Virus record (IMG/VR): IMGVR_UViG_3300027749_000055 | Span: 49,660-113,659 of that record | DNA from: a virus | Reading direction: 5' to 3' (one strand) | Length of the DNA: 64,000 nucleotides | Shown: positions 1-64,000 of the stretch, in pieces | Layout of the letters: each line of letters starts with the position of its first letter | Numbering within the stretch: position 1 is the first letter of the stretch | The notes under the pieces: model-generated | Databases searched by the model: none | What the model was told of the DNA's origin: nothing | Seen by the model: the letters and a program-made list of their open reading frames with translations, nothing else | Position numbers and translations under genes: made by a program

Positions 1-666
1 GCTGGTGAGAATGATTTGAGTGACGTAAGCCCACACGCTCGTCGCTTGGGTGAGCGCAGCCTGCCCGTCCTTGCTAAATACCGCCCGTTTAATTGCGGTG
101 ACGGTCTGAGACAACGCCGAGGACACGTTTTGAACCCGTCGAACAGCCCTGACGGACGATACGGCTTGCGTCTCCGAAGCAGAACCAACCACTTTATGAA
201 CAACCGTTTTAGCACCCCTTGTGGCTTGTGATTCGGCATTGGCGGAACGACGAACCAGCGTTCTAGCCGCCGTGCCGACAGCCGATTCGGTTTGTGTTTC
301 AATGCCAACCTGCGTGTGAATGGTTGCACGATTGGAAACGGTTGCTTCCGCAAGTATTTCTGAGCCAAGGCGGATTTTGACGGTGTTGGTATTTCCCAAC
401 GCCGATTCCAAAAGTGGATTCGCCCCAGAACGACCCAGAGCGGTGTTTTTACCACCATTGACCGCTTCGGTTCCCGCCACAGAATTCGAGCGAACCAATA
501 CAAGTGTGCGTGTTCCAATTGCGCTTTGTAGCAAACTTGCTACGCCGACGACGTTGTAAGCGGTTCCCGAAAACGAGATTCCGTAATACAAGCCAGAGAA
601 GGGCGTGTTGCCTCCGCCGTTGTAGAGGGTGCTAAAAACTCCGTAGGTAGGTTTGGTTATGGGCAT
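1..666 (-). CDS. virion structural protein, C-terminus beyond window
   Basis: An ATG at 666 opens a minus-strand frame of 222 codons that reaches base 1 without a stop, so the gene is cut by the window edge. The N-terminus is Gly/Thr/Ser-rich and starts MPITKPTYGVFSTLYNGG. The rest is a monotonous Ala/Thr/Val/Ser-rich chain with recurring 'E(S/T)AVGTA' and 'ESQA' type segments, as seen in beta-structured tail or fibre proteins. It follows other structural genes on the same strand, 15 bp after the preceding stop. No specific family is recognised; assignment as a tail or minor structural protein rests on composition and neighbours. Confidence 0.7.
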   Translation of the reverse strand, partial: MPITKPTYGVFSTLYNGGGNTPFSGLYYGISFSGTAYNVVGVASLLQSAIGTRTLVLVRSNSVAGTEAVNGGKNTALGRSGANPLLESALGNTNTVKIRLGSEILAEATVSNRATIHTQVGIETQTESAVGTAARTLVRRSANAESQATRGAKTVVHKVVGSASETQAVSSVRAVRRVQNVSSALSQTVTAIKRAVFSKDGQAALTQATSVWAYVTQIILTS

Positions 667-681
667 AGCCCGTCACCAGCC

Positions 682-1338
682 TTAGTTGCTCATCAACCAA
701 GTAGGCGTGAAGTTCAACGAGTCGTTGGGGGTCAAAACGGGGCTAGAAGCGTCCGCAAAGTTGGCTGCGTAGAGGGCGGTTCCACCCGACAAAGCCGTGG
801 CAATAAAGAAGCCGTTAGCCGCAGTCCACGTTCCCTGAGCCGAGAAGACCGAGTTCGAGGCAGGAACGGACTTCATACCCGTCACAGCGTCACCAAACGT
901 CACCGTTGCGCCGTTGGATTGGTTCGAGGCAAGGGGCGACGAGAGAACGACTTGGTTTCCGACAATGGCGGTCACGACCTTGACGGACTCCGTGCCGACC
1001 ACAATGCTCATACCGACGGTCAGCGTTTTACTACTTGGGGCAACGCTGGTAAGGGTCACAACTTGAACGCCAGCGAGGACTGCGCCGTTGAGGGTCGTAG
1101 TTCCAAAAGGCGTGGTGTAAGAGGTGGCGACAGCGGGGGTTCCGTAAGTAACAGTCTGACGAGCGTAGTTCTGACCCGAAACCTCAACAATCGCAGGGGA
1201 ACCGCCCGCCGCTGGAACTGTCGTGCCAGAAAGACTCGTAAACAAACCAACATACAACTGCGAGTAGGTCACAGGGGAAGCCGTGATGACCTGATTGAAC
1301 AGGACTGTAAGACCGCTATTGAGGAAAACCTGTGCCAC
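682..1338 (-). CDS. putative tail/virion structural protein (218 aa)
   Basis: A GTG start preceded by TAGGAG on the minus strand gives 218 residues rich in Thr, Ala, Val and Ser, with few charged residues. The middle region (roughly residues 100-150) has an Ig-like or bacterial surface-type pattern, 'LTVGMSIVVGTESVKVVTAIVGNQVVLSS'-like beta alternation. It sits between the large tail fibre and the cut structural gene, so it is probably a distal tail or capsid-surface component. No catalytic motif is seen and the family is not recognised. Confidence 0.65.
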   Translation of the reverse strand: MAQVFLNSGLTVLFNQVITASPVTYSQLYVGLFTSLSGTTVPAAGGSPAIVEVSGQNYARQTVTYGTPAVATSYTTPFGTTTLNGAVLAGVQVVTLTSVAPSSKTLTVGMSIVVGTESVKVVTAIVGNQVVLSSPLASNQSNGATVTFGDAVTGMKSVPASNSVFSAQGTWTAANGFFIATALSGGTALYAANFADASSPVLTPNDSLNFTPTWLMSN

Positions 1339-1394
1339 GCATACTCCTAGGGGACGTTATTCTCCCCCTAGTCTGCCACAAAGTTTGGAAAAAC

Positions 1395-1646
1395 CTACTG
1401 TGCGGGCGGGGTGGCTGGCTCAGGCAAAGCGGCAAGTTCTTCGATGTGAACCTGCAGGGCCTGGTCGAGGTTGGCAATCGAAGCCGTGGCATAATCAACG
1501 GCATTGGTATCGCCCGTGAGTTCGGCAACCTTCAGGTTCAGGCTGTGCTGGTAAGCCTCAGCCGCAAATTGCTGAATTCGCTGGGTCAGAAGTTCACGCT
1601 TCTGGTCGTCGGTAAGAAGTGCTGAGTAATCCATAGATTTCATCAT
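1395..1646 (-). CDS. small helical protein of the tail operon (83 aa)
   Basis: The frame opens with two adjacent ATGs and a third at codon 5, so the exact start is uncertain. The protein is largely helical and charged ('TDDQKRELLTQRIQQF', 'NLDQALQVHIEELAAL') and ends in a Pro-rich tail, PEPATPPAQ. It lies between the tail fibre and a structural gene on the same strand, suggesting a chaperone or small tail accessory role. That role is inference from position only. Confidence 0.6.
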   Translation of the reverse strand: MMKSMDYSALLTDDQKRELLTQRIQQFAAEAYQHSLNLKVAELTGDTNAVDYATASIANLDQALQVHIEELAALPEPATPPAQ

Positions 1647-1744
1647 AGCGCACTATTCGCTTGGATAAGGGAACTTTTGCCAAGCCATAAAGCGTTGTGA
1701 GTGGGGGTAAATACGCTAATCATTTGATTAGCCTAAATTATCCT

Positions 1745-4700
1745 TTATTGAAGGCCCAGAACGGTGAACGTAAAATAGTTGTAGGTGGGGGCGGTTGTTG
1801 GTGAACCGCTGTATTCCGTTTGAAAACTTAACGTAGTTGAACCGCTGGTGCTAATGGTAATAGGCCAAGTAACGGAGTGAGAATTAAGCGAAGTAGATGT
1901 TGATGATGCTTGCCCAAGCGTATAAAAAGTAGTTGCTCCGGCGGTTATGGTTCCGGTGCTTAATGCAACTTGTCCCAACATACGAACCGAAGTGTTGGCG
2001 GCAACGGTTTGAGTCATACTGAATGAAACCAAATACTGGGTAAAACCCGACACAGTTACACTGTTTTGCGTTACAAATGATGAGGTTTGTTGAACAGCAA
2101 TGTTGTTGTAACTAAACCAATAGTTGTTAGGAATACCAGCACCAAGGTTGGTCAAAGCACCTGTTGCGGTTGTTGCGCCAGTACCACCGTTGGCAACGGG
2201 TACGGCACTTCCGTTCCAAGTTCCTGAAGTAATAGTTCCAACGGTGGTGATTGAAGATGAACCGGCGAGGGGCGACAATGTTGCTTCAGCGGCTAACGCC
2301 CGTGTTTTTTCTACACCAACGGCAGAATCGGCGTAAGCGGTAGTTGCAAGTTGGGTCGAGTTGGTAAGCGCAGTAGCGGTGGGAGCGGTAGGGGTTCCCG
2401 TTAAAACAGGAGAAGCAAGTGGGGCTTTAAACGTTAAATCAGTTGATGTAGCAAGCGTTGCCGACGAAGGGATTGTCGTGCCGTTTACCGAAGTTACATT
2501 TGGAAGCGACACGGTTGCGCTGGTAATAAGCGTTGCCGAGGCGGGAATAGACGTTCCGTTTACCGTCGTCAGGCTGGGCAACGAGGTGGTGGCGGTTGTT
2601 ACCAAGGTAGATGAAGCGGGAATCGTGGTTCCATTGACGCTGGTAACGCTCGGTAATGAAGTTACATTGGAAGCCATTGCGCCGAGGTTGGTGAGCGCAC
2701 CAGAAGCGGTGGTTGAGCCGGTTCCACCCGCTAAAACAGGGAGGGTTCCAGCCGTAAGTGCTGATGAGGAAGTTGAATAAATAGCGTTATTTGCTGCCGT
2801 AAAATTAGTTAAGTTTGTTCCGCCATTAGCGGTGGGTAAAACACCCGTTACGCCAGAAGTAAGGGGCAAATCCGTTGCGTTTGTCAGGGTTCCCGATAAG
2901 GGTGTTCCTAGCGCACCACCCGAAACCACAAGGGTTGCTGACAACGGAATCGTCGTTCCATTCACCGAGGTAACGCTCGGCAAGGAAGTTGTCGCAGAGG
3001 TAATCAGCGTGGCACTAGCAGGGATACTGGTTCCATTAACCGTCGTGAGGCTAGGTAGCGAGGTTGTTGCCGTCGTTACCAAAGTTGCTGATGAGGGAAT
3101 GGTAGTTCCGTTGATAGACGTGGCAGTAGCGACACCCAATGACGGCGTAGTGAAAGACGGACTTACTAGCGGGGCTTTGGCAGCAAGGTCGGTGGTGAGG
3201 TTAGTTACTTGTGATTCCGTAACAACAAGGCTGGGAAGGCTTGTAGTTGCTGAAGTGGCAAGCGTCGCTGACGAGGGAATGGTCGTGCCGTTGATGGTAG
3301 TGGCGGTGGCAACTCCAAGCGAAGGGGTGGTAAAACTTGGACTGACCAACGGGGCGTATGAAGCCAATTGACCGTAAGCAACTGCGTCGCTAGAGGCAGT
3401 GCCGTTAGCCAGACCCGTAATCTTGTTGCTGTAGGCGTTGATTACCCAAGTAGGCGCACCAGCCGAGCCTGTGTTGGAAACACCGAACAAAGCCGTTCCT
3501 GCGGTATCCTGAACTTGTAAAACATCGGCGGTTTGACCCGTCGTTGTGGCGGTTCCCGTCGAAGTCGCACCCGTGGTTGCGCTGGTAATCGTGAACAAAA
3601 TACCTGTAGCCGTGGCGATTGTGTAGGTTCCGTTGTAATTGGTTGTTCCCGTGATTACAACGGTCTGACCAACCGAGAAGTAGTGGTTGGCGGTGACGGT
3701 AATGGTCGTTCCGTTTCCAACAATCGCCGTAATTGAGGCGGTGTTTTGAACCGCTCGAACCACAAATGAAGTTGAACCACCACCCATAATCCAGCGTCCT
3801 GATGTATCGGCTCGCAGTAGGGTGTTGGTTGGGGCGGAGCGCAGTGAAATCAAGTCACCCGTGTTTACACCGTTTTGATAAATAGCAAGTCCGGGCAAGT
3901 TTGAGCCTGCATAGTTTGGGAGAGTAAGTACCCCCAACTGGTTCGCACCTGCAACTCGTATGTAAGGGCCTGTGTGATATAAGGCTTCGCTGAGGGTGGT
4001 TGTGCCATTATACTTAGTACCAGTTTGTAAAACTGTTGTTCCAATTGCGTCTTTCACCACCAACCCATAGGTGGTATTTGTGTATGCGGTTGCGGTTCCG
4101 CCCGATGTGTAAGTTCCAGTTGCGGTTGAGGCGATGGTGAAACTCGTTGAGGAAACTGCCGTAATAGCCGCACCTGAACCCCCAACGTTAAACGCACCCG
4201 TTGGTACTGAAACCACACCCGTAACAGTGACATACTGACCAACGCTAAATGAGTTGTTTGCGGTAAACGTCACCGAACCGGCAGAGGGCGAACCTGCTGC
4301 CACACCTGTAATGGTTGCGGTAGCACCTTGTTGTTGAATCGTCATTGTTGAGTTGGCGGTTGTAGTTCCCGAAGCGGTAGTGATACCGCCTAGCGTGACG
4401 GTGTTGTTGAAGGTATTAGCACCTGAAAAGGAATTTGTGCGAGACAAATATGGTTTATTGGCGTCGGCTACTACTGGCTCCCACGATGTAGACGCCGAAT
4501 TGTAAACCACCACAAGCGTTTGATACTGCGTTGAGGAAGCGGCGGCGGCAGAGGTGGTGGAACCACGAATCGTGTCCGAGCCACTAGGCGCAAGAGTGGT
4601 TGTTCCTGTTCCTATATTGACAACGCCTACCTGAGTACCGTTAGCAGGGGCGGCAGGCAGTGTGACCGTTGTGTTTCCACTACCGTTCATCACGACAAAA

Positions 4701-5410
4701 TCGCCAGCAACGGCGTTGGCGGAGGCGGTCTGAACGGTTGGTGTTAGGGAGCGACCAATCCATTGTCCGTAAGCCACAGCGTCCGAAGCCGACGTGCCGT
4801 TAGCCAGGCCCGTAATCTTCTGCGAGTTGAGGGTGATAAGTCCAGCCGAGGAAATCGCAACGAGGTTTGTTCCCGCCGAGTTTTGGATATCTACCAAGTC
4901 GCCCGTTTGTGAAGCAAGACCCTTGACGATTAGACCTACTGCAGAAGTCGAGGACGGGTTCAGGGTTGGCGAGAGAAGCGGGGCATACGTCGTTGGAATT
5001 GTGGAAATTACACTCCACAAAGCAGAAAAGTCGGTTCCGCCGATAAAGGGGAAGCAGTTGAGGTTTGCCGACGAGCCAGCCGAGTGAGCGGATTTTGGCG
5101 TTCCGTCCCAACCTCGCCCGTTATTGGTTCCGTCTGTCCAAATCGTGACTACGCCCGTGGAGACGTTTACCGCTGAACAAAGTATGTGTTCTTCCGCTGC
5201 CGTGCCAAAATCCACAACTACGGTGAAAACTCCCGACGTTCCAAGGGGATTGGAAGTGCGCTGACCGTTGATTCCCGTTTCATACCACGTCGAAGCGTCC
5301 GCAATCGTGAAAGTCGTCTCGACATAAGTGCTAGAAAGCGTTGTGGTCGGGTATGAGGGATTGGCTGAACCTGCGACAGAGCGAAGTGCGGTAGCCAAGG
5401 GGTATGCCAT
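1745..5410 (-). CDS. large tail fibre protein with internal repeats (1221 aa)
   Basis: This long Thr/Ser/Ala/Gly-rich protein has almost no catalytic-type sequence. It contains two copies of the fibre motif 'KITGLANGT.SSDAVAYGQ' (roughly residues 200 and 660). Through its second half runs a repeating unit of the form 'SLPS(L/V)T(T/S)VNGT(S/T)IP.SATL', about 30 residues long. Two 'TVTG..' Ig-like stretches lie near residues 370-440 and 560-610, and the last 120 residues are beta-rich. The pattern fits a trimeric receptor-binding fibre in which repeats form the shaft and the C-terminus binds the host; that is inferred. Dense antisense ORFs here are shadows of the repeats. Confidence 0.85.
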   Translation of the reverse strand: MAYPLATALRSVAGSANPSYPTTTLSSTYVETTFTIADASTWYETGINGQRTSNPLGTSGVFTVVVDFGTAAEEHILCSAVNVSTGVVTIWTDGTNNGRGWDGTPKSAHSAGSSANLNCFPFIGGTDFSALWSVISTIPTTYAPLLSPTLNPSSTSAVGLIVKGLASQTGDLVDIQNSAGTNLVAISSAGLITLNSQKITGLANGTSASDAVAYGQWIGRSLTPTVQTASANAVAGDFVVMNGSGNTTVTLPAAPANGTQVGVVNIGTGTTTLAPSGSDTIRGSTTSAAAASSTQYQTLVVVYNSASTSWEPVVADANKPYLSRTNSFSGANTFNNTVTLGGITTASGTTTANSTMTIQQQGATATITGVAAGSPSAGSVTFTANNSFSVGQYVTVTGVVSVPTGAFNVGGSGAAITAVSSTSFTIASTATGTYTSGGTATAYTNTTYGLVVKDAIGTTVLQTGTKYNGTTTLSEALYHTGPYIRVAGANQLGVLTLPNYAGSNLPGLAIYQNGVNTGDLISLRSAPTNTLLRADTSGRWIMGGGSTSFVVRAVQNTASITAIVGNGTTITVTANHYFSVGQTVVITGTTNYNGTYTIATATGILFTITSATTGATSTGTATTTGQTADVLQVQDTAGTALFGVSNTGSAGAPTWVINAYSNKITGLANGTASSDAVAYGQLASYAPLVSPSFTTPSLGVATATTINGTTIPSSATLATSATTSLPSLVVTESQVTNLTTDLAAKAPLVSPSFTTPSLGVATATSINGTTIPSSATLVTTATTSLPSLTTVNGTSIPASATLITSATTSLPSVTSVNGTTIPLSATLVVSGGALGTPLSGTLTNATDLPLTSGVTGVLPTANGGTNLTNFTAANNAIYSTSSSALTAGTLPVLAGGTGSTTASGALTNLGAMASNVTSLPSVTSVNGTTIPASSTLVTTATTSLPSLTTVNGTSIPASATLITSATVSLPNVTSVNGTTIPSSATLATSTDLTFKAPLASPVLTGTPTAPTATALTNSTQLATTAYADSAVGVEKTRALAAEATLSPLAGSSSITTVGTITSGTWNGSAVPVANGGTGATTATGALTNLGAGIPNNYWFSYNNIAVQQTSSFVTQNSVTVSGFTQYLVSFSMTQTVAANTSVRMLGQVALSTGTITAGATTFYTLGQASSTSTSLNSHSVTWPITISTSGSTTLSFQTEYSGSPTTAPTYNYFTFTVLGLQ

Positions 5411-5414
5411 AGCG

Positions 5415-6542
5415 TTATTCTACGCTGACGATTTTTATTTTACCCTTGTATTCGTGGGAATAAGAAAGCCGTGGGCTTGGTTGCCAATTGGAAAACTTGG
5501 CCACTCGGTTTTCCCTATGCATTGTATCCGTCCGTTTGACGTGGTTTTTTGACGTAGCCCGCCAGAATGGAGAAGCGTCTCGATATGCACCCATACGGGG
5601 GTGAGTTGTTTTGGCAAAGTAGCGGTAGCCGGAGGCAGTGAAATATTCCCCCAGCCAATCCGAAAGTCGCACCCCCAGCCCTAAACCTTGAAAATCGGGC
5701 AGAGTAACAACCCTGTGCCCCCGCCAAGCGTTTTTTAGGGTTCCGCTGGGAAGAGTGATTGCTGAGGCGAAGGCGGCTGGTCGTCCGTCAATAACGGCGA
5801 CAAAGCATTTGGAAGCAATTGAAATATCTCCCGTGAGGTAGTGGTGTTCCAAGAAATGCGACCACAAGCCTCGGCTGACTTCATATACGTCTGCCACCAA
5901 TTTTGGTTGTTGAAGACACTCCTTAGGACGAATGGCATACATACCGGAATCGGTATCCACAACCCAATCGGGCTGTAGCCAAGGTAAAACGTCACGGTGG
6001 CAGGTGGCAAAGACCACGCCCGTAATTCTATTTTTCCGAATGAACCCGCTAATTGAGCGTGATGTAGCCATAGCCACGGTTCTGTCTACGACGGAGGTGA
6101 ACTCGTCAATTGCCGCTTCATTTTCCAATTGTCGAGCAAGGTCGGCTCGGAATTTCTCCCCCACAGACAAAACGTCGTAGGGCTTCAGCCACGTCGGAAC
6201 GGAAGACAAGCCCACGGCGTAGAACTTCTCGGCGGCTTCGTCCGCAGTGGAAAAATGGTCGGCAATCGTCTTGTCGGACGACCACTCGACGAGCGTGGAA
6301 GAAAAGTTTTCTTTCAGAAGAGTGGATTTGCCCGTTCCTGAGCCACCGACGATTACGCCGACGTTCCACCCCTCAGGTAGTTCTGGGAGTATCCACGGGT
6401 CGAAATTAGCCCTTTTGTCGGGGTCGTAGTCAAATCGGCTGACCAACTCCCTAGCGACGCCCTGAGGGGCTACAGGGGTCGTCAGAGGGGTTCCTAGACG
6501 CTCTAGTGGTGTCCAAGCGTCTTCGAAGGCGAGAGAACTCAT
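5415..6542 (-). CDS. ABC-type ATPase fused to GNAT acyltransferase
   Basis: The N-terminal half is a P-loop ATPase. It has a Walker A 'GGSGTGKSTLL' near residue 66, an ABC-signature-like 'LSVGEKFRADLAR' near 125, a following acidic 'IDEFTSVVD' Walker B, and 'ATCHRD' as a switch His. The C-terminal half (about 230-350) is a GNAT fold: 'HHYLTGDI', 'AVIDGRPAAFASA', acetyl-CoA loop 'LPDFQGLGLGVRLSDWL', then 'KTTHPRMGAYRDASPFWRAT'. The substrate is unknown. It overlaps the next upstream gene by 4 bp, in an operon with nucleotide-type proteins, so a role in nucleotide or DNA-base modification is plausible but unproven. It is not a transporter, since no membrane partner is seen. Confidence 0.8.
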   Translation of the reverse strand: MSSLAFEDAWTPLERLGTPLTTPVAPQGVARELVSRFDYDPDKRANFDPWILPELPEGWNVGVIVGGSGTGKSTLLKENFSSTLVEWSSDKTIADHFSTADEAAEKFYAVGLSSVPTWLKPYDVLSVGEKFRADLARQLENEAAIDEFTSVVDRTVAMATSRSISGFIRKNRITGVVFATCHRDVLPWLQPDWVVDTDSGMYAIRPKECLQQPKLVADVYEVSRGLWSHFLEHHYLTGDISIASKCFVAVIDGRPAAFASAITLPSGTLKNAWRGHRVVTLPDFQGLGLGVRLSDWLGEYFTASGYRYFAKTTHPRMGAYRDASPFWRATSKNHVKRTDTMHRENRVAKFSNWQPSPRLSYSHEYKGKIKIVSVE

Positions 6543-7123
6543 TTGCAGGCGCAGTTGTCACTGCAACAAGCGGTTTTTGCTTGCTCGGAATCCCACAGAA
6601 CCTTGGTGATGACAATTTGGTTCGCCAAGTCAAGGAGGCTGTCCGTGACGTTTTCGTGGTTCATTTTTTTTCCACCAAAGAAGTTGGTCAAGCGTTGCAC
6701 TTTCTCCAAAGCACGAACAAAGCACGACTTCCAAGCCGGAACACCAATGGCTTCGGCAGCGACGTAGTTGGCATACGGGTCTGCGCCCGTGCCGTAGTCG
6801 TTGGACTTGGAAATATGAATAGTTAGCATTTCTGCTAACACCGCACGGAATCGAGGGTCGCCACCTTCGGGGAACTCTGGCTTGGTGTAGGGCGTTCCGT
6901 CGGGGTTCACACGACGACGACCCGAACCGGCTCGCACGACCTTGGGCGGAAGGCTAGTGAAATAGAACGTTCCGTTGCTGGTTTCGCTGGTATTGCCACC
7001 CGCAACGGTAACTTTGGCGAAGGGGGTGTGCAACTGCTTTTCCTGAATCTTGCGTTCTTCTTCACGCAAAAACCTGTTTACCCGCTTGGTGTAAGCGGGG
7101 CTGGTCAGTGATTCTTCGGTCAT
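6539..7123 (-). CDS. nucleotide-modification-associated (Nmad1/DUF1599-like) protein
   Basis: The C-terminal half carries 'ISKSNDYGTGADPYANY' followed by 'VRALEKVQRLTNFF' and 'ENVTDSLLDLANQIVI'. This is the K..DYG / K..R / ..DsllDlaNy pattern of the all-helical DUF1599 (Nmad1) group, related to MazG-type nucleotide pyrophosphohydrolases. The N-terminus is basic and the C-terminus ends in a Cys-rich 'CCSDNCACK'. It overlaps both neighbours by 4 bp, so it is translationally coupled to the ABC-GNAT fusion. Role is inferred: nucleotide sanitation or supply of a modified nucleotide. Assignment is by motif pattern, not by a search. Confidence 0.6.
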   Translation of the reverse strand: MTEESLTSPAYTKRVNRFLREEERKIQEKQLHTPFAKVTVAGGNTSETSNGTFYFTSLPPKVVRAGSGRRRVNPDGTPYTKPEFPEGGDPRFRAVLAEMLTIHISKSNDYGTGADPYANYVAAEAIGVPAWKSCFVRALEKVQRLTNFFGGKKMNHENVTDSLLDLANQIVITKVLWDSEQAKTACCSDNCACK

Positions 7124-7599
7124 TCCGACTCCCTTCTTTCCAATTCAACAAGCGTGTGAATCTCGCTTGTCAATTTTTTGACGGCTCGAACTTCCCTTTG
7201 CAGTTCTTTGATTAGTTCACCGCTAGTCTTCGAGATGGTTAAGTGAGATAAGGCTTGCTCTGCGGCTACAGCGTCCGCTCGCTTCGCAGCGATAAGAAGG
7301 ATTGCGCCCTGCAGACCCGCCAGCATAGACAAAAAAAGGTTGAGCAAGATGTATGGGTAAACGTCCCACGCACTGTGGCGCAGGATAAGTGAGTTTGTAG
7401 TTGCCCACAAAACCATAAACAGTAAGAATGAAGCAACAAACCCCCACGAACCCATACGGTTGCGAACTGCGTCAGCGGCTTTTTCACCACGGGTCAGTTC
7501 TGCGCCCGTGCGGACGCCTGGGAGGTGTGTCCAAGGGTTGCTGGGGTCGAACCACGCCTCGGTTTCTATCCCGTCAGTCCACGCTTGAACTTCTGCCAT
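7120..7599 (-). CDS. DUF1003 membrane protein
   Basis: The 159-residue protein has the DUF1003 layout: 'RGEKAADAVRNRMGSWGF' followed by one hydrophobic segment (about 52-75), then 'DVYPYILLNLFLSMLAGLQGAILLIAAKR' forming the second segment. The C-terminal third is a charged coiled coil. DUF1003 proteins are inner-membrane proteins of unknown function. It overlaps the genes on both sides by 1-4 bp. No signal peptide is seen; two membrane spans are expected. Confidence 0.8.
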   Translation of the reverse strand: MAEVQAWTDGIETEAWFDPSNPWTHLPGVRTGAELTRGEKAADAVRNRMGSWGFVASFLLFMVLWATTNSLILRHSAWDVYPYILLNLFLSMLAGLQGAILLIAAKRADAVAAEQALSHLTISKTSGELIKELQREVRAVKKLTSEIHTLVELERRESE

Positions 7600-7940
7600 T
7601 ATGCCAAGACCTCAGCACGGGTCACGATTTTGATGTTGTTGAGTTGTTCTAACACTTCGGGACGGTATTGGTGGTAGGCATACACGGGCTTGCGGAGAAG
7701 TGTGGCGACCAAAATCTCACTTTTGGCAATGTCGTCTCGACCCCACGCCGGTAAAACAATTACAGCGTCAGCGTCCAAAAGGGCGTTCATACGTTGAGTG
7801 TTGCTCGACAAATACTCCATTGGATTTTGAAGGTTGCAATTTTTCCGTAAAAGTGTGCCGTAAGCCTCGTCAAATGAAGCAATGTTGTTGTTGGGCAGTC
7901 CAGCCGTCGGGCCGGTCAGGTAGTAACGAATGTCGCTCAC
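7599..7940 (-). CDS. DUF4406 / nucleoside 2-deoxyribosyltransferase-like protein
   Basis: The start 'IRYYLTGPTAGLPNNNIASFDEA' and 'LLDADAVIVLPAWGRDDIAKSEILVATLL' match the short DUF4406 family, which has the nucleoside deoxyribosyltransferase fold. The family's usual acidic residue appears here as the E of 'AKSEI'. Length (113 aa) fits. It lies in a tight operon with a DUF1599-like gene and a metallophosphoesterase, pointing to nucleoside or nucleotide chemistry. The exact substrate cannot be told. Confidence 0.75.
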   Translation of the reverse strand: MSDIRYYLTGPTAGLPNNNIASFDEAYGTLLRKNCNLQNPMEYLSSNTQRMNALLDADAVIVLPAWGRDDIAKSEILVATLLRKPVYAYHQYRPEVLEQLNNIKIVTRAEVLA

Positions 7941-9163
7941 AGAACTTCCAAATCTCCCCAGCCACGAACCCCGTAGTCCAAGCCGATACCAATGGTAATC
8001 ATTCCCGCAGGGCTAGTTTGCCCCGTGTTCGAGGTAAACCAATTCGAGCCACCGTCCATTGCCGGACTTTGAAAAATGGTACGTCCGGTTGCTTCCGAGC
8101 AAATGAAATGGTGCAAATGCCCGCTAAAAAGAATGGCGCACTGTGATACGGGTGTGCGACCCATAACCTGACCCGTCAGCCAATTTTCCAACTTGGTCTG
8201 CGACTTGCCCGACTTGGCGCATTGGTGTCCGTGAATAAACGATACGGGAACTCCGGCGATTTCTACCGTGGCAGAAAGGTCGTCGCTATTGAGAATCTCG
8301 TCAAAATCAGGGACGTGGACGTTGGCATATCGTTCGGGGTTGCCAAGGCAGATTTCACCGACTTGCTCGAAGACAGCCAAATCGTCGTTGTCGAGCCACG
8401 TTGTAAATGCTCGTCCTGACGCATTGCGGTTCTCTCCGTGATTGCCAGGCACAGCCAAAAGCACAATTGGAATGTCAAACTTGTCCACCAGAAGGTCAAT
8501 CAACTTCAGAATCAAACGGCGAGCAAGGCGCATTTGCGAACGCCTATCCAAATCGGTATTGGCGGTCTGCATTGCGTAGTGTCCCGCACATTGTTCGATA
8601 AGGTCGCCCAAACCCGCTATATAAATAGCACTAGGGGCTTGACCCTTCTTGACAAGTTCGGTAAGGCGGTGGACAATTTTGTCGTAGGCAAGAAGAATTC
8701 GCTCGGTTGTGCCTTTCGAACCGCCCCCCTCATTTTTGCCCAACTGCCAATCGCTCAAAACGTAAAGGAAGGCTCGGTTGCCGGTTCCGGCGGGGAGGGT
8801 CTTCTTGGGGGTCTTGTGCTTCGCTACAAGGGCGCAGAGAGCCTCAATGTCCTCTCGGTCATCTCCCGCCTCCCGACGCTTAATTGACGCTCGGTAGTAG
8901 CGCATACGGCGGATTTCACCACCGCCGACGTTGGTATCCCAGCCCCGAATGTGAACGCTTCCGTCCACGATTTCCGTAAACTTTGGGTCTAATCCCCAAT
9001 CCTGAATAACGTCAGCCCAAATGCTTTCGTCGGGTTCTTGGTCGAGAAGGGGGGTGTCTATGTATCCCTCTTTGCCGTTCCACTTGATTGAGGGTTCGGT
9101 TCCCTTGTGAATGGTTGGCACACGCTTCTTGGGCAAAGAGGCTTCTACGTCTCGCAGGCTCAT
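7937..9163 (-). CDS. calcineurin-like metallophosphoesterase
   Basis: The five metal-binding blocks are visible in order: 'SDWQLGK' (about 134), 'GLGDLIEQ' (about 175), 'VPGNHGENR' (about 239), 'HGHQ' (about 313) and 'SGHLHHF' (about 347). This is the Mre11/SbcD-like phosphodiesterase fold. The first 130 residues are an additional N-terminal region without a recognised domain. Phage versions can be nucleases or nucleotide phosphoesterases. It is coupled by 4-bp overlaps to genes on either side. Confidence 0.85.
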   Translation of the reverse strand: MSLRDVEASLPKKRVPTIHKGTEPSIKWNGKEGYIDTPLLDQEPDESIWADVIQDWGLDPKFTEIVDGSVHIRGWDTNVGGGEIRRMRYYRASIKRREAGDDREDIEALCALVAKHKTPKKTLPAGTGNRAFLYVLSDWQLGKNEGGGSKGTTERILLAYDKIVHRLTELVKKGQAPSAIYIAGLGDLIEQCAGHYAMQTANTDLDRRSQMRLARRLILKLIDLLVDKFDIPIVLLAVPGNHGENRNASGRAFTTWLDNDDLAVFEQVGEICLGNPERYANVHVPDFDEILNSDDLSATVEIAGVPVSFIHGHQCAKSGKSQTKLENWLTGQVMGRTPVSQCAILFSGHLHHFICSEATGRTIFQSPAMDGGSNWFTSNTGQTSPAGMITIGIGLDYGVRGWGDLEVL

Positions 9164-9414
9164 TGGTAAACCCCTCGCTGAACGGTTTTCTCAGGGCAGT
9201 GGCATACACCGTCGAGGTGACGCTTTAGCGTCTTTTCGTTGATGGAAAGACCACCCGCCTTGACGACACGGGAAATCCAACCTGCGGGCTTTTTTTCACT
9301 AACCCACTCGTCAAATACCGACTTATCGTCTTTGTCTAGACCTTGGTAAAAAGAGACGAACTTGCAGTGTGCAGAAGCCTGTTCCAAATGCTGTTGCGCT
9401 TGCCGTAATGACAT
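9160..9414 (-). CDS. small possible DNA-binding protein (84 aa)
   Basis: The sequence has a helix-turn-helix-like stretch, 'INEKTLKRHLDGVCHC' near the C-terminus, preceded by 'AGWISRVVKAGGLS'. This resembles short actinophage proteins in which a conserved Cys-x-Cys follows the recognition helix. Function is not established. The stop overlaps the start of the phosphoesterase gene (ATGA), so the two are cotranslated. Confidence 0.55.
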   Translation of the reverse strand: MSLRQAQQHLEQASAHCKFVSFYQGLDKDDKSVFDEWVSEKKPAGWISRVVKAGGLSINEKTLKRHLDGVCHCPEKTVQRGVYQ

Positions 9415-9454
9415 ACTGCAAGAATACAGCGTCCTCTGCGGAAATCAAGTCTTC

Positions 9455-9745
9455 TTACTTGTCCGTGGACGGTGCAGCCTTCTTTGCGGCGGTTGCCTTC
9501 TTAGCCGGTGACTTTTTTGCCACGGGCTTCTCGTCTGCTTCCAAAACAGGCTCGGCAGGAACCTCGACGGCGGGTTTGCTCAACTTGGCAATCTCTTCGG
9601 GGGTAAGGCGGACGACAAAGCCCTTTTCTTCGACATACTTTTTGCCGTAAACAGTCCAAGATTCGTCCGACATAAGAGTTCCTACAGGAACCCACTCGTC
9701 GTTCTCCTTGAACGTGTGAACTACTCGGTGGGTGAAATTGGTCAT
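9455..9745 (-). CDS. small protein with Lys/Ala-rich tail, downstream of MCP
   Basis: From the ATG at 9745 the protein has 96 residues. The first 50 ('THRVVHTFKENDEWVPVGTL', 'VVRLTPEEIAKL') look folded. The tail 'KKSPAKKATAAKKAAPS' is a basic histone-H1-like stretch that could bind DNA or sit flexibly on the virion. An in-frame ATG at 9766 is an alternative start, and neither has a strong ribosome-binding site. It follows a terminator after the major capsid gene, so it may have its own promoter. Candidate head-tail connector or capsid accessory. Confidence 0.6.
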   Translation of the reverse strand: MTNFTHRVVHTFKENDEWVPVGTLMSDESWTVYGKKYVEEKGFVVRLTPEEIAKLSKPAVEVPAEPVLEADEKPVAKKSPAKKATAAKKAAPSTDK

Positions 9746-9766
9746 AGTGAAATAATACACCCCCAT

Positions 9767-9800
9767 AGCAAAACCCCCCCACCCTAAGGTGAGGGGGTTT
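9767..9800 (-). terminator. rho-independent terminator after major capsid gene
   Basis: A stem of about 13 bp with one mismatch and a CTAA/TTAG tetraloop is flanked on the minus strand by TTTT. It lies 27 bp past the major capsid stop. It would end the capsid transcript or cut read-through into the following genes, as is common after highly expressed capsid genes. Confidence 0.75.
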
Positions 9801-9826
9801 CACTGAGAAACCGAGGGGTTTACTTC

Positions 9827-10846
9827 TTAGATAATCGCTGTCCAGAAGTAGCCCAAGTCCTTTGCAACGACCTTGTTGTCGAAGGCGATTTCAGCCTCAA
9901 CACGGTCAGCCTTCAACTCTTCCATACGGAAGCGTGAAACGCCGACAGTCGTTCCCAGACCGCCCGACACACCCGTCCACATAAACGAGTAGCCAGCCGA
10001 GGGGGTCATCAGACCAGGGTTCGGAGCCGTGTAGCAAAGCAGAGCCGCACCCGCACCACCGTTGGTGGCGACGAAGTTGTAGGTCTGCGAGTTGCTGCCT
10101 TCCTTACCCGTGTTCACAACCGACTTGGCGACCAGCACACGGTCTACTCCGAAGAGTTGAGCGAGCAGGTCTTCCGTGACGATTGCGCCCGCTTGCGTAT
10201 ACTTGTAGCGGTCTACGAGCAGCGGGTGGTTCTTCAGGACTTGGAACACCTTGTAGCCAAGGACGAGCGTGTTCGGCTCGTAGCCGGTGTTCTGCAGGAC
10301 GATTGCCTTGGCGACTTCCACGTCCACGATAGGGTTCGACTTGTAAGTCGTCGGGGCAGCCTCGTAGTCAGACCAAGCGTAGGTCTGACTAGCGGTGGGG
10401 TTGGTCGAAGCGTCGGCCACTCCCGTAATGTCGGTTGCCCAGACACCCGTTTGGAAGTAGTCCACTGCCCACTGAACCTCACGACGGAGAAGGAGACGCT
10501 GAGTAACAAACTGCGTAGCCTCCATATCGGGGTTCAAGGGGTTGTCGGCGTTCGCACGGGTCTGGTCGCCAATGTCCTTGTGGAAGGCAAACACGTCAGT
10601 CTGATAGGTGTCCGTGGTCAGACCGTAGCCGGAACCAGCCGAAGCAGTGCCGTCAGCACGACGCTGAGCCTCGTCACGGAACCAATCGTCCTTCGTGTAT
10701 TTGAAGTAGAGGTTCGACTTCTTGTCCACAGGGATAGTCGGGAAGACCTTATCCGCAATGAAGTTGTTGGTGTTCTGCAAATAAGCAACCGAGATGTTGG
10801 TCAGGATTGCGTCAATGTGAACGTTGTTTACGTTGGGTTGTGGCAT
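9827..10846 (-). CDS. major capsid protein
   Basis: The 339-residue protein opens 'NVHIDAILTNISVAYLQN' and continues 'FIADKVFPTIPVDKKSN' and 'YFKYTKDDWFRDEAQRRADG'. It ends with 'FDNKVVAKDLGYFWTAII'. This is the layout of HK97-fold coat proteins of the group often annotated as major capsid protein E-like: N-arm, E-loop with 'W.RDEAQ', long spine helix region, C-terminal A-domain. No long N-terminal delta domain is present, consistent with a separate assembly protein upstream (11622-12380). It follows the decoration gene by 20 bp and is followed by a terminator. Confidence 0.85.
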   Translation of the reverse strand: MPQPNVNNVHIDAILTNISVAYLQNTNNFIADKVFPTIPVDKKSNLYFKYTKDDWFRDEAQRRADGTASAGSGYGLTTDTYQTDVFAFHKDIGDQTRANADNPLNPDMEATQFVTQRLLLRREVQWAVDYFQTGVWATDITGVADASTNPTASQTYAWSDYEAAPTTYKSNPIVDVEVAKAIVLQNTGYEPNTLVLGYKVFQVLKNHPLLVDRYKYTQAGAIVTEDLLAQLFGVDRVLVAKSVVNTGKEGSNSQTYNFVATNGGAGAALLCYTAPNPGLMTPSAGYSFMWTGVSGGLGTTVGVSRFRMEELKADRVEAEIAFDNKVVAKDLGYFWTAII

Positions 10847-10866
10847 TTTAGATTAGTCCTTTCTGA

Positions 10867-11619
10867 CTATGCCGCACGGCCAGCAGCGGCAGCCGCTACA
10901 GCCATAGTGATAACGTCGCCCTGAATACCCGAAGCGAGAGCCGTTCCGAGAATGTATTGGGTCGAAGACGTGGTGGTCTTTACCGAACCGGCAGAGCCGT
11001 AAGTAACCGTGCTTGCGACAGGGTTGGTAATGGTGAAGGCGTAAGAACCCGACGAACCACTGACGGCACTGATAACGCCCTCGTAGTTCAGCGAGCCAGC
11101 ACCCGTGCCGGTCTGAACAATGCCCGAAACAGCCACGAACTGACCAACCGTGAAAGCAGTGGTCGAGTTAGTGGTGTAGGCAACGGTAGTGCCGCTAGCG
11201 GTTGCACCCGTAATGGTTGCAGTCGTCTGGGCGGCCGCAGACACACCAAACTGTGCAGTGACCGCACGACCCGAAGCGTCAATGGTCAATGCGTCACCAA
11301 CGGTAACGCTGTCGCCAGCGACAATTTTCGAGATACCGGAAATGGTCACTTCAGCCTCCGACACACCCTCAATGTTTCCAGCAGCGTCGAACCAAGCCTT
11401 AGGCTGGTTCTGCAGGATACCGAGGGGACGGTCAGTAGCGACGGTGCAAGCGGTCACGACGTTGCCGGACTCGTTGTAGGACGTAATGCTGGCAGTAGCC
11501 AACTTGACGAACGTGAACTGAGTCTGCAGGTAGGTCGAACCACCAACGACTACGCTTGCGCCAGTAGCGTCTGCGACAGCCGTAATCTTTACAGCGTAGG
11601 GATTTTGCTCGTAAGCCAT
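10867..11619 (-). CDS. capsid decoration protein (DUF2190-like) with inserted Ig-like segment
   Basis: The core reads 'RPLGILQNQPKA', 'AEVTISGISKIVAGDSVTVGDAL', 'DASGRAVT' and finally 'YILGTALASGIQGDVITM', the pattern of short decoration proteins of the DUF2190 type. Between the two halves (about residues 130-215) is a Thr/Ser/Gly-rich beta segment not needed in the basic fold, possibly a surface-exposed insertion domain. It lies directly upstream of the major capsid gene, as expected for a protein that stabilises the shell. Confidence 0.75.
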   Translation of the reverse strand: MAYEQNPYAVKITAVADATGASVVVGGSTYLQTQFTFVKLATASITSYNESGNVVTACTVATDRPLGILQNQPKAWFDAAGNIEGVSEAEVTISGISKIVAGDSVTVGDALTIDASGRAVTAQFGVSAAAQTTATITGATASGTTVAYTTNSTTAFTVGQFVAVSGIVQTGTGAGSLNYEGVISAVSGSSGSYAFTITNPVASTVTYGSAGSVKTTTSSTQYILGTALASGIQGDVITMAVAAAAAGRAA

Positions 11620-11621
11620 TG

Positions 11622-12380
11622 TTATCGTGCCTTCTCGTTCAGGTATTGAACGTAGAGTTTGGGGTTAGCCTGCGAAGCGGCAAGAAGCGCAGCCTCGTAG
11701 GAAGCCGACGTGCCAGAAGCGACGGCAGCCTTAGCGATTCCGTCCAACTTAGCGAAAGCGTCGTCAGCGGCAGGTGCGCTGTCTGAGCCAACTTCAGTGA
11801 AAACGGCGTTTGTGACCAGCAACGAGTTAGCCGAGTCAAGAGCCTTGACGATTTCGTTAGCCAGAACAGCGTCCGACTCCGAAAGACGACGAAGCGCAGG
11901 GCCAACAATCGTAGGGTCAATGTTGAGTTGCGACCACTCGGCAGCCTTGATTACGGCAGCCTCATCAGCACGGGCTTCACGCTCGTTGATGAGGGCTTGC
12001 TCGCTCGCAGCAGCCTTGCGGAGAGCCGCCTCAGCAGTTGCCTTGCTGTCATTCAACATTTTCTTGATGACGCTCGGCATTGCCTTGACGATATCCGCCT
12101 CGTTCGCACTCTCAGGAATCACGACCATTGACGGACGTGGAGAGGTGAAAGACATTTGGAAATCCTCCAAGTTAGTAGGGGTTGGTTGTGCTTTGAAAAC
12201 TCGCTTCGTCGTCTCGACGGGGGCTTGCTTCTTTAAGCGCAGTTCGTCAAGAACTGCTTGAATTTCGGAGGACGTGTTAGCAGACGACTTCATTACAACC
12301 CAACCTTCGTGGAGGTGTGCGGGGTGGTCTACCCCACTCGTCTCCTTGATGTTGAGTTTTTGCAACTTACGTCGTGCCAC
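11622..12380 (-). CDS. capsid assembly / scaffold-like protein
   Basis: The GTG at 12380 is chosen because AGGAGAAC lies just upstream. The N-terminus 'KLNIKETSGVDHPAHLHEGWVVMKS' matches the 'VD.PAH...GW.VMK' head seen at the start of actinophage scaffold and XkdF-type proteins. Residues 60-250 are mostly helical, Ala/Glu/Lys-rich ('SKATAEAALRKAAASEQALINEREARADEAAVI'-type heptads), typical of scaffolds. It is three bases from the decoration gene and upstream of the coat gene, the usual place for scaffold. No protease motif is visible here; the protease is at 30346. Confidence 0.7.
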   Translation of the reverse strand: MARRKLQKLNIKETSGVDHPAHLHEGWVVMKSSANTSSEIQAVLDELRLKKQAPVETTKRVFKAQPTPTNLEDFQMSFTSPRPSMVVIPESANEADIVKAMPSVIKKMLNDSKATAEAALRKAAASEQALINEREARADEAAVIKAAEWSQLNIDPTIVGPALRRLSESDAVLANEIVKALDSANSLLVTNAVFTEVGSDSAPAADDAFAKLDGIAKAAVASGTSASYEAALLAASQANPKLYVQYLNEKAR

Positions 12381-12504
12381 TTGTTCTCCTAGAACTAGCA
12401 ACCTTTGAGTTATCTCGAAGGTCTTGACTACTAGAAGCGTAAGTGACGTTTTGGAAAAGTCAAGGCGTGTGAGTGTGTGCGCCCGAATTCGTTATTTTCT
12501 ATGA

Positions 12505-13314
12505 CTAAAACGGGTCAGGCTCAGCCTTGGCGGGGCAAATGTCTTGGTAGGAACACCACCCGCAGAGGACACTCTCTTTCGGCGGGAAGAAGCCGTCCTC
12601 GTAGCAAGCCTCAACATTCGCCCACGTCTCCTTGACCCGTTGCTCAGCCTGAGCGATATCAGAATCAGTGACGGGCAGGGCGAGTGTCGTGCCGGTCTTG
12701 ACGTAGAGCAACTTCATTTCCTTGGGGCGAATCCCATAGACCTTCTCAATGAGATAGGCGTAAGTCTGCACTCCGTGGAAGGCTTTGGCTTCCCACCCTC
12801 GACGTGGGGGCTTGCCGGTTTTGTAGTCCACAATGGAATACGAGCCGTCGGGCAGAACGTCAAGGCGGTCAATGATTCCTCGAAGACCCCAATCGTCGCC
12901 CATAGAGAAATCCAAACGAATCTCGACTTCTTTGGCAACAACCGTGGTTGGGTCTTCCATTTGATAGTAGTTGCGAATCAACTTCACAATCTCGGCGGCA
13001 AAGTTTTGACGACCCACTGAATCGAGTTCAAGTTCTTCGGCAACCTCGTCGGTCACAAAGATAGGGAAGACCAGACGGAAGAACTCTAGGCAGTTGTCGA
13101 GCGTTCGCTTTTCGGGAGTCTCCATACTTTCTTGAAACATCATCTCCATAACGGCGTGAAAGACCGTGCCACGGAAAGCGTCAATTTTCTTGCCCTCGAC
13201 TCGTTTCTCGACGGAAACGTATTGGTATTGGCGGGGGCAGTTATTGAACTGCGAGATACGAGAGGGGGATAACCCGTCGGGCTTAGGGTGCAGATGAACG
13301 GGGGTTGAATCCAT
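12505..13314 (-). CDS. Cas4/RecB-like PD-(D/E)XK exonuclease with Fe-S cysteines
   Basis: Blocks from N to C are 'LSPSRISQFNNCPRQYQY', 'FRGTVFHAVMEMM', 'GLRGIIDRLDVLPDGSYSIVDYKTGK' (catalytic D then D-Y-K) and 'QTYAYLIEKVYG'. The C-terminal 'LCGWCSYQDICPA', together with the first Cys, would hold a 4Fe-4S cluster as in Cas4 and AddB-type nucleases. The ATG at 13314 is used; a TTG ten codons upstream is possible. Predicted role is DNA end processing in phage recombination or replication. No CRISPR array is seen nearby. Confidence 0.85.
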   Translation of the reverse strand: MDSTPVHLHPKPDGLSPSRISQFNNCPRQYQYVSVEKRVEGKKIDAFRGTVFHAVMEMMFQESMETPEKRTLDNCLEFFRLVFPIFVTDEVAEELELDSVGRQNFAAEIVKLIRNYYQMEDPTTVVAKEVEIRLDFSMGDDWGLRGIIDRLDVLPDGSYSIVDYKTGKPPRRGWEAKAFHGVQTYAYLIEKVYGIRPKEMKLLYVKTGTTLALPVTDSDIAQAEQRVKETWANVEACYEDGFFPPKESVLCGWCSYQDICPAKAEPDPF

Positions 13315-13394
13315 AACGCACACGATAGCAGGACGGTGCGACAAGGTATTGAAACCCTTACAAATATTGGGCTTTCAAAAGTTAGATAAATAAC

Positions 13395-13423
13395 TTGCGT
13401 CTGTTACTCAACTGTGGTAGAGT
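13395..13423 (+). promoter_or_regulatory. promoter of the plus-strand small RNA
   Basis: TTGCGT at 13395 and TAGAGT at 13418 are separated by exactly 17 bp. It faces plus while the flanking protein genes face minus, so it can only serve the small RNA that follows. Confidence 0.6.
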
Positions 13424-13429
13424 ATTAGA

Positions 13430-13584
13430 AGAACTAAAGAACCACCCTGCGAAGGCGGGGAGGTGAGCCCGAACACCTTGCAGGGTGGGTCGGGAAGTTG
13501 TGAGCGAGACGGTTAGCCCTAGGAAACGGGAACTCCGGTAAGTAGCACAACGCAGAAGCCTCACCTTCGGGTGGGGCTTTTTTG
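13430..13584 (+). ncRNA. structured small RNA of unknown family (about 155 nt)
   Basis: A plus-strand transcript is predicted between a promoter and a terminator, in a gap between minus-strand genes. Stems seen: CCACCCTGC (13442-13450) with GCAGGGTGG (13480-13488), an inner AGGTG/CACCT hairpin (13461-13478), GTTGTG (13497-13502) with CACAAC (13546-13551), and a terminator hairpin (13557-13578) with a UUCG loop followed by six T. No ORF of useful length is present. It is not a tRNA, and I do not recognise it as RNase P, tmRNA or 6S RNA. It could regulate by base-pairing or bind a protein. Confidence 0.6.
13557..13583 (+). terminator. rho-independent terminator of small RNA
   Basis: A 9-bp stem (one G-T pair) closed by a TTCG tetraloop is followed by TTTTTT. 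It ends just before the stop of the opposing gene at 13586. Confidence 0.8.
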
Positions 13585-13585
13585 T

Positions 13586-13855
13586 TTACAGGGTGACTAA
13601 GCCGTTGTAGCGACGAGCCTTGCGGAAAATACGGTTGATTTTCTCCGCCGTCTTCATAGCCATAAGCAGGTCACGGACGGTCAGCGAGAAGTCGTAAAAG
13701 GGAACGCCCAGCCCGCCCTCAATGTAGTCGTAGCGAATCAACCGCAGTTGTGCGTGGTCTTTGTCCGAGTAAACGACATACTTGTATTGACCGTCACGGG
13801 CTTCGAGGACGTTAGGGTCAGTTGTCTTCCATTCCAAAGCAGGACGGCGCAACAC
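13586..13855 (-). CDS. hypothetical protein (89 aa)
   Basis: The GTG start at 13855 overlaps the TAG of the preceding gene, a typical coupled arrangement. The protein reads as a small mixed alpha/beta domain ('DGQYKYVVYSDKDHAQLRLIRYDY') followed by a basic helix ending 'NRIFRKARRYNGLVTL'. No family is recognised. Confidence 0.6.
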   Translation of the reverse strand: MLRRPALEWKTTDPNVLEARDGQYKYVVYSDKDHAQLRLIRYDYIEGGLGVPFYDFSLTVRDLLMAMKTAEKINRIFRKARRYNGLVTL

Positions 13856-14100
13856 TAGATAGAACCCTCGGCATACTGTGCCAAATGCGACAGGTGTTCC
13901 ATCAGTTCCAACTTGGTAATGTGTTCACCCGCAATGCGGAGAGCCTCGGTGAGACGCTCGTTATCGGCGGCGAGTTGTTCAAGGCTTGTTCTTTGGTTGA
14001 GCGCAATCTGAATAAGACGACCAATATCGGTAGCGTCGTAAGCGTCTTGCGTCACGGACTTCCAAATTCTGTCGGTCAATTCTTGCAAAGGCTGGCTCAT
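13855..14100 (-). CDS. hypothetical helical protein (81 aa)
   Basis: The ATG at 14100 is preceded by GGGAGAC. The protein is helical, with leucine-rich heptads ('LEQLAADNERLTEALRIAGEHITKLEL'-type), and likely forms a coiled coil. It is part of a coupled minus-strand operon. Function unknown. Confidence 0.6.
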   Translation of the reverse strand: MSQPLQELTDRIWKSVTQDAYDATDIGRLIQIALNQRTSLEQLAADNERLTEALRIAGEHITKLELMEHLSHLAQYAEGSI

Positions 14101-14153
14101 AATGTCTCCCTCACTAGGGTTGCTTACCCACAGGTTAGCACACAACCTGTGGA

Positions 14154-14531
14154 TTACTGCTGTTCCATAAAGCGAAACCACGTTTCGGGCTTGGCGGGGT
14201 CGGGTTTGTATTCGACGGCGGTTTCACGCCAACACAAAATGCAAACAACAAAGATTTCCCCGTTTTCGTTTGCCTCGGTGGTCTTGACCCGCCAATCGTG
14301 CTGGCATATTTCGGGATTATGACCGCTAACGACTCGAATCATCTTGCGATTGCCGTCACGGGTGATTTTCCCTTGACGTTCAAGGTTCTTGATGACTTCC
14401 TGAACGGTAGAGGTGGAGTTGATTCCAAACGCTTTGCCAATTGCTCGAAGCGATGGTGGATAGCCAAGTTCTTTGTTATGCCAAGCAACGTATCGGACGA
14501 TTTCGTCCCCAGAGCGGGCGGTTAGGTTCAC
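14154..14531 (-). CDS. LexA-like winged-helix DNA-binding protein without peptidase domain
   Basis: Residues 10-68 match the LexA N-terminal winged helix: 'EIVRYVAWHNKELGYPPSLR', then 'IGKAFGINSTSTVQEVIKNLERQGKITRD'. The LexA autoprotease domain is missing. Instead there is a short C-terminal region with C-x2-C and another Cys/His ('CQHDW', 'CILCW'), perhaps zinc-binding. The GTG start overlaps the upstream stop (GTGA). A LexA-type operator lies at 17074, so this protein might compete with host LexA or read the same box; that link is inference. Confidence 0.75.
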   Translation of the reverse strand: MNLTARSGDEIVRYVAWHNKELGYPPSLRAIGKAFGINSTSTVQEVIKNLERQGKITRDGNRKMIRVVSGHNPEICQHDWRVKTTEANENGEIFVVCILCWRETAVEYKPDPAKPETWFRFMEQQ

Positions 14532-14806
14532 GCTTGGAACGTCTCCTTTTCGTGCGATTCGACCAGCAGGTTCTCAATGTAGGTCGGCAAGTCTTTGTCG
14601 GAAATACCAAGGTGAGCCGCCAAGCGTCCAGCCGTGAGGTGAAAAGCGGTGCGATACAAATCCCGCTGTTCGTGAATTTCCTCGATAATTTCCTTTTGAA
14701 CCTGTCCAGCCAGCGACACAAGGTGCAGGCTGTTGGTCAGTTCGGCGTTCGACTTGCTCATTCGCTCGACGGACTCGACCAAAGATTTCACTAAAGACTT
14801 CTTCAC
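14528..14806 (-). CDS. hypothetical protein (92 aa)
   Basis: The GTG start sits 8 bases after GGAGGGC and overlaps the glycosyltransferase stop. The sequence is helical ('LVKSLVESVERMSKSNAEL'), with a second half resembling a small helix-turn-helix ('LAAHLGISDKDLPTYIENLL'). No family is assigned. Coupled to the LexA-like gene. Confidence 0.55.
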   Translation of the reverse strand: MKKSLVKSLVESVERMSKSNAELTNSLHLVSLAGQVQKEIIEEIHEQRDLYRTAFHLTAGRLAAHLGISDKDLPTYIENLLVESHEKETFQA

Positions 14807-15897
14807 TTGCCCTCCTTCATTTTTCCCTTGATGTAGCGAACCAAATCCTTCAAGTAAGCCTTGATGTGCGGGGGCGCAAGCCGTATTGCCTCTTGAAACA
14901 TCTCAACCGCCCTCTTGTCGTTTTCCAACCCAAGATAGCAAAATCCCAAACGCTCATACGGGGCGTAAGAATACAAAACCACATTGGTCGGGAACGAAAC
15001 GTCAGGCGGACACTTCATTCCTGTAATGGCAGTGTAAAACGGAATGGCGTTTGTCCAATCCTCTTTGGTGTAATACAAATCGCCCAAGTCCCACCACGGC
15101 TCAGCGAGGGTCGGGTGGTCGTGGATTGACCGAAGAAGCGACGTAATCCCTTCTTCTATTTTTCCAACTTTGATTTGGCACTTGCCGAGATAGCGATAGA
15201 TATCGGCAATTGGGTATTCTTCGCCGTAGCCCTTAGCGACAAACTCTTCCAAAATCGGCAGGGCTTCTTCGTAGCGTTCAAGGACAATGAGTTCCCGTGC
15301 GTAAAGGAAAAATAAGCGGGGGTAGTGCCCCATAGCCAGAGCCTTCTTCATTACTTCAATATTGCGAAGTGCGCCGTTTTCCGAACCGCCGTCGTGGTCT
15401 ACGACAATTAGCCCCTCTGCCTTTACGGAAACGCCTTTGTCGGTCACAAGAAATTCGTGGATTGGCTCAATCCATCGCAAAGACGGAATTCGTCGTGCTA
15501 CTCGGCTTCCCCAAATCTGCTTGGTGACGTTGCCGTGCTGGTCGTGCGTTCGATTCAAAATACCCCAAATCAACTCCACGTCGGAATTGGAAATATCGGA
15601 CTCTTTAAACTTTTTGAACCATTGAATAGTGAAATCTGGCAGGGTATCCCCTGTGTCGAGCCAGAATGTCCAATCCCCCGTGCATTTTGACAAGGCAAAG
15701 TTTCGGGCGGCGGAGAAATCGTCCACCCACTCAAAATCAAAGACTTGCGCCCCGTAGGATTCGGCAATTGCCTTTGTATCGTCCGTCGAGCCGGTGTCCA
15801 CCACGATTATCTCGTCCGTGAACGAGGTTACGCAGGCAAGCGTCTGCCCAATTACGTCCGCATTATTGCGGGCAATCATATGAAGGGAGAGTTTCAT
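14803..15897 (-). CDS. family 2 glycosyltransferase with C-terminal TPR repeats
   Basis: The ATG at 15897 is used because the region upstream codes for another protein in a different frame. Residues 1-110 form a GT-A fold: 'LSLHMIARNNADVIGQTLAC', 'DEIIVVDTGSTDDTK', 'DFSAARNFALSKC', 'WTFWLDTGDTL', where the DTGD is the metal-binding D-x-D equivalent. From about 190 the protein has TPR-like helix pairs ('YPRLFFLYARELIVLERYEEALPILEEF'-like). This matches bacterial SPBc2-type glycosyltransferases fused to TPRs. In a phage it could decorate virion proteins or host surface; the target is unknown. Confidence 0.85.
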   Translation of the reverse strand: MKLSLHMIARNNADVIGQTLACVTSFTDEIIVVDTGSTDDTKAIAESYGAQVFDFEWVDDFSAARNFALSKCTGDWTFWLDTGDTLPDFTIQWFKKFKESDISNSDVELIWGILNRTHDQHGNVTKQIWGSRVARRIPSLRWIEPIHEFLVTDKGVSVKAEGLIVVDHDGGSENGALRNIEVMKKALAMGHYPRLFFLYARELIVLERYEEALPILEEFVAKGYGEEYPIADIYRYLGKCQIKVGKIEEGITSLLRSIHDHPTLAEPWWDLGDLYYTKEDWTNAIPFYTAITGMKCPPDVSFPTNVVLYSYAPYERLGFCYLGLENDKRAVEMFQEAIRLAPPHIKAYLKDLVRYIKGKMKEGK

Positions 15898-16058
15898 TGT
15901 TTTTTCGATAAGTATTTTTCCGGCACTAACCCCGTGTAGCGGTGTCCGTTCGCTTGGTGCGGGAAGGGGAACTTGGTTCCGCACATCTGGCAAATGACGT
16001 AAACGGTATTTCCGTTCGCCGTCATCAAAATCCAATTGTGATTACAGTTCCGGCTCAC
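15894..16058 (-). CDS. small zinc-ribbon-like protein (54 aa)
   Basis: A GTG at 16058 with AGGGAG seven bases upstream gives a 54-residue frame ending in the TGA that overlaps the glycosyltransferase ATG. It contains 'RNCNHNW' near the N-terminus and 'VICQMCGTKFPFPHQANGH' in the middle, so two Cys/His pairs suit one zinc. Similar tiny zinc ribbons are common in actinophages; no function is known. Confidence 0.65.
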   Translation of the reverse strand: MSRNCNHNWILMTANGNTVYVICQMCGTKFPFPHQANGHRYTGLVPEKYLSKKQ

Positions 16059-16221
16059 GCATTACTCCCTGAATAAATGTCTCGACGTAGTGCATTGCCC
16101 TGTTCTCGGTGTCGAAGTCTGGCGTGTGAATAACAGCGTGGAATGTCTGGTCGGGGTCTTGGTAGACCTTGACAAAGAATCCCTTGCCCGACCAAATGTG
16201 AATGGTCTGCTTATTTTCCAC
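16042..16221 (-). CDS. hypothetical protein (59 aa)
   Basis: A GTG at 16221 overlaps the end of the preceding gene, and its stop overlaps the following small zinc-ribbon gene by 17 bp. The translation 'IWSGKGFFVKVYQDPDQTFH' then 'AVIHTPDFDTENRAMHYVET' reads as a compact beta-rich domain, and gene packing supports it. No family is recognised. Confidence 0.55.
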   Translation of the reverse strand: MENKQTIHIWSGKGFFVKVYQDPDQTFHAVIHTPDFDTENRAMHYVETFIQGVMREPEL

Positions 16222-16342
16222 GTCGCAGGAACTTTCCGATGAACCACGGCTTCTTCTGACTGGCGGTGTAATCGCTACGCCACTTCGCCCATTTTTTCTT
16301 AGCGTCTTGGGTGCGCTGGTCTTCTCGGAGACTACGGCTCAC
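16211..16342 (-). CDS. very small basic protein (43 aa)
   Basis: A GTG start overlapping the previous TGA (GTGA) opens 43 residues rich in Lys/Arg and Trp ('KKKWAKWRSDY', 'GKFLRRGK'). The strongly basic character suggests nucleic acid binding. Support is only the overlap pattern and composition. Confidence 0.45.
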   Translation of the reverse strand: MSRSLREDQRTQDAKKKWAKWRSDYTASQKKPWFIGKFLRRGK

Positions 16343-16509
16343 TGCGCCCACACTCGAATAACGACTTGGCAGGGGTCGCCCCCGTCTTCCCATTCTTGCT
16401 CTTCTTCGGTGGTGCTAGGGATACCTTCGTGCGTTCCGCATTGCTGGTCGGAAACCCAACCCTTGCCTACGCCCAAAGCCAGCCATTCGTAAAAGGTCAT
16501 TTCGCTCAT
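16339..16509 (-). CDS. small conserved actinophage-type protein (56 aa)
   Basis: The ATG at 16509 gives 'MTFYEWLALGVGKGWVS' then 'CGTHEGIPSTTEEEQEWEDG' then 'GDPCQVVIRVW'. This Cys-T-H-(D/E)-G-x-P ... DPC layout is a recurrent small protein in mycobacterial and streptomycete phages. The residues could hold a metal. Function unknown. Confidence 0.65.
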   Translation of the reverse strand: MSEMTFYEWLALGVGKGWVSDQQCGTHEGIPSTTEEEQEWEDGGDPCQVVIRVWAQ

Positions 16510-16551
16510 ACAGCAAGGATAGCCATTTTTGCTAACCCGTGGTGGATATAT

Positions 16552-16968
16552 TTACCAACCGTGACCGCAGCCCCATTGGTCAGGAACGTAATCGGGAACG
16601 CCACCGTGCGCCTGTATGCGACGAGCCACAACGACTTGCTCTTCGGGCGTTGCGTCAGCGGCGTTCCAAGCGAACTCACCACCGCCGAAGCGAATCCAAT
16701 TGTAGTTAGTGATTCCCAAGCCACCGGAATAGAGCGAGCCTTGGACGTGCCAATTCCCGCCTTCCTCGCATTGGTTCACCCGTTCCCACTTAGCCATAAT
16801 CTCAGGCGAGACGAGTGGTGGTGGGGTCGGTGGTGCAACCGTTGTGGTGGTGGCGACGACAGGCACAGTGGTCGTGGCGACGTGAGCCTTACTCGCTAAG
16901 TGATTCGCTGGGAAGACCCCAGCGGTGGCGGTGAGGACTACACAGAGTCCTCGAACCAGCACCCTCAC
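16552..16968 (-). CDS. secreted Rpf/transglycosylase-like cell-wall hydrolase
   Basis: An N-terminal hydrophobic signal segment (about residues 3-20) precedes a Thr/Pro/Val-rich linker (30-55). The domain that follows, 'WERVNQCEEGGNWHVQGSLY', 'SGGLGITNYNWIRFGGGEFA', 'ATPEEQVVVARRIQ', is the resuscitation-promoting-factor/lysozyme-like fold; the E of 'QCEEGG' is the expected catalytic acid. It probably cleaves host peptidoglycan from outside. Its upstream region has a LexA-type box at 17074, so it may be damage-inducible. Rpf-type domains support an actinobacterial host. Confidence 0.8.
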   Translation of the reverse strand: MRVLVRGLCVVLTATAGVFPANHLASKAHVATTTVPVVATTTTVAPPTPPPLVSPEIMAKWERVNQCEEGGNWHVQGSLYSGGLGITNYNWIRFGGGEFAWNAADATPEEQVVVARRIQAHGGVPDYVPDQWGCGHGW

Positions 16969-17073
16969 TTGCCACCAATGCTAAAGGGACACGAACTGCT
17001 ACTTGCGTTAGTGCTGTTCATCACAGACACCTCCTATGGGTAGTGTTGCCCGTAGGCAACCTGATAACTCTAG

Positions 17074-17089
17074 CCGAACGAACGTTCGG
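17074..17089. promoter_or_regulatory. LexA/SOS-box-like operator
   Basis: The 16-bp palindrome CCGAACGAACGTTCGG fits the mycobacterial/actinobacterial LexA consensus TCGAAC-N4-GTTCGA in all but the two outer bases. It lies about 105 bp upstream of the Rpf-like gene and about 45 bp downstream of the gene ending at 17136, so it most likely controls the Rpf-like gene. Confidence 0.65.
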
Positions 17090-17135
17090 TAGCAAGTCCT
17101 TTATGGTTGAGCAAACACCCTTGATTTATAGGGGT

Positions 17136-17366
17136 TTAGTGGCTCAACAAATAGGTCACTTCTCGCTTTAGGCGGTCAGGGGCGGGAGTATAGGCGGGCG
17201 TTTCGGTGAAGTGCTTGACCCCAGCCTTTTGCTTGGCGGGTGTTTCGTGCGATAGGTCGAGAACGTCTAAGAGTTGCGGGAGGGTTGTGACGACCGAGCC
17301 ATCGAGGTTGCGGATATCCCAACTGCGAGTCTTCAGCCAATCCTCGTTCATCAAGTTGTTGTCCAT
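17136..17366 (-). CDS. hypothetical protein (76 aa)
   Basis: The ATG is 2 bp after the stop of the large modular gene upstream. The protein has 'RSWDIRNLDGSVVTTLPQLLDVLDL' and a basic C-terminus 'DRLKREVTYLLSH'. No family is recognised. As the last gene of the modular-protein block it may be a small virion or assembly accessory. Confidence 0.55.
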   Translation of the reverse strand: MDNNLMNEDWLKTRSWDIRNLDGSVVTTLPQLLDVLDLSHETPAKQKAGVKHFTETPAYTPAPDRLKREVTYLLSH

Positions 17367-17368
17367 TT

Positions 17369-20300
17369 TTACTCAGCCACCGTTTCGTAGTTCCATTTGT
17401 CCCTACCGCCCAATAAGACTATCTCACGCTCACTATAGCAACCCAACCCCGTTTCAGCACAGGAAAAGACTCGGCTAGCGGGCGCAACGCCGGAGAGAAC
17501 CATACCTTTATAGTCACTCCCTTGGGTCGAGAAAGTGCCGTCGGCAAACTTTTGGGCAACAATTGAGTCATACGAGAACGAACTCAGGGGACGGGTGGCG
17601 ATTTCGGGGAATCCGCCAGCACCCGTGATTTCATTGAATTCGTCTTCGAAAAATTCCATACCTCGATACAGCGGGACTTGGGTAATACCGTTCTTGGCAA
17701 GGTAGCCCTGCGTCTCGTCGTATTGAGCACGGAGAAAGGCTCGGTAGAGGTCGCCATTTTTGCTGTATTCGTCGTCTACTTTGTTGCCGTCTTCACCTTG
17801 CCATTCAGCCGTTTCCTTCAGACCAAACTCTTCGGCGGCGGCTTTTTGAATCGCCAAATTCTTTGTGGTTTCGTTTGAACCAATTGCCCACAAACTTACA
17901 AGTGCGCTTGCGCCAAGTTCGGCAAGCCGTTGCTTGATTCGAGGGTCGTCGCCGTGAACAACCTCAGTGCCATTTTCAACCGCTTGGTCTGCGTCGGATT
18001 CTTTCAAAAGATAGGGTGCTTCAAAACCTTCGTCCCCAATGCTTCTAAAGGTGTAGAGGGAGTCGTGGTCGAAATAAACCTGTGGCACAACATCAAAGTC
18101 GCCCGCAATAAAACCCTGTTCCAATAAATAAAACCGAGGGCAAGCCGTAGCAAGGCGGTCAGCCCATTTGTCCCCCATACGAGCGGCAATATTTTCCGCC
18201 ACTTTTTGCTTCAGTTCGGGCGCAACTTGTTCTGAATCTTCAGGTTCCATTGAGTCACGGTCAAAATCTTCGCCCTCGATTGCCACGCCAAGTTTGTCTA
18301 CGAGTGGAACCATTGCGTCGTAGGAATCAACGTGTGGGTCAATTTTCCCAAGGGATTCCCTGTGTCGTCCTGAACCAGGCCCGCCCTTGCGGACAGAAAT
18401 CAACTTTGTGTAGTCAGGATTACTTGTAGATTTGGTGATAAACACTTTGTTAGGCTTTCGCCAGACGGTATCTTCAAAACCCATAACACGGTTGTATTTG
18501 GGGTCTAGGCTTTCAGCAAAGTTCTTTCCCGCTTGTGAAGCAAAGCCACCGTGCAAAATTAAGGGCTTGTCCCCCATCATTTTTATTTGGTTTCGCATAG
18601 CGTCCACCATTTTGCGAGCAATACCCTGACCACGCACTTTTTCATCGGTCTGAATGTGCCAGATTTTCACCACAGGGCCTGCGATGTTTTTGTCACCCCA
18701 GTCATAGTGCGCTTTCGCTTGACCGATGATTACACCGTCTTTGTTGCGAACTTCCATACCAATACGGTCATCATTACCGTATTTTCCGTCACTAAGCAAT
18801 CCTTCGTCAGCCGTGATTTTGTATTCATTGCCATTCTCGTCTGTGAAGGTTCGTTCGCCCTCACCCGTCTTAGTCCACTGATTACCCTCAGGCTTACGAC
18901 CCGAACCAGGCCCGCCCTTACCAATCTCGACGGGGCTATGACCCTCTCCTTGGTCGGCGGTGAAGCGAGACTGCTTGGCTTCTTGGCGATTTGATTCCGC
19001 CTTGGCTTCTAATTGCGTCTTTTCACTACCCTGCGCTTGCTTGGCGGCTGTCGAGTAAAGACGAGCGGCTGATTCGTGAGCAAAAGCGGCTGAATCCCAC
19101 TTCTCCTTACGGCGCAAGTCCCACGCCCGTTGCTCAGCAGTTTGAGCGGCTTGCAAAGATTTGGAAACGTTTTGGCTGTTTTTTTTGACTTCTTTTGCTT
19201 GGTCTTCTTCAAATTGTGCGACAATTGCTAGGTAGTAAAGACGAGAGGCTTCGGTTTCGTTGCCATTTTCTTGCTCACGCTTGGCTTCTTCACGCAGTTC
19301 CGAGGCGGTCAGGTCGCCGTCTTTTGACCGAGCGGCTATTTTTGCAACATCAGCGATTTTACTATCGTCAAGAACCGTAATGTAGTTGGCGTTTGGAACT
19401 ACTGCCGATAGGTCGTAGACAAGGCTGTGGTTCTCATCACTATAAGTGCCTTCGCCTTCGTTCACATAGTAATAACCATTTTTGGCGTTGTTTCTGGTAA
19501 TTTGCCCACGCATACGGCTATTGGCTTGGTCATCACCAACGGGCGACCACACGCTGTTTTTCATACTTCCCGTAATAATCACGGGGGTAATATCGGGCTT
19601 GCTGTCCATAGCGATAGGGGTTCCGTCGGAGTAAACCGCTTCGCCTTGGTGGTCGGCGGGGTAGTGGGGAATTTGCGCCCAATCGTCCTCAGCACCGTAG
19701 CCAGCACCCGTTGAGACGATAAGCGTCTTGCCGTATTCCTCGGTTCCGTCCCAATCCTTACCGTCAGCCCGTCTGCCAATTCGTGCTTCAAGTGCGTCCT
19801 TTGCGGCTTTGTAGCCCCCAACGTGAACGCCGTAAGAGGCTTGTTTGAGTCCGATTTTGCCATTTGGAGAGCCGTGCCAAAAAACAGCGTGTGATTCTCC
19901 GTCGGGGGTGGTAATCATTTCGGGAAGGGCGTAAGTCAATTCGCCCCAGAGTCCGCCCAAAAATTTTCCGTATCGCTTTGCGCCATTTTCTTTGTGCCTA
20001 CCGCTGCCCGGCCCACCCTTTTCCACCTTGTCCAACTGAGCAACAACTTTCTTTGCCCACGAATAACCAGCGTCTCCGCCCCACGCATACCAAGCAACCT
20101 TGCCTGGGCTGGGTTCGTTCCAATGCGGGCTGTCCTTGTCGCCTTGGTGACGGTCAAAATACGCCTTCATACGGCGAATGGTGGTTTCCGATACTGACGT
20201 ACCACGGGCGAGGTCTGAGGCTCGCTTGCGTCCAACGGGGGTGAAGCCAGAGCCAGCCTTGCCGTCTTTGAGCCATTCCAACGCTTTTTTTCCAGCGTCT

Positions 20301-21037
20301 TGAACGCCCTGCGGGGGTGAGAACGTGTCGGATTTTTCCACGACGGCGAGGGCTTGAAACGCCTCAATCAACTTGCACAAGTTTTGGTAGAGGTTGATGA
20401 ACTTTTCTTCCATTCCCACAGATTCAAAGAAGTGGCTGAGGGTAATGATTTTGCAAAGGGTGAACTGCAAGGATTCTTCGTCTACGCCTCGGTTCCAAAG
20501 TTCCGCTACAAACTCCGGCGAAGGGGTGCGAGGACGGAAATTACACAAAGCGTGGTCAATGCCCACAATGCGCCCGTCGGAGGTAAAGATGACGTTCTTG
20601 GGTCGGCGGTCAGAGTTGGCGGTCAGGTAGTCAAAAAGACGCAGAGCGGTTCCCTGAGCGTTGTCGGGAATCTCCTTGTCTGCGTTTTTACCAGACTCGC
20701 CTTCAATGTAAGGCATAATCACCGTTGTAGCGTCCATAGAGGTAAAGAAGCAGTCTCGGACAGGTGCGTTCATTGCTTCGCCTACACGGGCAGCCAACCA
20801 CTCCTGCGTGGCAAGGAGTGGTGCGGGGTAGAAGCGACCCGTCTTATTACCAACCCAATCCTTCAGGACTTTCTCCACGCCGCCAGAGCCGTCGGCAAAA
20901 ATGACGAATTGGAAACCGTTATTTTGCTTACCCCCGAAGGTTCCCTCTAGGGGGTTGCGTCGAACTATGTTTGTATTGGTAAATGTAACAAAATTAGGCT
21001 GGAAAGTGCCGTCCACGGCTAACCCCGATTCAGCCAC
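17369..21037 (-). CDS. modular polyprotein: kinase-like, ART-like, GNAT and ADP-ribosyltransferase modules
   Basis: The 1222 residues are divided by three K-G-G-P-G-S-G-R motifs at 340, 707 and 884. Residues 1-240 resemble phosphatidylinositol/HipA-type kinases ('TANSDRRPKNVIF', 'IVGIDHALCNF'). A short helical phage domain follows ('DGKAGSGFTPVGRKRA'). Module 340-706 begins with an ART-like 'FWHGSPNGKIG...GVHVGGYKAAKDAL' and ends in long helices. Module 707-883 is a GNAT ('KIWHIQTDEKVRGQGIARKM'). Module 884-1222 is an ADP-ribosyltransferase: 'YRGMEF', 'RPLSSFSYDSIVAQKFADG', catalytic 'SEREIVLL'. Such enzymes suit proteins injected into the host or processed inside the head; that role is inferred. 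Confidence 0.8.
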   Translation of the reverse strand: MAESGLAVDGTFQPNFVTFTNTNIVRRNPLEGTFGGKQNNGFQFVIFADGSGGVEKVLKDWVGNKTGRFYPAPLLATQEWLAARVGEAMNAPVRDCFFTSMDATTVIMPYIEGESGKNADKEIPDNAQGTALRLFDYLTANSDRRPKNVIFTSDGRIVGIDHALCNFRPRTPSPEFVAELWNRGVDEESLQFTLCKIITLSHFFESVGMEEKFINLYQNLCKLIEAFQALAVVEKSDTFSPPQGVQDAGKKALEWLKDGKAGSGFTPVGRKRASDLARGTSVSETTIRRMKAYFDRHQGDKDSPHWNEPSPGKVAWYAWGGDAGYSWAKKVVAQLDKVEKGGPGSGRHKENGAKRYGKFLGGLWGELTYALPEMITTPDGESHAVFWHGSPNGKIGLKQASYGVHVGGYKAAKDALEARIGRRADGKDWDGTEEYGKTLIVSTGAGYGAEDDWAQIPHYPADHQGEAVYSDGTPIAMDSKPDITPVIITGSMKNSVWSPVGDDQANSRMRGQITRNNAKNGYYYVNEGEGTYSDENHSLVYDLSAVVPNANYITVLDDSKIADVAKIAARSKDGDLTASELREEAKREQENGNETEASRLYYLAIVAQFEEDQAKEVKKNSQNVSKSLQAAQTAEQRAWDLRRKEKWDSAAFAHESAARLYSTAAKQAQGSEKTQLEAKAESNRQEAKQSRFTADQGEGHSPVEIGKGGPGSGRKPEGNQWTKTGEGERTFTDENGNEYKITADEGLLSDGKYGNDDRIGMEVRNKDGVIIGQAKAHYDWGDKNIAGPVVKIWHIQTDEKVRGQGIARKMVDAMRNQIKMMGDKPLILHGGFASQAGKNFAESLDPKYNRVMGFEDTVWRKPNKVFITKSTSNPDYTKLISVRKGGPGSGRHRESLGKIDPHVDSYDAMVPLVDKLGVAIEGEDFDRDSMEPEDSEQVAPELKQKVAENIAARMGDKWADRLATACPRFYLLEQGFIAGDFDVVPQVYFDHDSLYTFRSIGDEGFEAPYLLKESDADQAVENGTEVVHGDDPRIKQRLAELGASALVSLWAIGSNETTKNLAIQKAAAEEFGLKETAEWQGEDGNKVDDEYSKNGDLYRAFLRAQYDETQGYLAKNGITQVPLYRGMEFFEDEFNEITGAGGFPEIATRPLSSFSYDSIVAQKFADGTFSTQGSDYKGMVLSGVAPASRVFSCAETGLGCYSEREIVLLGGRDKWNYETVAE

Positions 21038-21354
21038 TCGTCAAATGAGGTCACAGTCGGTTCGGTGGTGGTGGTGGTGGTGCTGGGTTGCCACGGCGAA
21101 GTCAGCGGGGCGAGACAGGTTGAGCAGGATTTTGCCACGGCGTTTGTCGCAAACTTACGCTTGCCGTTGGCGGTCTTCTCAATGTCCGTCGGGGCGACAC
21201 GGGAGAGATTTTGGTGTCCGTTGGGGCACTTGGTAGTGAAAAGTAGGGCGTCAGGGGCGGTGTAGTTCAGCCCACGGTATTCACCCTTGTAAAACTCTTG
21301 ATAAACGCCACCCTTGCCCAGAAGCGACGCACTCGTAAAGTCGTTTGCTTCCAT
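21019..21354 (-). CDS. small Cys-containing protein (111 aa)
   Basis: The ATG at 21354 overlaps the preceding stop (TAATG), so the longer upstream frame is not used. It has 'FTTKCPNGHQNLSRV' and 'SCSTCLAPLTS', together a possible C-x3-H ... C-x2-C zinc site, followed by a Pro/Thr-rich tail 'TTTTTTEPTVTS'. It overlaps the next large modular gene by 19 bp. Role unknown. Confidence 0.6.
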   Translation of the reverse strand: MEANDFTSASLLGKGGVYQEFYKGEYRGLNYTAPDALLFTTKCPNGHQNLSRVAPTDIEKTANGKRKFATNAVAKSCSTCLAPLTSPWQPSTTTTTTEPTVTSFDEWLNRG

Positions 21355-21587
21355 TATTGAGCGTCCTCGCTTTGCCAATTTTCTTCGGAACTGTCGTCTA
21401 GGTCGGAATTGGAAGTGAAAACCGAGGTTACGGTTCCCTCGCCCAACCAGCCCCATTCTTGCGAACCGTCGGGAGTATCGTCCCAAGTGGGGCGACCCAT
21501 AAACGCAGGCATTTTCCCACGCTTGTCCTCTTTGGCAACGTCAAGTTGGTATGCGGCAAGCACCCACTCGTAAATTTCGTTGCTCAT
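21354..21587 (-). CDS. hypothetical protein (77 aa)
   Basis: The ATG at 21587 is preceded by GGGAG at ideal spacing and is preferred over the GTG four codons upstream. The N-terminus 'MSNEIYEWVLAAYQLDVAKE' is helical and the C-terminus acidic ('SNSDLDDSSEENWQSED'). No family is recognised; coupled to the following Cys-containing protein. Confidence 0.6.
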   Translation of the reverse strand: MSNEIYEWVLAAYQLDVAKEDKRGKMPAFMGRPTWDDTPDGSQEWGWLGEGTVTSVFTSNSDLDDSSEENWQSEDAQ

Positions 21588-21649
21588 CAGAACTCCCACG
21601 GACTAGAACTACAGCCCCAATCTACCTTACGGTTGAAGGGAAACTGTGT

Positions 21650-23365
21650 TTAGCCGTAAACAACGTCGCCGTAGAAGACGAGTTGCCAGAAAGCGTCGTT
21701 TCCGATTGCGTCGGTGTCGTCCAGCGCACCAAGTCGTCCGGCATACTTATCGTTGTATGCAGAGTAGGCACGGGCAATGTCGCTCATATTGGCAGTCTTG
21801 ACTGCTGAGTGGTCGCCGTCGTCTCCCTTTTCGGGGTCGTCGCACTTCGCCGTGAACGTAACCTTCGACCAATCATCAGTCGGGCTGGGCTTGCCGTCTT
21901 CTCCAAGGACATTTTCTTGGGATTCGTAACCAACGGTTCCGGTGTCCTTGCCGTTCGAAATCTTGATTTCGCCAAACCAACTGCCCCAATACGACATATT
22001 GCTGCACACTCCGTCGAGCAACTCACGGGCGTTCACGGGGGTTGGAATAGTCATCTTGTCGCCATTGAAGGCGGGGGCGGCTTGACCCATTTGGCTGCTG
22101 ATACTCGGACTAGCCGTTTCGAGTTCCGCTAGGTCAAGACCTTCTTCGTCCGCAACAATCTTGATTGCGTCGTTGATTGCGTCCGACAACTTCCCAGACG
22201 ATTCAAGAAGAGACATACCGTTGTCGTCGCCCAAATATTCGTGGTCTGAGTCAGTGAGGGCGTAGTAAGGCCAATAATCAGGCATTTGCTCGTCCTGCAA
22301 GGCGGACAACTTTTCGTCAGTGTCGAAACCGGCGGCAATCAGTTCTTCGCCGTCTTGGGCTGCGCTGCCATTGGGAAGGGGTTGATACAGTTCGTGTTCA
22401 CTGCTAACCAAGTATTTTCTACCTGACGGGGCGGTAATGGTAGCCATTGTTGCGCCCGCAGGTTGAAACTCTGCCCACTGACGGTCAGGGTTTACGTCTT
22501 CGTTTATCTTCAACTTCATTCCCTTGGGGAGAGAAAATGAAGAAGCGTCTAGCGTTGCGCCCTCAGGCTTACGACCCGAACCAGGCCCGCCCTTGCGAAC
22601 CTTAGACTTGGCATACTCCGAAGGAACGTTACCTTCCCATTGTTCCGGCATTTCACTAGGGTCTGCCTTGACGAGTGACGCAATTGCCCTGTCGGTGGTT
22701 GCGTTTGCTTCCTCAGCGTTGGAAATAGCGTCGCCGTGGTCGTTTAGTGCGCCTTCTTCGTCGCCACCCTCGAACTTTTGAACGGCGGAGTTGGCGAGTT
22801 GTGAAGCCAGCGAGTGCAACTCGGCAGCCTGACCAAAGAGAGCCGAGGCACTGTTGAGGTCACGACCTGCCTGACCATTGGTGACGAGCGACCGTTGGAA
22901 CAGTTCATTCTCATTGCCCTTGCAAATGTCCGCAAGGCGGGCAGACTCGTCTGCCGCTTCCTTCAGTTCGTCGGTGTCTTGGGCGTATTGAATAGCGGTG
23001 GGCTGCATACTTGCCGACATTTGGATATCGCCCGTCGTGTATGCGCTAGGACGACGACCCGAACCAGGCCCGCCCTTAGAGACTTCCTCGTCCGGCCAGA
23101 CACCGTTCACCGGCAGAACGTAGTAGTCGTCGTAGTGGTGTTCGGAGTATTCGGGGTCGTCCTCGTCCGGCATTGGGTCGTTCTCGTAGATGTGACTCCA
23201 ACCGTCCTCGAATGAGGGGAAAGTCTTGCCACCGAAAAGGGTGTTGTTAGCCCAATCCTTGATGTGGAAAAGGGTCTTGGTGCGACCACTGCCCGGCCCG
23301 CCCTTGGTGAGCGGGAACTCCGCCTCGTTTATGAGGTTATCGGTAGTAAAGGGGTTGTAGGTCAT
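21650..23365 (-). CDS. K-G-G motif modular protein (571 aa, three motifs)
   Basis: Motifs start at residues 21, 97 and 258. The 20-residue leader begins 'MTYNPFTTDN' and ends 'EFPLT', like the leaders of the proteins at 60677 and 62240. Module 97-257 is helical and homologous to residues 21-180 of the protein at 60677 ('YTTGDIQMSASMQPTAIQY' against 'YTVNDIYMSATSLPNAIEY'). Module 258 onward is partly homologous to residues 462-608 of the protein at 57107 ('LKINEDVNPDRQWAEF' against 'LEIGNDDAKNPERQFAEH'). The last 150 residues have 'SNMSYWGSWFGEIKI', unrecognised. Probably a virion or head-associated protein. Confidence 0.75.
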   Translation of the reverse strand: MTYNPFTTDNLINEAEFPLTKGGPGSGRTKTLFHIKDWANNTLFGGKTFPSFEDGWSHIYENDPMPDEDDPEYSEHHYDDYYVLPVNGVWPDEEVSKGGPGSGRRPSAYTTGDIQMSASMQPTAIQYAQDTDELKEAADESARLADICKGNENELFQRSLVTNGQAGRDLNSASALFGQAAELHSLASQLANSAVQKFEGGDEEGALNDHGDAISNAEEANATTDRAIASLVKADPSEMPEQWEGNVPSEYAKSKVRKGGPGSGRKPEGATLDASSFSLPKGMKLKINEDVNPDRQWAEFQPAGATMATITAPSGRKYLVSSEHELYQPLPNGSAAQDGEELIAAGFDTDEKLSALQDEQMPDYWPYYALTDSDHEYLGDDNGMSLLESSGKLSDAINDAIKIVADEEGLDLAELETASPSISSQMGQAAPAFNGDKMTIPTPVNARELLDGVCSNMSYWGSWFGEIKISNGKDTGTVGYESQENVLGEDGKPSPTDDWSKVTFTAKCDDPEKGDDGDHSAVKTANMSDIARAYSAYNDKYAGRLGALDDTDAIGNDAFWQLVFYGDVVYG

Positions 23366-23374
23366 AATAAAATC

Positions 23375-24193
23375 CTATCTCACAATCTTCTTTAGTTCAG
23401 CCTTGATTTCCTTCGCCTTGTCTCCACGCCACGTCGAAGCGTTGGCGAGGAAGTAATTGACGATTGACTTTGCGGAGTCAAGTCCATACTTGTCCGTAAC
23501 GTCGTTTAGGTCGCCCATAGCGTCGAGGTAGGGCTTTGCGCCAAAGAAAACCTTGGAACCCCAATCACGGCGAATTTCTGAAGCGATTTCACTGAGGGGG
23601 CGGTGTCCCGATTGGGTCATATTTCCAGCCTCAGCAGTGCGTCCCGAACCCGGCCCACCCTTTTTGACGGACATAGCGTCGAGTTGAGCAATGGCGGAGT
23701 CAAGAGCCTTACTCATATCCTTGGAAAAATCCACCCAACTTTGAGGGGTTTCGGGGTTATCAAGACGTTCTTGTGGCGAACCCCAACGCTTGTAGTCCTC
23801 GTTTATGTCGTAAAGAAAGCCTGACCATTCTTCGGGAGTCTCAATCTTGCTCACTCGCTTGTCGTTGAGATACATATCACGGTCAGAAACAATTTCGTCA
23901 AGTTCTTCGTGGTTAAAGTTTTCCTTCAGAACGTTAGCGATAGCAACGTCCGTGGTTCCAAGGCTCTTTTCCCATTGGTTGCCACGGAACGGGTGTCCGC
24001 CCGCTTCGCCCTTTTGGAAACGCTCTGCCTTTTGGAAGAACAGTTCAAGTTCGACAGGTGAAAAAAGTTCAGACACAGCAAACGTAGACTTGTGAACCTT
24101 CGCACCACGCCGAGGGCGAGGCTTGCGAGTAGTTGAGCGTGACGACTTACGAGCCGCCTTTGCCATAAAGTCTTCTAAGCGTTCTTCGGACAC
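23375..24193 (-). CDS. modular protein with basic N-terminus and K-G-G motif (272 aa)
   Basis: The first 35 residues are Lys/Arg/Ser-rich ('RKSSRSTTRKPRPRRGAKVHK'-like), suggesting nucleic-acid contact. Near residue 61 is a second kind of tag, 'KGEAGGHPFRGNQW', and at 178 the usual K-G-G-P-G-S-G-R. The C-terminal 80 residues ('LSEIASEIRRDW', 'DAMGDLNDVTDKYG', 'NASTWRGDKAKEIKAELKKI') form a helical domain I have seen in other phage structural proteins but cannot name. The GTG start at 24193 is less certain than an ATG at 24166. Confidence 0.65.
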   Translation of the reverse strand: MSEERLEDFMAKAARKSSRSTTRKPRPRRGAKVHKSTFAVSELFSPVELELFFQKAERFQKGEAGGHPFRGNQWEKSLGTTDVAIANVLKENFNHEELDEIVSDRDMYLNDKRVSKIETPEEWSGFLYDINEDYKRWGSPQERLDNPETPQSWVDFSKDMSKALDSAIAQLDAMSVKKGGPGSGRTAEAGNMTQSGHRPLSEIASEIRRDWGSKVFFGAKPYLDAMGDLNDVTDKYGLDSAKSIVNYFLANASTWRGDKAKEIKAELKKIVR

Positions 24194-24225
24194 AGTTTTT
24201 GCCTTTCTAGCAGTGAAATACAGGA

Positions 24226-25437
24226 CTAGGCGGACATAAAGCCGGTGTCGCCCATAACCCGACTCGTTTCACCACGGGTGGGGCTGGTCGCTGCTTCAGC
24301 GGAAATTCCAGCCTTCTCACGGCAAACGCCAGCCAAGTGCTTCGCACCATACGCCATATTACGAGCGTCGGCAGCCTTTTCCTTCCACTGCTCACCAAGT
24401 GCAGCGTCAGCGTCCTTGTGACCCTTGGCAGCCCATTCGAGGTGAGTGCCACCGAAACCGTGGGCGTGACCCTGAGCCAACATAAGCAACTTCGACGCTT
24501 CGTCATACTTCTCAGCAGCCTGAGCGTAAGTGTCCTTGCTCTTGGTCTTGTCGGCTTCGCTACGCAACTTGTCGGCAGAACGGAGAGCCTCACGACCAGC
24601 CTTGAAATTAGCCTCGTAGCCAGCCCCGTAGTTCTTGTTACGGGTCTTCCAGCCAACACGGACGGTCTTGCCCTCAGGAGTCTTCTCACGGGTGTTTACA
24701 AGTTCGCCTGTGTGCTGGTTGGCACGACCACCACCGTCGCCCTTGTGACGACCTGAGCGACCCTTCACGCCATACTTGGTGACGTTGATGTAGGACTGAA
24801 ATCCCGCCGACTTTTGGAAGTCACGGGTAAGAAGCGAAGAAGTGCTGAACGACTTAGAAAAATCTTCGTCCTCGTCGTAGTAGGTGTCCTCAGCCTGTGC
24901 AGGGAAACGACCCATTTGGCTTTCGTGAACCAAACCGTCGTTCAAACCTGAGCAGCACGGGCACGACGAGTCGCCGTCACCGAAGCAAAGGGGGCACATA
25001 ACCAAAACGGCTTCCTTGGCAAACTTCATTTCAATTCCTTTCGCTGCGGGCGCAGACTTAGTAATTTGGGGGGTTGATTCGCCCTTGGCAAAGTCACGCA
25101 GACCGCCAAGGATTTCCGAAGCCTTGGTGAACATTTCACCAGCCGCTTCGTGTGCCTTGTCTGCCTCACGGAAGCCAGCAAGTGCGTTGTTGTAAGCCTT
25201 CTTCAACTCGGTGGAGTTCCAAGCGTTCTTAGCCACCGCCTCGAAGTATGCGATTTCGGTAGCCTTCAGGTATTCCGTAGCCTTTTGGAGACGGAATGAG
25301 GTGTTTTCCAATTCGCCACGGGCGACCACTTCGTCACGGCTCGCTTTAGCAATTTGAGTGGCGGCGAGAACGGGGTCTGCTGAACCCTTCTGCACAAACG
25401 AGACAGTCTTGGGGGAACTGTTGGGAACCTGAATCAT
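24226..25437 (-). CDS. modular helical protein with zinc-finger and variant tag (403 aa)
   Basis: The N-terminal 120 residues are helical. Near 147-165 is 'CPLCFGDGDSSCPCCSG', a DnaJ-type C-x2-C ... C-x2-C cluster. Near 222 a divergent tag 'GVKGRSGRHKGDGGGR' stands where relatives have K-G-G-P-G-S-G-R-H. The C-terminal 150 residues hold 'AAEKYDEASKLLMLAQGHAH'-type His/Ala helices like those in the other modular proteins. It belongs to the same gene block, so a shared virion function is likely. Confidence 0.65.
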   Translation of the reverse strand: MIQVPNSSPKTVSFVQKGSADPVLAATQIAKASRDEVVARGELENTSFRLQKATEYLKATEIAYFEAVAKNAWNSTELKKAYNNALAGFREADKAHEAAGEMFTKASEILGGLRDFAKGESTPQITKSAPAAKGIEMKFAKEAVLVMCPLCFGDGDSSCPCCSGLNDGLVHESQMGRFPAQAEDTYYDEDEDFSKSFSTSSLLTRDFQKSAGFQSYINVTKYGVKGRSGRHKGDGGGRANQHTGELVNTREKTPEGKTVRVGWKTRNKNYGAGYEANFKAGREALRSADKLRSEADKTKSKDTYAQAAEKYDEASKLLMLAQGHAHGFGGTHLEWAAKGHKDADAALGEQWKEKAADARNMAYGAKHLAGVCREKAGISAEAATSPTRGETSRVMGDTGFMSA

Positions 25438-25496
25438 TGGAAAAATCCTTTCGGTTGTTCGTGAAAATGCTACACCGCACTTTGGAAAAAGGCGGT

Positions 25497-26657
25497 CTAG
25501 TTACCCTCTGCTTCGGAAGCGGCGTGTGAAGAGTCGGCTGCGCCGAATGAAGCACCGTCAGCGTCGTCGTGCAGGCTGTTCAAATACTCGTCTTCTTCGT
25601 CATCTGAGGTCTTCCACGCTCGACGGTGTGCCTCGGCTGCGTAGTGGTGCTCTTGAGCGGCTTCACGGTGCGCCTTGGCTACTTCCGGCTTGCCAGCAAC
25701 GTCGGCGGTCTGAGCGAGGATTTCGTGTTCCTTGGCAAGACCTTCGTGCTGTCGAGCGGCTTCGGCGGTGTAGGCGACCATTGTGTCGTCTGAGAGTTTG
25801 TCGGCTCGGTCAGCAATGTCCTTGGAAGCCTTCTTGGTGTAATCAGCGTCCTTGCCGGAGTCCTTTTTACCACCGCTGGTCTTGGACGAATTGCCCTTCG
25901 AACCCTTTGGGTAACGACCCGAACCCTCACCGCCCTTGGTGACGGAGGCTGAGGCTGACCGCATAGCGGCTGACTGCATAACGGGGGCTAGTGAGCGTGA
26001 AGCGATGGTTTGGATATAGTCGGCAACATTTTCGGCTGCGTATCGCTTTGCGTTTTCCAAAGTAGGCCCGACGGGAGTGTGTTCGAAAAACTTGCTTGGC
26101 TTCCCAGCCTCACTGACGGTGAAATAACCGCTGACGTAACCACGGGCGGGACGACCATTATCGCCAAGTGATTGCTGACTACGGTAGGTAATCGTCAAAT
26201 CGTGACCAGCAACGGCAGCACCTTGGGAGTCGCCATTCTTCATTTGGGTCAGTGAGCCAACAAAAAGTCGAATCGGGGTCATTTCGAGGATATTTGCACC
26301 CTCGGCGTGACGACCTGAACCCGCACCACCCTTGGCGACCATATATTCACCGTTGTAGATAAGGGTGGACTTGTCGTTAGCGTCCATACCAGCACCAAAC
26401 ATTGCGCCAGCGGCTTCGAGCAGTTGGGCACGGTTGGCGGGGTTCACCTCGACGGCTCGAACAAGGTCATCACGGCAGGAAAAGAACTCCGCAGAAGCGG
26501 TCAGCATAAGGTTGCTCGCCTCACGGATTTCACCATTGGCGTAAGCGGCTTCGGCAAACTTCATCAACGACGCACCGAGTTCAGCCTTCTTCTGAGCGTT
26601 AGCAAGCACCGAGTTCAGGCTGGCTGCGCCGTGATTCTTATTGACATTCTTCATCAT
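25497..26657 (-). CDS. K-G-G motif modular protein (386 aa, two motifs)
   Basis: Motifs K-G-G-A-G-S-G-R-H at residue 109 and K-G-G-E-G-S-G-R-Y at 241 split three parts. Part 1 is helical ('SLMKFAEAAYANGEIREASNLM'-like). Part 2 is a beta-rich domain ('PIRLFVGSLTQMKNG', 'TITYRSQQSLG'). Part 3 is a His/Ala helical module ('RQHEGLAKEHEILAQT', 'AHREAAQEHHYAAEAHRRA') with an acidic tail. No enzyme motif is seen. It is 6 bp from the gene upstream. Confidence 0.7.
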   Translation of the reverse strand: MMKNVNKNHGAASLNSVLANAQKKAELGASLMKFAEAAYANGEIREASNLMLTASAEFFSCRDDLVRAVEVNPANRAQLLEAAGAMFGAGMDANDKSTLIYNGEYMVAKGGAGSGRHAEGANILEMTPIRLFVGSLTQMKNGDSQGAAVAGHDLTITYRSQQSLGDNGRPARGYVSGYFTVSEAGKPSKFFEHTPVGPTLENAKRYAAENVADYIQTIASRSLAPVMQSAAMRSASASVTKGGEGSGRYPKGSKGNSSKTSGGKKDSGKDADYTKKASKDIADRADKLSDDTMVAYTAEAARQHEGLAKEHEILAQTADVAGKPEVAKAHREAAQEHHYAAEAHRRAWKTSDDEEDEYLNSLHDDADGASFGAADSSHAASEAEGN

Positions 26658-26663
26658 TTTTCC

Positions 26664-27578
26664 TTACGCTTGACCGTCACGACGGACGGCTTCTTCAAAG
26701 TCTTTGTCGGCACGGGCGGGAACGCCTCGAAGGTCGGCTGCCTTGGCACTGCGCTGAACCCACGACGGGTGAAGGGTGGAAACATCACGGAGTGAAGCCG
26801 CAAGTCCACCGTGGCGAAGGTTGGCAGAACCGTGTTCCTTGATTGCTTTTTCCAAAGAAGGCAGGACTTCGGGCGATACTTTGTCTCGCATAGCCATAAG
26901 AGCCTTTTTCACGCCGACGTGTGCGGCGGCTACGTCACGGTGGTAGGCGTAAACCTCGTCCTCGTCACGCATATTGTGAGGCTTACCCAACTTGCTGTCC
27001 AAAAGAGTCTTGGCGTTCTTGTAGTTGTCGTAGCCGTGAGGGGTGCGACCAGAGCCAGGCCCACCTTTACGGAGAGCCGACTTGTGGGCGTATCCAAAGT
27101 AGCCACTCAGGTCAGCGACGGGAGGCTCGACGGTGGCGGGGGGTGCGGTGGGCATTTCACGCTCAATGAGGTCAATAAGGCTGTTGGTCACATCTGCGCT
27201 GTCTCGAAAGAGACGAGCGGTGTCGTAGTTGTCTACCATTGAGTGAAAGTATGCGTCGTTACGCATTTTGCTCACATCTTCACGCATTTCGGCAATGTGC
27301 TGGCTCAAAGGCTTCGAGTATGCCGCCTCAATGCGGTCTGCCATTGAGGTAGCAGTGCGACCAATTCGTGCATTTTGACGGCGAACCTGACCAATAATCG
27401 TGTCGCCGTATTCGGGCTTGTATCGGTTGCCGAGAACGTCGGTCTTGGGTCGCTTGCCGGTGCGGGGGGAGTCCCAATCGTTTGCCTTGGCTTCGGCGGC
27501 GATAGCACGAAGACGGGCAACCGCTTGTGCGTGTCGCCCAGAGCCAGGCCCGCCCTTAGTGAATTCGAACTTAGACAT
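26664..27578 (-). CDS. K-G-G motif modular protein (304 aa, two motifs)
   Basis: The ATG at 27578, after AAGGATAATT, is preferred to an upstream TTG-type frame. This leaves only a 7-residue leader 'MSKFEFT' before the first motif at residue 8. The second motif at 171 is preceded by 'HKSALR', matching the K-S-x-(V/L)-R context seen before other internal motifs. Both modules are helical and basic, with no known domain. The short leader shows that the motif itself, not a folded N-domain, is the conserved element. Confidence 0.7.
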   Translation of the reverse strand: MSKFEFTKGGPGSGRHAQAVARLRAIAAEAKANDWDSPRTGKRPKTDVLGNRYKPEYGDTIIGQVRRQNARIGRTATSMADRIEAAYSKPLSQHIAEMREDVSKMRNDAYFHSMVDNYDTARLFRDSADVTNSLIDLIEREMPTAPPATVEPPVADLSGYFGYAHKSALRKGGPGSGRTPHGYDNYKNAKTLLDSKLGKPHNMRDEDEVYAYHRDVAAAHVGVKKALMAMRDKVSPEVLPSLEKAIKEHGSANLRHGGLAASLRDVSTLHPSWVQRSAKAADLRGVPARADKDFEEAVRRDGQA

Positions 27579-27580
27579 AA

Positions 27581-28039
27581 TTATCCTTCCAAAGAAACAG
27601 AGAGTTGCCACGCCCACTTGGAGTGAGCGTCAATTCGGTCTGCCAAAAAGTTAGCAATGCCTTGCTCGTTGAGCGATGTTGCCATATCAAAAGCGTCCTT
27701 CAGGCTTTCCAAAACGCCTTCATTTGTGCGAAGAAGGTCGTCCACAAGGTTCTGGGCAGTGAAATCGTCTACGGGGCTGTTGTCCACCGAAGAAAAGGCG
27801 GTGAGCGCAGAAAACGTAAAGGGTGCAAAAACACCGACCTTGCGAATGTTCTCCGCTAAGGGGTCAATGCTGTCGTAAACGTCCTCGTAGATTTCCTCAA
27901 ACTTGCTGTGCCACTGCGGGAAGTCACCACCGACCACGTTCCAATGGAAGCCGTGGACACGGTGATACATAATCGTCACATTGGCTAAGCAGGTGCTTAG
28001 CAAGTCCCCAAGGGGTGCGCTCTCCTTACGAATACGCAT
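27581..28039 (-). CDS. Dps-like ferritin
   Basis: The 152-residue protein has the Dps pattern 'LANVTIMYHRVHGFHWNVVG' with the ferroxidase His, 'FPQWHSKFEEIYEDVYDSIDPLAENIR' with the D-x3-D/E ligands, and a C-terminal 'FLADRIDAHSKWAWQLS' helix. Dps proteins form 12-mers that oxidise iron and some bind DNA. It is embedded between two K-G-G motif genes (3-bp gaps) but lacks the motif. It might protect DNA in the capsid or infected cell from Fenton damage; that is inferred. Confidence 0.85.
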   Translation of the reverse strand: MRIRKESAPLGDLLSTCLANVTIMYHRVHGFHWNVVGGDFPQWHSKFEEIYEDVYDSIDPLAENIRKVGVFAPFTFSALTAFSSVDNSPVDDFTAQNLVDDLLRTNEGVLESLKDAFDMATSLNEQGIANFLADRIDAHSKWAWQLSVSLEG

Positions 28040-28041
28040 TT

Positions 28042-29973
28042 TTACGCCGAACGAGGGCGACGAATCACTGCGCCTTCACGCAGAGTCCTGTCGTTGATTG
28101 CCTGACGGAAAGCGTGTGCTACTTCGCTCGCAGATTCCGCAGAACGAATGGTTTTTTCAGCGACGTTGGCTGCCTTGTCTGCCTTGTCTGCAAGACGCTG
28201 ACCATCAACCGAATCGGGGTCGCCACCCTTGCGGAGAAAGCGAGAGTAGTCATTAGCGGTCTTAGAAGCCTCACGCATTGCACGACGACCCATATGCGTT
28301 GCTTCGTAGACCTTGCCAGCGGCTTCACCCAAGTTGGTGTTCGTCATTGAGTAGAAACGCTTGGGCGACTGCAGAAGGTAGGTAGCCATAGTGCCGTGGA
28401 ACGAGGCTTCGTGCAGGTGTTCTTCAGCCTTTCCATACTCTCCACGGTTCACCAATGCACGGGCGGCTGCAATGTGGGCGGCTGCGGCTTCGAGGTGCTG
28501 ACCGTGGTTGAAGTTTTCAGTGCCAGGCCGAATGTCAAAAGTTACGCCTTGACCGTGAGCCGAGGTCTTGCGGTTGCCACGGAAGCGCAACTTTTCGTTA
28601 CTGCCTTCTTCCCTGTGGCGACCTGAGCCCTCACCGCCCTTACGCACCTTCGACTTGTTGAAAACAATGGCGGGTTCGCCCATTTCGTTTTCAATGGTGA
28701 GGCACTGAACGGCAAGGTCACGGAGACGAGCGGCCTCACGGGAGGCTGCGCCAATAGCGTCACCGTCACCGAAGGGCTTGAACTCGCTAACCAAAAAGTC
28801 GTAGAAGGTGGCGGACTGACGGAAGACCGTAGCGGCGGCTACGAACATTCCACGCTCAACCAGAGCGTCAGCCTCGTCTTCCAATGCAACAGCCGTATCA
28901 ACGAGGTCTTGCACATTTGATTTGTTGATTTTTATTTGTCCTCCTACGGACTTAGTTATCGAGAATTCGAGGTGAACTGCGTCGTCGTCACCGACAACGG
29001 CGGTCACGCCGCCACGGCCAAAATAAGATTGAACTGCGTCGGAGAGTTCCTGACCATTGGGAATGTCTCTATCCCAGAAGCCAGTACCGTGACCGTTGGC
29101 GGTCAAAACAATGTCGTCACCAATGTTTTCGTCGGGCAGACCCGATTGTTCAAGGGCGGCAATGTTGTCGCCAACAAAGTCAAAAATTGCGTCGCCCAAA
29201 GCGTTAGCGTCTCCACGGTCAAAGTCGTCAATACTGTAAGTTCCGTCCAAGAACCCACTCCATTCGTCGCCGTCGTCGGGCATAGTCTCAGTGGCAAGAA
29301 GCGCACCAAGCGCATTGCGAGTAATAACTTGCAGGTCAAAGACACGTCCGTCCAAAGTCTTCAACTTGGGGAGATTGCCGTCCAAAAAGGTCGTGGTTCT
29401 TTCGGGGTGTCGTCCTGAGCCAGGCCCGCCTTTGGCAACTACTTTGCTGTCGGGGTCGTTGTATCCAAGGAAGAGTGAGCCGCCAATGTAAACCTTGTCG
29501 CTTTCATTTTTTTGCGACAACTTTTCTGCGTCGAGAGTGGCAACGGTGGCTGCTTTGGAAGCCGCTGAAACTTGGCTAGAGGTTGCCTTGGGTTTGTCGA
29601 AGCCAGCGAGAGCCTGCGCCTCTGGTGTGGTGGGTTGTGCCCACTCGCCCATTTTGTTAGCGATAGTAGCCGCCGCCTTGTAGTGAGCGTCAGCGGCGGC
29701 GAGGTTTGCCCGAACTGCACGGTCATCACCAGCCGTTGCTTGTGCAAGTTGCTTGTGCAGGTCAGCCATAATTTCGTGCGCTTCAATAGCGGCGTTCGCT
29801 TGGTCGGGAGTAAGGTTCTTGGCATTTTCCAGAACAAGGTTAGAGAGACGAACTGCCTCGCCGCCCAAGGTTTCCTTGGTGTGAGTTGAACCCTTGGGGT
29901 AGCGACCTGAACCTGCACCGCCCTTGGCAACGTTGAGCCATTGCTCAACCGTTTTAGTGAAACTGTCCGTCAT
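28042..29973 (-). CDS. K-G-G motif modular protein (643 aa, three motifs)
   Basis: Motifs start at residues 17, 181 and 445. The leader 'MTDSFTKTVEQWLNVA' is an amphipathic helix similar to the leaders at 59959 and 60619. Module 17-180 is a helical His/Ala bundle ('AIEAHEIMADLHKQLAQ', 'AADAHYKAAATI'). Module 181-444 begins with a beta-rich region ('FDLQVITRNALGALLATE'), then helices. Module 445-643 is again helical ('EAAAAHIAAARALVNRGEYG'). The third motif is preceded by 'NKSKVR'. No catalytic residues are recognised. Confidence 0.7.
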   Translation of the reverse strand: MTDSFTKTVEQWLNVAKGGAGSGRYPKGSTHTKETLGGEAVRLSNLVLENAKNLTPDQANAAIEAHEIMADLHKQLAQATAGDDRAVRANLAAADAHYKAAATIANKMGEWAQPTTPEAQALAGFDKPKATSSQVSAASKAATVATLDAEKLSQKNESDKVYIGGSLFLGYNDPDSKVVAKGGPGSGRHPERTTTFLDGNLPKLKTLDGRVFDLQVITRNALGALLATETMPDDGDEWSGFLDGTYSIDDFDRGDANALGDAIFDFVGDNIAALEQSGLPDENIGDDIVLTANGHGTGFWDRDIPNGQELSDAVQSYFGRGGVTAVVGDDDAVHLEFSITKSVGGQIKINKSNVQDLVDTAVALEDEADALVERGMFVAAATVFRQSATFYDFLVSEFKPFGDGDAIGAASREAARLRDLAVQCLTIENEMGEPAIVFNKSKVRKGGEGSGRHREEGSNEKLRFRGNRKTSAHGQGVTFDIRPGTENFNHGQHLEAAAAHIAAARALVNRGEYGKAEEHLHEASFHGTMATYLLQSPKRFYSMTNTNLGEAAGKVYEATHMGRRAMREASKTANDYSRFLRKGGDPDSVDGQRLADKADKAANVAEKTIRSAESASEVAHAFRQAINDRTLREGAVIRRPRSA

Positions 29974-30036
29974 AAACCCTCCACAAGAGTTGTCGTATCG
30001 GGCAAATACTAGCCCTTGATTTGGAAAAACCGGATT

Positions 30037-30345
30037 CTAAAACTCTGCGTAAGCGAGCGAACTACCCGACGCAGTGACGGCGAGTGCGTAGATTGCGCCA
30101 CCGTAGGGAACATCGAGGGGCATTGACTGATTAGCGGGAAGGACGATTCCACCACCGCTGATAGCAGCCGTTCCAAGTCCAATGTAAATAGCACTCGAAC
30201 CCGTGTTTGTCAAAAACAAGTGCTTGCGGTCTGAAGCGTTGAGAACCAACGCTGACGAGGTGGTCAGCGGGGCAACCTTGCCGGACGCAAGTTGAGCGGC
30301 GGCGAGGACGACGGTTCCGTTTCCAGCAAGTGATTTGGTAGCCAT
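30037..30345 (-). CDS. small beta-rich virion protein (102 aa)
   Basis: The sequence 'NGTVVLAAAQLASGKVAPLT', 'DRKHLFLTNTGSSAIYIGLG' and 'LPANQSMPLDVPYGGAIYAL' is a small beta-sandwich pattern typical of phage decoration or head-fibre subunits. It directly follows the protease gene. A capsid or tail accessory role is inferred. Confidence 0.6.
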   Translation of the reverse strand: MATKSLAGNGTVVLAAAQLASGKVAPLTTSSALVLNASDRKHLFLTNTGSSAIYIGLGTAAISGGGIVLPANQSMPLDVPYGGAIYALAVTASGSSLAYAEF

Positions 30346-31848
30346 TTAGTTGTCTCCTAAGAATGTCTTGTAGGGCGATTCTTCCACGGGAAGGTCGGCT
30401 TCGACACCTGAGCCCGTGCCACCGATTGAGTAGCCACGGAGTTTGCCTTCCTTCACAAGTTCCCAAGCCCACGGTTCCCACTGAACACCGAGGAAAACGG
30501 TTCCGGCGGGGAATGAAACCTGCTTGATTTCACCACTGTTTGCCTGAAGCATTGGAACGGTGACTTCGTGCGGCCAAGTGAGGGCTTCGAGCCATTCTCC
30601 CGCCACAATGTCCACGTTGTGCTGAAGGCGAATCTGCCTGTCTCCGTTGCGGACGTAGCCCCAGAGTGCTTCTTGGAGTTCCTGCGGGTCAGTCCACTCG
30701 CCGTGAGCGTCTGAGCGATAAGGCACATACCACGGGCCCATTGTGTAGCGTTGCTCGTCCGACTTGCGAATTTGATTGGGAATTAACTCGGATTTTTGCA
30801 GAAGGTTTGCGTCCTGCACAACCTCAGGGTTTACTTCTTCAATAACAGTCATAGTTTCCGGCACAAACTTGGGCTTGCGACGGAAACTGCCGACAAATGA
30901 GCCCACTCCGCCACCGTTGCTCGGTGCGTCAATGTGGACGCTGGCAACGTCGGGGTTATTTTTGCGGTAGGGACGGCGGGGAGCGTCCTCGGAATCGTCC
31001 TCGTCACTTTCCATATCTTCTTCTTCTTGGTCTTCGGGAGAGCCAAAAATGTCCTCGTCTTCTTCGTCACGGTCACGACCAAAGCCAAAGAACTTGTTGT
31101 ATTCGACCTCAGAAGTGGCTTCCGCCTCTTCCAAAACTTCAACCATATTCAGACGACACCAACCGTCAGCGTCGCACTGAACGGCAACCCATTGGCAACC
31201 ATTGAGAGTGCCCGCCACGCAGTTTGAGCAAGTCAAACCACGGTCACGGAACGGTGAAATCGAGACGTAGGACACGTCAGTTGTGGGGAAACGACCCAGA
31301 TTTTGAACCGTCTCGTCCAAATCCTCGGCAAGTTCAACCTGCCACGGGTCAAGACCGTCCTTCCAATTCGAACCCAACATTTCACTATCGTCAGAAGACG
31401 AAGAATCGCTGGAATCTGAACTGTCGCTGGACGAAGAAGAATCACTGCTGTCCGAGTATTCGCTTGAACTGTCGTCGTATTCGGAAGAATCTTCCATAGA
31501 ACTGTAGTCATCTGAGTCATCTTCGGTGTCTTCTTGCATAGCCGAGAGAATGGCTGCGACGGTAGCGGGGTTTAGCGTCACCTGAACGTCCGTGGAAGAA
31601 TCGTCTTCAACGTCGGCAGGAACGGGGCTGGGCGTGAATGAAAACGGGAAGCCGACAGCCTTCTTGCTAGGAACCATTTTGAGGGAAACCTCTCCGTTTT
31701 TTTCCACGGCGGTCAATGTTGCGGTTTCGTAACCCTCGTTGAGTAGTCGTGCGGCGTATTCCCGCACCTCCCCGTCAATGGATTTGTTGATAATAACGCT
31801 GGCGAGTTCAACTTCTTCTATCACGTCAATAATCTTTGAGTTGTCCAC
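30346..31848 (-). CDS. XkdF-like (S78_2) putative prohead protease with acidic insert
   Basis: The GTG at 31848 is chosen because GGGAGAA lies just upstream. The C-terminal half has 'RYTMGPWYVPYRSDAHGEWTD', 'ELQEALWGYV', 'IRLQHNVDI' (candidate catalytic His), 'GTVFLGVQWEPWAWELVKEG' and 'LRGYSIGGTG' (candidate Ser), the order of the XkdF/S78_2 group. Unusually, residues 100-160 are almost pure Ser/Asp/Glu, and a second acidic stretch lies at about 260-300. Between them a Cys-rich patch ('CSNCVAGTLNGCQW', 'CDADGWC') may bind metal. It lies between portal and K-G-G motif genes, so those proteins are candidate substrates. Confidence 0.7.
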   Translation of the reverse strand: MDNSKIIDVIEEVELASVIINKSIDGEVREYAARLLNEGYETATLTAVEKNGEVSLKMVPSKKAVGFPFSFTPSPVPADVEDDSSTDVQVTLNPATVAAILSAMQEDTEDDSDDYSSMEDSSEYDDSSSEYSDSSDSSSSSDSSDSSDSSSSDDSEMLGSNWKDGLDPWQVELAEDLDETVQNLGRFPTTDVSYVSISPFRDRGLTCSNCVAGTLNGCQWVAVQCDADGWCRLNMVEVLEEAEATSEVEYNKFFGFGRDRDEEDEDIFGSPEDQEEEDMESDEDDSEDAPRRPYRKNNPDVASVHIDAPSNGGGVGSFVGSFRRKPKFVPETMTVIEEVNPEVVQDANLLQKSELIPNQIRKSDEQRYTMGPWYVPYRSDAHGEWTDPQELQEALWGYVRNGDRQIRLQHNVDIVAGEWLEALTWPHEVTVPMLQANSGEIKQVSFPAGTVFLGVQWEPWAWELVKEGKLRGYSIGGTGSGVEADLPVEESPYKTFLGDN

Positions 31849-32009
31849 AACTTCTCCCACTATGCGTTTACTAAAATGCTACTGCGTGTTTCCAAAACAA
31901 ACGGTCTATGCCCGTGGTTGCCGTGCCTTTAGAGCGGTAGCGGGAGAGACACGGCGAAGGGTTGTGCGATTCTTCTTGGGTTGTGCGCTTACTTTACGAA
32001 AACGTAGGG

Positions 32010-33680
32010 TCACGACGTAGTTCCTTGGTTGTTAGTTAGCGGGCCGTTCGCCCCCGTCTTCGGACGCTTGATTTGCCGTCCTACCTTACCAGCGGTGTTA
32101 CTACCGCCCGTCTTTCCTTTGCCCTTCTTGGAGCCTGCGCCGACGGTGGGGGGTGCTTGTCCGGTGTATCCGGCAGAGGTAATATCCTCTTGAAGTCCGC
32201 TACCGCCAGACATATCGTTCAGTCCGCCCTGCGGATTTTGAACGTCCGAGGCTTCGGTTTTTCCTTCGGGGCTTGCACCGGAAGGCTTCTCTGCCACAAA
32301 AGGTTTGTTGTGGTCTTCGGCGGGCGTGTCCGCAACGGTCTGACCGCCATAACGCTTGTTGTCCGACAAGCCATTTGCCTCCGGCTGAAAACCAGGCAAC
32401 CCCGCCAACTCTCGGAGGTATTCTTCCAAATTGTTGTCGGGGGTAAGCAACTTGGCGTTGGTGATGTTTGTGAGGAACGCACCGAGTTCCTGCAAGTCCA
32501 CGGCGGAAATCTGACCATATGCCAACTGCGGGCAACGTGCCGTGTCCATACCGTTGAGTTGGAGAAGGCGGGGAATGGCGTGAGAATTGAAGACCTCAGC
32601 AATGAGGCGAACCCACGATTCCACTGCGGAGACAAAGAGGTCTACCTTCGAGGTTCCGAGGGCAAACGAACCCACCGATTCGTGACCGAGCATAATGAAG
32701 TCCGCCAGAACCGTCATAGCAATATGTTGGTTATAGCGAGTGATGATTTGGTCGGTGTTGAACTGACGGTTTCCGCCCGACGTTAGCAACTTAAAGTCCA
32801 CAAGGGGCTTGCCTGCCTCGTCAAAGATTGCGGGCAAAATAATGCCTTCGGTCTGGTTGCGCTTTACACCACGGACAATTGCTTCCATAGCGGCAAGTGC
32901 GGATTTTTCCGCAGGAGTAGCCGAAGACGACAACCATTCTGGCGGAACATACGCCATTGGCAGACCGGCAAGGTCACGCTCAACGCCGACGGCTTCAAAT
33001 TCCTCAATGCGACGCTTGTAATACCACGACTTGAAGGCGTTACGAAGAACTGAACGACCTTCGGGGTTTCCACGGGCGGTTGTAGTGCGGAACAGCAAAG
33101 CCTTCTCAATTGGAATAACGTTTAAGCGACCCGTCGTCGGGTCACGCTGAATCATTGCCTTGATTCCACCACTCTCGTCAAACTGCCACTGCCAGAGCGA
33201 GTCTTGGGTTCGCATAGCAATCTTGCGCCAGCCGATTTTGTTGTCCGAATACTTGGAACGCTTGGCGGGGTCTTTTTGCTTCGGCCCCTTGCGCTGCTTG
33301 TAAATCAGTTCAAAGAATGACCAGCCGTAAGGCAAGAACGACAGAACTGCAATAATAAGTTCGTGCCAACTGTGCGACATATCGTCCATACACTCGGCAA
33401 TAAACTGTGCGACGGCACGGTCATTATCCGTGGGGGTTTCACCCGTGGTGTCGTCGTAGGGGTCAATGCGCCAATCCACCTGAAGGATTACACGCTCGAT
33501 AGCAAATAACATTGCGCCGATAATTGGGTCGTTCTCCGACATATCTCGATAAGCGGTTTGTGCTTGCTTACCTCGAAGTTGGGGGAGGATATCGTCAATG
33601 ACGAATCCACCTGTGCGCCAAAGACCCGACGCACCTAGTTCTGAGAAGTTGTCTAAGGGAATCTTCTCGTTATCGGGCAT
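32010..33680 (-). CDS. portal protein (DUF935/Mu gp29-like)
   Basis: The 556 residues show the portal order: 'YRDMSENDPIIGAMLFAIER', 'VDWRIDPYD', 'FLPYGWSFFELIYKQR', 'RTTTARGNPEGRSVLRNAF', 'YKRRIEEFEAVGVERDLAGL', and 'HIAMTVLADFIMLGH' followed by a Ser/Gly segment. The C-terminal 130 residues are Pro/Gly/Ser-rich and probably disordered. The portal forms the dodecameric DNA channel at the capsid vertex. It precedes the protease gene on the same strand. Confidence 0.85.
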   Translation of the reverse strand: MPDNEKIPLDNFSELGASGLWRTGGFVIDDILPQLRGKQAQTAYRDMSENDPIIGAMLFAIERVILQVDWRIDPYDDTTGETPTDNDRAVAQFIAECMDDMSHSWHELIIAVLSFLPYGWSFFELIYKQRKGPKQKDPAKRSKYSDNKIGWRKIAMRTQDSLWQWQFDESGGIKAMIQRDPTTGRLNVIPIEKALLFRTTTARGNPEGRSVLRNAFKSWYYKRRIEEFEAVGVERDLAGLPMAYVPPEWLSSSATPAEKSALAAMEAIVRGVKRNQTEGIILPAIFDEAGKPLVDFKLLTSGGNRQFNTDQIITRYNQHIAMTVLADFIMLGHESVGSFALGTSKVDLFVSAVESWVRLIAEVFNSHAIPRLLQLNGMDTARCPQLAYGQISAVDLQELGAFLTNITNAKLLTPDNNLEEYLRELAGLPGFQPEANGLSDNKRYGGQTVADTPAEDHNKPFVAEKPSGASPEGKTEASDVQNPQGGLNDMSGGSGLQEDITSAGYTGQAPPTVGAGSKKGKGKTGGSNTAGKVGRQIKRPKTGANGPLTNNQGTTS

Positions 33681-34056
33681 TTCTACTCCGTGCGTCTATT
33701 TGCTGGCTTGCTTTCAAAAGGCTACTACCCTTTTTCACTACAGAACTAATCCTTTTCCGTTGAGTGATAGAGTGTCCGCCCCAAACCCCAAACGGTTCTT
33801 CCAAACCAAATTCGAGACACTCGTAGCGAACGGGGCACTTTAAGCACAATTTGCGAGCCTGCGCTAAGTGGTTTGCGCCGTGCCCTGTATTGCTTTCGGG
33901 AAAAAACGTATCGAGGTATTGGGCTTTTATTTCACTGTTTCGACAGATTGCCTCGTTAAACCACATTGGCGAACGCATTGCTTCGGCAAGGTCATACTCA
34001 ACAACGAGAACTTCAATGGGATTTGGGTCAAATGCGTCCAAAAACTCCCAACCCAT
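33670..34056 (-). CDS. WhiB-family iron-sulfur regulator
   Basis: The ATG at 34056 overlaps the stop of the gene before it (TAATG). It has one Cys in 'EAICRNSEI', then 'ARKLCLKCPVRYECLEFGLE' and the WhiB signature 'PFGVWGGHSITQRKRI'. The four Cys would hold a 4Fe-4S cluster that contacts the housekeeping sigma factor. Its 3' end overlaps the portal start by 11 bp, so it could govern late structural expression. WhiB proteins are confined to actinobacteria and their phages. Confidence 0.9.
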   Translation of the reverse strand: MGWEFLDAFDPNPIEVLVVEYDLAEAMRSPMWFNEAICRNSEIKAQYLDTFFPESNTGHGANHLAQARKLCLKCPVRYECLEFGLEEPFGVWGGHSITQRKRISSVVKKGSSLLKASQQIDARSRNAR

Positions 34057-34265
34057 TACAAATCGCCTTCGTGTATCGAGCAAAAGGCTAGAAACCTGAG
34101 AGCCTCAGATTCGGTAAAACCGACTTCTCGCATTGCCACATACGATTGGTGTAATTCCGTGAAAGCCAAATGAAGGGCAATGGGGTTTACAAAACCCCCG
34201 TCAAAAGGTGTCTCGCCCGCAATGTCCTTATCAAAATCGTCATTTCCAATCGGTTTTTCTTCCAC
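34056..34265 (-). CDS. hypothetical protein (69 aa)
   Basis: This small helical protein has the segment 'FTELHQSYVAMREVGFTESEALRFLA', a pattern of many short phage proteins ('GFTE..AL'). It is translationally coupled to the WhiB gene through TAATG. Function unknown. Confidence 0.6.
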   Translation of the reverse strand: MEEKPIGNDDFDKDIAGETPFDGGFVNPIALHLAFTELHQSYVAMREVGFTESEALRFLAFCSIHEGDL

Positions 34266-34330
34266 GGAAGAATAATTTACAACATATTGGAACTAGACGG
34301 GTGGATAGCCACAATATGTAGTGGACAAAA

Positions 34331-34422
34331 AAACAAAACCCACCCACGGGAGGCTGGTAGGAAAGGAGGTAACTTTCCAGCCTCACGCCCCGAACAAGAA
34401 AAAGGGCTATCCGTGAGTGGGT
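34331..34422 (-). terminator. large structured terminator after SSB gene
   Basis: A 12-position stem (34338-34349 with 34411-34422, one mismatch) encloses a perfect 8-bp hairpin, GAGGCTGG (34350-34357) with CCAGCCTC (34377-34384). On the minus strand it is followed by TTTTGTTTTTTTG, so it should terminate the SSB transcript. It is larger than a simple terminator and could also be a stable RNA or 3' regulatory element. Confidence 0.6.
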
Positions 34423-34473
34423 CTTGCGGACGGTTGCCGACCCTAAGGGTAAGGGTTCAGCACCGAGTGTTGC

Positions 34474-34905
34474 CTAGAACGGCTCGTCGCTGTAGTCCAT
34501 CGTCGCCTGTGAGCGAGTCGGGGTTGATGACGAAGTTCCGCCGTCCTGACGCTGGGTCTTGGTAGCGACAACGGTTGCCCAGCGGACGCTTGCGCCCACC
34601 TCGTCCACGTTCAATTGCAACTTTGAACGCTTCTGTCCGCTCTCTTTGTCCTCCCAAGAGTTCTGCTTCAAAGAGCCCGTGACCATAAGGCGAGTGCCCT
34701 TCGAGAAAGAGTTGGCGAAGTTCTCCGCCATTTCTCCGAAGATAGAGCAGTCAATGTAGGAAGGTTCTCCGGCTTCCCATTCGCCCGTCTGGGGGTTCTT
34801 CTTGCCGTGGTTCTTGGCAATTGTGAAGTTCACATACGGCTTACCGCCCTGCGTGAACTTGATTTCGGGGTCGGCAACCAAGTTGCCGATTTCTGTCGTG
34901 GACAT
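34474..34905 (-). CDS. ssb: single-stranded DNA-binding protein
   Basis: The OB fold is recognisable: 'EIGNLVADPEIKFTQGGKPYVNFTIAK', 'EPSYIDCSIFGEMAENFANSF', 'KGTRLMVTGSLKQNSWED', 'SKLQLNVDEVGASVRWA'. A Ser/Thr/Gln linker leads to the acidic tip 'MDYSDEPF' that recruits partner proteins. The length of 143 residues is normal. It coats single-stranded DNA during replication and recombination. Confidence 0.92.
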   Translation of the reverse strand: MSTTEIGNLVADPEIKFTQGGKPYVNFTIAKNHGKKNPQTGEWEAGEPSYIDCSIFGEMAENFANSFSKGTRLMVTGSLKQNSWEDKESGQKRSKLQLNVDEVGASVRWATVVATKTQRQDGGTSSSTPTRSQATMDYSDEPF

Positions 34906-34935
34906 TTTTGTCCCTGCTTTCTATGTAGGTAATGC

Positions 34936-35190
34936 TTAGTTGGTCGTCGGTTGCGTGAGCAACTTTTGAGCCGCACTAATAGTAGCAAGGTTGAGTAATA
35001 CTTGTCTACCCCTACCGGAAGCAATTTCTCGACGCACCTCGGTCTTGGTAAGTTCGGTTAGTTCGAGAATCCAATCAACGGCTTCGTGAAGCATTTGAAG
35101 ACGGATTTTGTCTAAGGCGACAGCAGCCTCTAGACCTTCTTCAAGGGCTATTGTTCGTGCCCGCTCTGCGGTGAGTGCTTCGTTGTCCAT
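34936..35190 (-). CDS. hypothetical helical protein (84 aa)
   Basis: An Ala/Glu/Leu-rich, all-helical small protein ('ERARTIALEEGLEAAVALDKIRLQMLHEAVDWIL'-like), upstream of the SSB gene on the same strand. It shares general style with the small protein at 41536, whose middle reads 'MLSRAVLVITRLTGKSPEE'. No function recognised. Confidence 0.55.
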   Translation of the reverse strand: MDNEALTAERARTIALEEGLEAAVALDKIRLQMLHEAVDWILELTELTKTEVRREIASGRGRQVLLNLATISAAQKLLTQPTTN

Positions 35191-35269
35191 AGGTTCAATT
35201 GCATTTGTTGAACCGAATCTAACATCGAGTTTTGGAAACTTTGTGAATACAGCCGTCCAGCGACGGGGG

Positions 35270-35620
35270 TTATGGAACGAAGCGGTTGGACGCAGATAGC
35301 GTTCGCAGTGCGTCGAGATTCGCCTTCATAGCGGAGATTGCTTCTCGTAGGGTTGAGAGGTTGTTCTTCGAGAGAAACGCCTCACGACGTAGTTCAGCCG
35401 TCCGCACGGTTGCCTCATCATCTACGAGGTCTACGGTTGCCTTCTCGCCACGCTCTCTAGCGTCATAGCGGAAGCGCAAACGTTCTTGGGCAAAGGCGAT
35501 TTCGTAGTCCGTCTCAGCGATAGCCGCTTTGCGACCCGCCTCACGGATTTCCCCAACCAGCGAGTTGAGAGCGTCCTGATATCGCTCAATCTGTTCCTGA
35601 ATCTGCTCTTGCGTCAGCAC
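35270..35620 (-). CDS. coiled-coil protein (116 aa)
   Basis: Almost entirely charged helix: 'EQIQEQIERYQDALNSLVGEI', 'AIAETDYEIAFAQERLRF', 'NNLSTLREAISAMKANLDAL'. Such short coiled-coil proteins accompany recombination or SSB genes in phages. Location between SSB and a DUF6011-type protein supports a DNA-metabolism role, weakly. Confidence 0.55.
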   Translation of the reverse strand: MLTQEQIQEQIERYQDALNSLVGEIREAGRKAAIAETDYEIAFAQERLRFRYDARERGEKATVDLVDDEATVRTAELRREAFLSKNNLSTLREAISAMKANLDALRTLSASNRFVP

Positions 35621-35690
35621 AAATCCTCCTTTGAAGACGACGTAGCGAGGCTAAGGATAGCCCCAGCCCCGCTACGTTGCAACTAATTGT

Positions 35691-36311
35691 TTAGAGATAC
35701 TTCTTGGCGCAGTCCGGGCCGAGTCCACGGTGCAGGCTGGCGGGGACGGTCAGGGTGCGACCACAAGCGGCGCAGGTTCCTGAAGCGAGGGCGACAGCCT
35801 CCGCCACGTTGAGGAACTCCTTGCGGGCTTCGTCAAGGTCGCCCGTGAAGAGCAACTGCGTCGCAGCAATGACCTTCTCAGACGGGTTGGCGGAACGCCA
35901 GACCTTCAAGCCCTGAGCGGTTATGAAGCCGAAGCCTTTGTAGTTCACGTCGTTGTCCGAGCCGTTGAGGACGCTGACTTGAATCTGCCCCTTAGCAAAC
36001 GAACACTTGGATACCTTCAGCGTGACCCAGCCGTTCTGACCGTCAGTGACGGTGTAGATACCGAGGGGAACTTCACGGGTGGGGGCGGTGTTGGCAACCA
36101 CCTGAGCGTTCTCTGCCCGACCTGAACCGACCTTGCGAGAGCAAGCGAGCAAAGCGTCAATGACCTGCGAAGCGTCCGCCTTCGAGAGCAACTCCGCCTC
36201 CGCCTTCTGACGAAGGGTGAATGGAGCGTTGCGCTGGTCGAGCAAGTCCTTGATGTAGGACAACTGACGGTCGGTTGCTTGGTCGTAGTTGGTGCTGTAT
36301 GTGGTGTTCAT
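35691..36311 (-). CDS. protein with C-terminal DUF6011-type zinc ribbon (206 aa)
   Basis: The ATG at 36311 has AAGGAGG at ideal distance. Residues 10-50 are helical ('ATDRQLSYIKDLLDQR'), the middle is beta-rich ('GIYTVTDGQNGWVTLKVSK'), and the end 'CAACGRTLTVPASLHRGLGPDCAKKYL' is the C-x2-C ... G-x-GP-x-C ribbon of DUF6011 proteins. A good promoter lies 32 bp upstream. It opens the SSB-containing operon. Confidence 0.7.
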   Translation of the reverse strand: MNTTYSTNYDQATDRQLSYIKDLLDQRNAPFTLRQKAEAELLSKADASQVIDALLACSRKVGSGRAENAQVVANTAPTREVPLGIYTVTDGQNGWVTLKVSKCSFAKGQIQVSVLNGSDNDVNYKGFGFITAQGLKVWRSANPSEKVIAATQLLFTGDLDEARKEFLNVAEAVALASGTCAACGRTLTVPASLHRGLGPDCAKKYL

Positions 36312-36342
36312 AGTTTCCTCCTTGTTGAACTTCACAACTTGA

Positions 36343-36371
36343 AGTATAGGGGGGTTGTGTGACGTAATCAA
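36343..36371 (-). promoter_or_regulatory. minus-strand promoter of the SSB operon
   Basis: Read on the minus strand, TTGATT (36371-36366) and TATACT (36348-36343) are separated by 17 bp, close to a sigma-70-type consensus, and precede the gene at 36311. Confidence 0.75.
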
Positions 36372-36493
36372 ATCAAAGCAAGCATTTGAGTCAAGTTTTT
36401 TGTGCTTCTCATCAGGGGGTTTACAAATTCTTGAAAGTTTTTTGGACAATTTGGGTTGAAAGACCCGCTTATATAAGTGAGAAGGAGGTTCGA

Positions 36494-36877
36494 ATGGAAA
36501 TGCCATTCAATCAAATGCCTAGTGGCTTGGGCATTGCTCACTACTTCATTGAAGAGTGTGCGGGTAAGTCACAGGGGTCGGAAGGGTTCGACCTTTATCG
36601 TGAGGGCGACGACTACTGCTATGCGTGGAAGCAGTTGGAGTGCGACTTCGATTATGAGGCTTCGTATCTCTTAGAGGTTCGCACCTCAATCAACGGCAAT
36701 GAGACACGGGATTTTCTTATGGTTGTGAACAAGGGTGGAAAGGTCACGGCTCAGTGGCACAACAAGCCCGTCCACGCCTTCTGTTCGAAGAACGAATGGA
36801 ACGACCATATGACGGAAGGTATCCGTTGGTTCGCTAACAGCACTACCTTCAACTTTGCCGACGACTACGAGAACTAA
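36494..36877 (+). CDS. hypothetical protein (127 aa)
   Basis: AAGGAGG precedes the ATG at 36494; a TATATA box lies about 25 bp upstream. The protein is a mixed alpha/beta domain rich in aromatic residues ('YCYAWKQLECDFDYEASYLL', 'GIRWFANSTTFNFADDYEN'). It is the only plus-strand gene in this part of the window and is transcribed divergently from the SSB operon, an arrangement typical of early or regulatory genes. No family recognised. Confidence 0.65.
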   Translation: MEMPFNQMPSGLGIAHYFIEECAGKSQGSEGFDLYREGDDYCYAWKQLECDFDYEASYLLEVRTSINGNETRDFLMVVNKGGKVTAQWHNKPVHAFCSKNEWNDHMTEGIRWFANSTTFNFADDYEN

Positions 36878-37251
36878 TGAGCGTCCTCGTCGTGTTCGTG
36901 GTGCAGAGCGATTTCTTGATTTAGTTCGTGGAGGGTTTGCTCTGCCATTAGTAGAGCAGCCTCCGCTTCTTCGAGACGGTCATCAACGATTGCGTCTGCC
37001 TCGTCGTGAACGAATCGCTCGCCAATCTTCACGCCAAATACCGCACCCCAAAAGTTGCCGATAATCAACGCACCAATTTCGAGGGGCGACGTGTTGAGGG
37101 CATACTTGGCTGCGTAAATCCAAAACAGGGCATAGATAGATTCAAACAGACCGCCGAGATATGGGCGGTTTCGAGCCTCCGACTGAACCATAAGGGTTGA
37201 GGCGATATTGGAAACTACAAAACAGACAAGTGTGATGAGGGCGAGTTTCAT
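36874..37251 (-). CDS. membrane protein in lysis region (125 aa)
   Basis: Three hydrophobic segments are visible: residues 3-20 'LALITLVCFVVSNIAST', about 32-52 'GGLFESIYALFWIYAAKYAL', and 56-75 'PLEIGALIIGNFWGAVFGV'. A charged coiled coil with a His/Glu/Asp tail follows. Position next to the holin-like and endolysin genes makes it a candidate second holin or lysis regulator. It converges on the plus-strand gene with a 4-bp overlap. Confidence 0.65.
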   Translation of the reverse strand: MKLALITLVCFVVSNIASTLMVQSEARNRPYLGGLFESIYALFWIYAAKYALNTSPLEIGALIIGNFWGAVFGVKIGERFVHDEADAIVDDRLEEAEAALLMAEQTLHELNQEIALHHEHDEDAH

Positions 37252-37691
37252 TCAATCAGCCCCTTGATGTATTTGATTCCCTCGTAGTCGCTGGCAGAGG
37301 CAACGTGCGCCCCAGCGTGTCCTCGGTGATGGAATTGGCACAGCACAACCAGATTTTCGGCGGACTCGACCCACGCCCCTACTTGGTCAGGATTGGAAAC
37401 GCCTGGGTAGTCAATTTCGAGCCACTGAAGGTTGATGTTGTTCTGCAAAGCGAACTCAATATGAGCGTGGTGCAGTTCGAGCGGGTGGTCGAGGTCGCAC
37501 TCTGAAAAATCGCCACGGTGTTTGCCGACGGCGCACTGCCACTTCTCAGGGTCTTTCTTCCACGCCCTGTGAATGTGGTCAAAATCAGCGTAGTGAGGGT
37601 CGTCCTCACGGGCGGGGTGTTCGGGGAAGCGCACCGTGTAGTTGTGCGTCATTTTTTGAATGTGGGCTGGCGTAACTTGCTCGTCAGACAT
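37248..37691 (-). CDS. HNH-type endonuclease
   Basis: The core is 'CAVGKHRGDFSECDLDHPLELHHAHIEFAL' with the catalytic H-H pair, a spacer, then 'AENLVVLCQFHHRGHAGAH', a beta-beta-alpha metal fold. The Cys before and after may bind structural zinc. Phage HNH enzymes assist packaging or act as homing nucleases. Tight packing (4-bp overlap and adjacent start) with lysis genes speaks against a recent homing insertion. Confidence 0.8.
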   Translation of the reverse strand: MSDEQVTPAHIQKMTHNYTVRFPEHPAREDDPHYADFDHIHRAWKKDPEKWQCAVGKHRGDFSECDLDHPLELHHAHIEFALQNNINLQWLEIDYPGVSNPDQVGAWVESAENLVVLCQFHHRGHAGAHVASASDYEGIKYIKGLIE

Positions 37692-37933
37692 TATTCCCCC
37701 CTACGCCGAGAGCGGTCTATGTGAGCCTCTAGGCGTTGTGTGGTGGACTCCACGTCGTCCTTGACGGTGTTGAGCGTGTTCATCACTTCCTCACGGAAAT
37801 AAGTCATCTCGTCTTTTGACGGCCCACGCTTCATACGCCACAGTGAAATACCCGTGCTAATTATGGTCAGGACGGCAACCACCGTCTGCCACAACATATA
37901 GGTTCCCGTCGAAACGGAGATATTTCCAAACAT
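37691..37933 (-). CDS. holin-like protein, one membrane span
   Basis: The ATG at 37933 overlaps the endolysin stop (ATGA) and has GAAGGTGG upstream. A single hydrophobic segment ('TYMLWQTVVAVLTIISTGISLW') is followed by a charged coiled-coil C-terminus ending in Arg-rich 'DRSRRRGE'. This is a common actinophage holin or phage-lysis accessory layout. It acts in the inner membrane to allow endolysin action. Confidence 0.7.
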   Translation of the reverse strand: MFGNISVSTGTYMLWQTVVAVLTIISTGISLWRMKRGPSKDEMTYFREEVMNTLNTVKDDVESTTQRLEAHIDRSRRRGE

Positions 37934-39009
37934 CACGCCACCTTCTGTAGTGAAATCGTGTTCATAGCCTGCGCCATTGCCTTGCAATTGTTGGCAAAAA
38001 CCATTGTGTAGCCGTGGTCAATAAAGTAATCCGAGGCGGTTTGGGTCGCAGCCGCCCACGCACCGTCGCCCTTAATACCTAGGCGTTGCTGGTATTTTTC
38101 CAAAGCAGCCTTGGTCTGAACTCCAAACCAGCCGTCGGCGGAACCTTTGGGCAGATAGCCATACTTGACCAGAATGGTTTGAATCTGCGTCACTTTTACA
38201 CCGTGAGAACCCGTGGAATACAGGGGAACGGGGATTTTATTGGTGTCCGACGGGGGCAAGATACCCGCACCCGTCCATTTTTCAAACCAATCCGGCAAGG
38301 CTACTGAAATGTCTGTGTGGTTGTGAGTGCCAGCGGGCAAGCCGACGGACGTGAACTGCCACGCCTGCCAGCCGATATTGACCCACGGGGCGGGAACCTT
38401 CGGCAGCGGGAGGACGCAGACGTTTTTTACCGGCTTGTAGCCGTTTGGATACGCCGGAAGCCAAAGGTCGTAGGGGGCGAAGAACGAAAACTGCGAAGCG
38501 GGGAAGTAGTAGCCGACGTAAATAATCGGCTTGCGACCCGACAGTTGTTGAACGGTCTGAAGCCAGAGCAACGCCCACTGAGCCGTCGCTTCGGGGGAGA
38601 GTTTGGTCACTTCTAGGTCGAGCGCAGGGGGTAACTGACCCTTGGTTCCGCCGTTGTCTACAAAGTAGCGAGCGGACGCAACAGCGTCAGTTCTCCCAGG
38701 CCGTGCAAAGTAATACCCGCCATAAGGCAGACCATATTTTACCGAAGCGGCTACATCGGAGTTCCAAAACCCGTTTACATACGAAGTGCCTTCAGAATTT
38801 TTGATGTAAACGCCCGCAACTCCGGCTTTTTCCATTGCCTTCCAGTCAAAAGGGTGGGCGTTGTTAGAAGAAATGTCCACAAATTGAACCCACGACGCAC
38901 AGGGCGAGGCTGAGGCGGGTTGCGCTAAAGCAACGCTCAAGAACCCGCTCACGGCAAGAATCATTGCAATAGAGATACTGCCAAATTTGCGGAAAAGGGG
39001 GTTCGCCAT
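37933..39009 (-). CDS. endolysin: GH25 muramidase with peptidoglycan-binding domain
   Basis: A signal peptide (about residues 1-34, ending 'AQPASAS') precedes the GH25 barrel: 'VQFVDISSNNAHPFDWKAME', 'AGVYIKNSEGTSY', 'PYGGYYFARPG', 'PALDLEVTKLS', 'YVGYYFPA', 'WQAWQFTSVG'. The D-x-E of 'LDLEV' holds the catalytic acids. Residues 265-330 form a PG_binding_1 domain ('GVKVTQIQTILVKYGYL', 'GWFGVQTKAALEKYQ'). The signal peptide suggests Sec export, so the holin may only trigger lysis. Confidence 0.9.
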   Translation of the reverse strand: MANPLFRKFGSISIAMILAVSGFLSVALAQPASASPCASWVQFVDISSNNAHPFDWKAMEKAGVAGVYIKNSEGTSYVNGFWNSDVAASVKYGLPYGGYYFARPGRTDAVASARYFVDNGGTKGQLPPALDLEVTKLSPEATAQWALLWLQTVQQLSGRKPIIYVGYYFPASQFSFFAPYDLWLPAYPNGYKPVKNVCVLPLPKVPAPWVNIGWQAWQFTSVGLPAGTHNHTDISVALPDWFEKWTGAGILPPSDTNKIPVPLYSTGSHGVKVTQIQTILVKYGYLPKGSADGWFGVQTKAALEKYQQRLGIKGDGAWAAATQTASDYFIDHGYTMVFANNCKAMAQAMNTISLQKVA

Positions 39010-39039
39010 AGCACAAGGCTACAACGGGTGTCTCAAATT

Positions 39040-39654
39040 CTACTTTTGACTTTGGTTTAGTTCCTTGGCTTTAGCACGTTTCTCACGTTGGCGTTCAGCG
39101 TCTCGGTCTTTCTTCGCACGGTATCTTTGCCGAGCAATCTCCTGCTTACGAAGACGCTTTGCTTCCTGAGCCTCGATAAAGGCTTGCTTTTCTTTTTCGG
39201 GGAGGTTATCCCACTTTTTCAATTCCGTTGCCTTGCGCTTGGCCACGGATTTTACCTTGCGCTCTTTGGTGACTCGACCCCATTCGTCCCAACAGCCACA
39301 ACCACCTTCAGCGAGCGGTATTGGGAACTGACCAGCCTTCAGGTGTGCCCTGTAGCCGTTTGCAGACGGGCAAGTTGGCGGGGTGTAGTTGGCGGGCGTT
39401 TCATTGTCTATGACATTTCCGAGGCGGAAATTGAGCCGTCCACGGAGTCTGTTCCGCTGACGGGCTGACGTGCCACCCCAATATCCCCAGCCCTCGTAAT
39501 GGACTGCCCATTCGAGGCACTCTTTTACGACGGGGCACGTTTGGCAGGCGTGGACAACTTCTTGCAAGACGGGTTCCTCAAAGAACAACCTGCTATCCAT
39601 TGACCGGCAGTTGCCCTTATCCGACCACTCACGAACATCTACAGGCTTCTTCAC
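39040..39654 (-). CDS. WhiB-like regulator with long basic C-terminus
   Basis: The GTG at 39654 overlaps the previous TAG and has AAGGAAA upstream. The WhiB core is 'GNCRSMDSRLFFEE', 'VVHACQTCPVVKECLEWAV', 'GWGYWGGTSARQRNRLRGRL'. After it comes a second Cys pair ('GGCGCWDEWG') and about 80 residues of Lys/Arg/Glu helix, an unusual extension for WhiB that may bind DNA. It may switch transcription during infection; compare the shorter WhiB at 33670. Confidence 0.85.
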   Translation of the reverse strand: MKKPVDVREWSDKGNCRSMDSRLFFEEPVLQEVVHACQTCPVVKECLEWAVHYEGWGYWGGTSARQRNRLRGRLNFRLGNVIDNETPANYTPPTCPSANGYRAHLKAGQFPIPLAEGGCGCWDEWGRVTKERKVKSVAKRKATELKKWDNLPEKEKQAFIEAQEAKRLRKQEIARQRYRAKKDRDAERQREKRAKAKELNQSQK

Positions 39655-39941
39655 TACATTTCCTTGTCGTAGTTGCGCCCCAAGATGAGGCGGATTTTCT
39701 TGGTCTTTCGATTTGTCTTCCACTCGCTTGCAGCAGACAGGTTGTTCTTGATAGCAAACAGATTCAGTTCGTTCTCGGCGGTCGCTTCTTTGACCAAACC
39801 GATTGAGGTGATTTTTGCCACCACCTTCTCGCCGTCTAAGTATTCGACTAGATACGCACTGACCTTGCCCTTATGCCGTGCGCTGTCTTCTTGACCTACA
39901 TAAAAGTAGCGAGAGACAACGACGGGTTCGTTGTCAGCCAC
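39654..39941 (-). CDS. hypothetical protein (95 aa)
   Basis: A small beta-rich protein ('VVVSRYFYVGQEDSARHKGK', 'SAYLVEYLDGEKVVAKI'). It is coupled to the following WhiB gene (TAGTG) and begins 2 bp after the preceding stop. No family recognised. Confidence 0.55.
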   Translation of the reverse strand: MADNEPVVVSRYFYVGQEDSARHKGKVSAYLVEYLDGEKVVAKITSIGLVKEATAENELNLFAIKNNLSAASEWKTNRKTKKIRLILGRNYDKEM

Positions 39942-39943
39942 GA

Positions 39944-40192
39944 TTACTTAGCAATTTTTGTTAGGCGGGCAACTCGATATTCGATTTCGTCGTTCCACGG
40001 CACGACAACGGCGTAACCAAGGTCGGTAAGAAACGTCTCTACAAACAAAGCAAACGCTGGCGTGAACCCGCTTTCGGGAAAGCGACCCACCAAGTCCTTT
40101 TCGTCAATCGTTTCATCAGTAGTCACATACAAGTTGTATGGATTGTGATGAGGCGGAACCGTCAAAATTGCGGTGTGGGTGTGTTCGGTCAT
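39944..40192 (-). CDS. hypothetical protein (82 aa)
   Basis: The N-terminus 'TAILTVPPHHNPYNLYVTTDE' and C-terminus 'GYAVVVPWNDEIEYRVARL' suggest a compact alpha/beta fold. First gene of the WhiB-endolysin minus operon, divergent from the gene at 40316. Function unknown. Confidence 0.55.
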   Translation of the reverse strand: MTEHTHTAILTVPPHHNPYNLYVTTDETIDEKDLVGRFPESGFTPAFALFVETFLTDLGYAVVVPWNDEIEYRVARLTKIAK

Positions 40193-40261
40193 TACTTCCT
40201 CCTAGTTGCGATGGCACACTTTACTCACACTCGTCAAGGATATGCAAGGCAAACTTTTGAC

Positions 40262-40290
40262 TTGTGGTTGAGTCTCAACCCCGCTATACT
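40262..40290 (+). promoter_or_regulatory. promoter of the GGCT-like operon
   Basis: TTGTGG (40262-40267), 17-bp spacer, TATACT (40285-40290); an AAGGAGG ribosome site and ATG follow 26 bp later. The spacer contains the inverted repeat TTGAG-tc-TCAA, a possible operator. Confidence 0.7.
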
Positions 40291-40315
40291 TGTTGTAGCC
40301 ACTAAGGAGGAACCA

Positions 40316-40717
40316 ATGGCTGACGACAAGAAGATTTTGTTTGCCGCTTACGGCACACTACGCCGTGATGAGCGACTGCACGATTGGTTGAAAGACCACA
40401 TCATTGAAGACAAGGGCTTGGGCACAATTCAATATGGTCGCCTACACTACGGCAACAATCACCGTGCCTACCCATACTTTGTATGGACGGGTCTGCCGTC
40501 GAACAAGGTTGTCTGCGAGGTCTACGAGTTGCCACTCAATGAGCAGATTTACTCAATGCTTCAAATGGAAGTGAACGCTGGCTACTCGCTGTCCGAAGCC
40601 GAGGTTGAGTTGGCGGACGGAACCGTCGTGGACGCTCTTGTATGTTCGTGGAAACACTCCTACGGCGAGCCTGTGCCGGAGAACGATTGGAAGGCTGAGG
40701 AACAGGTATGGCTGTGA
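40316..40717 (+). CDS. gamma-glutamylcyclotransferase-like (AIG2/GGCT) protein
   Basis: AAGGAGG lies just upstream of the ATG. 'ILFAAYGTLRRDERLHDWLK' is the GGCT Y-G-(S/T)-L substrate-binding loop. A conserved acidic position falls in 'EVYELPLNEQIYSML' or 'MEVNAGYSLSEAEVEL'. The fold removes gamma-glutamyl amines or forms 5-oxoproline. Phage GGCT genes are known to co-occur with GS-like amidoligases and class-II amidotransferases, both present here at 45051 and 46236, so it may release or edit a gamma-glutamyl-type adduct. Confidence 0.8.
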   Translation: MADDKKILFAAYGTLRRDERLHDWLKDHIIEDKGLGTIQYGRLHYGNNHRAYPYFVWTGLPSNKVVCEVYELPLNEQIYSMLQMEVNAGYSLSEAEVELADGTVVDALVCSWKHSYGEPVPENDWKAEEQVWL

Positions 40718-41148
40718 ACAAGCGACCCCAAAACTTCTACACAAAGTTGTTGGTTGATAGCGACCACATTTACCTGTCGAAAAAGTATGACCTTGACCTT
40801 GATTTTGTCCGAAGTATGGGCGACACTGATTGGTGTGACTTCTTGAACTGCACCGTTCAAGAACTCGCCTTCCACCTTTTCGAAGACGAAAAGTTTGAGG
40901 ACTTCTTTGACGACGACGAGCGGTTCGAGGGTTCCGTCTTTGATGACGAGCGATACGAGGACGACAGTATGGACGTGCTATTCGAAGACCCCTACCTGCT
41001 TGGCAACGTTGTTGATATTGCGTCACGTCGCAAGCCCGCACCCGTGGCTGCCCCCTATGCTGTGACGGGATTCAATCGAACCCCCGCACCGGCTACGAAG
41101 CCGAAGAAGAAGGAACCCGTGCCTCACCACTTTGAGGTTGTCCGTTAA
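40708..41148 (+). CDS. acidic hypothetical protein (146 aa)
   Basis: Overlaps the GGCT gene by 10 bp. The middle third is very acidic ('FEDEKFEDFFDDDERFEGS'), and the C-terminus is Pro/Lys-rich ('TPAPATKPKKKEPVPHH'). It may mimic DNA or bind a basic partner. No family recognised. Confidence 0.6.
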   Translation: MAVNKRPQNFYTKLLVDSDHIYLSKKYDLDLDFVRSMGDTDWCDFLNCTVQELAFHLFEDEKFEDFFDDDERFEGSVFDDERYEDDSMDVLFEDPYLLGNVVDIASRRKPAPVAAPYAVTGFNRTPAPATKPKKKEPVPHHFEVVR

Positions 41149-41558
41149 TGGAAAACGTCGGCGTAGAACTGACGCTCACTGACGAGCAACGTCAGAAGGC
41201 GACGATATTCAGCGCAGGTTTGGCTCTGGCTGCCTTCGCTCACAACCAGCCCCACCTCCCGTGGGGTGCGGTGGACTATGCGATTCGCTCAGCGATGGTC
41301 GAAATGGGTTCAGACCCTAAGTCTGATTCGTGGGCAACCGACTATCTCGAATACGTCATTTTCTTGCTCACGTCAGGTGGCGGGGAGAAGCCCGAACCGA
41401 ACACGACGCTCTTTACGAAGACGCTGAGCGACTTTGTGAGCCTCGGTGTTGCCTCGACGCTGAATCTTCAGGTAATGCCCGACGTGGCTGTTCTCCCGCC
41501 TGAGGACGAAAACTTCGGCGTTCCGCCGGAGTGGACTAAAGATTCAACTTCCGATTAG
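41148..41558 (+). CDS. hypothetical protein (136 aa)
   Basis: The ATG overlaps the preceding stop. Helical first two-thirds ('DEQRQKATIFSAGLALAAFA', 'SWATDYLEYVIFLLTSG'), then a Pro-rich acidic tail. Third gene of the GGCT operon; converges on the minus gene at 41536 with a 23-bp tail overlap. Function unknown. Confidence 0.55.
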   Translation: MENVGVELTLTDEQRQKATIFSAGLALAAFAHNQPHLPWGAVDYAIRSAMVEMGSDPKSDSWATDYLEYVIFLLTSGGGEKPEPNTTLFTKTLSDFVSLGVASTLNLQVMPDVAVLPPEDENFGVPPEWTKDSTSD

Positions 41559-41820
41559 GGATATACAACTTGGCGACATTGGTGGACGCTTCGACAGTCT
41601 TCGTCTCCGCCTCGTAAGCCTCGTCTAGTCCCTCGCACAACTTGGCAATCGTTTCTTCAGGGGATTTTCCCGTCAGTCGTGTAATTACCAGAACGGCACG
41701 GCTCAACATTTCACGCTCGATTGCGTAGACCTTCATCATTGCGTCTACGCCTACCTCGGTAGCGGTTTCTACCACCTCAGCGTCGGTGAGCGGAGTTTCC
41801 ATTTCGGGCTGGTCGGTCAT
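41536..41820 (-). CDS. hypothetical helical protein (94 aa)
   Basis: All-helical, with 'AIEREMLSRAVLVITRLTGKSPEETIAKL' and an acidic N-terminus. ATGA overlap with the gene before it. Resembles the small proteins near the SSB gene. Function unknown. Confidence 0.55.
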   Translation of the reverse strand: MTDQPEMETPLTDAEVVETATEVGVDAMMKVYAIEREMLSRAVLVITRLTGKSPEETIAKLCEGLDEAYEAETKTVEASTNVAKLYIPNRKLNL

Positions 41821-42104
41821 TGGTTCTGGGTTTCCTTTTGTGTATAGATTTCGTAAGCAACTTTGACGGCGGCTCGCAACTGATTTGCAAGGCGGTTCAC
41901 TTCTTCGGTGACTTCAGAGTCAAGGTTTACCCCAATGCCCAAGTCTTCTAATTGCGAAATCAACGCATTCCACATTTTGATTTGAACATTGACGAGTTCA
42001 ATTGAGGTTCCGAGGGCTTCCTCGTTGATGATTTCCCACTGTCGGTTAATTGGAAGGTCGTAAAGGTTTACGATGGCGGGCTTGTTACGGCGAAATAATT
42101 TCAC
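41817..42104 (-). CDS. hypothetical helical protein (95 aa)
   Basis: The N-terminus 'MKLFRRNKPAIVNLYDLPIN' is basic; the rest is a helical bundle ('ELVNVQIKMWNALISQLEDL', 'EVNRLANQLRAAVKVAYEI'). Follows the Mom-like gene by 12 bp on the same strand, so probably cotranscribed. Function unknown. Confidence 0.55.
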   Translation of the reverse strand: MKLFRRNKPAIVNLYDLPINRQWEIINEEALGTSIELVNVQIKMWNALISQLEDLGIGVNLDSEVTEEVNRLANQLRAAVKVAYEIYTQKETQNQ

Positions 42105-42116
42105 AACTCAACCTTA

Positions 42117-43082
42117 CTATGCTAAAAACAAGCGCAACTGACGTTCTTGCGGTTGTGGGATTTCTTCCACGACCCCTTTGACGGGACGAGTAACGGTAAA
42201 GGCTTGCGCCCGTTCTTTTGGATACGGCAGGATTTTGTTACGGGATTCGAACTCTCGCCGCAGGATTTTTGTTTCCAATTTGTTCGCCCCCAGAACAAGG
42301 GCGTATTTGTGCTTGCTGGGAACGATTATTTTCTCTGCCCCTGCCTGCACTTCTTTGCTCTTTGCCCGCAATGCTGACTCGATTTCACTAGGAATGTTCT
42401 CCCACAACATTCCGGTATCGGAAGTCCAATTTGATTGCCACGAATAGCCAAGTTCTTTGGCATATTTTCTGTAGGCACTGCGCTGACGGAAGAATCGGTC
42501 AGACACAACCTTGCCGGAGTAGGGGTTGATGTGTCGAGTAGTGGTTCCCGACCCCTGCCCCAAGTAATAAAAGTTGCAGGCTTGGTAAATTGTTCCAAGT
42601 TCCCGTGCCATTGGGTCGGAATAGGCAGTGAAAAGACGAAACTGGGTGTTTTTCACTGCCCAGCGGGTCGCCCACATCATAAAAGAACTCGCCAAATTCT
42701 TCGGACTCCACGAAATGCAAGCCCCCCGTGAAATAAGACGTTCGAGTTCCGGCGTTTTTTCACCGAGAAGCGTCGAGAAGGCGTTGGGGAGATTCATCAG
42801 GATTACACCAGCCAACACGGTGTCGTGATACGCCCCGAACCAATGCGTCGTGTATTGCGAGAGGTTGCCGAGCCATTCGTGTCGCTTGATGAACTCCGTG
42901 GCTTCAGCCCGCCCCATAGCGTCGTTAATTGTCCTGAACTCGAAGTCGGCAACGGTCAGATTTTCCACATACTCCCGTGTAAAACCGGACATAACGAGGT
43001 CGTCCTCAGCGTTGCGTAAGCGTATGTCGTATTGCCAGCAATGGTCTTTTTCGTAGACCCGCAGTTCCGCTTCAGAACTCAC
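42117..43082 (-). CDS. Mom-like DNA adenine modification enzyme (GNAT fold)
   Basis: The GTG at 43082 overlaps the stop of the gene before it (GTGA). The Mom pattern is clear: 'HEWLGNLSQYTTHWFGAYHD', 'LERLISRGACISWSPKNLAS' (about 115-132), then 'FTAYSDPMARELGTIYQACN' continuing into 'FYYLGQGSG' (about 151-178). In phage Mu, Mom uses this GNAT-like fold to convert adenine in DNA to N6-carbamoylmethyladenine, protecting the genome from restriction. The last 100 residues here are an extra Lys/Arg-rich region. Protection of phage DNA is the likely role; the exact modified base is unknown. Confidence 0.85.
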   Translation of the reverse strand: MSSEAELRVYEKDHCWQYDIRLRNAEDDLVMSGFTREYVENLTVADFEFRTINDAMGRAEATEFIKRHEWLGNLSQYTTHWFGAYHDTVLAGVILMNLPNAFSTLLGEKTPELERLISRGACISWSPKNLASSFMMWATRWAVKNTQFRLFTAYSDPMARELGTIYQACNFYYLGQGSGTTTRHINPYSGKVVSDRFFRQRSAYRKYAKELGYSWQSNWTSDTGMLWENIPSEIESALRAKSKEVQAGAEKIIVPSKHKYALVLGANKLETKILRREFESRNKILPYPKERAQAFTVTRPVKGVVEEIPQPQERQLRLFLA

Positions 43083-43465
43083 AGGTCTTCTACAAATTCG
43101 TCGGGCTTGCCCCAACTCCAACCAAACGGTTCTTTGAGCGAAAATAAAACCAAGATTTGCGCTGTCTCGTCTTGATATTCGCTGCCGATTACTTCGATGG
43201 CGGGCACTTTGCCGAAGTGGGCAATTTCCAAAGCGTCCTCAGGAACCTTGTCACCGGAAAAACTGATACCCAACGGTGCGGGTCGAATGGGTAGGTATTG
43301 AAATTCGTCCCAATCGTCCTCGCTCTCCCAGCCAGCCTTAGCCGCAAGATTTTCTGCCGTCTCGGTGTCGTGCGCTTCGCCTAGCGTCACCTCATAAACA
43401 ATGAAACCGTCGGCATTTGTTCGCACGACCACGGCGTTTTCGTTTGAGAGGGTTAGATAGTTCAC
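43079..43465 (-). CDS. hypothetical protein upstream of Mom-like gene (128 aa)
   Basis: An acidic protein of beta strands and helices ('VVVRTNADGFIVYEVTLGEA', 'ILVLFSLKEPFGWSWGKPDE'). It is translationally coupled to the Mom-like gene, so it could be a partner or regulator. It does not resemble Mu Com, which is a zinc-finger translational activator. No family recognised. Confidence 0.6.
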   Translation of the reverse strand: MNYLTLSNENAVVVRTNADGFIVYEVTLGEAHDTETAENLAAKAGWESEDDWDEFQYLPIRPAPLGISFSGDKVPEDALEIAHFGKVPAIEVIGSEYQDETAQILVLFSLKEPFGWSWGKPDEFVEDL

Positions 43466-43482
43466 GGTAGAACAATACCAAA

Positions 43483-44085
43483 CTAGAAGTCTTCAAAAGT
43501 TGAGCCCGCAAGCATTTTTTTGAGGTCACGGTGATAGAGGTTCGCACCCAAGCCCTGCTCGACCTCCCAAATCGGAACCAAGTGTCCGAGCGAGCAATAG
43601 AAGCCCACATTCGGAATCTCCGTGTGCGTCCCAAACTCCTTAAAACGTCGAAACCCGTTGGGGCTAAAGGGTCGCTTGCTCTGTTCCTCGATAAACCAAT
43701 TCCGAACTTGCTCGGTGTTCATTATGTATAACTGTTGCGTTTCGTGAAGGTAGTAGAAAAACAGGTCGGATTTTGTTTTCATAAAGCAACCCAAGGTCAT
43801 ATGGAACTCGCTGCTTACTAACTCGAAGGCAAAGTTGTTCGTCTTGTGACCAATGTAGTCCACCTTGACCTCAATGGTCGTGGACGTAATCTCTCCGTTT
43901 TGATTGCGAACCCAGATGAGGTCAATGTCGTCCTCTTTTTGTTGCTGGACGGTTGCTTCGAGAACGTCCACCGTCGAATCGAAAAAGCGGAGGTATTGGC
44001 GTATGGGTTTCATACCCTCGTTTTCCATTTGCTGCGATTTTTGAAACGTACTCCTACCGTAGTCACGTCCGTCAAGACGAGGCAC
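43483..44085 (-). CDS. PD-(D/E)XK-like nuclease near Mom-like gene
   Basis: The GTG at 44085 follows AGGAGATATCT. Residues 45-75 give 'DDIDLIWVRNQNG' then 'TTIEVKVDYIGHK': the D...E-x-K arrangement of the restriction-endonuclease fold, with the supporting 'FAFELVSSE'. The protein also has 'QYLRFFDSTVDVLEATVQQ' before the core. It may be an endonuclease acting on host or competitor DNA that lacks the phage modification, since the Mom-like gene lies two genes downstream. That pairing is inferred. It could also be a replication- or recombination-type nuclease. Confidence 0.65.
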   Translation of the reverse strand: MPRLDGRDYGRSTFQKSQQMENEGMKPIRQYLRFFDSTVDVLEATVQQQKEDDIDLIWVRNQNGEITSTTIEVKVDYIGHKTNNFAFELVSSEFHMTLGCFMKTKSDLFFYYLHETQQLYIMNTEQVRNWFIEEQSKRPFSPNGFRRFKEFGTHTEIPNVGFYCSLGHLVPIWEVEQGLGANLYHRDLKKMLAGSTFEDF

Positions 44086-44380
44086 AGATATCTCCTATTG
44101 CTTGGACAACCTCTTTGGGAACCTTCTTGACCGCCGACATAATCGTCGTGTGGTTGCGTCCGGCGACAAGCCCAATGGTCGAATACGACATACGGCAATG
44201 CTCACGCAGACACGCCCAATAAAGATGACGTGCCTTCATTAGATATGAGTAGCGACGGTCACTGAGAATTTCCTGCTCACTGATTCCCGTCGAAGCGACT
44301 ACAACTGAGAGGACTTTCTGTGCAGTAACTTCTCCGCTCTTCGCCCACTTACGGACAACGGCGTGTGGGTCTGTTTTCAT
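44072..44380 (-). CDS. DnaA domain-IV-like DNA-binding protein
   Basis: From the ATG at 44380 the 102-residue protein has only the DnaA C-terminal helix-turn-helix: 'ILSDRRYSYLMKARHLYWAC', 'LREHCRMSYSTIGLVAGRNH', 'TTIMSAVKKV'. The G-R-N/D-H-T-T signature contacts the DnaA box. The ATPase domains are missing. It might occupy host origin boxes to block initiation, or mark a phage origin. It overlaps the nuclease gene by 14 bp. Confidence 0.8.
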   Translation of the reverse strand: MKTDPHAVVRKWAKSGEVTAQKVLSVVVASTGISEQEILSDRRYSYLMKARHLYWACLREHCRMSYSTIGLVAGRNHTTIMSAVKKVPKEVVQAIGDICASS

Positions 44381-44613
44381 TCGCCCGACAATAGCAGTGG
44401 TGACAGTGGCGAGTAAAGAGTGTGTTCGAGATGTTCGTGGTTGATAATCGTCACAATTCCTTCTTGCCAGCACCGCTTCTCAATCGCACCGCAGTTCTTC
44501 ACCTTCCACGCAATTTCTTCAAGGGCAAACGGAATCGCCGCTTCGAGGTCGGGTGCTTCAATGTGTAGGTCACGGGTGCGCCCATTCCAACGGGCAGCAA
44601 CACGCCACATCAT
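44377..44613 (-). CDS. hypothetical protein (78 aa)
   Basis: An ATGATG start at 44613 overlaps the previous TGA. The protein reads 'RVAARWNGRTRDLHIEAPDL' then 'AAIPFALEEIAWKVKNCGA', a small alpha/beta fold. No family is recognised. Coupled to the DnaA-like gene by ATGA. Confidence 0.55.
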   Translation of the reverse strand: MMWRVAARWNGRTRDLHIEAPDLEAAIPFALEEIAWKVKNCGAIEKRCWQEGIVTIINHEHLEHTLYSPLSPLLLSGE

Positions 44614-44858
44614 TTTTTTGCCTTGCTCTCTCGACACAGTTCGAGGCTGGAGTAAATGAATGAAAGTCCAATTACCCAAGCGATATACACGACGGCGAAC
44701 TCCCAGAAGAAGTTGTAGTTGGGGTGTTCGGGGTGGGTCGGATAAACGTTCAACACAATCACAGACAAGAACGTCAGCATTGTCGCTGCAAAAGCGTGAC
44801 GGTGAGTCATTCGAGCCTTGGCATTAAATCGGTGACGGCGGTGTTTCGGTTGTTGCAC
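44610..44858 (-). CDS. small membrane protein, two spans (82 aa)
   Basis: The GTG at 44858 has AAGGAGG upstream. A basic N-terminus ('QQPKHRRHRFNAKAR') is followed by two hydrophobic segments, 'FAATMLTFLSVIVLNVY' and 'FFWEFAVVYIAWVIGLSFIY'. It begins the minus-strand operon containing the DnaA-like, nuclease and Mom-like genes. An inverted repeat GAACGC/GCGTTC at 44872-44890 lies just upstream. Possibly a superinfection-exclusion or membrane-anchor protein; unproven. Confidence 0.6.
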   Translation of the reverse strand: MQQPKHRRHRFNAKARMTHRHAFAATMLTFLSVIVLNVYPTHPEHPNYNFFWEFAVVYIAWVIGLSFIYSSLELCRESKAKK

Positions 44859-44983
44859 GGTTCCTCCTTATGAACGCTTCGTGTGCGTTCAATAGTTTTC
44901 CATATCAACGGGGGTTGCGTCAAGTAGCAGGAGAATCACCAATAAACACAAGGGTTTCCAAAGTTTCTCAAATTTCTTAGAAA

Positions 44984-45019
44984 TTGACTTGACTTGTGTA
45001 GGGGGGTTGTGTGTAGAAT
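44984..45019 (+). promoter_or_regulatory. promoter of the amidoligase gene
   Basis: Overlapping TTGACT boxes at 44984 and 44989 and TAGAAT at 45014-45019 (19 bp from the second) precede the gene at 45051. The stretch GGGGGGTTGTGTG between them resembles the sequence at the SSB promoter, where CACAACCCCCC lies in the spacer on the other strand, so the two promoters may share a regulator. Confidence 0.6.
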
Positions 45020-45050
45020 GGAAATCGTTGGAATACAAGGAGGAAACCAA

Positions 45051-46142
45051 ATGCCAACTAACATCAACCGACCTAGCACTTACGGAACGAGCAACATCTC
45101 TCGTAGCCGTCTTGCGACTATCCGCCGTCAGGACGAAGCACTGCGTCTCCGTCGTAGCGGTATGACTTATGTGGAGATTGCTCGTCAGTTGGGCTTCACA
45201 CCCAACGGCGTTGCTCGTCCGCAATCTGCGGCTGAGGCTGTTCGTGCTGCAGAGCGTCGTCAGCGTATTGCAAACAGCAACACCGCAGTTCAGACCGTTG
45301 CTAACGCTACGGCAATCACCACTGACGGACTCTCGACTCGCACCTTCGGGTTCGAGGCTGAGTTCTTCAACATCACCCCCAGCGTTGCGCTTCGTGCGCT
45401 CGCTGACGTTGGTATCACCGCCTCATTCGAGGGCTACACCCACCGTAACGTTCACATTTGGAAGTGTGTGACCGACGCTTCGGTGACTCGCACGGGCACG
45501 GGTGAGGGTGCGGGCTTGGAGTTGGTTAGCCCCATTCTCCGTGGTCGTGACGGCTTGGAGTGGGCTGCGAAGGCTCTCGACGCTCTCCGTGGTGCTGGCG
45601 CAAAGATAGACCGCACCTGCGGTATGCACGTTCACGTCGGTATGGACGGTCTGACGGGTATGGAGATGATGAAGATTGTGGACACCTACGTCGCCAATCA
45701 AACGAACATCAACCGCATTGTCTCCCGTAGTCGTCACAACAACGACTACTGCCTGCCCTTCAATGAGGTTCACGCACCCTCGACGCAATACCGTCCGAAC
45801 AACTACGAAGCACTCCGTGGTGCGAACACGGCAACTGCCACGACCCGCCTCAGCGGTGTTCTGTCATCTGCGCCTCGCTACCGTGTCGTGAATCTCACGT
45901 CTTACGGCAAGTATGGAACCTTAGAGTTCCGTCAGCACCAAGGCACGTTGAACGGCAAGAAGGGCACGGCGTGGATTGAGTTTTTGCTCGGTCTTGTCGA
46001 GACTTCGGTTGCGTCCAACCCCGTGAACGCCTACGCCTCGGTCTACGAGATGATAACGGCTTTGGGTGTGAGCAACACCACCGCTCGCTATCTCGTTCGT
46101 CGTGAGTCTCAGTTGAATCCCGAACCGATGGTGGTCGCCTAA
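45051..46142 (+). CDS. GS-like amidoligase (Amidoligase_2 family)
   Basis: The ATG after AAGGAGGAAACCA gives 363 residues. Residues 20-60 contain a helix-turn-helix-like segment ('RRSGMTYVEIARQLGFTPNG'). The amidoligase fold starts at about 100: 'RTFGFEAEFFNI' (metal-binding E-x-E), 'GAGLELVSPILRGRDGLEW', 'KIDRTCGMHVHVGMDGLTG', and 'YGTLEFRQHQGTL'. These are the glutamine-synthetase-like carboxylate-amine ligase motifs. A fused N-terminal DNA-binding element is unusual. With GAT-II and GGCT genes nearby it likely makes an amide or isopeptide bond on a metabolite or protein. Confidence 0.85.
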   Translation: MPTNINRPSTYGTSNISRSRLATIRRQDEALRLRRSGMTYVEIARQLGFTPNGVARPQSAAEAVRAAERRQRIANSNTAVQTVANATAITTDGLSTRTFGFEAEFFNITPSVALRALADVGITASFEGYTHRNVHIWKCVTDASVTRTGTGEGAGLELVSPILRGRDGLEWAAKALDALRGAGAKIDRTCGMHVHVGMDGLTGMEMMKIVDTYVANQTNINRIVSRSRHNNDYCLPFNEVHAPSTQYRPNNYEALRGANTATATTRLSGVLSSAPRYRVVNLTSYGKYGTLEFRQHQGTLNGKKGTAWIEFLLGLVETSVASNPVNAYASVYEMITALGVSNTTARYLVRRESQLNPEPMVVA

Positions 46143-46154
46143 CAGGATTTTCTT

Positions 46155-46188
46155 CCTCACTCGTCAGGCTTAGGTTTGACGAGTGAGG
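46155..46188 (+). terminator. terminator after amidoligase gene
   Basis: A perfect 12-bp stem, CCTCACTCGTCA (46155-46166) with TGACGAGTGAGG (46177-46188), 10-base loop, followed by GGTTTATC. It separates the amidoligase and amidotransferase transcripts, or attenuates read-through. Confidence 0.7.
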
Positions 46189-46194
46189 GGTTTA

Positions 46195-46203
46195 TCAAGT
46201 ATC
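46195..46203 (-). promoter_or_regulatory. candidate operator TCAAGTATC
   Basis: This 9-mer is the complement of GATACTTGA, which also occurs at the promoter near 48634 and twice near 54020. It lies 33 bp upstream of the amidotransferase start. Confidence 0.4.
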
Positions 46204-46235
46204 ATTTATTAAGCACAGTTCATAAGGAGGACATT

Positions 46236-46979
46236 ATGTGTGGTATTGCAGGATTTTGTCTCAGTGCAGACGAACACATCAACGCTCGCAAAGTCAGTAT
46301 GGCATTGCTAAAGCAAATCAAGAGCCGTGGCACGGACGCTACGGGTGCAGCGTGGGTTACGCCCGCCAACAAAGAGAAGGGCACTAGGGCGACCATTGCG
46401 GTCAGCAAAGCCCCCGTTCCCGCAACCTTGTTCGACCCCTACATTGCGAAAATGCCCGCCAAGGCTCGACGTGTGATTCTTCACACTCGATACGCAACGC
46501 AGGGTAGTCCGCTCAACAACTTGAACAATCACCCGATTGTTTCAGGAAAGATTGTGGGCGTTCACAACGGACACCTAAACAATGACGACGACGTGTTCTC
46601 GTATTTTGATGAGTTTCGTAAGGGTCAAGTAGACAGTGAGGCTGCGTTTGCATTGCTCAACCGAACCACGTTCCACCCTACGCAAGTCCTCAACTCCCTA
46701 GAGGGTCGTGCTTCGCTGGCGTGGCTCGACGGTCGGGACAAGCGAGACTTGCAACTCGCCCGTGTCTCCGGCTCACCGCTCGCTATTGGTGGCACTACTA
46801 AAGGTTCGCTGTTTTTCGCCTCAACGCTTCCGCTTCTCGCAGCCGCCTGTGCCGAAGCGAAAGTTCAACTTGCGTGGATTGAAGAACTTGACGAGGGCAC
46901 TTACCTGCGGATTCGTAACGGCGAGATTACCGAGTTCGAGTCAATCGGTGAATCGAAGAAGACGTTGGTGGCTGTATGA
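46236..46979 (+). CDS. class-II glutamine amidotransferase (Ntn hydrolase)
   Basis: AAGGAGG precedes the ATG. 'MCGIAGFCLS' gives the N-terminal Cys nucleophile after Met removal. The glutaminase loops follow: 'IKSRGTDATGAAW', 'LHTRYATQGSPLNNLNNHPI', 'VGVHNGHLNNDDDV', and 'GRASLAWLDG'. There is no attached synthetase domain, so it should supply ammonia to a partner. The amidoligase gene just upstream is the obvious candidate. It is cotranslated with the gene that follows (ATGA). Confidence 0.88.
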   Translation: MCGIAGFCLSADEHINARKVSMALLKQIKSRGTDATGAAWVTPANKEKGTRATIAVSKAPVPATLFDPYIAKMPAKARRVILHTRYATQGSPLNNLNNHPIVSGKIVGVHNGHLNNDDDVFSYFDEFRKGQVDSEAAFALLNRTTFHPTQVLNSLEGRASLAWLDGRDKRDLQLARVSGSPLAIGGTTKGSLFFASTLPLLAAACAEAKVQLAWIEELDEGTYLRIRNGEITEFESIGESKKTLVAV

Positions 46980-47323
46980 CGACCAACCCCTTCGCTGACC
47001 CGCACGGCGCAGAATGGCATATGGAGTGGGGCGGGGAAAAGTTTTTCGCCCCCTCCGCCTTCGACCTGCTTGCTCAGGTTGGTGAGCGTTCGTATGCGCC
47101 CCTCGACCATAAGTATCCGAAGCGTGGCATTGCCTATCGGGTCTTCGTGCAGTATCGAGTTCTGATTGACGACGAGTTGCCGGACGATATTTTCTTGACC
47201 CGTCTGGCAGAGTTCGGGATTATCTCCCTGACCGTCAAGGGCAAACTGCCCAACGACTTGCTGCAAGAAGCCCTGAACTTTGCCGAATCTTGGTATGCGA
47301 ATCCCGACACAAAAGAAATTTGA
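46976..47323 (+). CDS. hypothetical protein coupled to amidotransferase (115 aa)
   Basis: The ATG overlaps the amidotransferase stop. The sequence has 'EWHMEWGGEKFFAPSAFDLL' and 'IAYRVFVQYRVLIDDELPDD', an alpha/beta fold with many aromatics. Coupling suggests work in the same pathway. No family recognised. Confidence 0.6.
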   Translation: MTTNPFADPHGAEWHMEWGGEKFFAPSAFDLLAQVGERSYAPLDHKYPKRGIAYRVFVQYRVLIDDELPDDIFLTRLAEFGIISLTVKGKLPNDLLQEALNFAESWYANPDTKEI

Positions 47324-47326
47324 AAC

Positions 47327-47361
47327 TTGACTTGACTTAGGTTACTAACCTGTGGTTGAAT
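47327..47361 (+). promoter_or_regulatory. promoter with internal operator
   Basis: TTGACT boxes at 47327 and 47332, and TTGAAT at 47356 (18 bp from the second). Between them is the perfect inverted repeat AGGTT-ACT-AACCT at 47339-47351, placed where a repressor would block polymerase. The gene at 47391 follows. Confidence 0.65.
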
Positions 47362-47390
47362 ATATATATCAGACAACAAGGAGGAAACAA

Positions 47391-48272
47391 ATGTTTGGAA
47401 TGAATGAAATTGAAATTAACGAGCAGGCTCGCAAGAAACTTCTCGGCGCATTGACCCAGCGGGCAGCACGACTGAGCGAGGGCGTGGTTGTTACTGAGCG
47501 TCCTATGAATGTCGGTGGCTCATACGACCTCGCTCGCAACCTCGAAGGGGTGGCGGGAATCACCGACATTCAGAACCCGACGTGGCGTAGGAACGACGAG
47601 GGCGACGTTACGTTCTCGTTCGACGCAGTGGCGGTTCGTGAGGCTGTGGCTGAGCGTCGCAACTCTCTAACCGGCGGTGCTAAGCGTTCGGTCACGGTTT
47701 TTCTGAACAAGATTGACGAGGCTATTGAGGCTCGTCGTCAAGCGTTGGAGGTCGTCGCTCAGAGCGAGGCTCTCGGAATCCTGATGAACCGTGCCTACCA
47801 CCGTGGTCAGCAGGCAGGTCTTGACTCGCTGGTCTACGACTACAACTCTCTTGTCCGTGCAATCACGACTCTGAAGGTACACGAAGCAGTTACGGTTCAG
47901 ACCTACAACGGCGTTGATGTTCGTGTCGCAGATTCTCACATTGGCTCATTGTGCGTCAAACCCTACATTGACGAGGACGGGGTTCACGCAGTGTGGGAGG
48001 CTCAGGCTGAGAGCGACAGCGACTTCTCAAACTCGCTAACTCGTCTGCACCCTATGTGCCAGCGTTACGTCGAGGGATTCAACGGCTTGCTTGGTTCGTT
48101 TGATTCGGCAGAAGAGGCGATTTTTGAGATTCGCCACGCCTTCATCTCGGCGGGTCACACGGCTCTCCGTGTGGTTGAAGCGGAAATCAACGACTTACTG
48201 AACAAGATTTTTGAGCAGTTCGGTATCAGCGTTGCAGTCGAAGTTCGTCAGCCCGTTATGGCTGGCGTTTAG
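47391..48272 (+). CDS. hypothetical helical protein (293 aa)
   Basis: AAGGAGGAAACAA precedes the ATG. The protein is mainly helical, with charged segments ('AVAVREAVAERRNSLTGGAK', 'KIDEAIEARRQALEVVAQSE') and a C-terminal helix bundle. No known domain is evident. It is preceded by an operator-bearing promoter, so regulated early expression is likely. Confidence 0.65.
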   Translation: MFGMNEIEINEQARKKLLGALTQRAARLSEGVVVTERPMNVGGSYDLARNLEGVAGITDIQNPTWRRNDEGDVTFSFDAVAVREAVAERRNSLTGGAKRSVTVFLNKIDEAIEARRQALEVVAQSEALGILMNRAYHRGQQAGLDSLVYDYNSLVRAITTLKVHEAVTVQTYNGVDVRVADSHIGSLCVKPYIDEDGVHAVWEAQAESDSDFSNSLTRLHPMCQRYVEGFNGLLGSFDSAEEAIFEIRHAFISAGHTALRVVEAEINDLLNKIFEQFGISVAVEVRQPVMAGV

Positions 48273-48294
48273 GAACAGGAAGGAGGAAACCAAG

Positions 48295-48612
48295 ATGAAT
48301 AAGCACACCAACAATGTCGTGGCGATTATCAGCGACGCTCTAACGAGCGTTGTCGAGGGTAACGACGCTCAGGCGGTCAAGCACTTGTCTATTGCTATCA
48401 AAGCACTGACGGGCACGAAGAACCACACAACCAGCGTGGCTAAGACAACCAACGGACGACGTGGCCCAAAGCCCGCTCTGAACGTTGAGCAAGTCGCAAC
48501 GCTGCGGAATCGTCTCGCCAGCGGTGAGCGTGTCGTGGACGTGGCTAGGGCTTTGGGCATTTCAACCCAAACGATTTATCGCCACGTGCGTCTCGCCAAG
48601 ACGAACGCCTAG
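48295..48612 (+). CDS. helix-turn-helix protein with resolvase-type C-terminus (105 aa)
   Basis: AGGAAGGAGG lies upstream of the ATG at 48295. Residues 55-103, 'GRRGPKPALNVEQVATLRNR', 'LASGERVVDVARALGISTQT', 'IYRHV', match the DNA-binding domain of serine recombinases (HTH_7). The catalytic domain is absent; the N-terminal half is a short helical oligomerisation-type segment. Probably a small transcription regulator. Confidence 0.75.
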   Translation: MNKHTNNVVAIISDALTSVVEGNDAQAVKHLSIAIKALTGTKNHTTSVAKTTNGRRGPKPALNVEQVATLRNRLASGERVVDVARALGISTQTIYRHVRLAKTNA

Positions 48613-48633
48613 GAGGGCTTTAGGGGTGGCTGC

Positions 48634-48670
48634 GATACTTGATTGTGTCTCAGCCACCCGCTAAAGTATC
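48634..48670 (+). promoter_or_regulatory. promoter with GATACTT/AAGTATC inverted repeat
   Basis: TTGATT (48639-48644), 17-bp spacer, TAAAGT (48662-48667). GATACTT (48634-48640) and AAGTATC (48664-48670) form an inverted repeat that overlaps both boxes, a good position for repression. AAGGAGG and a GTG start follow. Confidence 0.65.
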
Positions 48671-48698
48671 AACTACGGTTGAACATAAGGAGGAAACC

Positions 48699-48995
48699 GT
48701 GAACAAGAAATTTGTAGTGACTTTAGAAATTGAGTTTGACCCCACCGAGCGTGACGGCACAGACAGGATTATCGGCAACCCGTGGTCTTGGAACTTCTCG
48801 CACCTTCTAAGTGCGGGTAGTGTCCACGTCCTCGCCAGCGTTGAGAGCGCATACGAGGCTTGCTGCGAATCAGCAATCGAGTGGTTCAACACTCCCTACG
48901 ACCAGCGTTACATCAAGATTTTTGATTCTTGTCATCACGACGAGACGTGCCACAACTACATTCCAATCGAGGAAGACGAAGATGGCAAGCAATAG
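48699..48995 (+). CDS. hypothetical protein (98 aa)
   Basis: A GTG start with AAGGAGGAAACC upstream. 'KKFVVTLEIEFDPTERDGTD' begins a beta-rich fold; a C-terminal 'SCHHDETCHNYIP' could bind a metal. First gene of a dense run of tiny coupled genes up to the terminase. No family recognised. Confidence 0.6.
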   Translation: MNKKFVVTLEIEFDPTERDGTDRIIGNPWSWNFSHLLSAGSVHVLASVESAYEACCESAIEWFNTPYDQRYIKIFDSCHHDETCHNYIPIEEDEDGKQ

Positions 48996-49131
48996 CGAAG
49001 CCCGTAAGCGTCGGGAAGAAGCGGCTAGGTCGCAGTGCGACCACCCAGAAGTCGGACTTATTGCAAATGACGAAGGCGAGTTGAACGTGATTGAGTTCAC
49101 CTTCTGCCCCCTGTGTGGAGTGGAACTATGA
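48982..49131 (+). CDS. mini zinc-ribbon protein (49 aa)
   Basis: Starts at ATG 48982, overlapping the previous gene by 14 bp. Basic helix 'SEARKRREEAARSQCDH' followed by 'NVIEFTFCPLCGVEL'. C..H ... C-x2-C suits one zinc. Its C-terminus resembles the proteins at 49208 and 49536. Confidence 0.6.
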   Translation: MASNSEARKRREEAARSQCDHPEVGLIANDEGELNVIEFTFCPLCGVEL

Positions 49132-49211
49132 GTCAAACATTTGGTTTTTGGACATTATGGGCATTTATCCTTGTTGCTACCGTTTTGCTTGTTAGGTGGG
49201 GTGAGCGATGA
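49128..49211 (+). CDS. single-span membrane micropeptide (27 aa)
   Basis: ATGA overlaps at both ends with neighbouring genes support real translation. The sequence from 'MSQTFGFWTLWAF' to 'LLVRWGER' is one hydrophobic span with a positive C-terminus. Role unknown. Confidence 0.5.
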   Translation: MSQTFGFWTLWAFILVATVLLVRWGER

Positions 49212-49357
49212 ACGCCGAAGAACTAAAGTTGAACAACCTAGAAACCGAAGTTGAGTGCGATGTAGACCACGACACCGTTCAGGGTAGCCATTTGGAAAAA
49301 GATGGGTGGACTGATGTGGACACCAACTACTGCCCTAAGTGTGGAGAGGAACTATGA
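49208..49357 (+). CDS. mini zinc-ribbon protein, paralogue A (49 aa)
   Basis: 'MNAEELKLNNLETEVE' followed by an acidic middle and 'YCPKCGEEL'. Both ends are shared with the protein at 49536, so the pair arose by duplication. Coupled by ATGA to neighbours. Confidence 0.6.
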   Translation: MNAEELKLNNLETEVECDVDHDTVQGSHLEKDGWTDVDTNYCPKCGEEL

Positions 49358-49539
49358 CCCCCGACGAACGCCAAGCCCTACGAGAGAAGCACCGTGTCGG
49401 TCAGAACGAAGCCGACGACCAGTGCCAAGCGTGTTTCACTATCCCCTACCCCTGCGATGTAATCAAGGTACTGGACTGGGCAGAGCAAGCCTACAACGAT
49501 GGCTGGAAAGCCTGCGACTTCCAATGGAGAGAACTATGA
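49354..49539 (+). CDS. small Cys-rich protein (61 aa)
   Basis: 'TPDERQALREKHRVGQ' then 'CQACFTIPYPCDVIKVLDW', a C-x2-C-x5-PC pattern frequent in small actinobacterial phage proteins. It separates the two zinc-ribbon paralogues and is coupled to both. Confidence 0.6.
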   Translation: MTPDERQALREKHRVGQNEADDQCQACFTIPYPCDVIKVLDWAEQAYNDGWKACDFQWREL

Positions 49540-49727
49540 ACCCCGAAGAACTAAAGTTCAGCGACCTCAAAACTGAAGTTGAACACTCAGAAATCCGTGC
49601 AAGTGACACTTCTGACGTAATGCCTACAAATGAGTGCAGGCACGTTCAGTCTCGTATGCTGAAAGTGTTTCGTGGATACCAATTTATTCCCAATAAGTTC
49701 TGCCCTGAGTGTGGAGAGGAACTGTGA
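49536..49727 (+). CDS. mini zinc-ribbon protein, paralogue B (63 aa)
   Basis: 'MNPEELKFSDLKTEVEHSE' and the end 'FCPECGEEL' match paralogue A at 49208; the central part differs and is longer. Coupled by overlapping start and stop with both neighbours. Confidence 0.6.
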   Translation: MNPEELKFSDLKTEVEHSEIRASDTSDVMPTNECRHVQSRMLKVFRGYQFIPNKFCPECGEEL

Positions 49728-49912
49728 AGAGCCCAAGCGGTCTTTGGTCGGTAACGTCGGACGGTAAGCACGTCCACATTTACTTCGCCAAGCGTCTGCC
49801 CCGCAAGACAAAAAAGTGGGCAAGCCTCATTTTCGAGGGTGCTGGAGATAAGGCAACACAGTTTGCAGTCCTTAGCGAGCGTCTGAGCAACCAATTAAAG
49901 GCGCAAGCGTAA
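49724..49912 (+). CDS. hypothetical basic protein (62 aa)
   Basis: The GTG overlaps the preceding TGA. 'GLWSVTSDGKHVHIYFAKRL' then 'SLIFEGAGDKATQFAVLSER' reads as a small beta-beta-alpha domain. No family recognised. Confidence 0.55.
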   Translation: MKSPSGLWSVTSDGKHVHIYFAKRLPRKTKKWASLIFEGAGDKATQFAVLSERLSNQLKAQA

Positions 49913-49951
49913 AAACGAGCGGAGGCACGGCAAACAGAGTAAAGTTTGGAA

Positions 49952-50683
49952 ATGCCCACGACCTACCTGCTTACCAACGGAAACCGTGAACTTGCCAAAG
50001 ACGGGATTTTCACTTGGACGCTTCCGGCTCTCAATGCCCGCCTGAGTAACGGCAAGAACTTTTTGACTTGCCCCAAAGCGGGTATCTGCGCCAACCTCTG
50101 CTACGCCCGTTCGGGCACTTACAATTTCTCGAATGTCAAGCGGGCGCACCTCGCCAAATTGGAAATGGTGCTGGACGACCTTGCTGGCTGGGAAGCCCGA
50201 ATGACCGAGGAACTGAAGGCAAAGCGGTATCGGGGCGGTAAATATGTGCGTATCCACGACGCAGGGGATTTTTTTTCCGTTCCTTACTTTGAGGCGTGGG
50301 TAAGGATTTCACTAGCAACCCCAGATGTAACTTTCTACGCTTACACCAAAGAAGTTTCCCTAGTGAAATCTTTTGACCTGCCCTCAAATATGGTTATTGT
50401 TTTCTCAATGGGTGGCAAAGAGGACAGCCTGATTGACGTTGAGGTAGACCGCCACGCCGACGTTTTTCCGACGTTGGAGGCTCTCGAAGACGCTGGTTAC
50501 ACCGACCAAGGCGACAGCGACCTTTTGGCAATCAAAATGTCAAACAACAAGGTGGGGATTGTCGTGAACAACATTCCGCACTTGAAAAAGAAGCAGGGCG
50601 TGGCAACATTTTCTTCTCTACAACGTGAGCGTGACGAGCGAGTTAGTGAAATCCGTTCGGCGGGCGAAAATTTCCAAAACTAG
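49952..50683 (+). CDS. Gp88-family protein
   Basis: The ATG at 49952 is used. The family marks are 'FLTCPKAGICANLCYARSGTYNF' (spaced Cys at the N-terminal third), 'YVRIHDAGDFFSVPYFEAW' and 'DVTFYAYTKEV'. This matches the actinophage Gene product 88 family, of unknown biochemical function, although the Cys cluster suggests an iron-sulfur site. Length of 243 aa fits. Confidence 0.8.
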   Translation: MPTTYLLTNGNRELAKDGIFTWTLPALNARLSNGKNFLTCPKAGICANLCYARSGTYNFSNVKRAHLAKLEMVLDDLAGWEARMTEELKAKRYRGGKYVRIHDAGDFFSVPYFEAWVRISLATPDVTFYAYTKEVSLVKSFDLPSNMVIVFSMGGKEDSLIDVEVDRHADVFPTLEALEDAGYTDQGDSDLLAIKMSNNKVGIVVNNIPHLKKKQGVATFSSLQRERDERVSEIRSAGENFQN

Positions 50684-50701
50684 GGTATAGTTGAGGCTGA
50701 A

Positions 50702-50797
50702 ATGAAGCATTTTCTCTATGTCCTCAAACTCAGCGGATTGGGTGCTGTGGCTGGATTCTTTGTTGCCACGTTGGTCGCCTTCTTCCGTCGGAAGTAA
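50702..50797 (+). CDS. membrane micropeptide upstream of terminase (31 aa)
   Basis: ATG 50702 to TAA 50797, whose last base is the A of the terminase ATG (TAATG). One hydrophobic span, 'GLGAVAGFFVATLVAFF', ends in 'RRK'. Coupling to terminase supports real translation; function unknown. Confidence 0.45.
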   Translation: MKHFLYVLKLSGLGAVAGFFVATLVAFFRRK

Positions 50798-51780
50798 TGA
50801 ACCCCACCGTCAAAAAACTACTTGAATTGCCTCTTGACGAGCGCAAAATCCTTCTGAACTCCCTAAAGCCTGAGGAATTAGCGATTGTCTACAAAGAAAT
50901 TGAGGCTATTGAGAAAGCCCCTATGCGCCATTGGTATTGCACCCGTGACGTATGCAACGGCAAGCCCCACGCCGGATTTCATTGGTGCGACCACCCTATA
51001 GATAGTAAAAACCACACGCCGTTCTGCAAACACTCTCGAACTCCCCAACGTCCGCCAGCCGTGAACACACAAGACCCGTGGCTTGTGTGGTTTTTTTCCG
51101 GTGGTCGTGGAACCGGCAAGACCCGTGCGGGCGCAGAGTGGATTTTGGACTTGGTTTGGAATCAGGGTTATCGCCGTATCGCCCTCGTAGGTCGAACTCC
51201 TGCCGACGTTCGTGACGTTATGATTTTCGGAGACTCAGGGATTATGAACTGCTCTGACCCGCACCCGAAGCCCCATCACGAACCTTCAAAGCGACGGCTT
51301 ATTTGGGAGAACGGGGCGCAAGCCTTCACCTACTCGGCTGCAGCCCCAAGTCAGTTACGAGGCCCACAGCACGACGCAGCGTGGGCAGACGAGTTAGCCG
51401 CTTGGGACGACGCAAACAAGGGTGACACTTTAGATACGTCTTGGAACAACCTTATGCTTGGTTTACGTCTTGGCACGAATCCAAAGTGTCTCGTCACCAC
51501 CACCCCAAAGCGGGTCAAGTTGGTTCGGCAACTAATGGATAGGCGCACCACGGTAATCACCAACGGCACGACCTACGACAACCTCGACAACCTCGCACCG
51601 TCTTTCCGTGAACAGGTTTTGACCTCGTATGAAGGCACTCGAATCGGGCAACAGGAACTTGACGGTGTTCTTTTGACGGACGTGGAAGGTGCGCTCTGGT
51701 CGCTCGAAATGATTGACCGCCTCCGTGGGATTTTCTTTTCGGGCAATCGAGACACGGCTGGCGAATTGGAATCGGCGTAA
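50797..51780 (+). CDS. terL: terminase large subunit, ATPase part
   Basis: Residues 1-85 are an N-terminal extension with a Cys/His patch ('CTRDVCNGKPHAGFHWCDHP'). The packaging ATPase follows: Walker A 'FSGGRGTGKTRAGAEW' (about 103), 'IALVGRTPADVRDVM', Walker B 'HDAAWADELAAW' (about 190), coupling motif 'CLVTTTPKR', and 'GQQELDGVLLTDVEGALW'. The frame ends at TAA 51780, just before the nuclease domain, which continues in the next ORF through TAATG. It drives DNA into proheads at the portal. Confidence 0.88.
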   Translation: MNPTVKKLLELPLDERKILLNSLKPEELAIVYKEIEAIEKAPMRHWYCTRDVCNGKPHAGFHWCDHPIDSKNHTPFCKHSRTPQRPPAVNTQDPWLVWFFSGGRGTGKTRAGAEWILDLVWNQGYRRIALVGRTPADVRDVMIFGDSGIMNCSDPHPKPHHEPSKRRLIWENGAQAFTYSAAAPSQLRGPQHDAAWADELAAWDDANKGDTLDTSWNNLMLGLRLGTNPKCLVTTTPKRVKLVRQLMDRRTTVITNGTTYDNLDNLAPSFREQVLTSYEGTRIGQQELDGVLLTDVEGALWSLEMIDRLRGIFFSGNRDTAGELESA

Positions 51781-52412
51781 TGATTCAGGTAGACCCGCAG
51801 GATTTTCTTTCGATAGTCGTCGGCGTAGACCCAGCCCTGACGAGCAATGAAGACAGCGACGAGACGGGCATTATCGTCGCTGCTTCCGGCCCGCACCAGC
51901 CCTCGACGTGCAACATTGACCACTGCACCGTCCACGCCTACGTCCTACAAGACGCTACGTTGCCCCGTCACGTCAAGTCCACGCCCGAACGATGGGGTCG
52001 TAGGGTTGTGGAAGTTTTTGACGAATGGAACGCTGGGCGTGTCGTGGTCGAACACAACGCCGGACGTGACCTTCTGAAGTCCGTGCTTTTGACTATCCGC
52101 CCGACGTTGCCCGTCGAACTGCCTAATGCCTCGCTGAGCAAGGTCGCCCGTGCTGAACCAATCGTGTCGCTTTACGAACAAGGTCGAGTTCACCACGTAG
52201 GCAAGCCCGAAGACTTTGCGATTTTGGAAGACCAGATGACGACGTGGGTTCCAAACGCCAGCCGTCGAAACTCCCCTGACCGCCTCGACGCTTTGGTCTG
52301 GGCAGTATCAGCACTCGATATCAACGCCATTTCGTCCGGCAGACGACGCTGGCAAGATATGGGTGAGATTACGCCCGTAAACTTTCCGCAAGGGAACGGC
52401 TGGGCGGTCTAG
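51780..52412 (+). CDS. terminase large subunit, nuclease part in separate ORF
   Basis: 'SIVVGVDPALTSNEDSDETG' gives the first metal-binding Asp of the RNase-H-fold nuclease. 'GRVVVEHNAGRDLL' and 'NSPDRLDALVWAVSAL' give the others. In most phages this domain is fused to the ATPase. Here it starts at an ATG overlapping the ATPase stop, so the two chains should be made in a fixed ratio and assemble. Copies of the GATTTTCTTT motif lie on both sides of the split. Confidence 0.85.
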   Translation: MIQVDPQDFLSIVVGVDPALTSNEDSDETGIIVAASGPHQPSTCNIDHCTVHAYVLQDATLPRHVKSTPERWGRRVVEVFDEWNAGRVVVEHNAGRDLLKSVLLTIRPTLPVELPNASLSKVARAEPIVSLYEQGRVHHVGKPEDFAILEDQMTTWVPNASRRNSPDRLDALVWAVSALDINAISSGRRRWQDMGEITPVNFPQGNGWAV

Positions 52413-52420
52413 GATTTTCT

Positions 52421-52981
52421 TTAGCGGAACCAGCGTCGCCACACAGGGGCAAACTTGCGCTCGGCAAAGAACTTGGCTTCGCTAATCGAGTAGCGAATGT
52501 CGTCAATGGCTCGGTGAGCCACGACACGATTTTCTTTGCGTCGCTTGGCGTAGCCCTTGGCGTCAGCCCGCTTGTAGAGTTCGGTCATAGAGGACACGTC
52601 TACATTGCGATAGGACAGAAGCCCGATTACGTCGGGCATATGAACCTGCAAGAAGTTCCTGTCGAACTGAACCGACGAACCGCCGAGCGGGATTTTCTTT
52701 AGGTCGCTCGAAGGCGCAAGAACTCTGAGCCACGCCACAATTTCTGCGGACACGTCAGCCAACGGTTTGCCTTTACCGGCACGAAGGCTGTCGAGCAAGC
52801 CCGACTTAGTGTGCATTTCGACAATGAAGTCGTCAAGGTCGTCAAGGTCTGCGCCACTGATGAGCGTCTCGTAGGTCGCAATCTCGTTGAGGTTGTCGTC
52901 GGTAGCGACCACGGCAATCTCCAACAGATTTTCTTTGGCGGGGTCAAGCCCCGTCGTCTCGGTGTCTATCCAAACAATCAT
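52421..52981 (-). CDS. oligoribonuclease-like DEDD 3'-5' exonuclease
   Basis: The ATG at 52981 follows GGAGGGC. 'VWIDTETTGLDPAKENLLEI' carries D-x-E, 'PLGGSSVQFDRNFLQVHM' the second Asp, and 'RVVAHRAIDDIRYSI' the last H-x4-D. This is the DnaQ/oligoribonuclease group; length of 186 aa is normal. It degrades short RNA or DNA oligomers to recycle nucleotides. Four copies of the array motif lie within it; at residue 20 the motif codes 'AKEN' without an indel, so motifs arose by base substitution. Confidence 0.88.
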   Translation of the reverse strand: MIVWIDTETTGLDPAKENLLEIAVVATDDNLNEIATYETLISGADLDDLDDFIVEMHTKSGLLDSLRAGKGKPLADVSAEIVAWLRVLAPSSDLKKIPLGGSSVQFDRNFLQVHMPDVIGLLSYRNVDVSSMTELYKRADAKGYAKRRKENRVVAHRAIDDIRYSISEAKFFAERKFAPVWRRWFR

Positions 52982-52991
52982 CAAGCCCTCC

Positions 52992-53366
52992 TTATGACTC
53001 AACCACAGTGTAGTCGGTGGGTGTGACAGGAGCAACTACCGGCTCAGGATTTTCTTTTGCGATGTAGCGGACGTATATCGTGAACGTGTTGTTGTTGTCT
53101 CGAACCAACCGTGTCTGGTATGGCGAATCCTGCTTTGAGAACTTCTCGCCCTGTCGCAAATTCAGCAAGAGCCACAGAGCCTTGCGCTCATACGAGCGGT
53201 TCTTTGCCCCTTCTTGCCACACGAACCACGTCTCAGGATTTTCTTTGAGTTGTTGGCGACGGAGTTCAACCATAGTTCGGTTCTCAGCCCGTGGGCTGTA
53301 AGCCTTTGCGGGCGGGTCACGCCTCACCATTAGCAAGCGTTGGTCGGTTGTCCGTAGGTCAAGCAT
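52992..53366 (-). CDS. hypothetical protein (124 aa)
   Basis: A basic N-terminus ('RTTDQRLLMVRRDPPAKAYS') leads to 'ALWLLLNLRQGEKFSKQDSP' and beta strands 'NTFTIYVRYIAKENP'. Two array motifs fall inside and are translated as 'KENP' both times. Follows the next upstream gene with a one-base junction. No family recognised. Confidence 0.55.
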   Translation of the reverse strand: MLDLRTTDQRLLMVRRDPPAKAYSPRAENRTMVELRRQQLKENPETWFVWQEGAKNRSYERKALWLLLNLRQGEKFSKQDSPYQTRLVRDNNNTFTIYVRYIAKENPEPVVAPVTPTDYTVVES

Positions 53367-53683
53367 TAGTTTGCCTCAACGTAGTCAATGTCCCGAACAG
53401 CGTCAAGGATTTTCTTTTCGGCTTCGTTCATCTCGGCGCAGAAGCGTGAGTAGCGACCGTCGAAGTCCTCGTCGTCCTCGAACAAGGTCAAGTTCACGCC
53501 AACCGCTTGTTCAAGTTCACGCAGATTTTCTTCGCTGTAGAAGTCAGCCTTCCAATCGCCAAAACCCCACAGCGTAATCGCAGTCAAAGCCAACGTGCTG
53601 TAGCGAACGGGCTTGCGCCCAATCGAGCCGTCCATTTTCCTGAACGTAGATTCGAACACATCAGTCGTGTGTAGTGCAGTCAT
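53366..53683 (-). CDS. hypothetical acidic protein (105 aa)
   Basis: Small mixed fold ('RYSTLALTAITLWGFGDWKADFYSEENL'-like) with an acidic C-terminal helix ('AEMNEAEKKILDAVRDIDY'). AAGGAGG lies upstream of the start. Two array copies are inside. Function unknown. Confidence 0.55.
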   Translation of the reverse strand: MTALHTTDVFESTFRKMDGSIGRKPVRYSTLALTAITLWGFGDWKADFYSEENLRELEQAVGVNLTLFEDDEDFDGRYSRFCAEMNEAEKKILDAVRDIDYVEAN

Positions 53684-53806
53684 TAGTTCCTCCTTTTAGA
53701 ACTACCATCAGTGTAGTGCGGTTGAGTCACAAATGCAAATCTCAATTCAAGATTTTCTTTTGCGCTCGTTGCCACGTCGAAAGTATGGCAAACGGGTGTG
53801 ACACTG

Positions 53807-53995
53807 CTACTCATCAAGCGTGTGACGACCTCGACAAGCCTTACGGCTATTGGCTTTTTTCTTGTCGGGCAGGCGAACCGCCACGCCACCACGCCACTCG
53901 GTCAGCGAGCCACCGTTGGCAAAGTGCCTCTTACGTCGCATACCTCTTAGGTCTGCAAGTTGGTCGCTCAGGGTCGGTTTCTTGGTCTTGGTCAT
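53807..53995 (-). CDS. small basic protein (62 aa)
   Basis: 'KTKKPTLSDQLADLRGMRRKR' and 'RLPDKKKANSRKACRGRH' make a very basic protein that could bind nucleic acid. The gene stands alone between array copies at 53751 and 54033; there is no strong ribosome site. Confidence 0.45.
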   Translation of the reverse strand: MTKTKKPTLSDQLADLRGMRRKRHFANGGSLTEWRGGVAVRLPDKKKANSRKACRGRHTLDE

Positions 53996-54019
53996 TGAGA
54001 CAGTATGCCAGACCTATCT

Positions 54020-54053
54020 GATACTTGACAAACATTTTCTTTTGATACTTGAC
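54020..54053 (+). repeat. two direct repeats GATACTTGAC
   Basis: Exact 10-bp repeats at 54020-54029 and 54044-54053 flank one array copy. The second overlaps a TTGACG -35-like box 18 bp before TAGCCT, upstream of the plus gene at 54085. The same core occurs at 48634 and, reversed, at 46195. Confidence 0.5.
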
Positions 54054-54084
54054 GAGGGTTGTGTCGAGCAACTAGCCTTGTCGT

Positions 54085-54429
54085 ATGGACATACCCTTTG
54101 AACCTTGTTGCAAAGATTTTCTTTCGTGGCTATGCGCCGACCCAGTTGAGCGCAGTTTGAGTGCGTGGCACTCGCAGGACTGCCCGACGTTGGCGGGTAG
54201 CACGATACCGACCACACGTTTTCGGGTGCTAGGCAAAGACAGCGACTACGAATTCCGCATTGAGCAAGTCGGCGGTGTCGTGACGGTTTATCTGTGCGAT
54301 TACGGCTTTTACAACGTGCTGGTCTTGGGTCGTTTTGACGAGGCAACGCCAGCGTTCTTGTTTGCAATGGACTACTGCGCCCTAATGCGCCGGACGGGAT
54401 TTTCTTTGACCGAATTGAGCGCAGTCTGA
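54085..54429 (+). CDS. hypothetical protein (114 aa)
   Basis: Opens 'MDIPFEPCCKDFLSWLCADP', Cys-rich at the start, followed by beta strands ('FRVLGKDSDYEFRIEQVGGV') and a helix. Two array copies lie inside and encode 'DFL' and 'GFSL'. Its ATG is close to a promoter with GATACTTGAC repeats. Function unknown. Confidence 0.55.
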   Translation: MDIPFEPCCKDFLSWLCADPVERSLSAWHSQDCPTLAGSTIPTTRFRVLGKDSDYEFRIEQVGGVVTVYLCDYGFYNVLVLGRFDEATPAFLFAMDYCALMRRTGFSLTELSAV

Positions 54430-54686
54430 TGAGCCAACTAAGTGTCGAACTCAACCGTTTGCCACAAATGGAGTTGCAGGTTTATCTCGCCTGTCTAAAC
54501 CGCCCGCTTACGGTTCGTGAGATTGCCGAACCGTTGGATTACGACAGGCTCACAACGCTTGGGTTTTTGACGACCCTTCGAGAGCGTGGTCTACTTATCG
54601 TCGTGGGCGCAAGTGGCGAGCCAAGATTTTCTTCGGTGGCGGACGACGACTGCCGTGCGCTGGTGGCGCAGAAGGTCTGGCGTTAG
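54429..54686 (+). CDS. winged-helix-like DNA-binding protein (85 aa)
   Basis: 'MELQVYLACLNRPLTVREIA', 'EPLDYDRLTTLGFLTTLRER' and 'GLLIVVG' give a three-helix plus wing pattern as in MarR/ArsR-type regulators. The start overlaps the preceding stop. It may bind the nearby operators or array motif; untested. Confidence 0.6.
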   Translation: MSQLSVELNRLPQMELQVYLACLNRPLTVREIAEPLDYDRLTTLGFLTTLRERGLLIVVGASGEPRFSSVADDDCRALVAQKVWR

Positions 54687-55003
54687 TTGTAGTCCGCTGG
54701 CGCAATCATCACCACGTTAGTCGTGACCAAAGCAAAGAACTCAGCCCATACGCCGACAACATTTTCTTTTGTGGCGTGGAAGTCCAGCGCACCGACGAAA
54801 CTGTGCCAATCGCTCGCCGTCTCGAACCGCAGGTCGGCAGACGACGTGCCAATCGCCACGGGATTTTCTTCGTCAATGACCCAACGGCGCAACTGCGTCT
54901 CGTAGCGTTCGAGTGACGACACGGGCGCACCCTCAACCGCCGACAACATTTTCTTTGCCGTTGCCAACGGCACGGTTTCGAGGTTGATAGACCTAATCGT
55001 CAC
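54683..55003 (-). CDS. hypothetical protein (106 aa)
   Basis: The GTG at 55003 overlaps the end of the gene before it by 11 bp; a longer upstream frame is only a shadow of that gene. 'ATAKKMLSAVEGAPVSSLER' and 'FHATKENVVGVWAEFFALV' are helical. Array copies encode 'KKML', 'EEN' and 'KEN'. No family recognised. Confidence 0.5.
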   Translation of the reverse strand: MTIRSINLETVPLATAKKMLSAVEGAPVSSLERYETQLRRWVIDEENPVAIGTSSADLRFETASDWHSFVGALDFHATKENVVGVWAEFFALVTTNVVMIAPADYN

Positions 55004-55475
55004 TGTCCGTAGCCTGTAGGTATTGGTCGAGATTTTCCATAGTGTCGTGGCAGAACTCACGGAGTCGAGGCAACGCATAGTCCGCTTCGGTGTAGTGCTG
55101 ACGCTCAGGGTCAAATGCCCACGTCTCATTTTTTGACGCTTCGTAGGTGAGCAAGACGGACTTTGCCAACGCTTTGACCGCACCCTCGACAACCGCAACC
55201 GGACAACACAGGTGCAGGACGATTCGCTCATCAAACGGATTATCTTTTGTCTCCAAGTGCCAGACGTAGAAGCCCATTTCCTCAATGATTGGCTCGTCAA
55301 TCGTCGCTACGACCAGCACGGCATTTTCTTTGCCTAGTTCGTCAGCCGTGAACGGCACTTTGAGCCAGACCTCGTAGGGCGTGGTAAACAGCGTGGCATT
55401 GCGCCCTATCAACCGAACCCGCTTACGCTTTGGCTTAGTGGTGACGTAGGGCAGGTCTGGCGATTGGTCGGTCAT
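54993..55475 (-). CDS. hypothetical protein (160 aa)
   Basis: A beta-rich first half ('KRVRLIGRNATLFTTPYEVW', 'ENAVLVVATIDEPIIEEMGF') and helical second half ('DYALPRLREFCHDTMENL'). The last array copies (55238, 55322) encode 'KDNP' and 'KENA'. First gene left of the long non-coding segment. No family recognised. Confidence 0.55.
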   Translation of the reverse strand: MTDQSPDLPYVTTKPKRKRVRLIGRNATLFTTPYEVWLKVPFTADELGKENAVLVVATIDEPIIEEMGFYVWHLETKDNPFDERIVLHLCCPVAVVEGAVKALAKSVLLTYEASKNETWAFDPERQHYTEADYALPRLREFCHDTMENLDQYLQATDSDD

Positions 55476-56062
55476 AGGTTCAGCACCTTAGCCGTTCAGC
55501 ACAACCCCCGTCAAGGCAATGGCGGGTAGCCGCCAAAGTTTGCAGCCTCCAAACCCTGGGAGGCCTCCCCCCTTGGTCTGGGCAGCCGAAAGGCCCTGAC
55601 CTCTGGCACTTGGAACTTTGTTTGAAGCCGTCAGAACGCCACACAGCGTGTCTGAAAATGCCAATGTTGCTCGATTGCGCTCGAATCCGTGCGCCAGCGA
55701 CGAGCCAGCCGCTTGACGCTCGACGGCTTGACGGCTCGACGGCGTGAGACGAAACGACGTGGTTTGTCTCACGGTTTGGAAAATGCTGGCAGCAGCGGTG
55801 CAGCCAAGTCACCGTGCAACTTGCAACAACGACACAGACCGTGCAACTTGCAACGTGCCCGCAGACGTGGCTAATTCGACGTTGAGCGGACGCTGGGGGT
55901 TTGTGCGAGCCAGCGGACACAACGCCACGGCAACGCCACAGACAGCCACACAGGGCGGCAATCGTCTATGCCTGAATCCTGCCTTGCAGGGTCGAGCCGT
56001 ATGGTCGGTTTGGTGATTTCACCAAAGACCCCTAGAGGCAGTTTGGTGATTTCACCAGAGGC
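55476..56062. other. non-coding repeat-rich segment (about 590 bp)
   Basis: I see no convincing gene; the longest minus frame has unnatural composition. It holds two exact 17-bp direct repeats ACCGTGCAACTTGCAAC (55811-55827 and 55838-55854), clustered GACGGCT/CGACGG short repeats near 55715-55745, and two palindromes near 56009-56059. Its location beside the GATTTTCTTT array makes it a candidate origin, packaging or regulatory region. Confidence 0.5.
56009..56059. promoter_or_regulatory. two TTTGGTGATTTCACCAAA-type palindromes
   Basis: 56009-56026 is a perfect 18-bp palindrome. 56042-56059 is the same with one changed base. They lie just past the stop of the gene at 56063, 33 bp apart. A third perfect relative, CTTGGTGATTTCACCAAG, is inside the gene at 60566-60583. 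They could be operators or terminators without a T-run. Confidence 0.5.
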
Positions 56063-57097
56063 TTACTTGTAGACGTGGTGCGACAACTTCTTGTCGGGGA
56101 ACGTTCCGTATGCCTTGCCGGTAGCGGGGTCGGTAATTCCAACAATGTTTCCCTTGCCCATAAACCTGTTGGTCTGGTCGTGCTGGAAGGAAACAACGTC
56201 GCCAATCTTTTCGTCGCTGCCTTGACGCTCGATTACACGGGTGAAGATAGTCCCGTTGGGTCGGTAGCCCTGAACAACAATGTGCTGCTCTGCGGGGCTG
56301 AATCCGTAAGGCTCGTTCTTACCCGTGCCCTCTTCGAGAGTGCGGGGGTTCACCATTCCGTCGGGGAGGGTGGGGTTGCCACGGTAGTAAAAACTACGAG
56401 GGCCGGTGTGGTATTCGGGGGAACCCGTGCGGAAGAACTCCCCACGCTCGGCGGAGGTCAGGTCTTCTTCGGCAACGTCGGTCATTCGAGTAACGGTTGC
56501 GGTGCGCCCAGAACCAGGCCCGCCCTTCGTCACCGTTGAATCCTCGACGTAATAGGGGAAGGTGTTACCTTCGGGGTGTTCCGAAACGTAGCGAGCAATA
56601 CGGCTTGCGGTGGCGGCGTCGGCACTGGCGGCAAAAGCCTTAATCATTTCACTATCGGAAGGGTTTGCCAATCGTGTAACTTCCTTCCAAGCGTCTGCGG
56701 CGTCTAGGTGCGCCGCAGCAGCAGCGTAGTGAGCCTTACTTGCGTCGGTTTGGAACATTTCACCTGTGTAGTCAAAGTTGCGTGACGGGGCATACAAGTT
56801 TGCCCCTTCGATAGCGTGTGCCTTTAGAATTTCAGTGTGTTCCCTAGCCATATCCGACGCTTCGGCTCGGATTTCCGCAGGGGTCTGGTCTTCAAGACCA
56901 ATGTTGTCGTGGGCGTTTTCAAGGATAGCCGCAGAGTGGTCGGCAAGAACCGAGGGGACGGAAGGCTCTTCACCCGAAGCGAGACGAGAGACTTCCCACG
57001 TCGTCAGATTTTCGGCGTAGTGGTTGGAGTGATTGGCGTGGCGACCTGAGCCCTGTCCGCCCTTTGCAATTTGTCCGGTTCCTTGTGAAAAGTCCAT
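56063..57097 (-). CDS. K-G-G motif modular protein (344 aa, two motifs)
   Basis: The leader is 11 residues ('MDFSQGTGQIA') before K-G-G-Q-G-S-G-R-H at 12; the second motif is at 191. Module 12-190 is a His/Ala helical bundle ('AAAAHLDAADAWKEV', 'DMAREHTEILKAHAIEG'). Module 191-344 is beta-rich ('AEQHIVVQGYRPNGTIFTRV', 'KIGDVVSFQHDQTNRFMGKG') and unrecognised. Resembles the set at 17-30 kb, so a shared role is expected. Confidence 0.7.
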   Translation of the reverse strand: MDFSQGTGQIAKGGQGSGRHANHSNHYAENLTTWEVSRLASGEEPSVPSVLADHSAAILENAHDNIGLEDQTPAEIRAEASDMAREHTEILKAHAIEGANLYAPSRNFDYTGEMFQTDASKAHYAAAAAHLDAADAWKEVTRLANPSDSEMIKAFAASADAATASRIARYVSEHPEGNTFPYYVEDSTVTKGGPGSGRTATVTRMTDVAEEDLTSAERGEFFRTGSPEYHTGPRSFYYRGNPTLPDGMVNPRTLEEGTGKNEPYGFSPAEQHIVVQGYRPNGTIFTRVIERQGSDEKIGDVVSFQHDQTNRFMGKGNIVGITDPATGKAYGTFPDKKLSHHVYK

Positions 57098-57106
57098 TGT
57101 GGTTCC

Positions 57107-59959
57107 TTATCGCTTGTCTTCGCCAAATGAAACGTTTACATACATACCAGCGTTGTAGGCGACTTCGCCCACTTCGTCGGCATACACGTCGGTCTGCTCA
57201 CCCTTGACGTTCACCTTGCCCGCACGGACGTTCACACGCTGAACGGTGTAGGTGTCGTTGTCTGCGAGGTAGACACGAACCTTGTAGCCGTGTCCAATAG
57301 GGAGTTCAATGCCAACGGGCTTGTTCTTCTCCGTGAGGACGCTAACTCGACCACCGCTCAAACCAAGAATGTTCATCTTTCCAATTTGAGCGACGGTGGT
57401 TTGCGGGTCAAAGTCACGGTGTCCGCAGTTGCTAGGCATACCCGTCTCAGGGTGTCGTCCCGAACCCGGCCCGCCCTTTCGGACGCTGGACTTTCCCAGC
57501 ATTTCCTGACGGTCAAGCCACGCACCAACTGACGACTGCTTGTAGTCAGCGGGGCGGCTAGGGGCTTGGGTGGCACGGTAAATCTCGTCCTGCGTCACAC
57601 TGTCGGCAGTGTAAGCAAGTTCGTTTGCTTGGTTTGCCATTTCTTCCAACTGCTCGTCGGTGTAATTTCCAAAGTTGCCCTTGGAAATCAAGTCGTTAAA
57701 AGCCTGCGCCGCAGCGAGGTGAGCGTCGGCAGAAGCGGTGAAGCCTTGCTCACGAAGTTCCTCAGAAAGTTCTTCGTGGTCACTAGCGGTGGCACTAATG
57801 GAGTCCTCAAAGTCGTTCCATTGGTGTCCGTCGCCAAGATTGGTGTTGATAGCGTCGCTCATCAAAGCGAGACGAGTCGGCTCGTCAATACCTTTACCCT
57901 GAGCCTCAGACATTGCTTCGGCTCGGTCAGTGATTTCAGCCTTGCTACGTCCGTCGCTGGTGCGGGTGTATCCGTAGTTGTTCAAGTGGTCGTTGAAAGC
58001 GTCGGTGTGCGCCTGACCTGCGGGCGAAGTGTCTTCCTGACCCTCGCTACGAGTGTCGTGGTAGTTCGACATAGCCCCGCCGGAATACTTGCCAGCCCAA
58101 CCTTGGGGGTGACGACCTGAGCCAGGCCCACCCTTTCGAAGTGCGGACTTTTCAGTGCTTTCGCCTTCCTTTGCCATTTCAATAGCGGCTTCGATTGCTT
58201 CTTGTGCGGAACTATAGGCGTCGCCGTAAAAATCGCCGTCAGGATTTCCAACTTCAAACCAAGGGTTTAAACTAACAAGGTCGTTATCGTAAAGTTCGTT
58301 AAGTTGGTCGTCATTGACGATACCGGCACTAAAAAGGTCGTTTGCGCCGTGTGCTTGGTTTCCGTCGGGAAGTTCAATGCTCGTTTCACCAACCGCATAA
58401 ACGGTGAACGCATCTCCGTTTTCGTTTTCAACCCAAGCAACGGGTTGATTTTGTGGGTAGTGTTCCGCAAATTGCCGCTCAGGGTTCTTTGCGTCGTCGT
58501 TTCCAATTTCGAGCGTTATGCCTTCCGGCACGTCAAAAGAAATCTCGGCGTGACGTCCAGAGCCAGGCCCGCCCTTAGTGAAAACCCTGTCGGTGCGTCC
58601 ACGAACCATATCCTTAGCCGAGTAGACGTGCATTACCGTCTCTTGAAGGTTGTAGGCACGATTAGCCCACGTCCGAGCCTGCTTGTCGTAGGCAATGTGG
58701 TTGATTGGGTCGAGTGAAGCGGCAACTCGGTAGTGACCCGCAATCATATTTGCGAGGTGAGCCAACTTTTCGTTGGAATCTTTATTACCGTGAAGACTAA
58801 CTTCGTGAAATTCCTTCTCCAACTTGTTAGCGTTAGTGATTGCCTCGTCACGCTTGGCTGCCATTTCCTTTGCAGTCATCTTCGAGGAAGGCTGGTTGTA
58901 ATTACGCATATTAAACTTGGAAGAGAAGTCTTCCTTGTGACGACCAGAACCAGGCCCGCCCTTCTTCACCTTTTTTGCAGACTTCACAAATTGGTCAGTG
59001 GTAATCGGGCCACCCTTGTTGTCGCCTTCGGTGAAGTAAAACGCTTGTCCGTCCGTCACGCCACCCTTGTCTCCCGAAGTGGCGGCGTATGAAGCGTTCA
59101 CAGCCTTCACAGTGTTCTCGACGCTGGGATTGTCGGCGGCTGCGTAGTGGGCACGGGCGGCTTCGTCGTGCAACTCAGCCATACCCTTCCAATCGGGATT
59201 ATCGCTTTGAGCGTTGTCGGCAATCATTTGTAGGAAGCCGACGTGATTGCGGAGACGACCAGCCTCTTCAACGTGGCGACGAGCCTGCGAATCGTGACGC
59301 ATAGGCGAAACCTTGCCGTTCGCCTTCTGAACGTCCATATACATACGAGCGGCGGTGTCTTGAATTTTTTGCAAAGCCGCAGCAGTTTCGTGAGAAGTGC
59401 GCTCAGGGTGACGACCAGAGCCTTCGCCACCCTTAGTGACTCCCTGTTCCGCCCTTACCTCGGCATACTTGGCTCGCTTTTGAGCGCAGTCTGCTTCTGA
59501 GGTGCAAGGTGCGTCGCCGTGCATTTTGTGCCAATTGTCGTGGTCTTGGTCGTGGCGCATAACGGTAGCAAGTGACTCACTAGCGTCTTTGGCTACAAAC
59601 TTTTGTAGTCCAAAGTGGTTAGTGTATTTTTCAGCAAAGTCACTTTGCGCTTGTGCGATACTGCCTCCCTTTTCCCACGAATCCCTAGCGGCGGCGTGTG
59701 CTGAAGCGGCTTTGTAGGCAATGTTTGACCCCGTAATGTCGCCACGCTTATCAGCCTTGCGAGCCTCCACAACCAAACGGTTGATTTCTCTCTGGTGATA
59801 CTGCGCCTTTGGGTTGGAATAGCGTGTCTTAGCCTCGCCAAATCCAGCCGCAACGGTGTCGTCTGAACTGCGCTCGGCGTGACGTCCTGAACCTTTGCCA
59901 CCCTTCAAGATTTCACTAACCCACTGCTCAGCAGCCTTCTGAATACGGTCTTGTGCCAT
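57107..59959 (-). CDS. K-G-G motif modular protein (950 aa, six motifs)
   Basis: This has the most motifs: residues 19, 176, 333, 462, 609 and 828. The leader 'MAQDRIQKAAEQWVSEIL' is an amphipathic helix like that at 60619. Most modules are His/Ala-rich helical bundles of 130-220 residues ('EAGRLRNHVGFLQMIADNAQ', 'AADAHLAAAQAFNDLI'). Module 462-608 is homologous to the third module of the protein at 21650. Motifs at 609 and 828 are preceded by 'EKSALR' and 'GKSSVR'. It reads as a string of separable units. Confidence 0.75.
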   Translation of the reverse strand: MAQDRIQKAAEQWVSEILKGGKGSGRHAERSSDDTVAAGFGEAKTRYSNPKAQYHQREINRLVVEARKADKRGDITGSNIAYKAASAHAAARDSWEKGGSIAQAQSDFAEKYTNHFGLQKFVAKDASESLATVMRHDQDHDNWHKMHGDAPCTSEADCAQKRAKYAEVRAEQGVTKGGEGSGRHPERTSHETAAALQKIQDTAARMYMDVQKANGKVSPMRHDSQARRHVEEAGRLRNHVGFLQMIADNAQSDNPDWKGMAELHDEAARAHYAAADNPSVENTVKAVNASYAATSGDKGGVTDGQAFYFTEGDNKGGPITTDQFVKSAKKVKKGGPGSGRHKEDFSSKFNMRNYNQPSSKMTAKEMAAKRDEAITNANKLEKEFHEVSLHGNKDSNEKLAHLANMIAGHYRVAASLDPINHIAYDKQARTWANRAYNLQETVMHVYSAKDMVRGRTDRVFTKGGPGSGRHAEISFDVPEGITLEIGNDDAKNPERQFAEHYPQNQPVAWVENENGDAFTVYAVGETSIELPDGNQAHGANDLFSAGIVNDDQLNELYDNDLVSLNPWFEVGNPDGDFYGDAYSSAQEAIEAAIEMAKEGESTEKSALRKGGPGSGRHPQGWAGKYSGGAMSNYHDTRSEGQEDTSPAGQAHTDAFNDHLNNYGYTRTSDGRSKAEITDRAEAMSEAQGKGIDEPTRLALMSDAINTNLGDGHQWNDFEDSISATASDHEELSEELREQGFTASADAHLAAAQAFNDLISKGNFGNYTDEQLEEMANQANELAYTADSVTQDEIYRATQAPSRPADYKQSSVGAWLDRQEMLGKSSVRKGGPGSGRHPETGMPSNCGHRDFDPQTTVAQIGKMNILGLSGGRVSVLTEKNKPVGIELPIGHGYKVRVYLADNDTYTVQRVNVRAGKVNVKGEQTDVYADEVGEVAYNAGMYVNVSFGEDKR

Positions 59960-59971
59960 TATTTTTCCTTT

Positions 59972-60619
59972 TTAGCGGTAAGCGTCACGGTATTTGCCTG
60001 TGACGTTCAGGCGGTAATACGGGGGAAGAGTGTGGGATACTTTGCCATCGTAATAAACATCTTTGGCTGGCATTTTTTCCATAGTTCCGACATAACCCTT
60101 TTCAGCAAGGGCTTGACCAAGAACCATAAGTTCCTTCTTCTGGTCAAGCAAAGAAAGTTCTTCGCTTTGTCGTGTCCAGCCCCTGATTCCCACGGTAAGG
60201 CTCGCACCCTCTTGAGTGTATGTGCCCTGTGAATCAACGGTAAATCTGTGCCAGCCTCGGTAGTAGTCGTCGCTTCCGTTTCGTGCCGCATAACCCAAGC
60301 GATTACCCTCAACCCTGATTGACGAAATCACAGTAGATAGACGGCTTGCTTCACGGGTGATACCCGTGTTCTGCGAGTGATTGGAAACCGTTTGAACCCA
60401 ACCACGATTTCGCCCTCTGTCAATAATGAACTGATTAGATTTTGCGTCCTGCTCGCCAAAGTGGACAAAATCAAACCTACTCTCGTCCTTGAACTTGGCG
60501 GGAGTTTCTCCCATTGAACGCAGTTCGGGCTGTTTGGTGGCGTGACGACCACTGCCCGGCCCACCCTTGGTGATTTCACCAAGCCAGATTTCAATTGACT
60601 TTTCAATACGGTCAGACAT
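59972..60619 (-). CDS. K-G-G motif protein with single module (215 aa)
   Basis: The leader 'MSDRIEKSIEIWLGEIT' precedes the only motif at residue 18. The single module is alpha/beta ('RFDFVHFGEQDAKSNQFIID', 'GWHRFTVDSQGTYTQEGASL') and not recognised. It shows that leader plus motif plus one domain is the minimal unit. A perfect palindrome at 60566-60583 encodes 'GEIT' just before the motif. Confidence 0.7.
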   Translation of the reverse strand: MSDRIEKSIEIWLGEITKGGPGSGRHATKQPELRSMGETPAKFKDESRFDFVHFGEQDAKSNQFIIDRGRNRGWVQTVSNHSQNTGITREASRLSTVISSIRVEGNRLGYAARNGSDDYYRGWHRFTVDSQGTYTQEGASLTVGIRGWTRQSEELSLLDQKKELMVLGQALAEKGYVGTMEKMPAKDVYYDGKVSHTLPPYYRLNVTGKYRDAYR

Positions 60620-60676
60620 TTGGAACTCCTAGTTCTTCTGTCGCTAAAGTTACCAGCGGTTTACGATTTTTCCGTT

Positions 60677-62224
60677 TTAGAGGGTCGCAACAGAAGCGGC
60701 AATAGCCTTTTCTGAAGCGTCTGCGGCAGCACCAGACAAAGCCGTGTAAGCGGCGTTGTCCTTTCCAGCCATTTGCAGGACAGAGGCAGCCCCGTCGTGA
60801 AGTTCGGCAGCCTTCTGGTGAGCAGCAATCGCCGTCATTTCACTGTCGCCGTAAAAACGGCTTGGGGTGTTCATCATTTCACGGTGGAGGTCGGCAGCCG
60901 TGGCGTGGTCATCGTCTGCCACTGCCTCACGGATAGCCTCATCACGACCACCAAGGAGTTCGCTTTGAGCCGAAGCAATGTTGGCTTGTTCAATTGAATC
61001 CATAAGGTCTGAAATTGAGTCGTCAATGTCCGAAATAGCACCACTAAAGTCTTCCAAAGCCGACGAAGCGTCGTCCAAGTTTTCCCGTGCGCCGTCAAAG
61101 TCTCCATTATCAGACCAACCGTCAATAGTGTCTTCGTCGTATTCGCTAAGGATTTCAGAGAAGCCTTTTGCGTAGGAAGCACCACGCTCGGTAGCGGTTC
61201 CAAAGTCGTCAATAGCCGAGTGTGCGGCTTCGAGAGCGGTTTCAACCGAACCAACAAAATCAGGGAAGGCTTCTTGGAATTCTTCGTCGTAGTGAATCGC
61301 TCTTTGGATACTGTTAAGAACGCTCGTCATATCGTTTACGCCGTAATTGTTCAGTTGGCTAAAGTTTGATTGAGCGTCCAACGCAGAACTTGAAGCGTTG
61401 GAAAGTGCGCTTTCCCAATCGTCCCGTGCGCTCGTCATATCATCTACACGCTCGTCTTGGTTGTCGTAATCTTCTTCTTTGGCTGCTTCTAAAGCGTCAG
61501 AGGCACTTTCCATATCACTGATGTAACCCTCGGTGTCGTCAATGTTTGATTCAACGTTGCTTCCCAAGTTTTCACTAAGATTTTCGTGAACTTCATTGCC
61601 TAAAGCAAGGGCACTTTCAATACCAGAAACGTCCGGCATTGCAATAGAACCCTCTTTGTGGCGTCCAGAACCAGGCCCGCCCTTACGAACAACCGACTTA
61701 GCGAGTTGTTCCGCCATTGACGGGTCGTCTCCCCAATATTCGGGGGTTTCTTCGGGCGACATAACCGAATGACGAGCCACTGCCTTTTCGGTGTATGCGG
61801 CAGCCTTGTCTGACTCTGCCATTGCGCTCTCGATTGCACGGTGAGTTCTAGATGAAATGTTGTCTTCGTTTGCGCCCTTGTCCTTCGACAAAATGTCGGC
61901 AGCACGGTGAGCGGCGAGAGCGGCTGTGTCGTGTGCAAGGGCGGCTTGACGGTAAGAAAAAGCAACTTGTTGAGCGTTCGCATTGTTTTCCATTTCGCTT
62001 GCCTTGGAACGGCACTCAGCGGCGAGTTGTTCGTGTTCGTCGGCTGCCCGCTCAATCTCGTTAGCGTTGCCATACTCGATAGCGTTGGGCAGGCTGGTAG
62101 CCGACATATAGATATCGTTCACGGTGTAACCGTTACCGTGTCGTCCCGAACCAGGCCCGCCCTTCTTGACGGGGTAGTTGCTCAACCTTGGAACAAGGCT
62201 CTTCATTGAAAAAGGATTGGTCAT
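60677..62224 (-). CDS. K-G-G motif modular protein with long coiled coil (515 aa)
   Basis: The leader starts 'MTNPFSMKSLVPRLSNYPVK' and the motif is at 21; the second is at 181, preceded by 'AKSVVR'. Module 21-180 is homologous to residues 97-257 of the protein at 21650, including its C-terminal boundary ('PEETPEYWGDDPS' against 'PSEMPEQWEGNVPS'). Residues 190-400 are a long acidic coiled coil ('NIDDTEGYISDMESASDALE'), and the end is again His/Ala helical. No enzyme motifs. Confidence 0.72.
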   Translation of the reverse strand: MTNPFSMKSLVPRLSNYPVKKGGPGSGRHGNGYTVNDIYMSATSLPNAIEYGNANEIERAADEHEQLAAECRSKASEMENNANAQQVAFSYRQAALAHDTAALAAHRAADILSKDKGANEDNISSRTHRAIESAMAESDKAAAYTEKAVARHSVMSPEETPEYWGDDPSMAEQLAKSVVRKGGPGSGRHKEGSIAMPDVSGIESALALGNEVHENLSENLGSNVESNIDDTEGYISDMESASDALEAAKEEDYDNQDERVDDMTSARDDWESALSNASSSALDAQSNFSQLNNYGVNDMTSVLNSIQRAIHYDEEFQEAFPDFVGSVETALEAAHSAIDDFGTATERGASYAKGFSEILSEYDEDTIDGWSDNGDFDGARENLDDASSALEDFSGAISDIDDSISDLMDSIEQANIASAQSELLGGRDEAIREAVADDDHATAADLHREMMNTPSRFYGDSEMTAIAAHQKAAELHDGAASVLQMAGKDNAAYTALSGAAADASEKAIAASVATL

Positions 62225-62239
62225 TTCACTACTCTCTCT

Positions 62240-62977
62240 TTACTTGCCGTGTCGGGTTGCTGCGGCTGTCTCGGACAATGCTTGTTGAGCAAGTTTCTCA
62301 ATACGGTCAAAGTGTTCCTTCTTGGCGGTTCCGCTCTCTACACGACGAGCAAGACCGGCGAGCGCACGGGAGGCAGCGGCATTGGCGGCGGCTGCGTCAG
62401 AGTGATACGCCGAGTGATACGCCGAGTCACCGTCACGGCGACCCACGGCACGGTGAAGTTGAGCCAACTGCGAGTGCAGTTCGGCAGCCTTCATCAACGC
62501 CTTGGCAGACAATCCGTCGGCATACCAAGTGTGACCAACCTCGTCGGCTTTGTCGGCAACTCGGTCAATGCGGTCAAGTGCTTGCGGGAGAGTAGTGCGA
62601 CCAGAGGGCTTGCGACCTGAGCCAACTCCGCCCTTTGCCACTATTGAACCGGCTTCCTTGGCACGGAAGTTTTCAATCAGTTGCTTAGCCGAAGCGAGGC
62701 TCGAAGGGAAGAGGCGAGAAACAGCGTCGGCTGAACGGTCAGAGTAAGGCTCTTGACGGTCTGCAATTCGAAAATCGTTCTTCGAGATTTGCGTGATAAA
62801 GAAACGCTCGTTCGACGACTGCCACGTCTTGCGACCACCCAGACCGTCGAGAGCCTTCCACTTCAGGGGCTTCAATGCACCCGAACCAGCGGTTCGTCCA
62901 CTGCCCACGCCACCCTTGGAGACGGGGTAGCGACTCAGGGTCGGGTTCAGTTCTTCGGGCGAAAACGGGTTAGGCAC
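62240..62977 (-). CDS. K-G-G motif modular protein (245 aa, two motifs)
   Basis: The leader 'MPNPFSPEELNPTLSRYPVS' is 20 residues and matches that of the gene at 60677. Motifs K-G-G-V-G-S-G-R at 21 and 115. Module 21-114 is small and mixed ('FFITQISKNDFRIADRQEPY'); module 115-245 is a His/Ala helical bundle ('AAELHSQLAQLHRAVGRRDG'). First gene of the right-hand modular operon. Confidence 0.7.
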   Translation of the reverse strand: MPNPFSPEELNPTLSRYPVSKGGVGSGRTAGSGALKPLKWKALDGLGGRKTWQSSNERFFITQISKNDFRIADRQEPYSDRSADAVSRLFPSSLASAKQLIENFRAKEAGSIVAKGGVGSGRKPSGRTTLPQALDRIDRVADKADEVGHTWYADGLSAKALMKAAELHSQLAQLHRAVGRRDGDSAYHSAYHSDAAAANAAASRALAGLARRVESGTAKKEHFDRIEKLAQQALSETAAATRHGK

Positions 62978-63051
62978 GGCTGGAACTCCCTCGTAGGCAA
63001 TACCGACAAATTATCACTCAATTCCCAAATGTCGGTTGCTTATCCGTGGGT

Positions 63052-63510
63052 CTAGTTGTGTAGTTGAAAAACCGAGTGACTGTAGAAGCCCGTCCGCTCT
63101 TCCTCGCTGATGTAGATGTTTCCCCAATGGAGAATCAGCCCCTTGGCAATGAAATCGTTGTTCTCGACGATTGCCTTCTGGCGGTTCATAAACAAGCCCG
63201 CTACCACCTTCTCGCAATACGTCTTTGCCCGCTCAATAGTTGAGAACTTGGAGTAGGGCAAGTCTATTTCGTAACCGTTGTTGTTTACATACAGACTGTA
63301 GGGAAACCGCTCGCCCTCGCCGGAACGAATGATGAACTGCCAATCCCCGACGAACAAGTGGTAGCCGTCTTCGCAAGACCCCCACACGTTCCAAAAGTCC
63401 CAATTACCGTCTGCGTCGCTATACGGCTCAGTAGCGTTTATCCAAATGAACTTACCGACCAACGGCTCTAGATAGCGTGAGGTCGGGCTGGGCGAAATGG
63501 GTGCTGGCAC
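63052..63510 (-). CDS. hypothetical protein (152 aa)
   Basis: AAGGAGAAACC precedes the GTG at 63510; the longer frame upstream lacks a ribosome site. The protein is rich in Trp/Tyr ('DADGNWDFWNVWGSCEDGYH', 'DWQFIIRSGEGERFPYSLYV') and beta-structured, then helical 'TIERAKTYCEKVVAGLFM'. It stands upstream of the modular genes on the same strand. No family recognised. Confidence 0.6.
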   Translation of the reverse strand: MPAPISPSPTSRYLEPLVGKFIWINATEPYSDADGNWDFWNVWGSCEDGYHLFVGDWQFIIRSGEGERFPYSLYVNNNGYEIDLPYSKFSTIERAKTYCEKVVAGLFMNRQKAIVENNDFIAKGLILHWGNIYISEEERTGFYSHSVFQLHN

Positions 63511-63596
63511 GGTTTCTCCTTGTGATGTTTGGTTTGTCTCTACTCTACCAGAGTTGAGTTGCCAGCGCAAGTTTCCCAACCCCAAAACCCGAAATA

Positions 63597-63626
63597 GATA
63601 CCTTGCTATCACGATACCTTGCTATC
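63597..63626. repeat. tandem GATACCTTGCTATC operator-like repeats
   Basis: Two exact 14-bp copies (63597-63610 and 63613-63626), 16 bp apart, each an imperfect palindrome GATA...TATC. They lie 87 bp upstream of the gene starting at 63510, where a promoter for the leftward operon is expected, so they are probable operator sites. Confidence 0.5.
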
Positions 63627-64000
63627 TCTAGGGGGGGCTAGTGAAATTCCCCCCCACCGCCCAGAACCCTTTGTTTGAGCCAGATGTGACTGATGAAGCG
63701 CAGAGATTTCACTATCTTGCAGTTATTTCACTACGAAGAAGAACGGGCTGGGCTATGTAGGGGGGTGTAGTTGGTCAAGTTTGTTCTTCAGTTTAGAGAG
63801 GGGCTGATGCGGGGGTTTCTCAACATAGGGGGCCGGCTCACAATTTTTGACGGGGGGGTAGTGAAATAAAACTAGGGGGGGGGTGGTGGCTATGTCTGTG
63901 TACCTGTCCCTGTGCGCCTGTGGCTCTGGGCTGTCGTTGTCCTGCACTCTGATAGCACTTGTCCTATCAAGCCCTATGGGTAGGGGGGGTCTTGTCCTAT
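63627..64000. other. non-coding G-run-rich right end
   Basis: No gene is supported. The segment has runs of 7-9 G or C (63627-63660, 63850, 63875-63885, 63983-63990). It carries four copies of AGTGAAAT/ATTTCACT (near 63642, 63706, 63725, 63860) and a repeated CTTGTCCTAT near 63958 and 63991. It could be a promoter/operator region or lie near a genome end. Confidence 0.4.

Follow-up and report, generated by a model that had tools for sequence, protein, structure and literature searches.

Eleven phage proteins carry copies of the motif KGGxGSGR, and these copies are probably sites of the phage's own head (prohead) protease, which, inside the prohead, would strip a targeting leader from the cargo and split cargo polyproteins into their modules. 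The motifs are most likely cutting sites because the residues upstream of them match the cutting habit of the head protease of the same phage, and do so across unrelated phages. From the sequences we infer the cut itself, the exact bond, packaging and injection. Cleavage would explain the motif of hundreds of uncultured phage proteins. If true, the motif would mark proteins that are packaged in the head and probably injected; raw sequence would suffice to predict the cargo as well as the specificity with which head proteases cut, and phage effectors would be carried as head-matured polyproteins, in a T4-like manner that relies on a standard part open to exchange.

The window (the whole stretch of DNA analysed, 64,000 nucleotides) is positions 49660–113659 of a 113,659-base virus record. 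Within it, 11 minus-strand ORFs between 17369 and 62977 hold exactly 27 copies of KGGxGSGR, as had been counted in the original prediction, and the variable residue x is P, A, E, V, Q or K, again in agreement with it. When all ORFs of 70 aa or more were shuffled 300 times with their composition preserved, no copy appeared. Six further genes with 11 further copies are found in the same record beyond the window, so that the whole 113.7-kb record encodes 17 proteins with 38 copies. The genes concerned are listed below in window coordinates.

32010–33680, minus strand: portal protein (Portal_Mu / phrog_113; PF06074 9.2e-33, phrog_113 1.4e-84)
30346–31860, minus strand: XkdF-like head protease, 504 aa (PF14550, E 9.4e-10; S78_2 domain at about 30409–30771)
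28042–29973, minus strand: putative cargo polyprotein, leader MTDSFTKTVEQWLNVAK and 3 modules; motif K codons start at 29925, 29433, 28641
27581–28039, minus strand: ferritin/Dps-like protein (PF00210 2.1e-15), without the motif, within the cargo operon
26664–27617, minus strand: putative cargo polyprotein, leader MSKFEFTK and 2 modules; motif 27557, 27068
25497–26657, minus strand: putative cargo polyprotein; motif 26333, 25937
24226–25437, minus strand: cargo-operon protein without canonical motif; leader-like MIQVPNSSPKTVSFVQK|GSAD and five Phi-x-K-[GS] sites
23375–24193, minus strand: putative cargo polyprotein, one type B cassette (FQKGEAGGHPFRGNQW) and one KGGPGSGR (23662)
21650–23365, minus strand: putative cargo polyprotein, leader MTYNPFTTDNLINEAEFPLTK and 3 modules; motif 23305, 23077, 22594
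17369–21037, minus strand: putative cargo polyprotein, 1222 aa; motif 20020, 18919, 18388
62240–62977, minus strand: putative cargo protein, leader VPNPFSPEELNPTLSRYPVSK; motif 62917, 62635
60677–62224, minus strand: putative cargo protein, leader MTNPFSMKSLVPRLSNYPVKK; motif 62164, 61684
59972–60619, minus strand: putative single-module cargo protein, leader MSDRIEKSIEIWLGEITK; motif 60568
57107–59959, minus strand: putative cargo polyprotein, 950 aa, leader MAQDRIQKAAEQWVSEILK and 6 modules; motif 59905, 59434, 58963, 58576, 58135, 57478
56063–57097, minus strand: putative cargo protein, leader MDFSQGTGQIAK; motif 57064, 56527
9827–10846, minus strand: major capsid protein (phrog_1005, 1.4e-92)

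Six of the 11 genes are found in the interval from the XkdF-like protease gene to the capsid gene, where most of them had been placed, but the other five form a second cluster at 56.1–63.0 kb. The first cluster is flanked by the portal and S78_2 protease genes on one side and by the capsid gene on the other. Since the record continues outside the window with further motif genes at its opposite end, the second cluster may join up with the cluster there if the genome is circular. A short leader ahead of the first copy, expected for most of the proteins, is present in 8 of the 11 (8–22 aa, depending on the start codon). The exceptions are the proteins encoded from 25497 (about 110 aa ahead of the first copy), 23375 (the type B copy precedes the KGGxGSGR copy) and 17369 (a 340-aa module precedes the first copy). 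The protein at 24226–25437 has a degenerate motif, KYGVKGRSGRH, at the place where its relative in L009 has KGGPGSGRR, and is possibly processed in the same way minus the GSGR tail.

The motif can be extended to Phi-x-K-G-G-x-G-S-G-R, Phi (P3) being V, I, L or F in 38/38 copies. The K-S-x-(V/L)-R context attributed to the internal copies is real, occurring at 6 copies in the window, but is not found at all internal ones; among relatives, KS is enriched upstream of internal copies (26/107 versus 9 expected, with a maximum of 18 in 500 shuffles). At the DNA level the 38 copies comprise 36 distinct 24-mers, codons for the invariant residues differ synonymously in 57% of comparisons, and the motif Ser is encoded by both TCN and AGY codons. 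As the codons vary freely while the residues stay fixed, selection acts on the peptide. A recombination signal or recently spread repeat acting as DNA, to which the many copies in one genome and the exchange of modules might point, was rejected on these grounds and has a negligible probability.

Three kinds of tail were distinguished among phages: A (GGxGSGR), B (GDxxGHxFxGNQW) and C (GGxGSGNFGHxGRPGxxGGS). The residue before GG is nearly constant within a phage and varies between phages, being K, E, D, N or A/L. In a search of virus contigs for type C that left this residue free, 39 loci had at least two copies, and the residue agreed in 124 of the 146 same-locus pairs, compared with 30.7 expected and a maximum of 51 in 2000 shuffles. 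Each class has its own context: [LI]-x-E|GG for E, [RK]-x-[AL] for A/L and often [ILV]-N for N.

Whole records were then searched for S78_2, S78, S77 and Mu-type head proteases. The K set consisted of 48 records, L203 and L207 having been removed from 50 as chance matches (the scan with VRKGG..GSGR gave such matches, L203–L207, except for L011). S78_2 was detected in 24/48 of these records and S78 or S78_2 in 28/48, while S77 and the Mu type were found in none of the 48; many K records had no detected protease, and many are fragments. By contrast, S78_2 and S78 were each found in 0/48 non-K records, three of which, all of the L class, had the Mu type and one, of the E class, S77. The difference in S78/S78_2 between K and non-K gave Fisher values of 3e-11, or 4e-8 when the non-K side was limited to records of 25 kb or more; these values overstate independence because records within a class share ancestry. 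In random viral contigs S78_2 was found in 3/41. In a forward test, E-class contigs were sought by a new pattern: S77 was present in 4/8 E-class records of at least 25 kb versus 0/93 others, and S78_2 in 0/23 records searched of this set. The three Mu-type matches look like one lineage and three of the four S77 matches score alike. In the D and N classes none of S78_2, S78, S77 and the Mu type was found; in L394, an A/L phage, the cassette genes have a gene for a head maturation protease as their neighbour. In independent phages, cargo genes follow S78_2 immediately downstream. L209 has its S78_2 domain inside a 1429-aa polyprotein that bears the motif, and cassettes flank the domain on either side, one of them 12 residues beyond it.

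Cutting in silico at K|G yielded 414 modules. Among these, 709 homologous pairs (<90% identity) were identified, 177 of which align end to end; 89 of the 177 are in different architectures and 62 pair a stand-alone protein with part of a polyprotein. Since modules align end to end across architectures, the piece between cassettes is the unit of exchange. For example, L119 and L153 encode the last module of the 23375–24193 protein as a gene of its own, modules 2 and 3 of the 21650–23365 protein have paralogues in the 60677 and 57107 proteins, and module 6 of the 57107–59959 protein is the first module in L218 and the lone module in L169. Leaders such as MTNPFHIDNLDPIGKSASRILK|GG and MSGFTTNELLYPLTK|GD likewise recur ahead of unrelated cargo: two leader families, both also carried by the window phage, front 42 modules representing 26 homology groups. 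Co-variation of P1 with the protease, module boundaries and stand-alone homologues thus strongly support the processing sites suggested in the original prediction, and point to cleavage.

The other two suggestions made there fare less well. A mere flexible linker easing module shuffling would suit the Gly-rich sequence, the additional Gly with which type B often continues and the clearly shuffled modules, but a plain linker needs neither invariant K, S and R nor a fixed hydrophobic P3, and leaves the phage-specific, protease-following residue before GG unexplained; we consider it very improbable. An uncut tag for capsid targeting or packaging, to which scaffold, portal or DNA would bind, is unlikely, though less so. 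It fits the leader before the first motif, to which the targeting-sequence features belong, better than it fits the motif. The motif genes do sit amid head genes, a type B tail occurs in an annotated internal head protein of one cultured phage, and the GGxGSG tail is kept despite differing proteases, which hints at a role apart from the scissile bond. However, one copy per protein would be enough for a tag, whereas up to six are present, exactly at module boundaries, and the residue before GG switches with the protease family.

For processing by the head protease we propose the following steps. The cargo proteins would be made with a short N-terminal leader, which most likely directs them to the prohead in the manner of the T4 capsid-targeting sequence. 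After prohead entry the protease would be activated, and the S78_2 (XkdF-like) enzyme would remove the leader and cut at every internal K|GG, between K and GG, with a hydrophobic P3, Lys at P1 and Gly at P1'. The head would thereby hold separate modules, several of them enzyme-like; DNA would be packaged after cutting, and the modules probably delivered into the host with it. The G-G-x-G-S-G tail downstream of the cut would be the constant part of the cassette and the upstream residues the part fitted to the protease of the phage.

Alt of T4, one of its head-packaged effectors, is an ADP-ribosyltransferase, and the window phage has an ART-like module that would be packaged too. The predicted processing also resembles that of the T4 internal head proteins IPI–III and Alt, which gp21 cuts, in having a short leader on unrelated cargo and a fixed residue before the cut. 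T4 gp21 (S77) cleaves after Glu, and the T4 leader uses separate residues for targeting (4, 7) and for processing (8, 10) (PMC9026906). The [LI]-x-E|GG relatives carry S77, like T4, whereas the window phage has Lys at P1 and an S78_2 protease. Unlike in T4, the cargo here is a polyprotein of up to 6 modules with a fixed GGxGSGR tail after the cut. In HK97, the S78 protease cuts gp5 at K103/S104 (PMC10275583). The sequence at this site, FNK|SLG, follows the Phi-x-K pattern, and the internal copy VFNKSKVRKGG of the 28042–29973 protein includes FNKS as well. As with HK97 gp4 (S78), Phi-x-K precedes the cut and the protease gene adjoins the portal gene; thus the E-class and K-class cassettes match the specificities of T4 gp21 and the HK97 protease, respectively. 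Unlike HK97, in which a scaffold domain is cut off the capsid protein, the predicted substrates here are cargo; no N-terminal pro-domain site was found in the major capsid protein, and the Pfam family is S78_2, not S78. The ejection proteins of the giant phages SPN3US and phiKZ are similar in that head propeptides are removed by the prohead protease, at several sites each (PMC10052503, PMC5694885), but the cuts there follow A-x-E or S-x-E, and most substrates are single proteins that carry an N-terminal propeptide and no repeated cassette.

In the protease (30346–31860), an acidic, Ser/Asp-rich N-terminal part of about 350 aa precedes the S78_2 domain, in which D, H, G and S are invariant across 19 homologues. 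This N-terminal part recalls protease-scaffold fusions, and no separate scaffold is obvious. Two Phi-x-K-S sites are located just before the domain, LLQK|SEL and QIRK|SDE; IRKSDE was dropped as a cleavage site because it aligns with the conserved Phi-x-K-x-D of the S78_2 domain itself, leaving LLQK|SEL as a candidate. A fold search with a model of S78_2 (pLDDT 74) gave no significant PDB match, and XkdF has been called unrelated to SH proteases (PMC7824862); for both reasons the HK97 parallel is one of sequence pattern only.

Most cargo modules matched no named family in domain searches. The 1222-aa protein consists, in order, of a kinase-like N-terminal part (weak), a phrog_2859 domain (7.9e-32), module 1, a GNAT module (PF00583, 6.6e-5) and an ADP-ribosyltransferase-like module. 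The last (about 17372–18385) has an invariant YRG...ExE; its best fold matches are ADP-ribosyltransferases, weak (E 0.11), and a weak DRAT match was obtained with a paralogue. A DUF3626 module is present outside the window. In being multidomain, effector-like and encoded near head genes, these proteins resemble the polyvalent proteins (Iyer et al. 2017, PMC5512222), in which ART and GNAT domains have been reported (PMC7824862). Unlike in polyvalent proteins, no zincin-like peptidase or MuF domain was found in the 11 motif proteins (Pfam, E 0.1), and modules are set apart by a standard putative cleavage cassette that suits the head protease, a feature that the descriptions of polyvalent proteins, as far as consulted, do not mention (PMC5512222, PMC7824862). 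For polyvalent proteins that contain metallopeptidase domains, processing at some stage other than before packaging has been proposed (PMC5512222), and the present polyproteins might similarly travel intact and be cut only after injection, by a phage protease or another enzyme. This is very improbable as well, as the enzymes that co-vary with the motif belong to the head proteases, whose place of action is the prohead, and the motif proteins have no detected zincin.

Cleavage alone does not explain why phages with different types of protease all keep the GGxGSG tail; perhaps the tail exposes the site, has a role as the new N-terminus, or persists by exchange of whole cassettes between phages. 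It is reasonably probable that GG-x-G-S-G is a portable maturation module shared by many phage groups, with the upstream residues rewritten to suit each recipient protease (S78_2/S78, S77, Mu type, others). If so, effector modules could be swapped between phages with unrelated head proteases, and the cassette sequence alone would reveal the cleavage specificity of uncharacterised proteases. In the relative L006, KGDVKGHPFHGNQYTS replaces KGGPGSGRHTE of the window phage, behind a leader matching that of the G000 2215–5244 protein, and hybrid cassettes occur in L024 (KGGPGSGRPFRGNQ) and in the window (KGGPGSGRKPEGNQW). In type B, P3 is hydrophobic in 235/239 copies, the search pattern having left it free; in GGxGSGNFGH cassettes with K, P3 is V, I or L in only about half.

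The cassette strings were not found in the literature text searched. The motif is absent from the nearest cultured relatives by portal and protease (Arthrobacter Laroyevirus) and, where inspected, from phages sharing the phrog_2859 domain. A short-peptide tblastn against cultured phages yielded nothing beyond one weak match of type B, to Xanthomonas phage Rb1 (E 0.8), whose 'internal head protein' (L355:9808–13473) contains VALDGDFSGHPFRGNQH, a type B tail with D replacing K. Scans of prokaryote genomes gave no match for type B and 21 loci for type C; these loci (L357–L377) are prophage-like, mostly from Clostridia and mostly with D before GG.

Three other genes in the window may be mentioned. 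The product of 10867–11619 is assigned to head scaffolding by PHROG (phrog_673), its Gly/Ala/Thr-rich sequence being more like that of a head decoration protein. The gene at 14803–16035, between the capsid gene and the cargo cluster, encodes a fusion of a family 2 glycosyltransferase with TPR repeats, and that at 42117–43121 encodes a Mom-like DNA modification protein (phrog_1384, 2.2e-18).

What the first reader, a model, noticed from the sequence alone, without database searches (positions are those of the whole stretch)
17369..21037. A 1222-residue chain carrying kinase-like, ART, acetyltransferase and ART-like modules
Motifs at residues 340, 707 and 884 separate a HipA/PI-kinase-like region, an ART-like region, a GNAT and an ADP-ribosyltransferase with 'YRGM', 'SSFSYDS' and 'SEREI'. 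Several protein-modifying enzymes in one chain resemble injected phage effectors such as T4 Alt. If the motif is cleaved, one gene would deliver four effectors.
Basis: partly seen in the sequence, partly recalled or inferred. Interest (0 to 1): 0.72.

Follow-up and report, generated by a model that had tools for sequence, protein, structure and literature searches.

The report
Phage effector chain punctuated by motifs
A virus of bacteria encodes one long protein that strings together a kinase, an acetyltransferase and an ADP-ribosyltransferase-like enzyme, separated by a short repeated peptide that looks like a cutting site for the virus's own head-maturation protease, so one gene may load several host-reprogramming enzymes into the virus particle.

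Summary
The 1222-aa ORF is real, but on the minus strand (21037 to 17369). KGGPGSGR occurs at K340, K707 and K884, always between domains. Three enzyme modules are supported: a HipA/CtkA/PI4K-type kinase, a GNAT, and a C-terminal ART-like domain with R-S-ExE conserved in relatives. The claimed middle 'ART-like' segment is not supported (no homologue, pLDDT mostly under 50).

The surprise is the motif. It occurs 40 times in 18 ORFs of this 113.7-kb phage record, often shortly behind an N-terminal leader. In relatives, modules are reshuffled between motif sites. Across 139 sites the residue two before K is V/I/L/F/M in 134, although no search selected for it. A sister motif (GHxFxGN) shows the same upstream hydrophobic-x-K in 199 of 213 sites, against 35% background. 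This resembles T4's L/I-x-E prohead site with K for E. Motif phages usually carry an XkdF-type head protease (28 of 42 records; 2 of 45 random records).

Best reading: mosaic head cargo, cut by the head protease after K and injected. Cutting, packaging and injection are inferred, not shown.

The parts
17369..21037 (-). The multi-module ORF, 1222 aa (P0001)
20372..20992 (-). Kinase module, residues about 16-222 (HipA/CtkA/PI4K-like), K56, D143, N148, D161
20027..20329 (-). phrog_2859 module, residues about 237-337, head-associated in other phages
19997..20020 (-). KGGPGSGR motif at K340, predicted cut after K
19367..20011 (-). Orphan segment, residues 343-557, fold unresolved
18947..19366 (-). 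Helical module, residues about 558-697, its last ~80 residues recur in other motif proteins
18896..18919 (-). KGGPGSGR motif at K707
18428..18880 (-). GNAT acetyltransferase module, residues about 720-870, RGQGIA at 802-807
18365..18388 (-). KGGPGSGR motif at K884
17381..18064 (-). ART-like module, residues about 992-1219; R1125, SSFS from about 1152, E1203 and E1205
21650..23365 (-). Sister motif protein, 3 motifs, first behind a 22-residue leader
23375..24193 (-). Sister motif protein, 1 motif plus the variant FQKGEAGGHPFRGNQW
24226..25437 (-). Sister protein with a diverged site (INVTKYGVKGRSGRHKGD)
25497..26657 (-). Sister motif protein, 2 motifs
26664..27617 (-). Sister motif protein, 2 motifs
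28042..29973 (-). Sister motif protein, 3 motifs, leader MTDSFTKTVEQWLNVA
30346..31860 (-). XkdF-type (Peptidase_S78_2) head protease, 504 aa; candidate cutter, H414 and S478
32010..33680 (-). Portal protein
11622..12401 (-). Probable scaffold (by position, next to the capsid gene; phrog_13547, function unknown)
   Evidence: function by position only
9827..10846 (-). Major capsid protein
56063..62977 (-). Second cluster of five motif proteins, 13 motifs

Best explanation
The ORF is one member of a family of mosaic head-cargo proteins in a tailed phage, probably of an actinobacterium. It is made as one chain. The peptide [VILFM]-x-K-GGxGSG marks module borders, and leader-like or phrog_2859 segments before it probably help bring the chain into the procapsid. 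The phage's XkdF-type head protease most likely cuts after the K, releasing four pieces: kinase with phrog_2859, a piece with a helical module, a GNAT and an ART. The pieces stay in the head and enter the host with the DNA, where they modify host proteins early in infection. Shown here: modules, conserved catalytic residues, motif copies and the hydrophobic-x-K rule, module reshuffling at motif sites, protease co-occurrence. Inferred: cutting, which protease cuts, packaging, injection and targets.
For: 40 motif copies in 18 ORFs of one genome. Hydrophobic at K-2 in 134 of 139 sites and 199 of 213 sister sites versus 152 of 435 background KG. Leaders of roughly 15-40 residues before first motifs in dozens of ORFs. 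No motif inside a recognised domain, 0 of 11. Reshuffled kinase/GNAT/ART modules in L045 and L019. Genes lie between head protease and capsid genes. PF14550 in 28 of 42 motif records versus 2 of 45 random ones, S78 in two more; motif inside the protease ORF in G004 and G011. phrog_2859 is fused to portal/MuF or protease-capsid ORFs elsewhere. Precedents: T4 gp21 L/I-x-E sites and targeting propeptides (PMC9026906).
Against: No proteomics. This ORF itself lacks an N-terminal leader plus motif. In this genome the motif is absent from the protease, probable scaffold and capsid proteins. Conservation extends far downstream of the K (GGxGSGRHxE), more than known prohead sites need. Many motif records are related, so co-occurrence counts are not independent; 14 of 42 lack PF14550, mostly or partly because they are fragments. 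Some XkdF phages (Ottawa, L038) lack the motif.
Confidence: 0.55

Rival explanations
1. The motif is not cut. It is a docking or packaging tag with a flexible hinge; the chain is loaded and injected whole, and the conserved GGxGSGRHxE or GHxFxGNQ half binds scaffold, capsid or DNA.
For: Strong conservation downstream of K; motifs lie in low-confidence linkers; N4 virion RNA polymerase is packaged unprocessed although large (PMC5512222).
Against: A hinge or tag does not explain the fixed hydrophobic at K-2 across two different downstream motifs or the link with a head protease.
Confidence: 0.25
2. The chain is cut, but by another enzyme such as a zincin domain encoded in a sister motif protein (HELGH in L001:5082-7871), before packaging or in the new host, as proposed for polyvalent proteins.
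For: A zincin-like HELGH motif lies in a sister motif protein; MPTases split polyvalent proteins (PMC5512222).
Against: The zincin is in one module of one sister protein, and its presence across motif phages was not examined, whereas XkdF-type proteases recur.
Confidence: 0.12
3. The repeats are recombination seams kept by gene shuffling, with no role at the protein level; the enzymes act inside the infected cell after ordinary expression.
For: Modules do recombine at the motif.
Against: Codons vary between copies while the peptide is kept; gene position and the head-fused phrog_2859 module point to the head.
Confidence: 0.06

Closest known systems
Polyvalent proteins of phages and conjugative elements (Iyer et al. 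2017, PMC5512222)
   Same: Several host-modifying enzyme domains (ART, kinase, GNAT) in one phage chain, predicted to be packaged and injected, strongly mosaic
   Different: Those ARTs are H-Y-D type and the kinases lack the C-lobe; splitting is ascribed mostly to built-in zincin domains. Here the ART signature is R-S-E, the kinase keeps its C-lobe, no zincin is in the chain, and a short punctuation peptide separates the modules
T4 Alt and internal proteins with capsid targeting sequences, cut by gp21 (PMC9026906)
   Same: Head cargo including an ART; short N-terminal propeptide; hydrophobic-x-residue site before the cut
   Different: Site ends in E in T4, K here; T4 cuts off end propeptides, while here sites separate enzymes; no profile similarity to Alt, ModA or ModB
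MuF polymorphic toxins (Jamet et al. 2017, PMC5576092)
   Same: Effector modules, ARTs among them, carried by phage head proteins; related ART and phrog_2859 modules occur in head-morphogenesis proteins
   Different: This chain has no MuF domain; it is a separate cargo gene
SPN3US prohead protease gp245 substrates (PMC10052503)
   Same: Many head proteins cut by one prohead protease, some with propeptides of 20-24 residues
   Different: There propeptides are removed; here cutting would separate enzymes

Membership tests
Polyvalent proteins | Two or more effector domains in one phage or mobile-element chain | tested here: met
   Kinase, GNAT and ART-like modules
Polyvalent proteins | ART of the H-Y-D (Tox-ART-HYD2) type | tested here: not met
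   R, SSFS and ExE conserved instead
Polyvalent proteins | Kinase lacking the C-terminal subdomain | tested here: not met
   Model aligns with whole CtkA over residues 25-233
Polyvalent proteins | Built-in zincin peptidase (in about a third of them) | tested here: not met
   No peptidase family match in the chain
Polyvalent proteins | Packaged in the virion and injected | not testable with these tools
   Needs virion proteomics
T4-type CTS head cargo | Short N-terminal propeptide with cut site | tested here: inconclusive
   Present in many sister proteins, not at the N-terminus of this ORF
T4-type CTS head cargo | L/I-x-E cleavage site | tested here: not met
   Site is [VILFM]-x-K
ADP-ribosyltransferase, R-S-E type | Catalytic R, S-x-S and E-x-E in order | tested here: met
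   YRG, SSFS, EREI; R in 18 of 18, E-x-E in 17 of 18
ADP-ribosyltransferase, R-S-E type | Significant match to an ART family or fold | tested here: inconclusive
   11 of 18 relatives match PF07357 DRAT, best E 1.5e-5, but the window domain itself does not; no ART chain among structural matches of the long model
HipA/CtkA/PI4K-like kinase | Kinase fold with K, D, N, D catalytic residues | tested here: met
   CtkA Z 14.3 over 197 residues at 3.4 A; K56, D143, N148, D161
GNAT acetyltransferase | GNAT family score over cut-off, acetyl-CoA loop and fold | tested here: met
   PF00583 23.6 bits versus cut-off 20.7; RGQGIA; Foldseek top hits all GNATs
MuF polymorphic toxin | N-terminal MuF domain | tested here: not met
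   No match at E up to 1

The most novel reading that the evidence does not exclude
A phage polyprotein cargo system: one head protease cuts dozens of hydrophobic-x-K|G sites in a set of mosaic chains inside the procapsid, so a virion carries a large, swappable set of host-modifying enzymes, and new modules are gained by recombination between punctuation peptides.
Probability: 0.42. Interest if true: 0.82.

Novelty: new variant of a known kind. Interest (0 to 1): 0.63.

Why it matters
If true, a simple peptide rule (hydrophobic-x-K-G followed by GxGSG or GHxFxGN) would reveal phage head cargo and its module borders directly in metagenomes, where most such genes are annotated as unknown. It would also show tailed phages using polyprotein-style processing to deliver many effectors, and would give a readable substrate motif for XkdF-type head proteases.

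Tried and rejected
Full-length search in IMG/VR: no relatives. tblastn of the motif peptide in phage records: no match, probably masked as low complexity. Literature search for GGPGSGR and GGPGSG: no relevant paper in the library. Middle segment as an ART: no convincing family or PDB match, no homologue except for its helical end, unresolved model; a deeper alignment might still reveal a fold. Profile link to T4 ARTs: none. One motif pattern was written out of frame and found nothing; corrected. The FGH form of the motif in bacterial genomes gave only one hit. MIT-domain likeness of the helical part (Z 12) is not used, because helical bundles often score that high. No ART chain appeared in the structure lists of the 880-residue model; for a long multidomain model that says nothing about the fold. 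Two mixed alignments (A3, A4) misplaced fragments and were dropped.

Full report
The observation. The ORF is real and lies on the minus strand, 21037 to 17369, 1222 aa, GTG start. The window is bases 49660-113659 of a 113,659-base virus record. Two WhiB-type genes suggest an actinobacterial host. Transcribed on the minus strand, the order is portal (32010-33680), XkdF-type head protease (30346-31860), then the motif proteins with a ferritin/Dps-like gene among them, and further on a probable scaffold and the major capsid protein (9827-10846).

Modules. Residues about 16-222 form a kinase of the HipA/CtkA/PI4K branch. The AF2 model of residues 1-342 has mean pLDDT 91.4; the best structural matches are CtkA (Z 14.3, 197 residues aligned, 3.4 A), PI4KIIalpha (Z 12.9, 200 residues, 4.0 A) and HipT (Z 12.3, 181 residues, 3.6 A). 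K56, N148 and D161 are invariant in 25 relatives and D143 nearly so. Residues 232-341 match phrog_2859. That module also occurs in the portal/MuF ORF of HRTV-4, at the head of a protease-capsid ORF in Roseobacter phage CRP-406, and in an ORF annotated 'capsid maturation protease' in phage DSL-LC01. Residues 343-557 are an orphan without a confident model. Residues 558-697 are helical, and the last ~80 recur in other motif proteins. Residues 720-870 are a GNAT. Residues 992-1219 are ART-like: YRG, SSFS and ExE are kept in relatives (R in 18 of 18, ExE in 17 of 18) and 11 of 18 relatives match the DRAT family. No structural match to an ART was obtained, so this assignment rests on sequence.

The motif. 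KGGxGSG occurs 40 times in 18 ORFs of this genome. Among 139 non-redundant copies in the fetched loci, the residue two before K is V/I/L/F/M in 134. No search pattern specified that position. Many relatives instead carry KG[DE]xxGHxFxGNQ. Among 213 GHxFxGN sites with a KG upstream, 199 have the same hydrophobic residue, against 152 of 435 KG dipeptides outside motifs. So hydrophobic-x-K-G is the constant part and the following half varies. First motifs often follow a leader of roughly 15-40 residues of three recurring types: PFSTxxLLxxxSNYPV, xIxxWLxxA and NPFHIDxLDPIGKSASxIL. These tests ignore relatedness among the phages, so their p-values overstate significance, but the effect is large.

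Shuffling. In L045 the order is kinase, motif, GNAT, motif, ART, without the phrog_2859 module and without the middle segment; L045 carries phrog_2859 in the neighbouring ORF. L019 has kinase plus phrog_2859 before a GHEFRGNQH variant. In phages with another or no detectable capsid relative (G030), an ART directly follows a leader-like start and motif (L095, L128). No motif falls inside a recognised domain (0 of 11).

The protease. PF14550 is found in 28 of 42 motif-bearing records and in 2 of 45 records drawn by an unrelated pattern. Two further motif records carry the related S78 family. Seven of the remaining twelve hold the same capsid protein; at least some are fragments. Records without a detectable relative of this capsid protein (G008, G015, G016, G035) also carry PF14550. 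In G004 and G011 the motif lies inside the protease ORF. The window's protease keeps its histidine and serine. This fits a substrate motif for the head protease but does not prove it.

Interpretation. T4 cuts head proteins after L/I-x-E, uses short targeting propeptides, and packages the ART Alt (PMC9026906). Iyer et al. described phage polyvalent proteins with ARTs, kinases and GNATs, mostly split by their own zincin domains (PMC5512222). The present chain works like these but uses a punctuation peptide and probably the head protease. I put the full reading (packaged, and cut by the head protease) at about 0.55; packaging in some form is likelier than that. The injected-effector role is inferred from these parallels.

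Limits. The ART fold was not modelled alone, the middle segment remains unassigned, and all functional steps from cleavage onward lack direct evidence.

Noticed in passing
27581-28039 (-): Ferritin/Dps-like gene (PF00210, E 2.1e-15) sits among the motif proteins and lacks the motif; a possible DNA-binding head protein.
   Followed up: no
L001:5082-7871 (-) and L001:7882-9618 (-): Sister motif proteins outside the window carry a zincin-like HELGH segment with a DUF3626 match, and a pentapeptide-repeat domain.
   Followed up: partly
L001:2215-5232 (-): Paralogous motif chain with four motifs, GNAT-like segments and a C-terminal ART 40% identical to this one.
   Followed up: partly
21019-21486 (-); L001:15752-16813 (-): Leader-like peptides also occur at C-termini (SFDEWLNRG at the end of the ORF just upstream; FFTDDLLRSLSNYPRR), suggesting a targeting peptide at either end.
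   Followed up: partly
L119:3242-7852 (+), L137:181-6390 (-): Related phages carry chains of 1537 and 2070 aa; the first holds three kinase copies, the second a kinase and an ART.
   Followed up: no
L037 (phage DSL-LC01) 832-2565, 3797-13666, 14776-16611, 19147-19719: Another lake actinophage has RDxxG[RKQ]F peptides in its head-region proteins, including one of 3290 aa; perhaps a different border motif.
   Followed up: partly
42117-43121 (-): Match to the Mom DNA-modification family (PF25680, E 2.1e-13).
   Followed up: no
30346-31860 (-): The protease active site reads GYSIGGTGSG, itself a GGxGSG string without the preceding K; meaning unknown.
   Followed up: no
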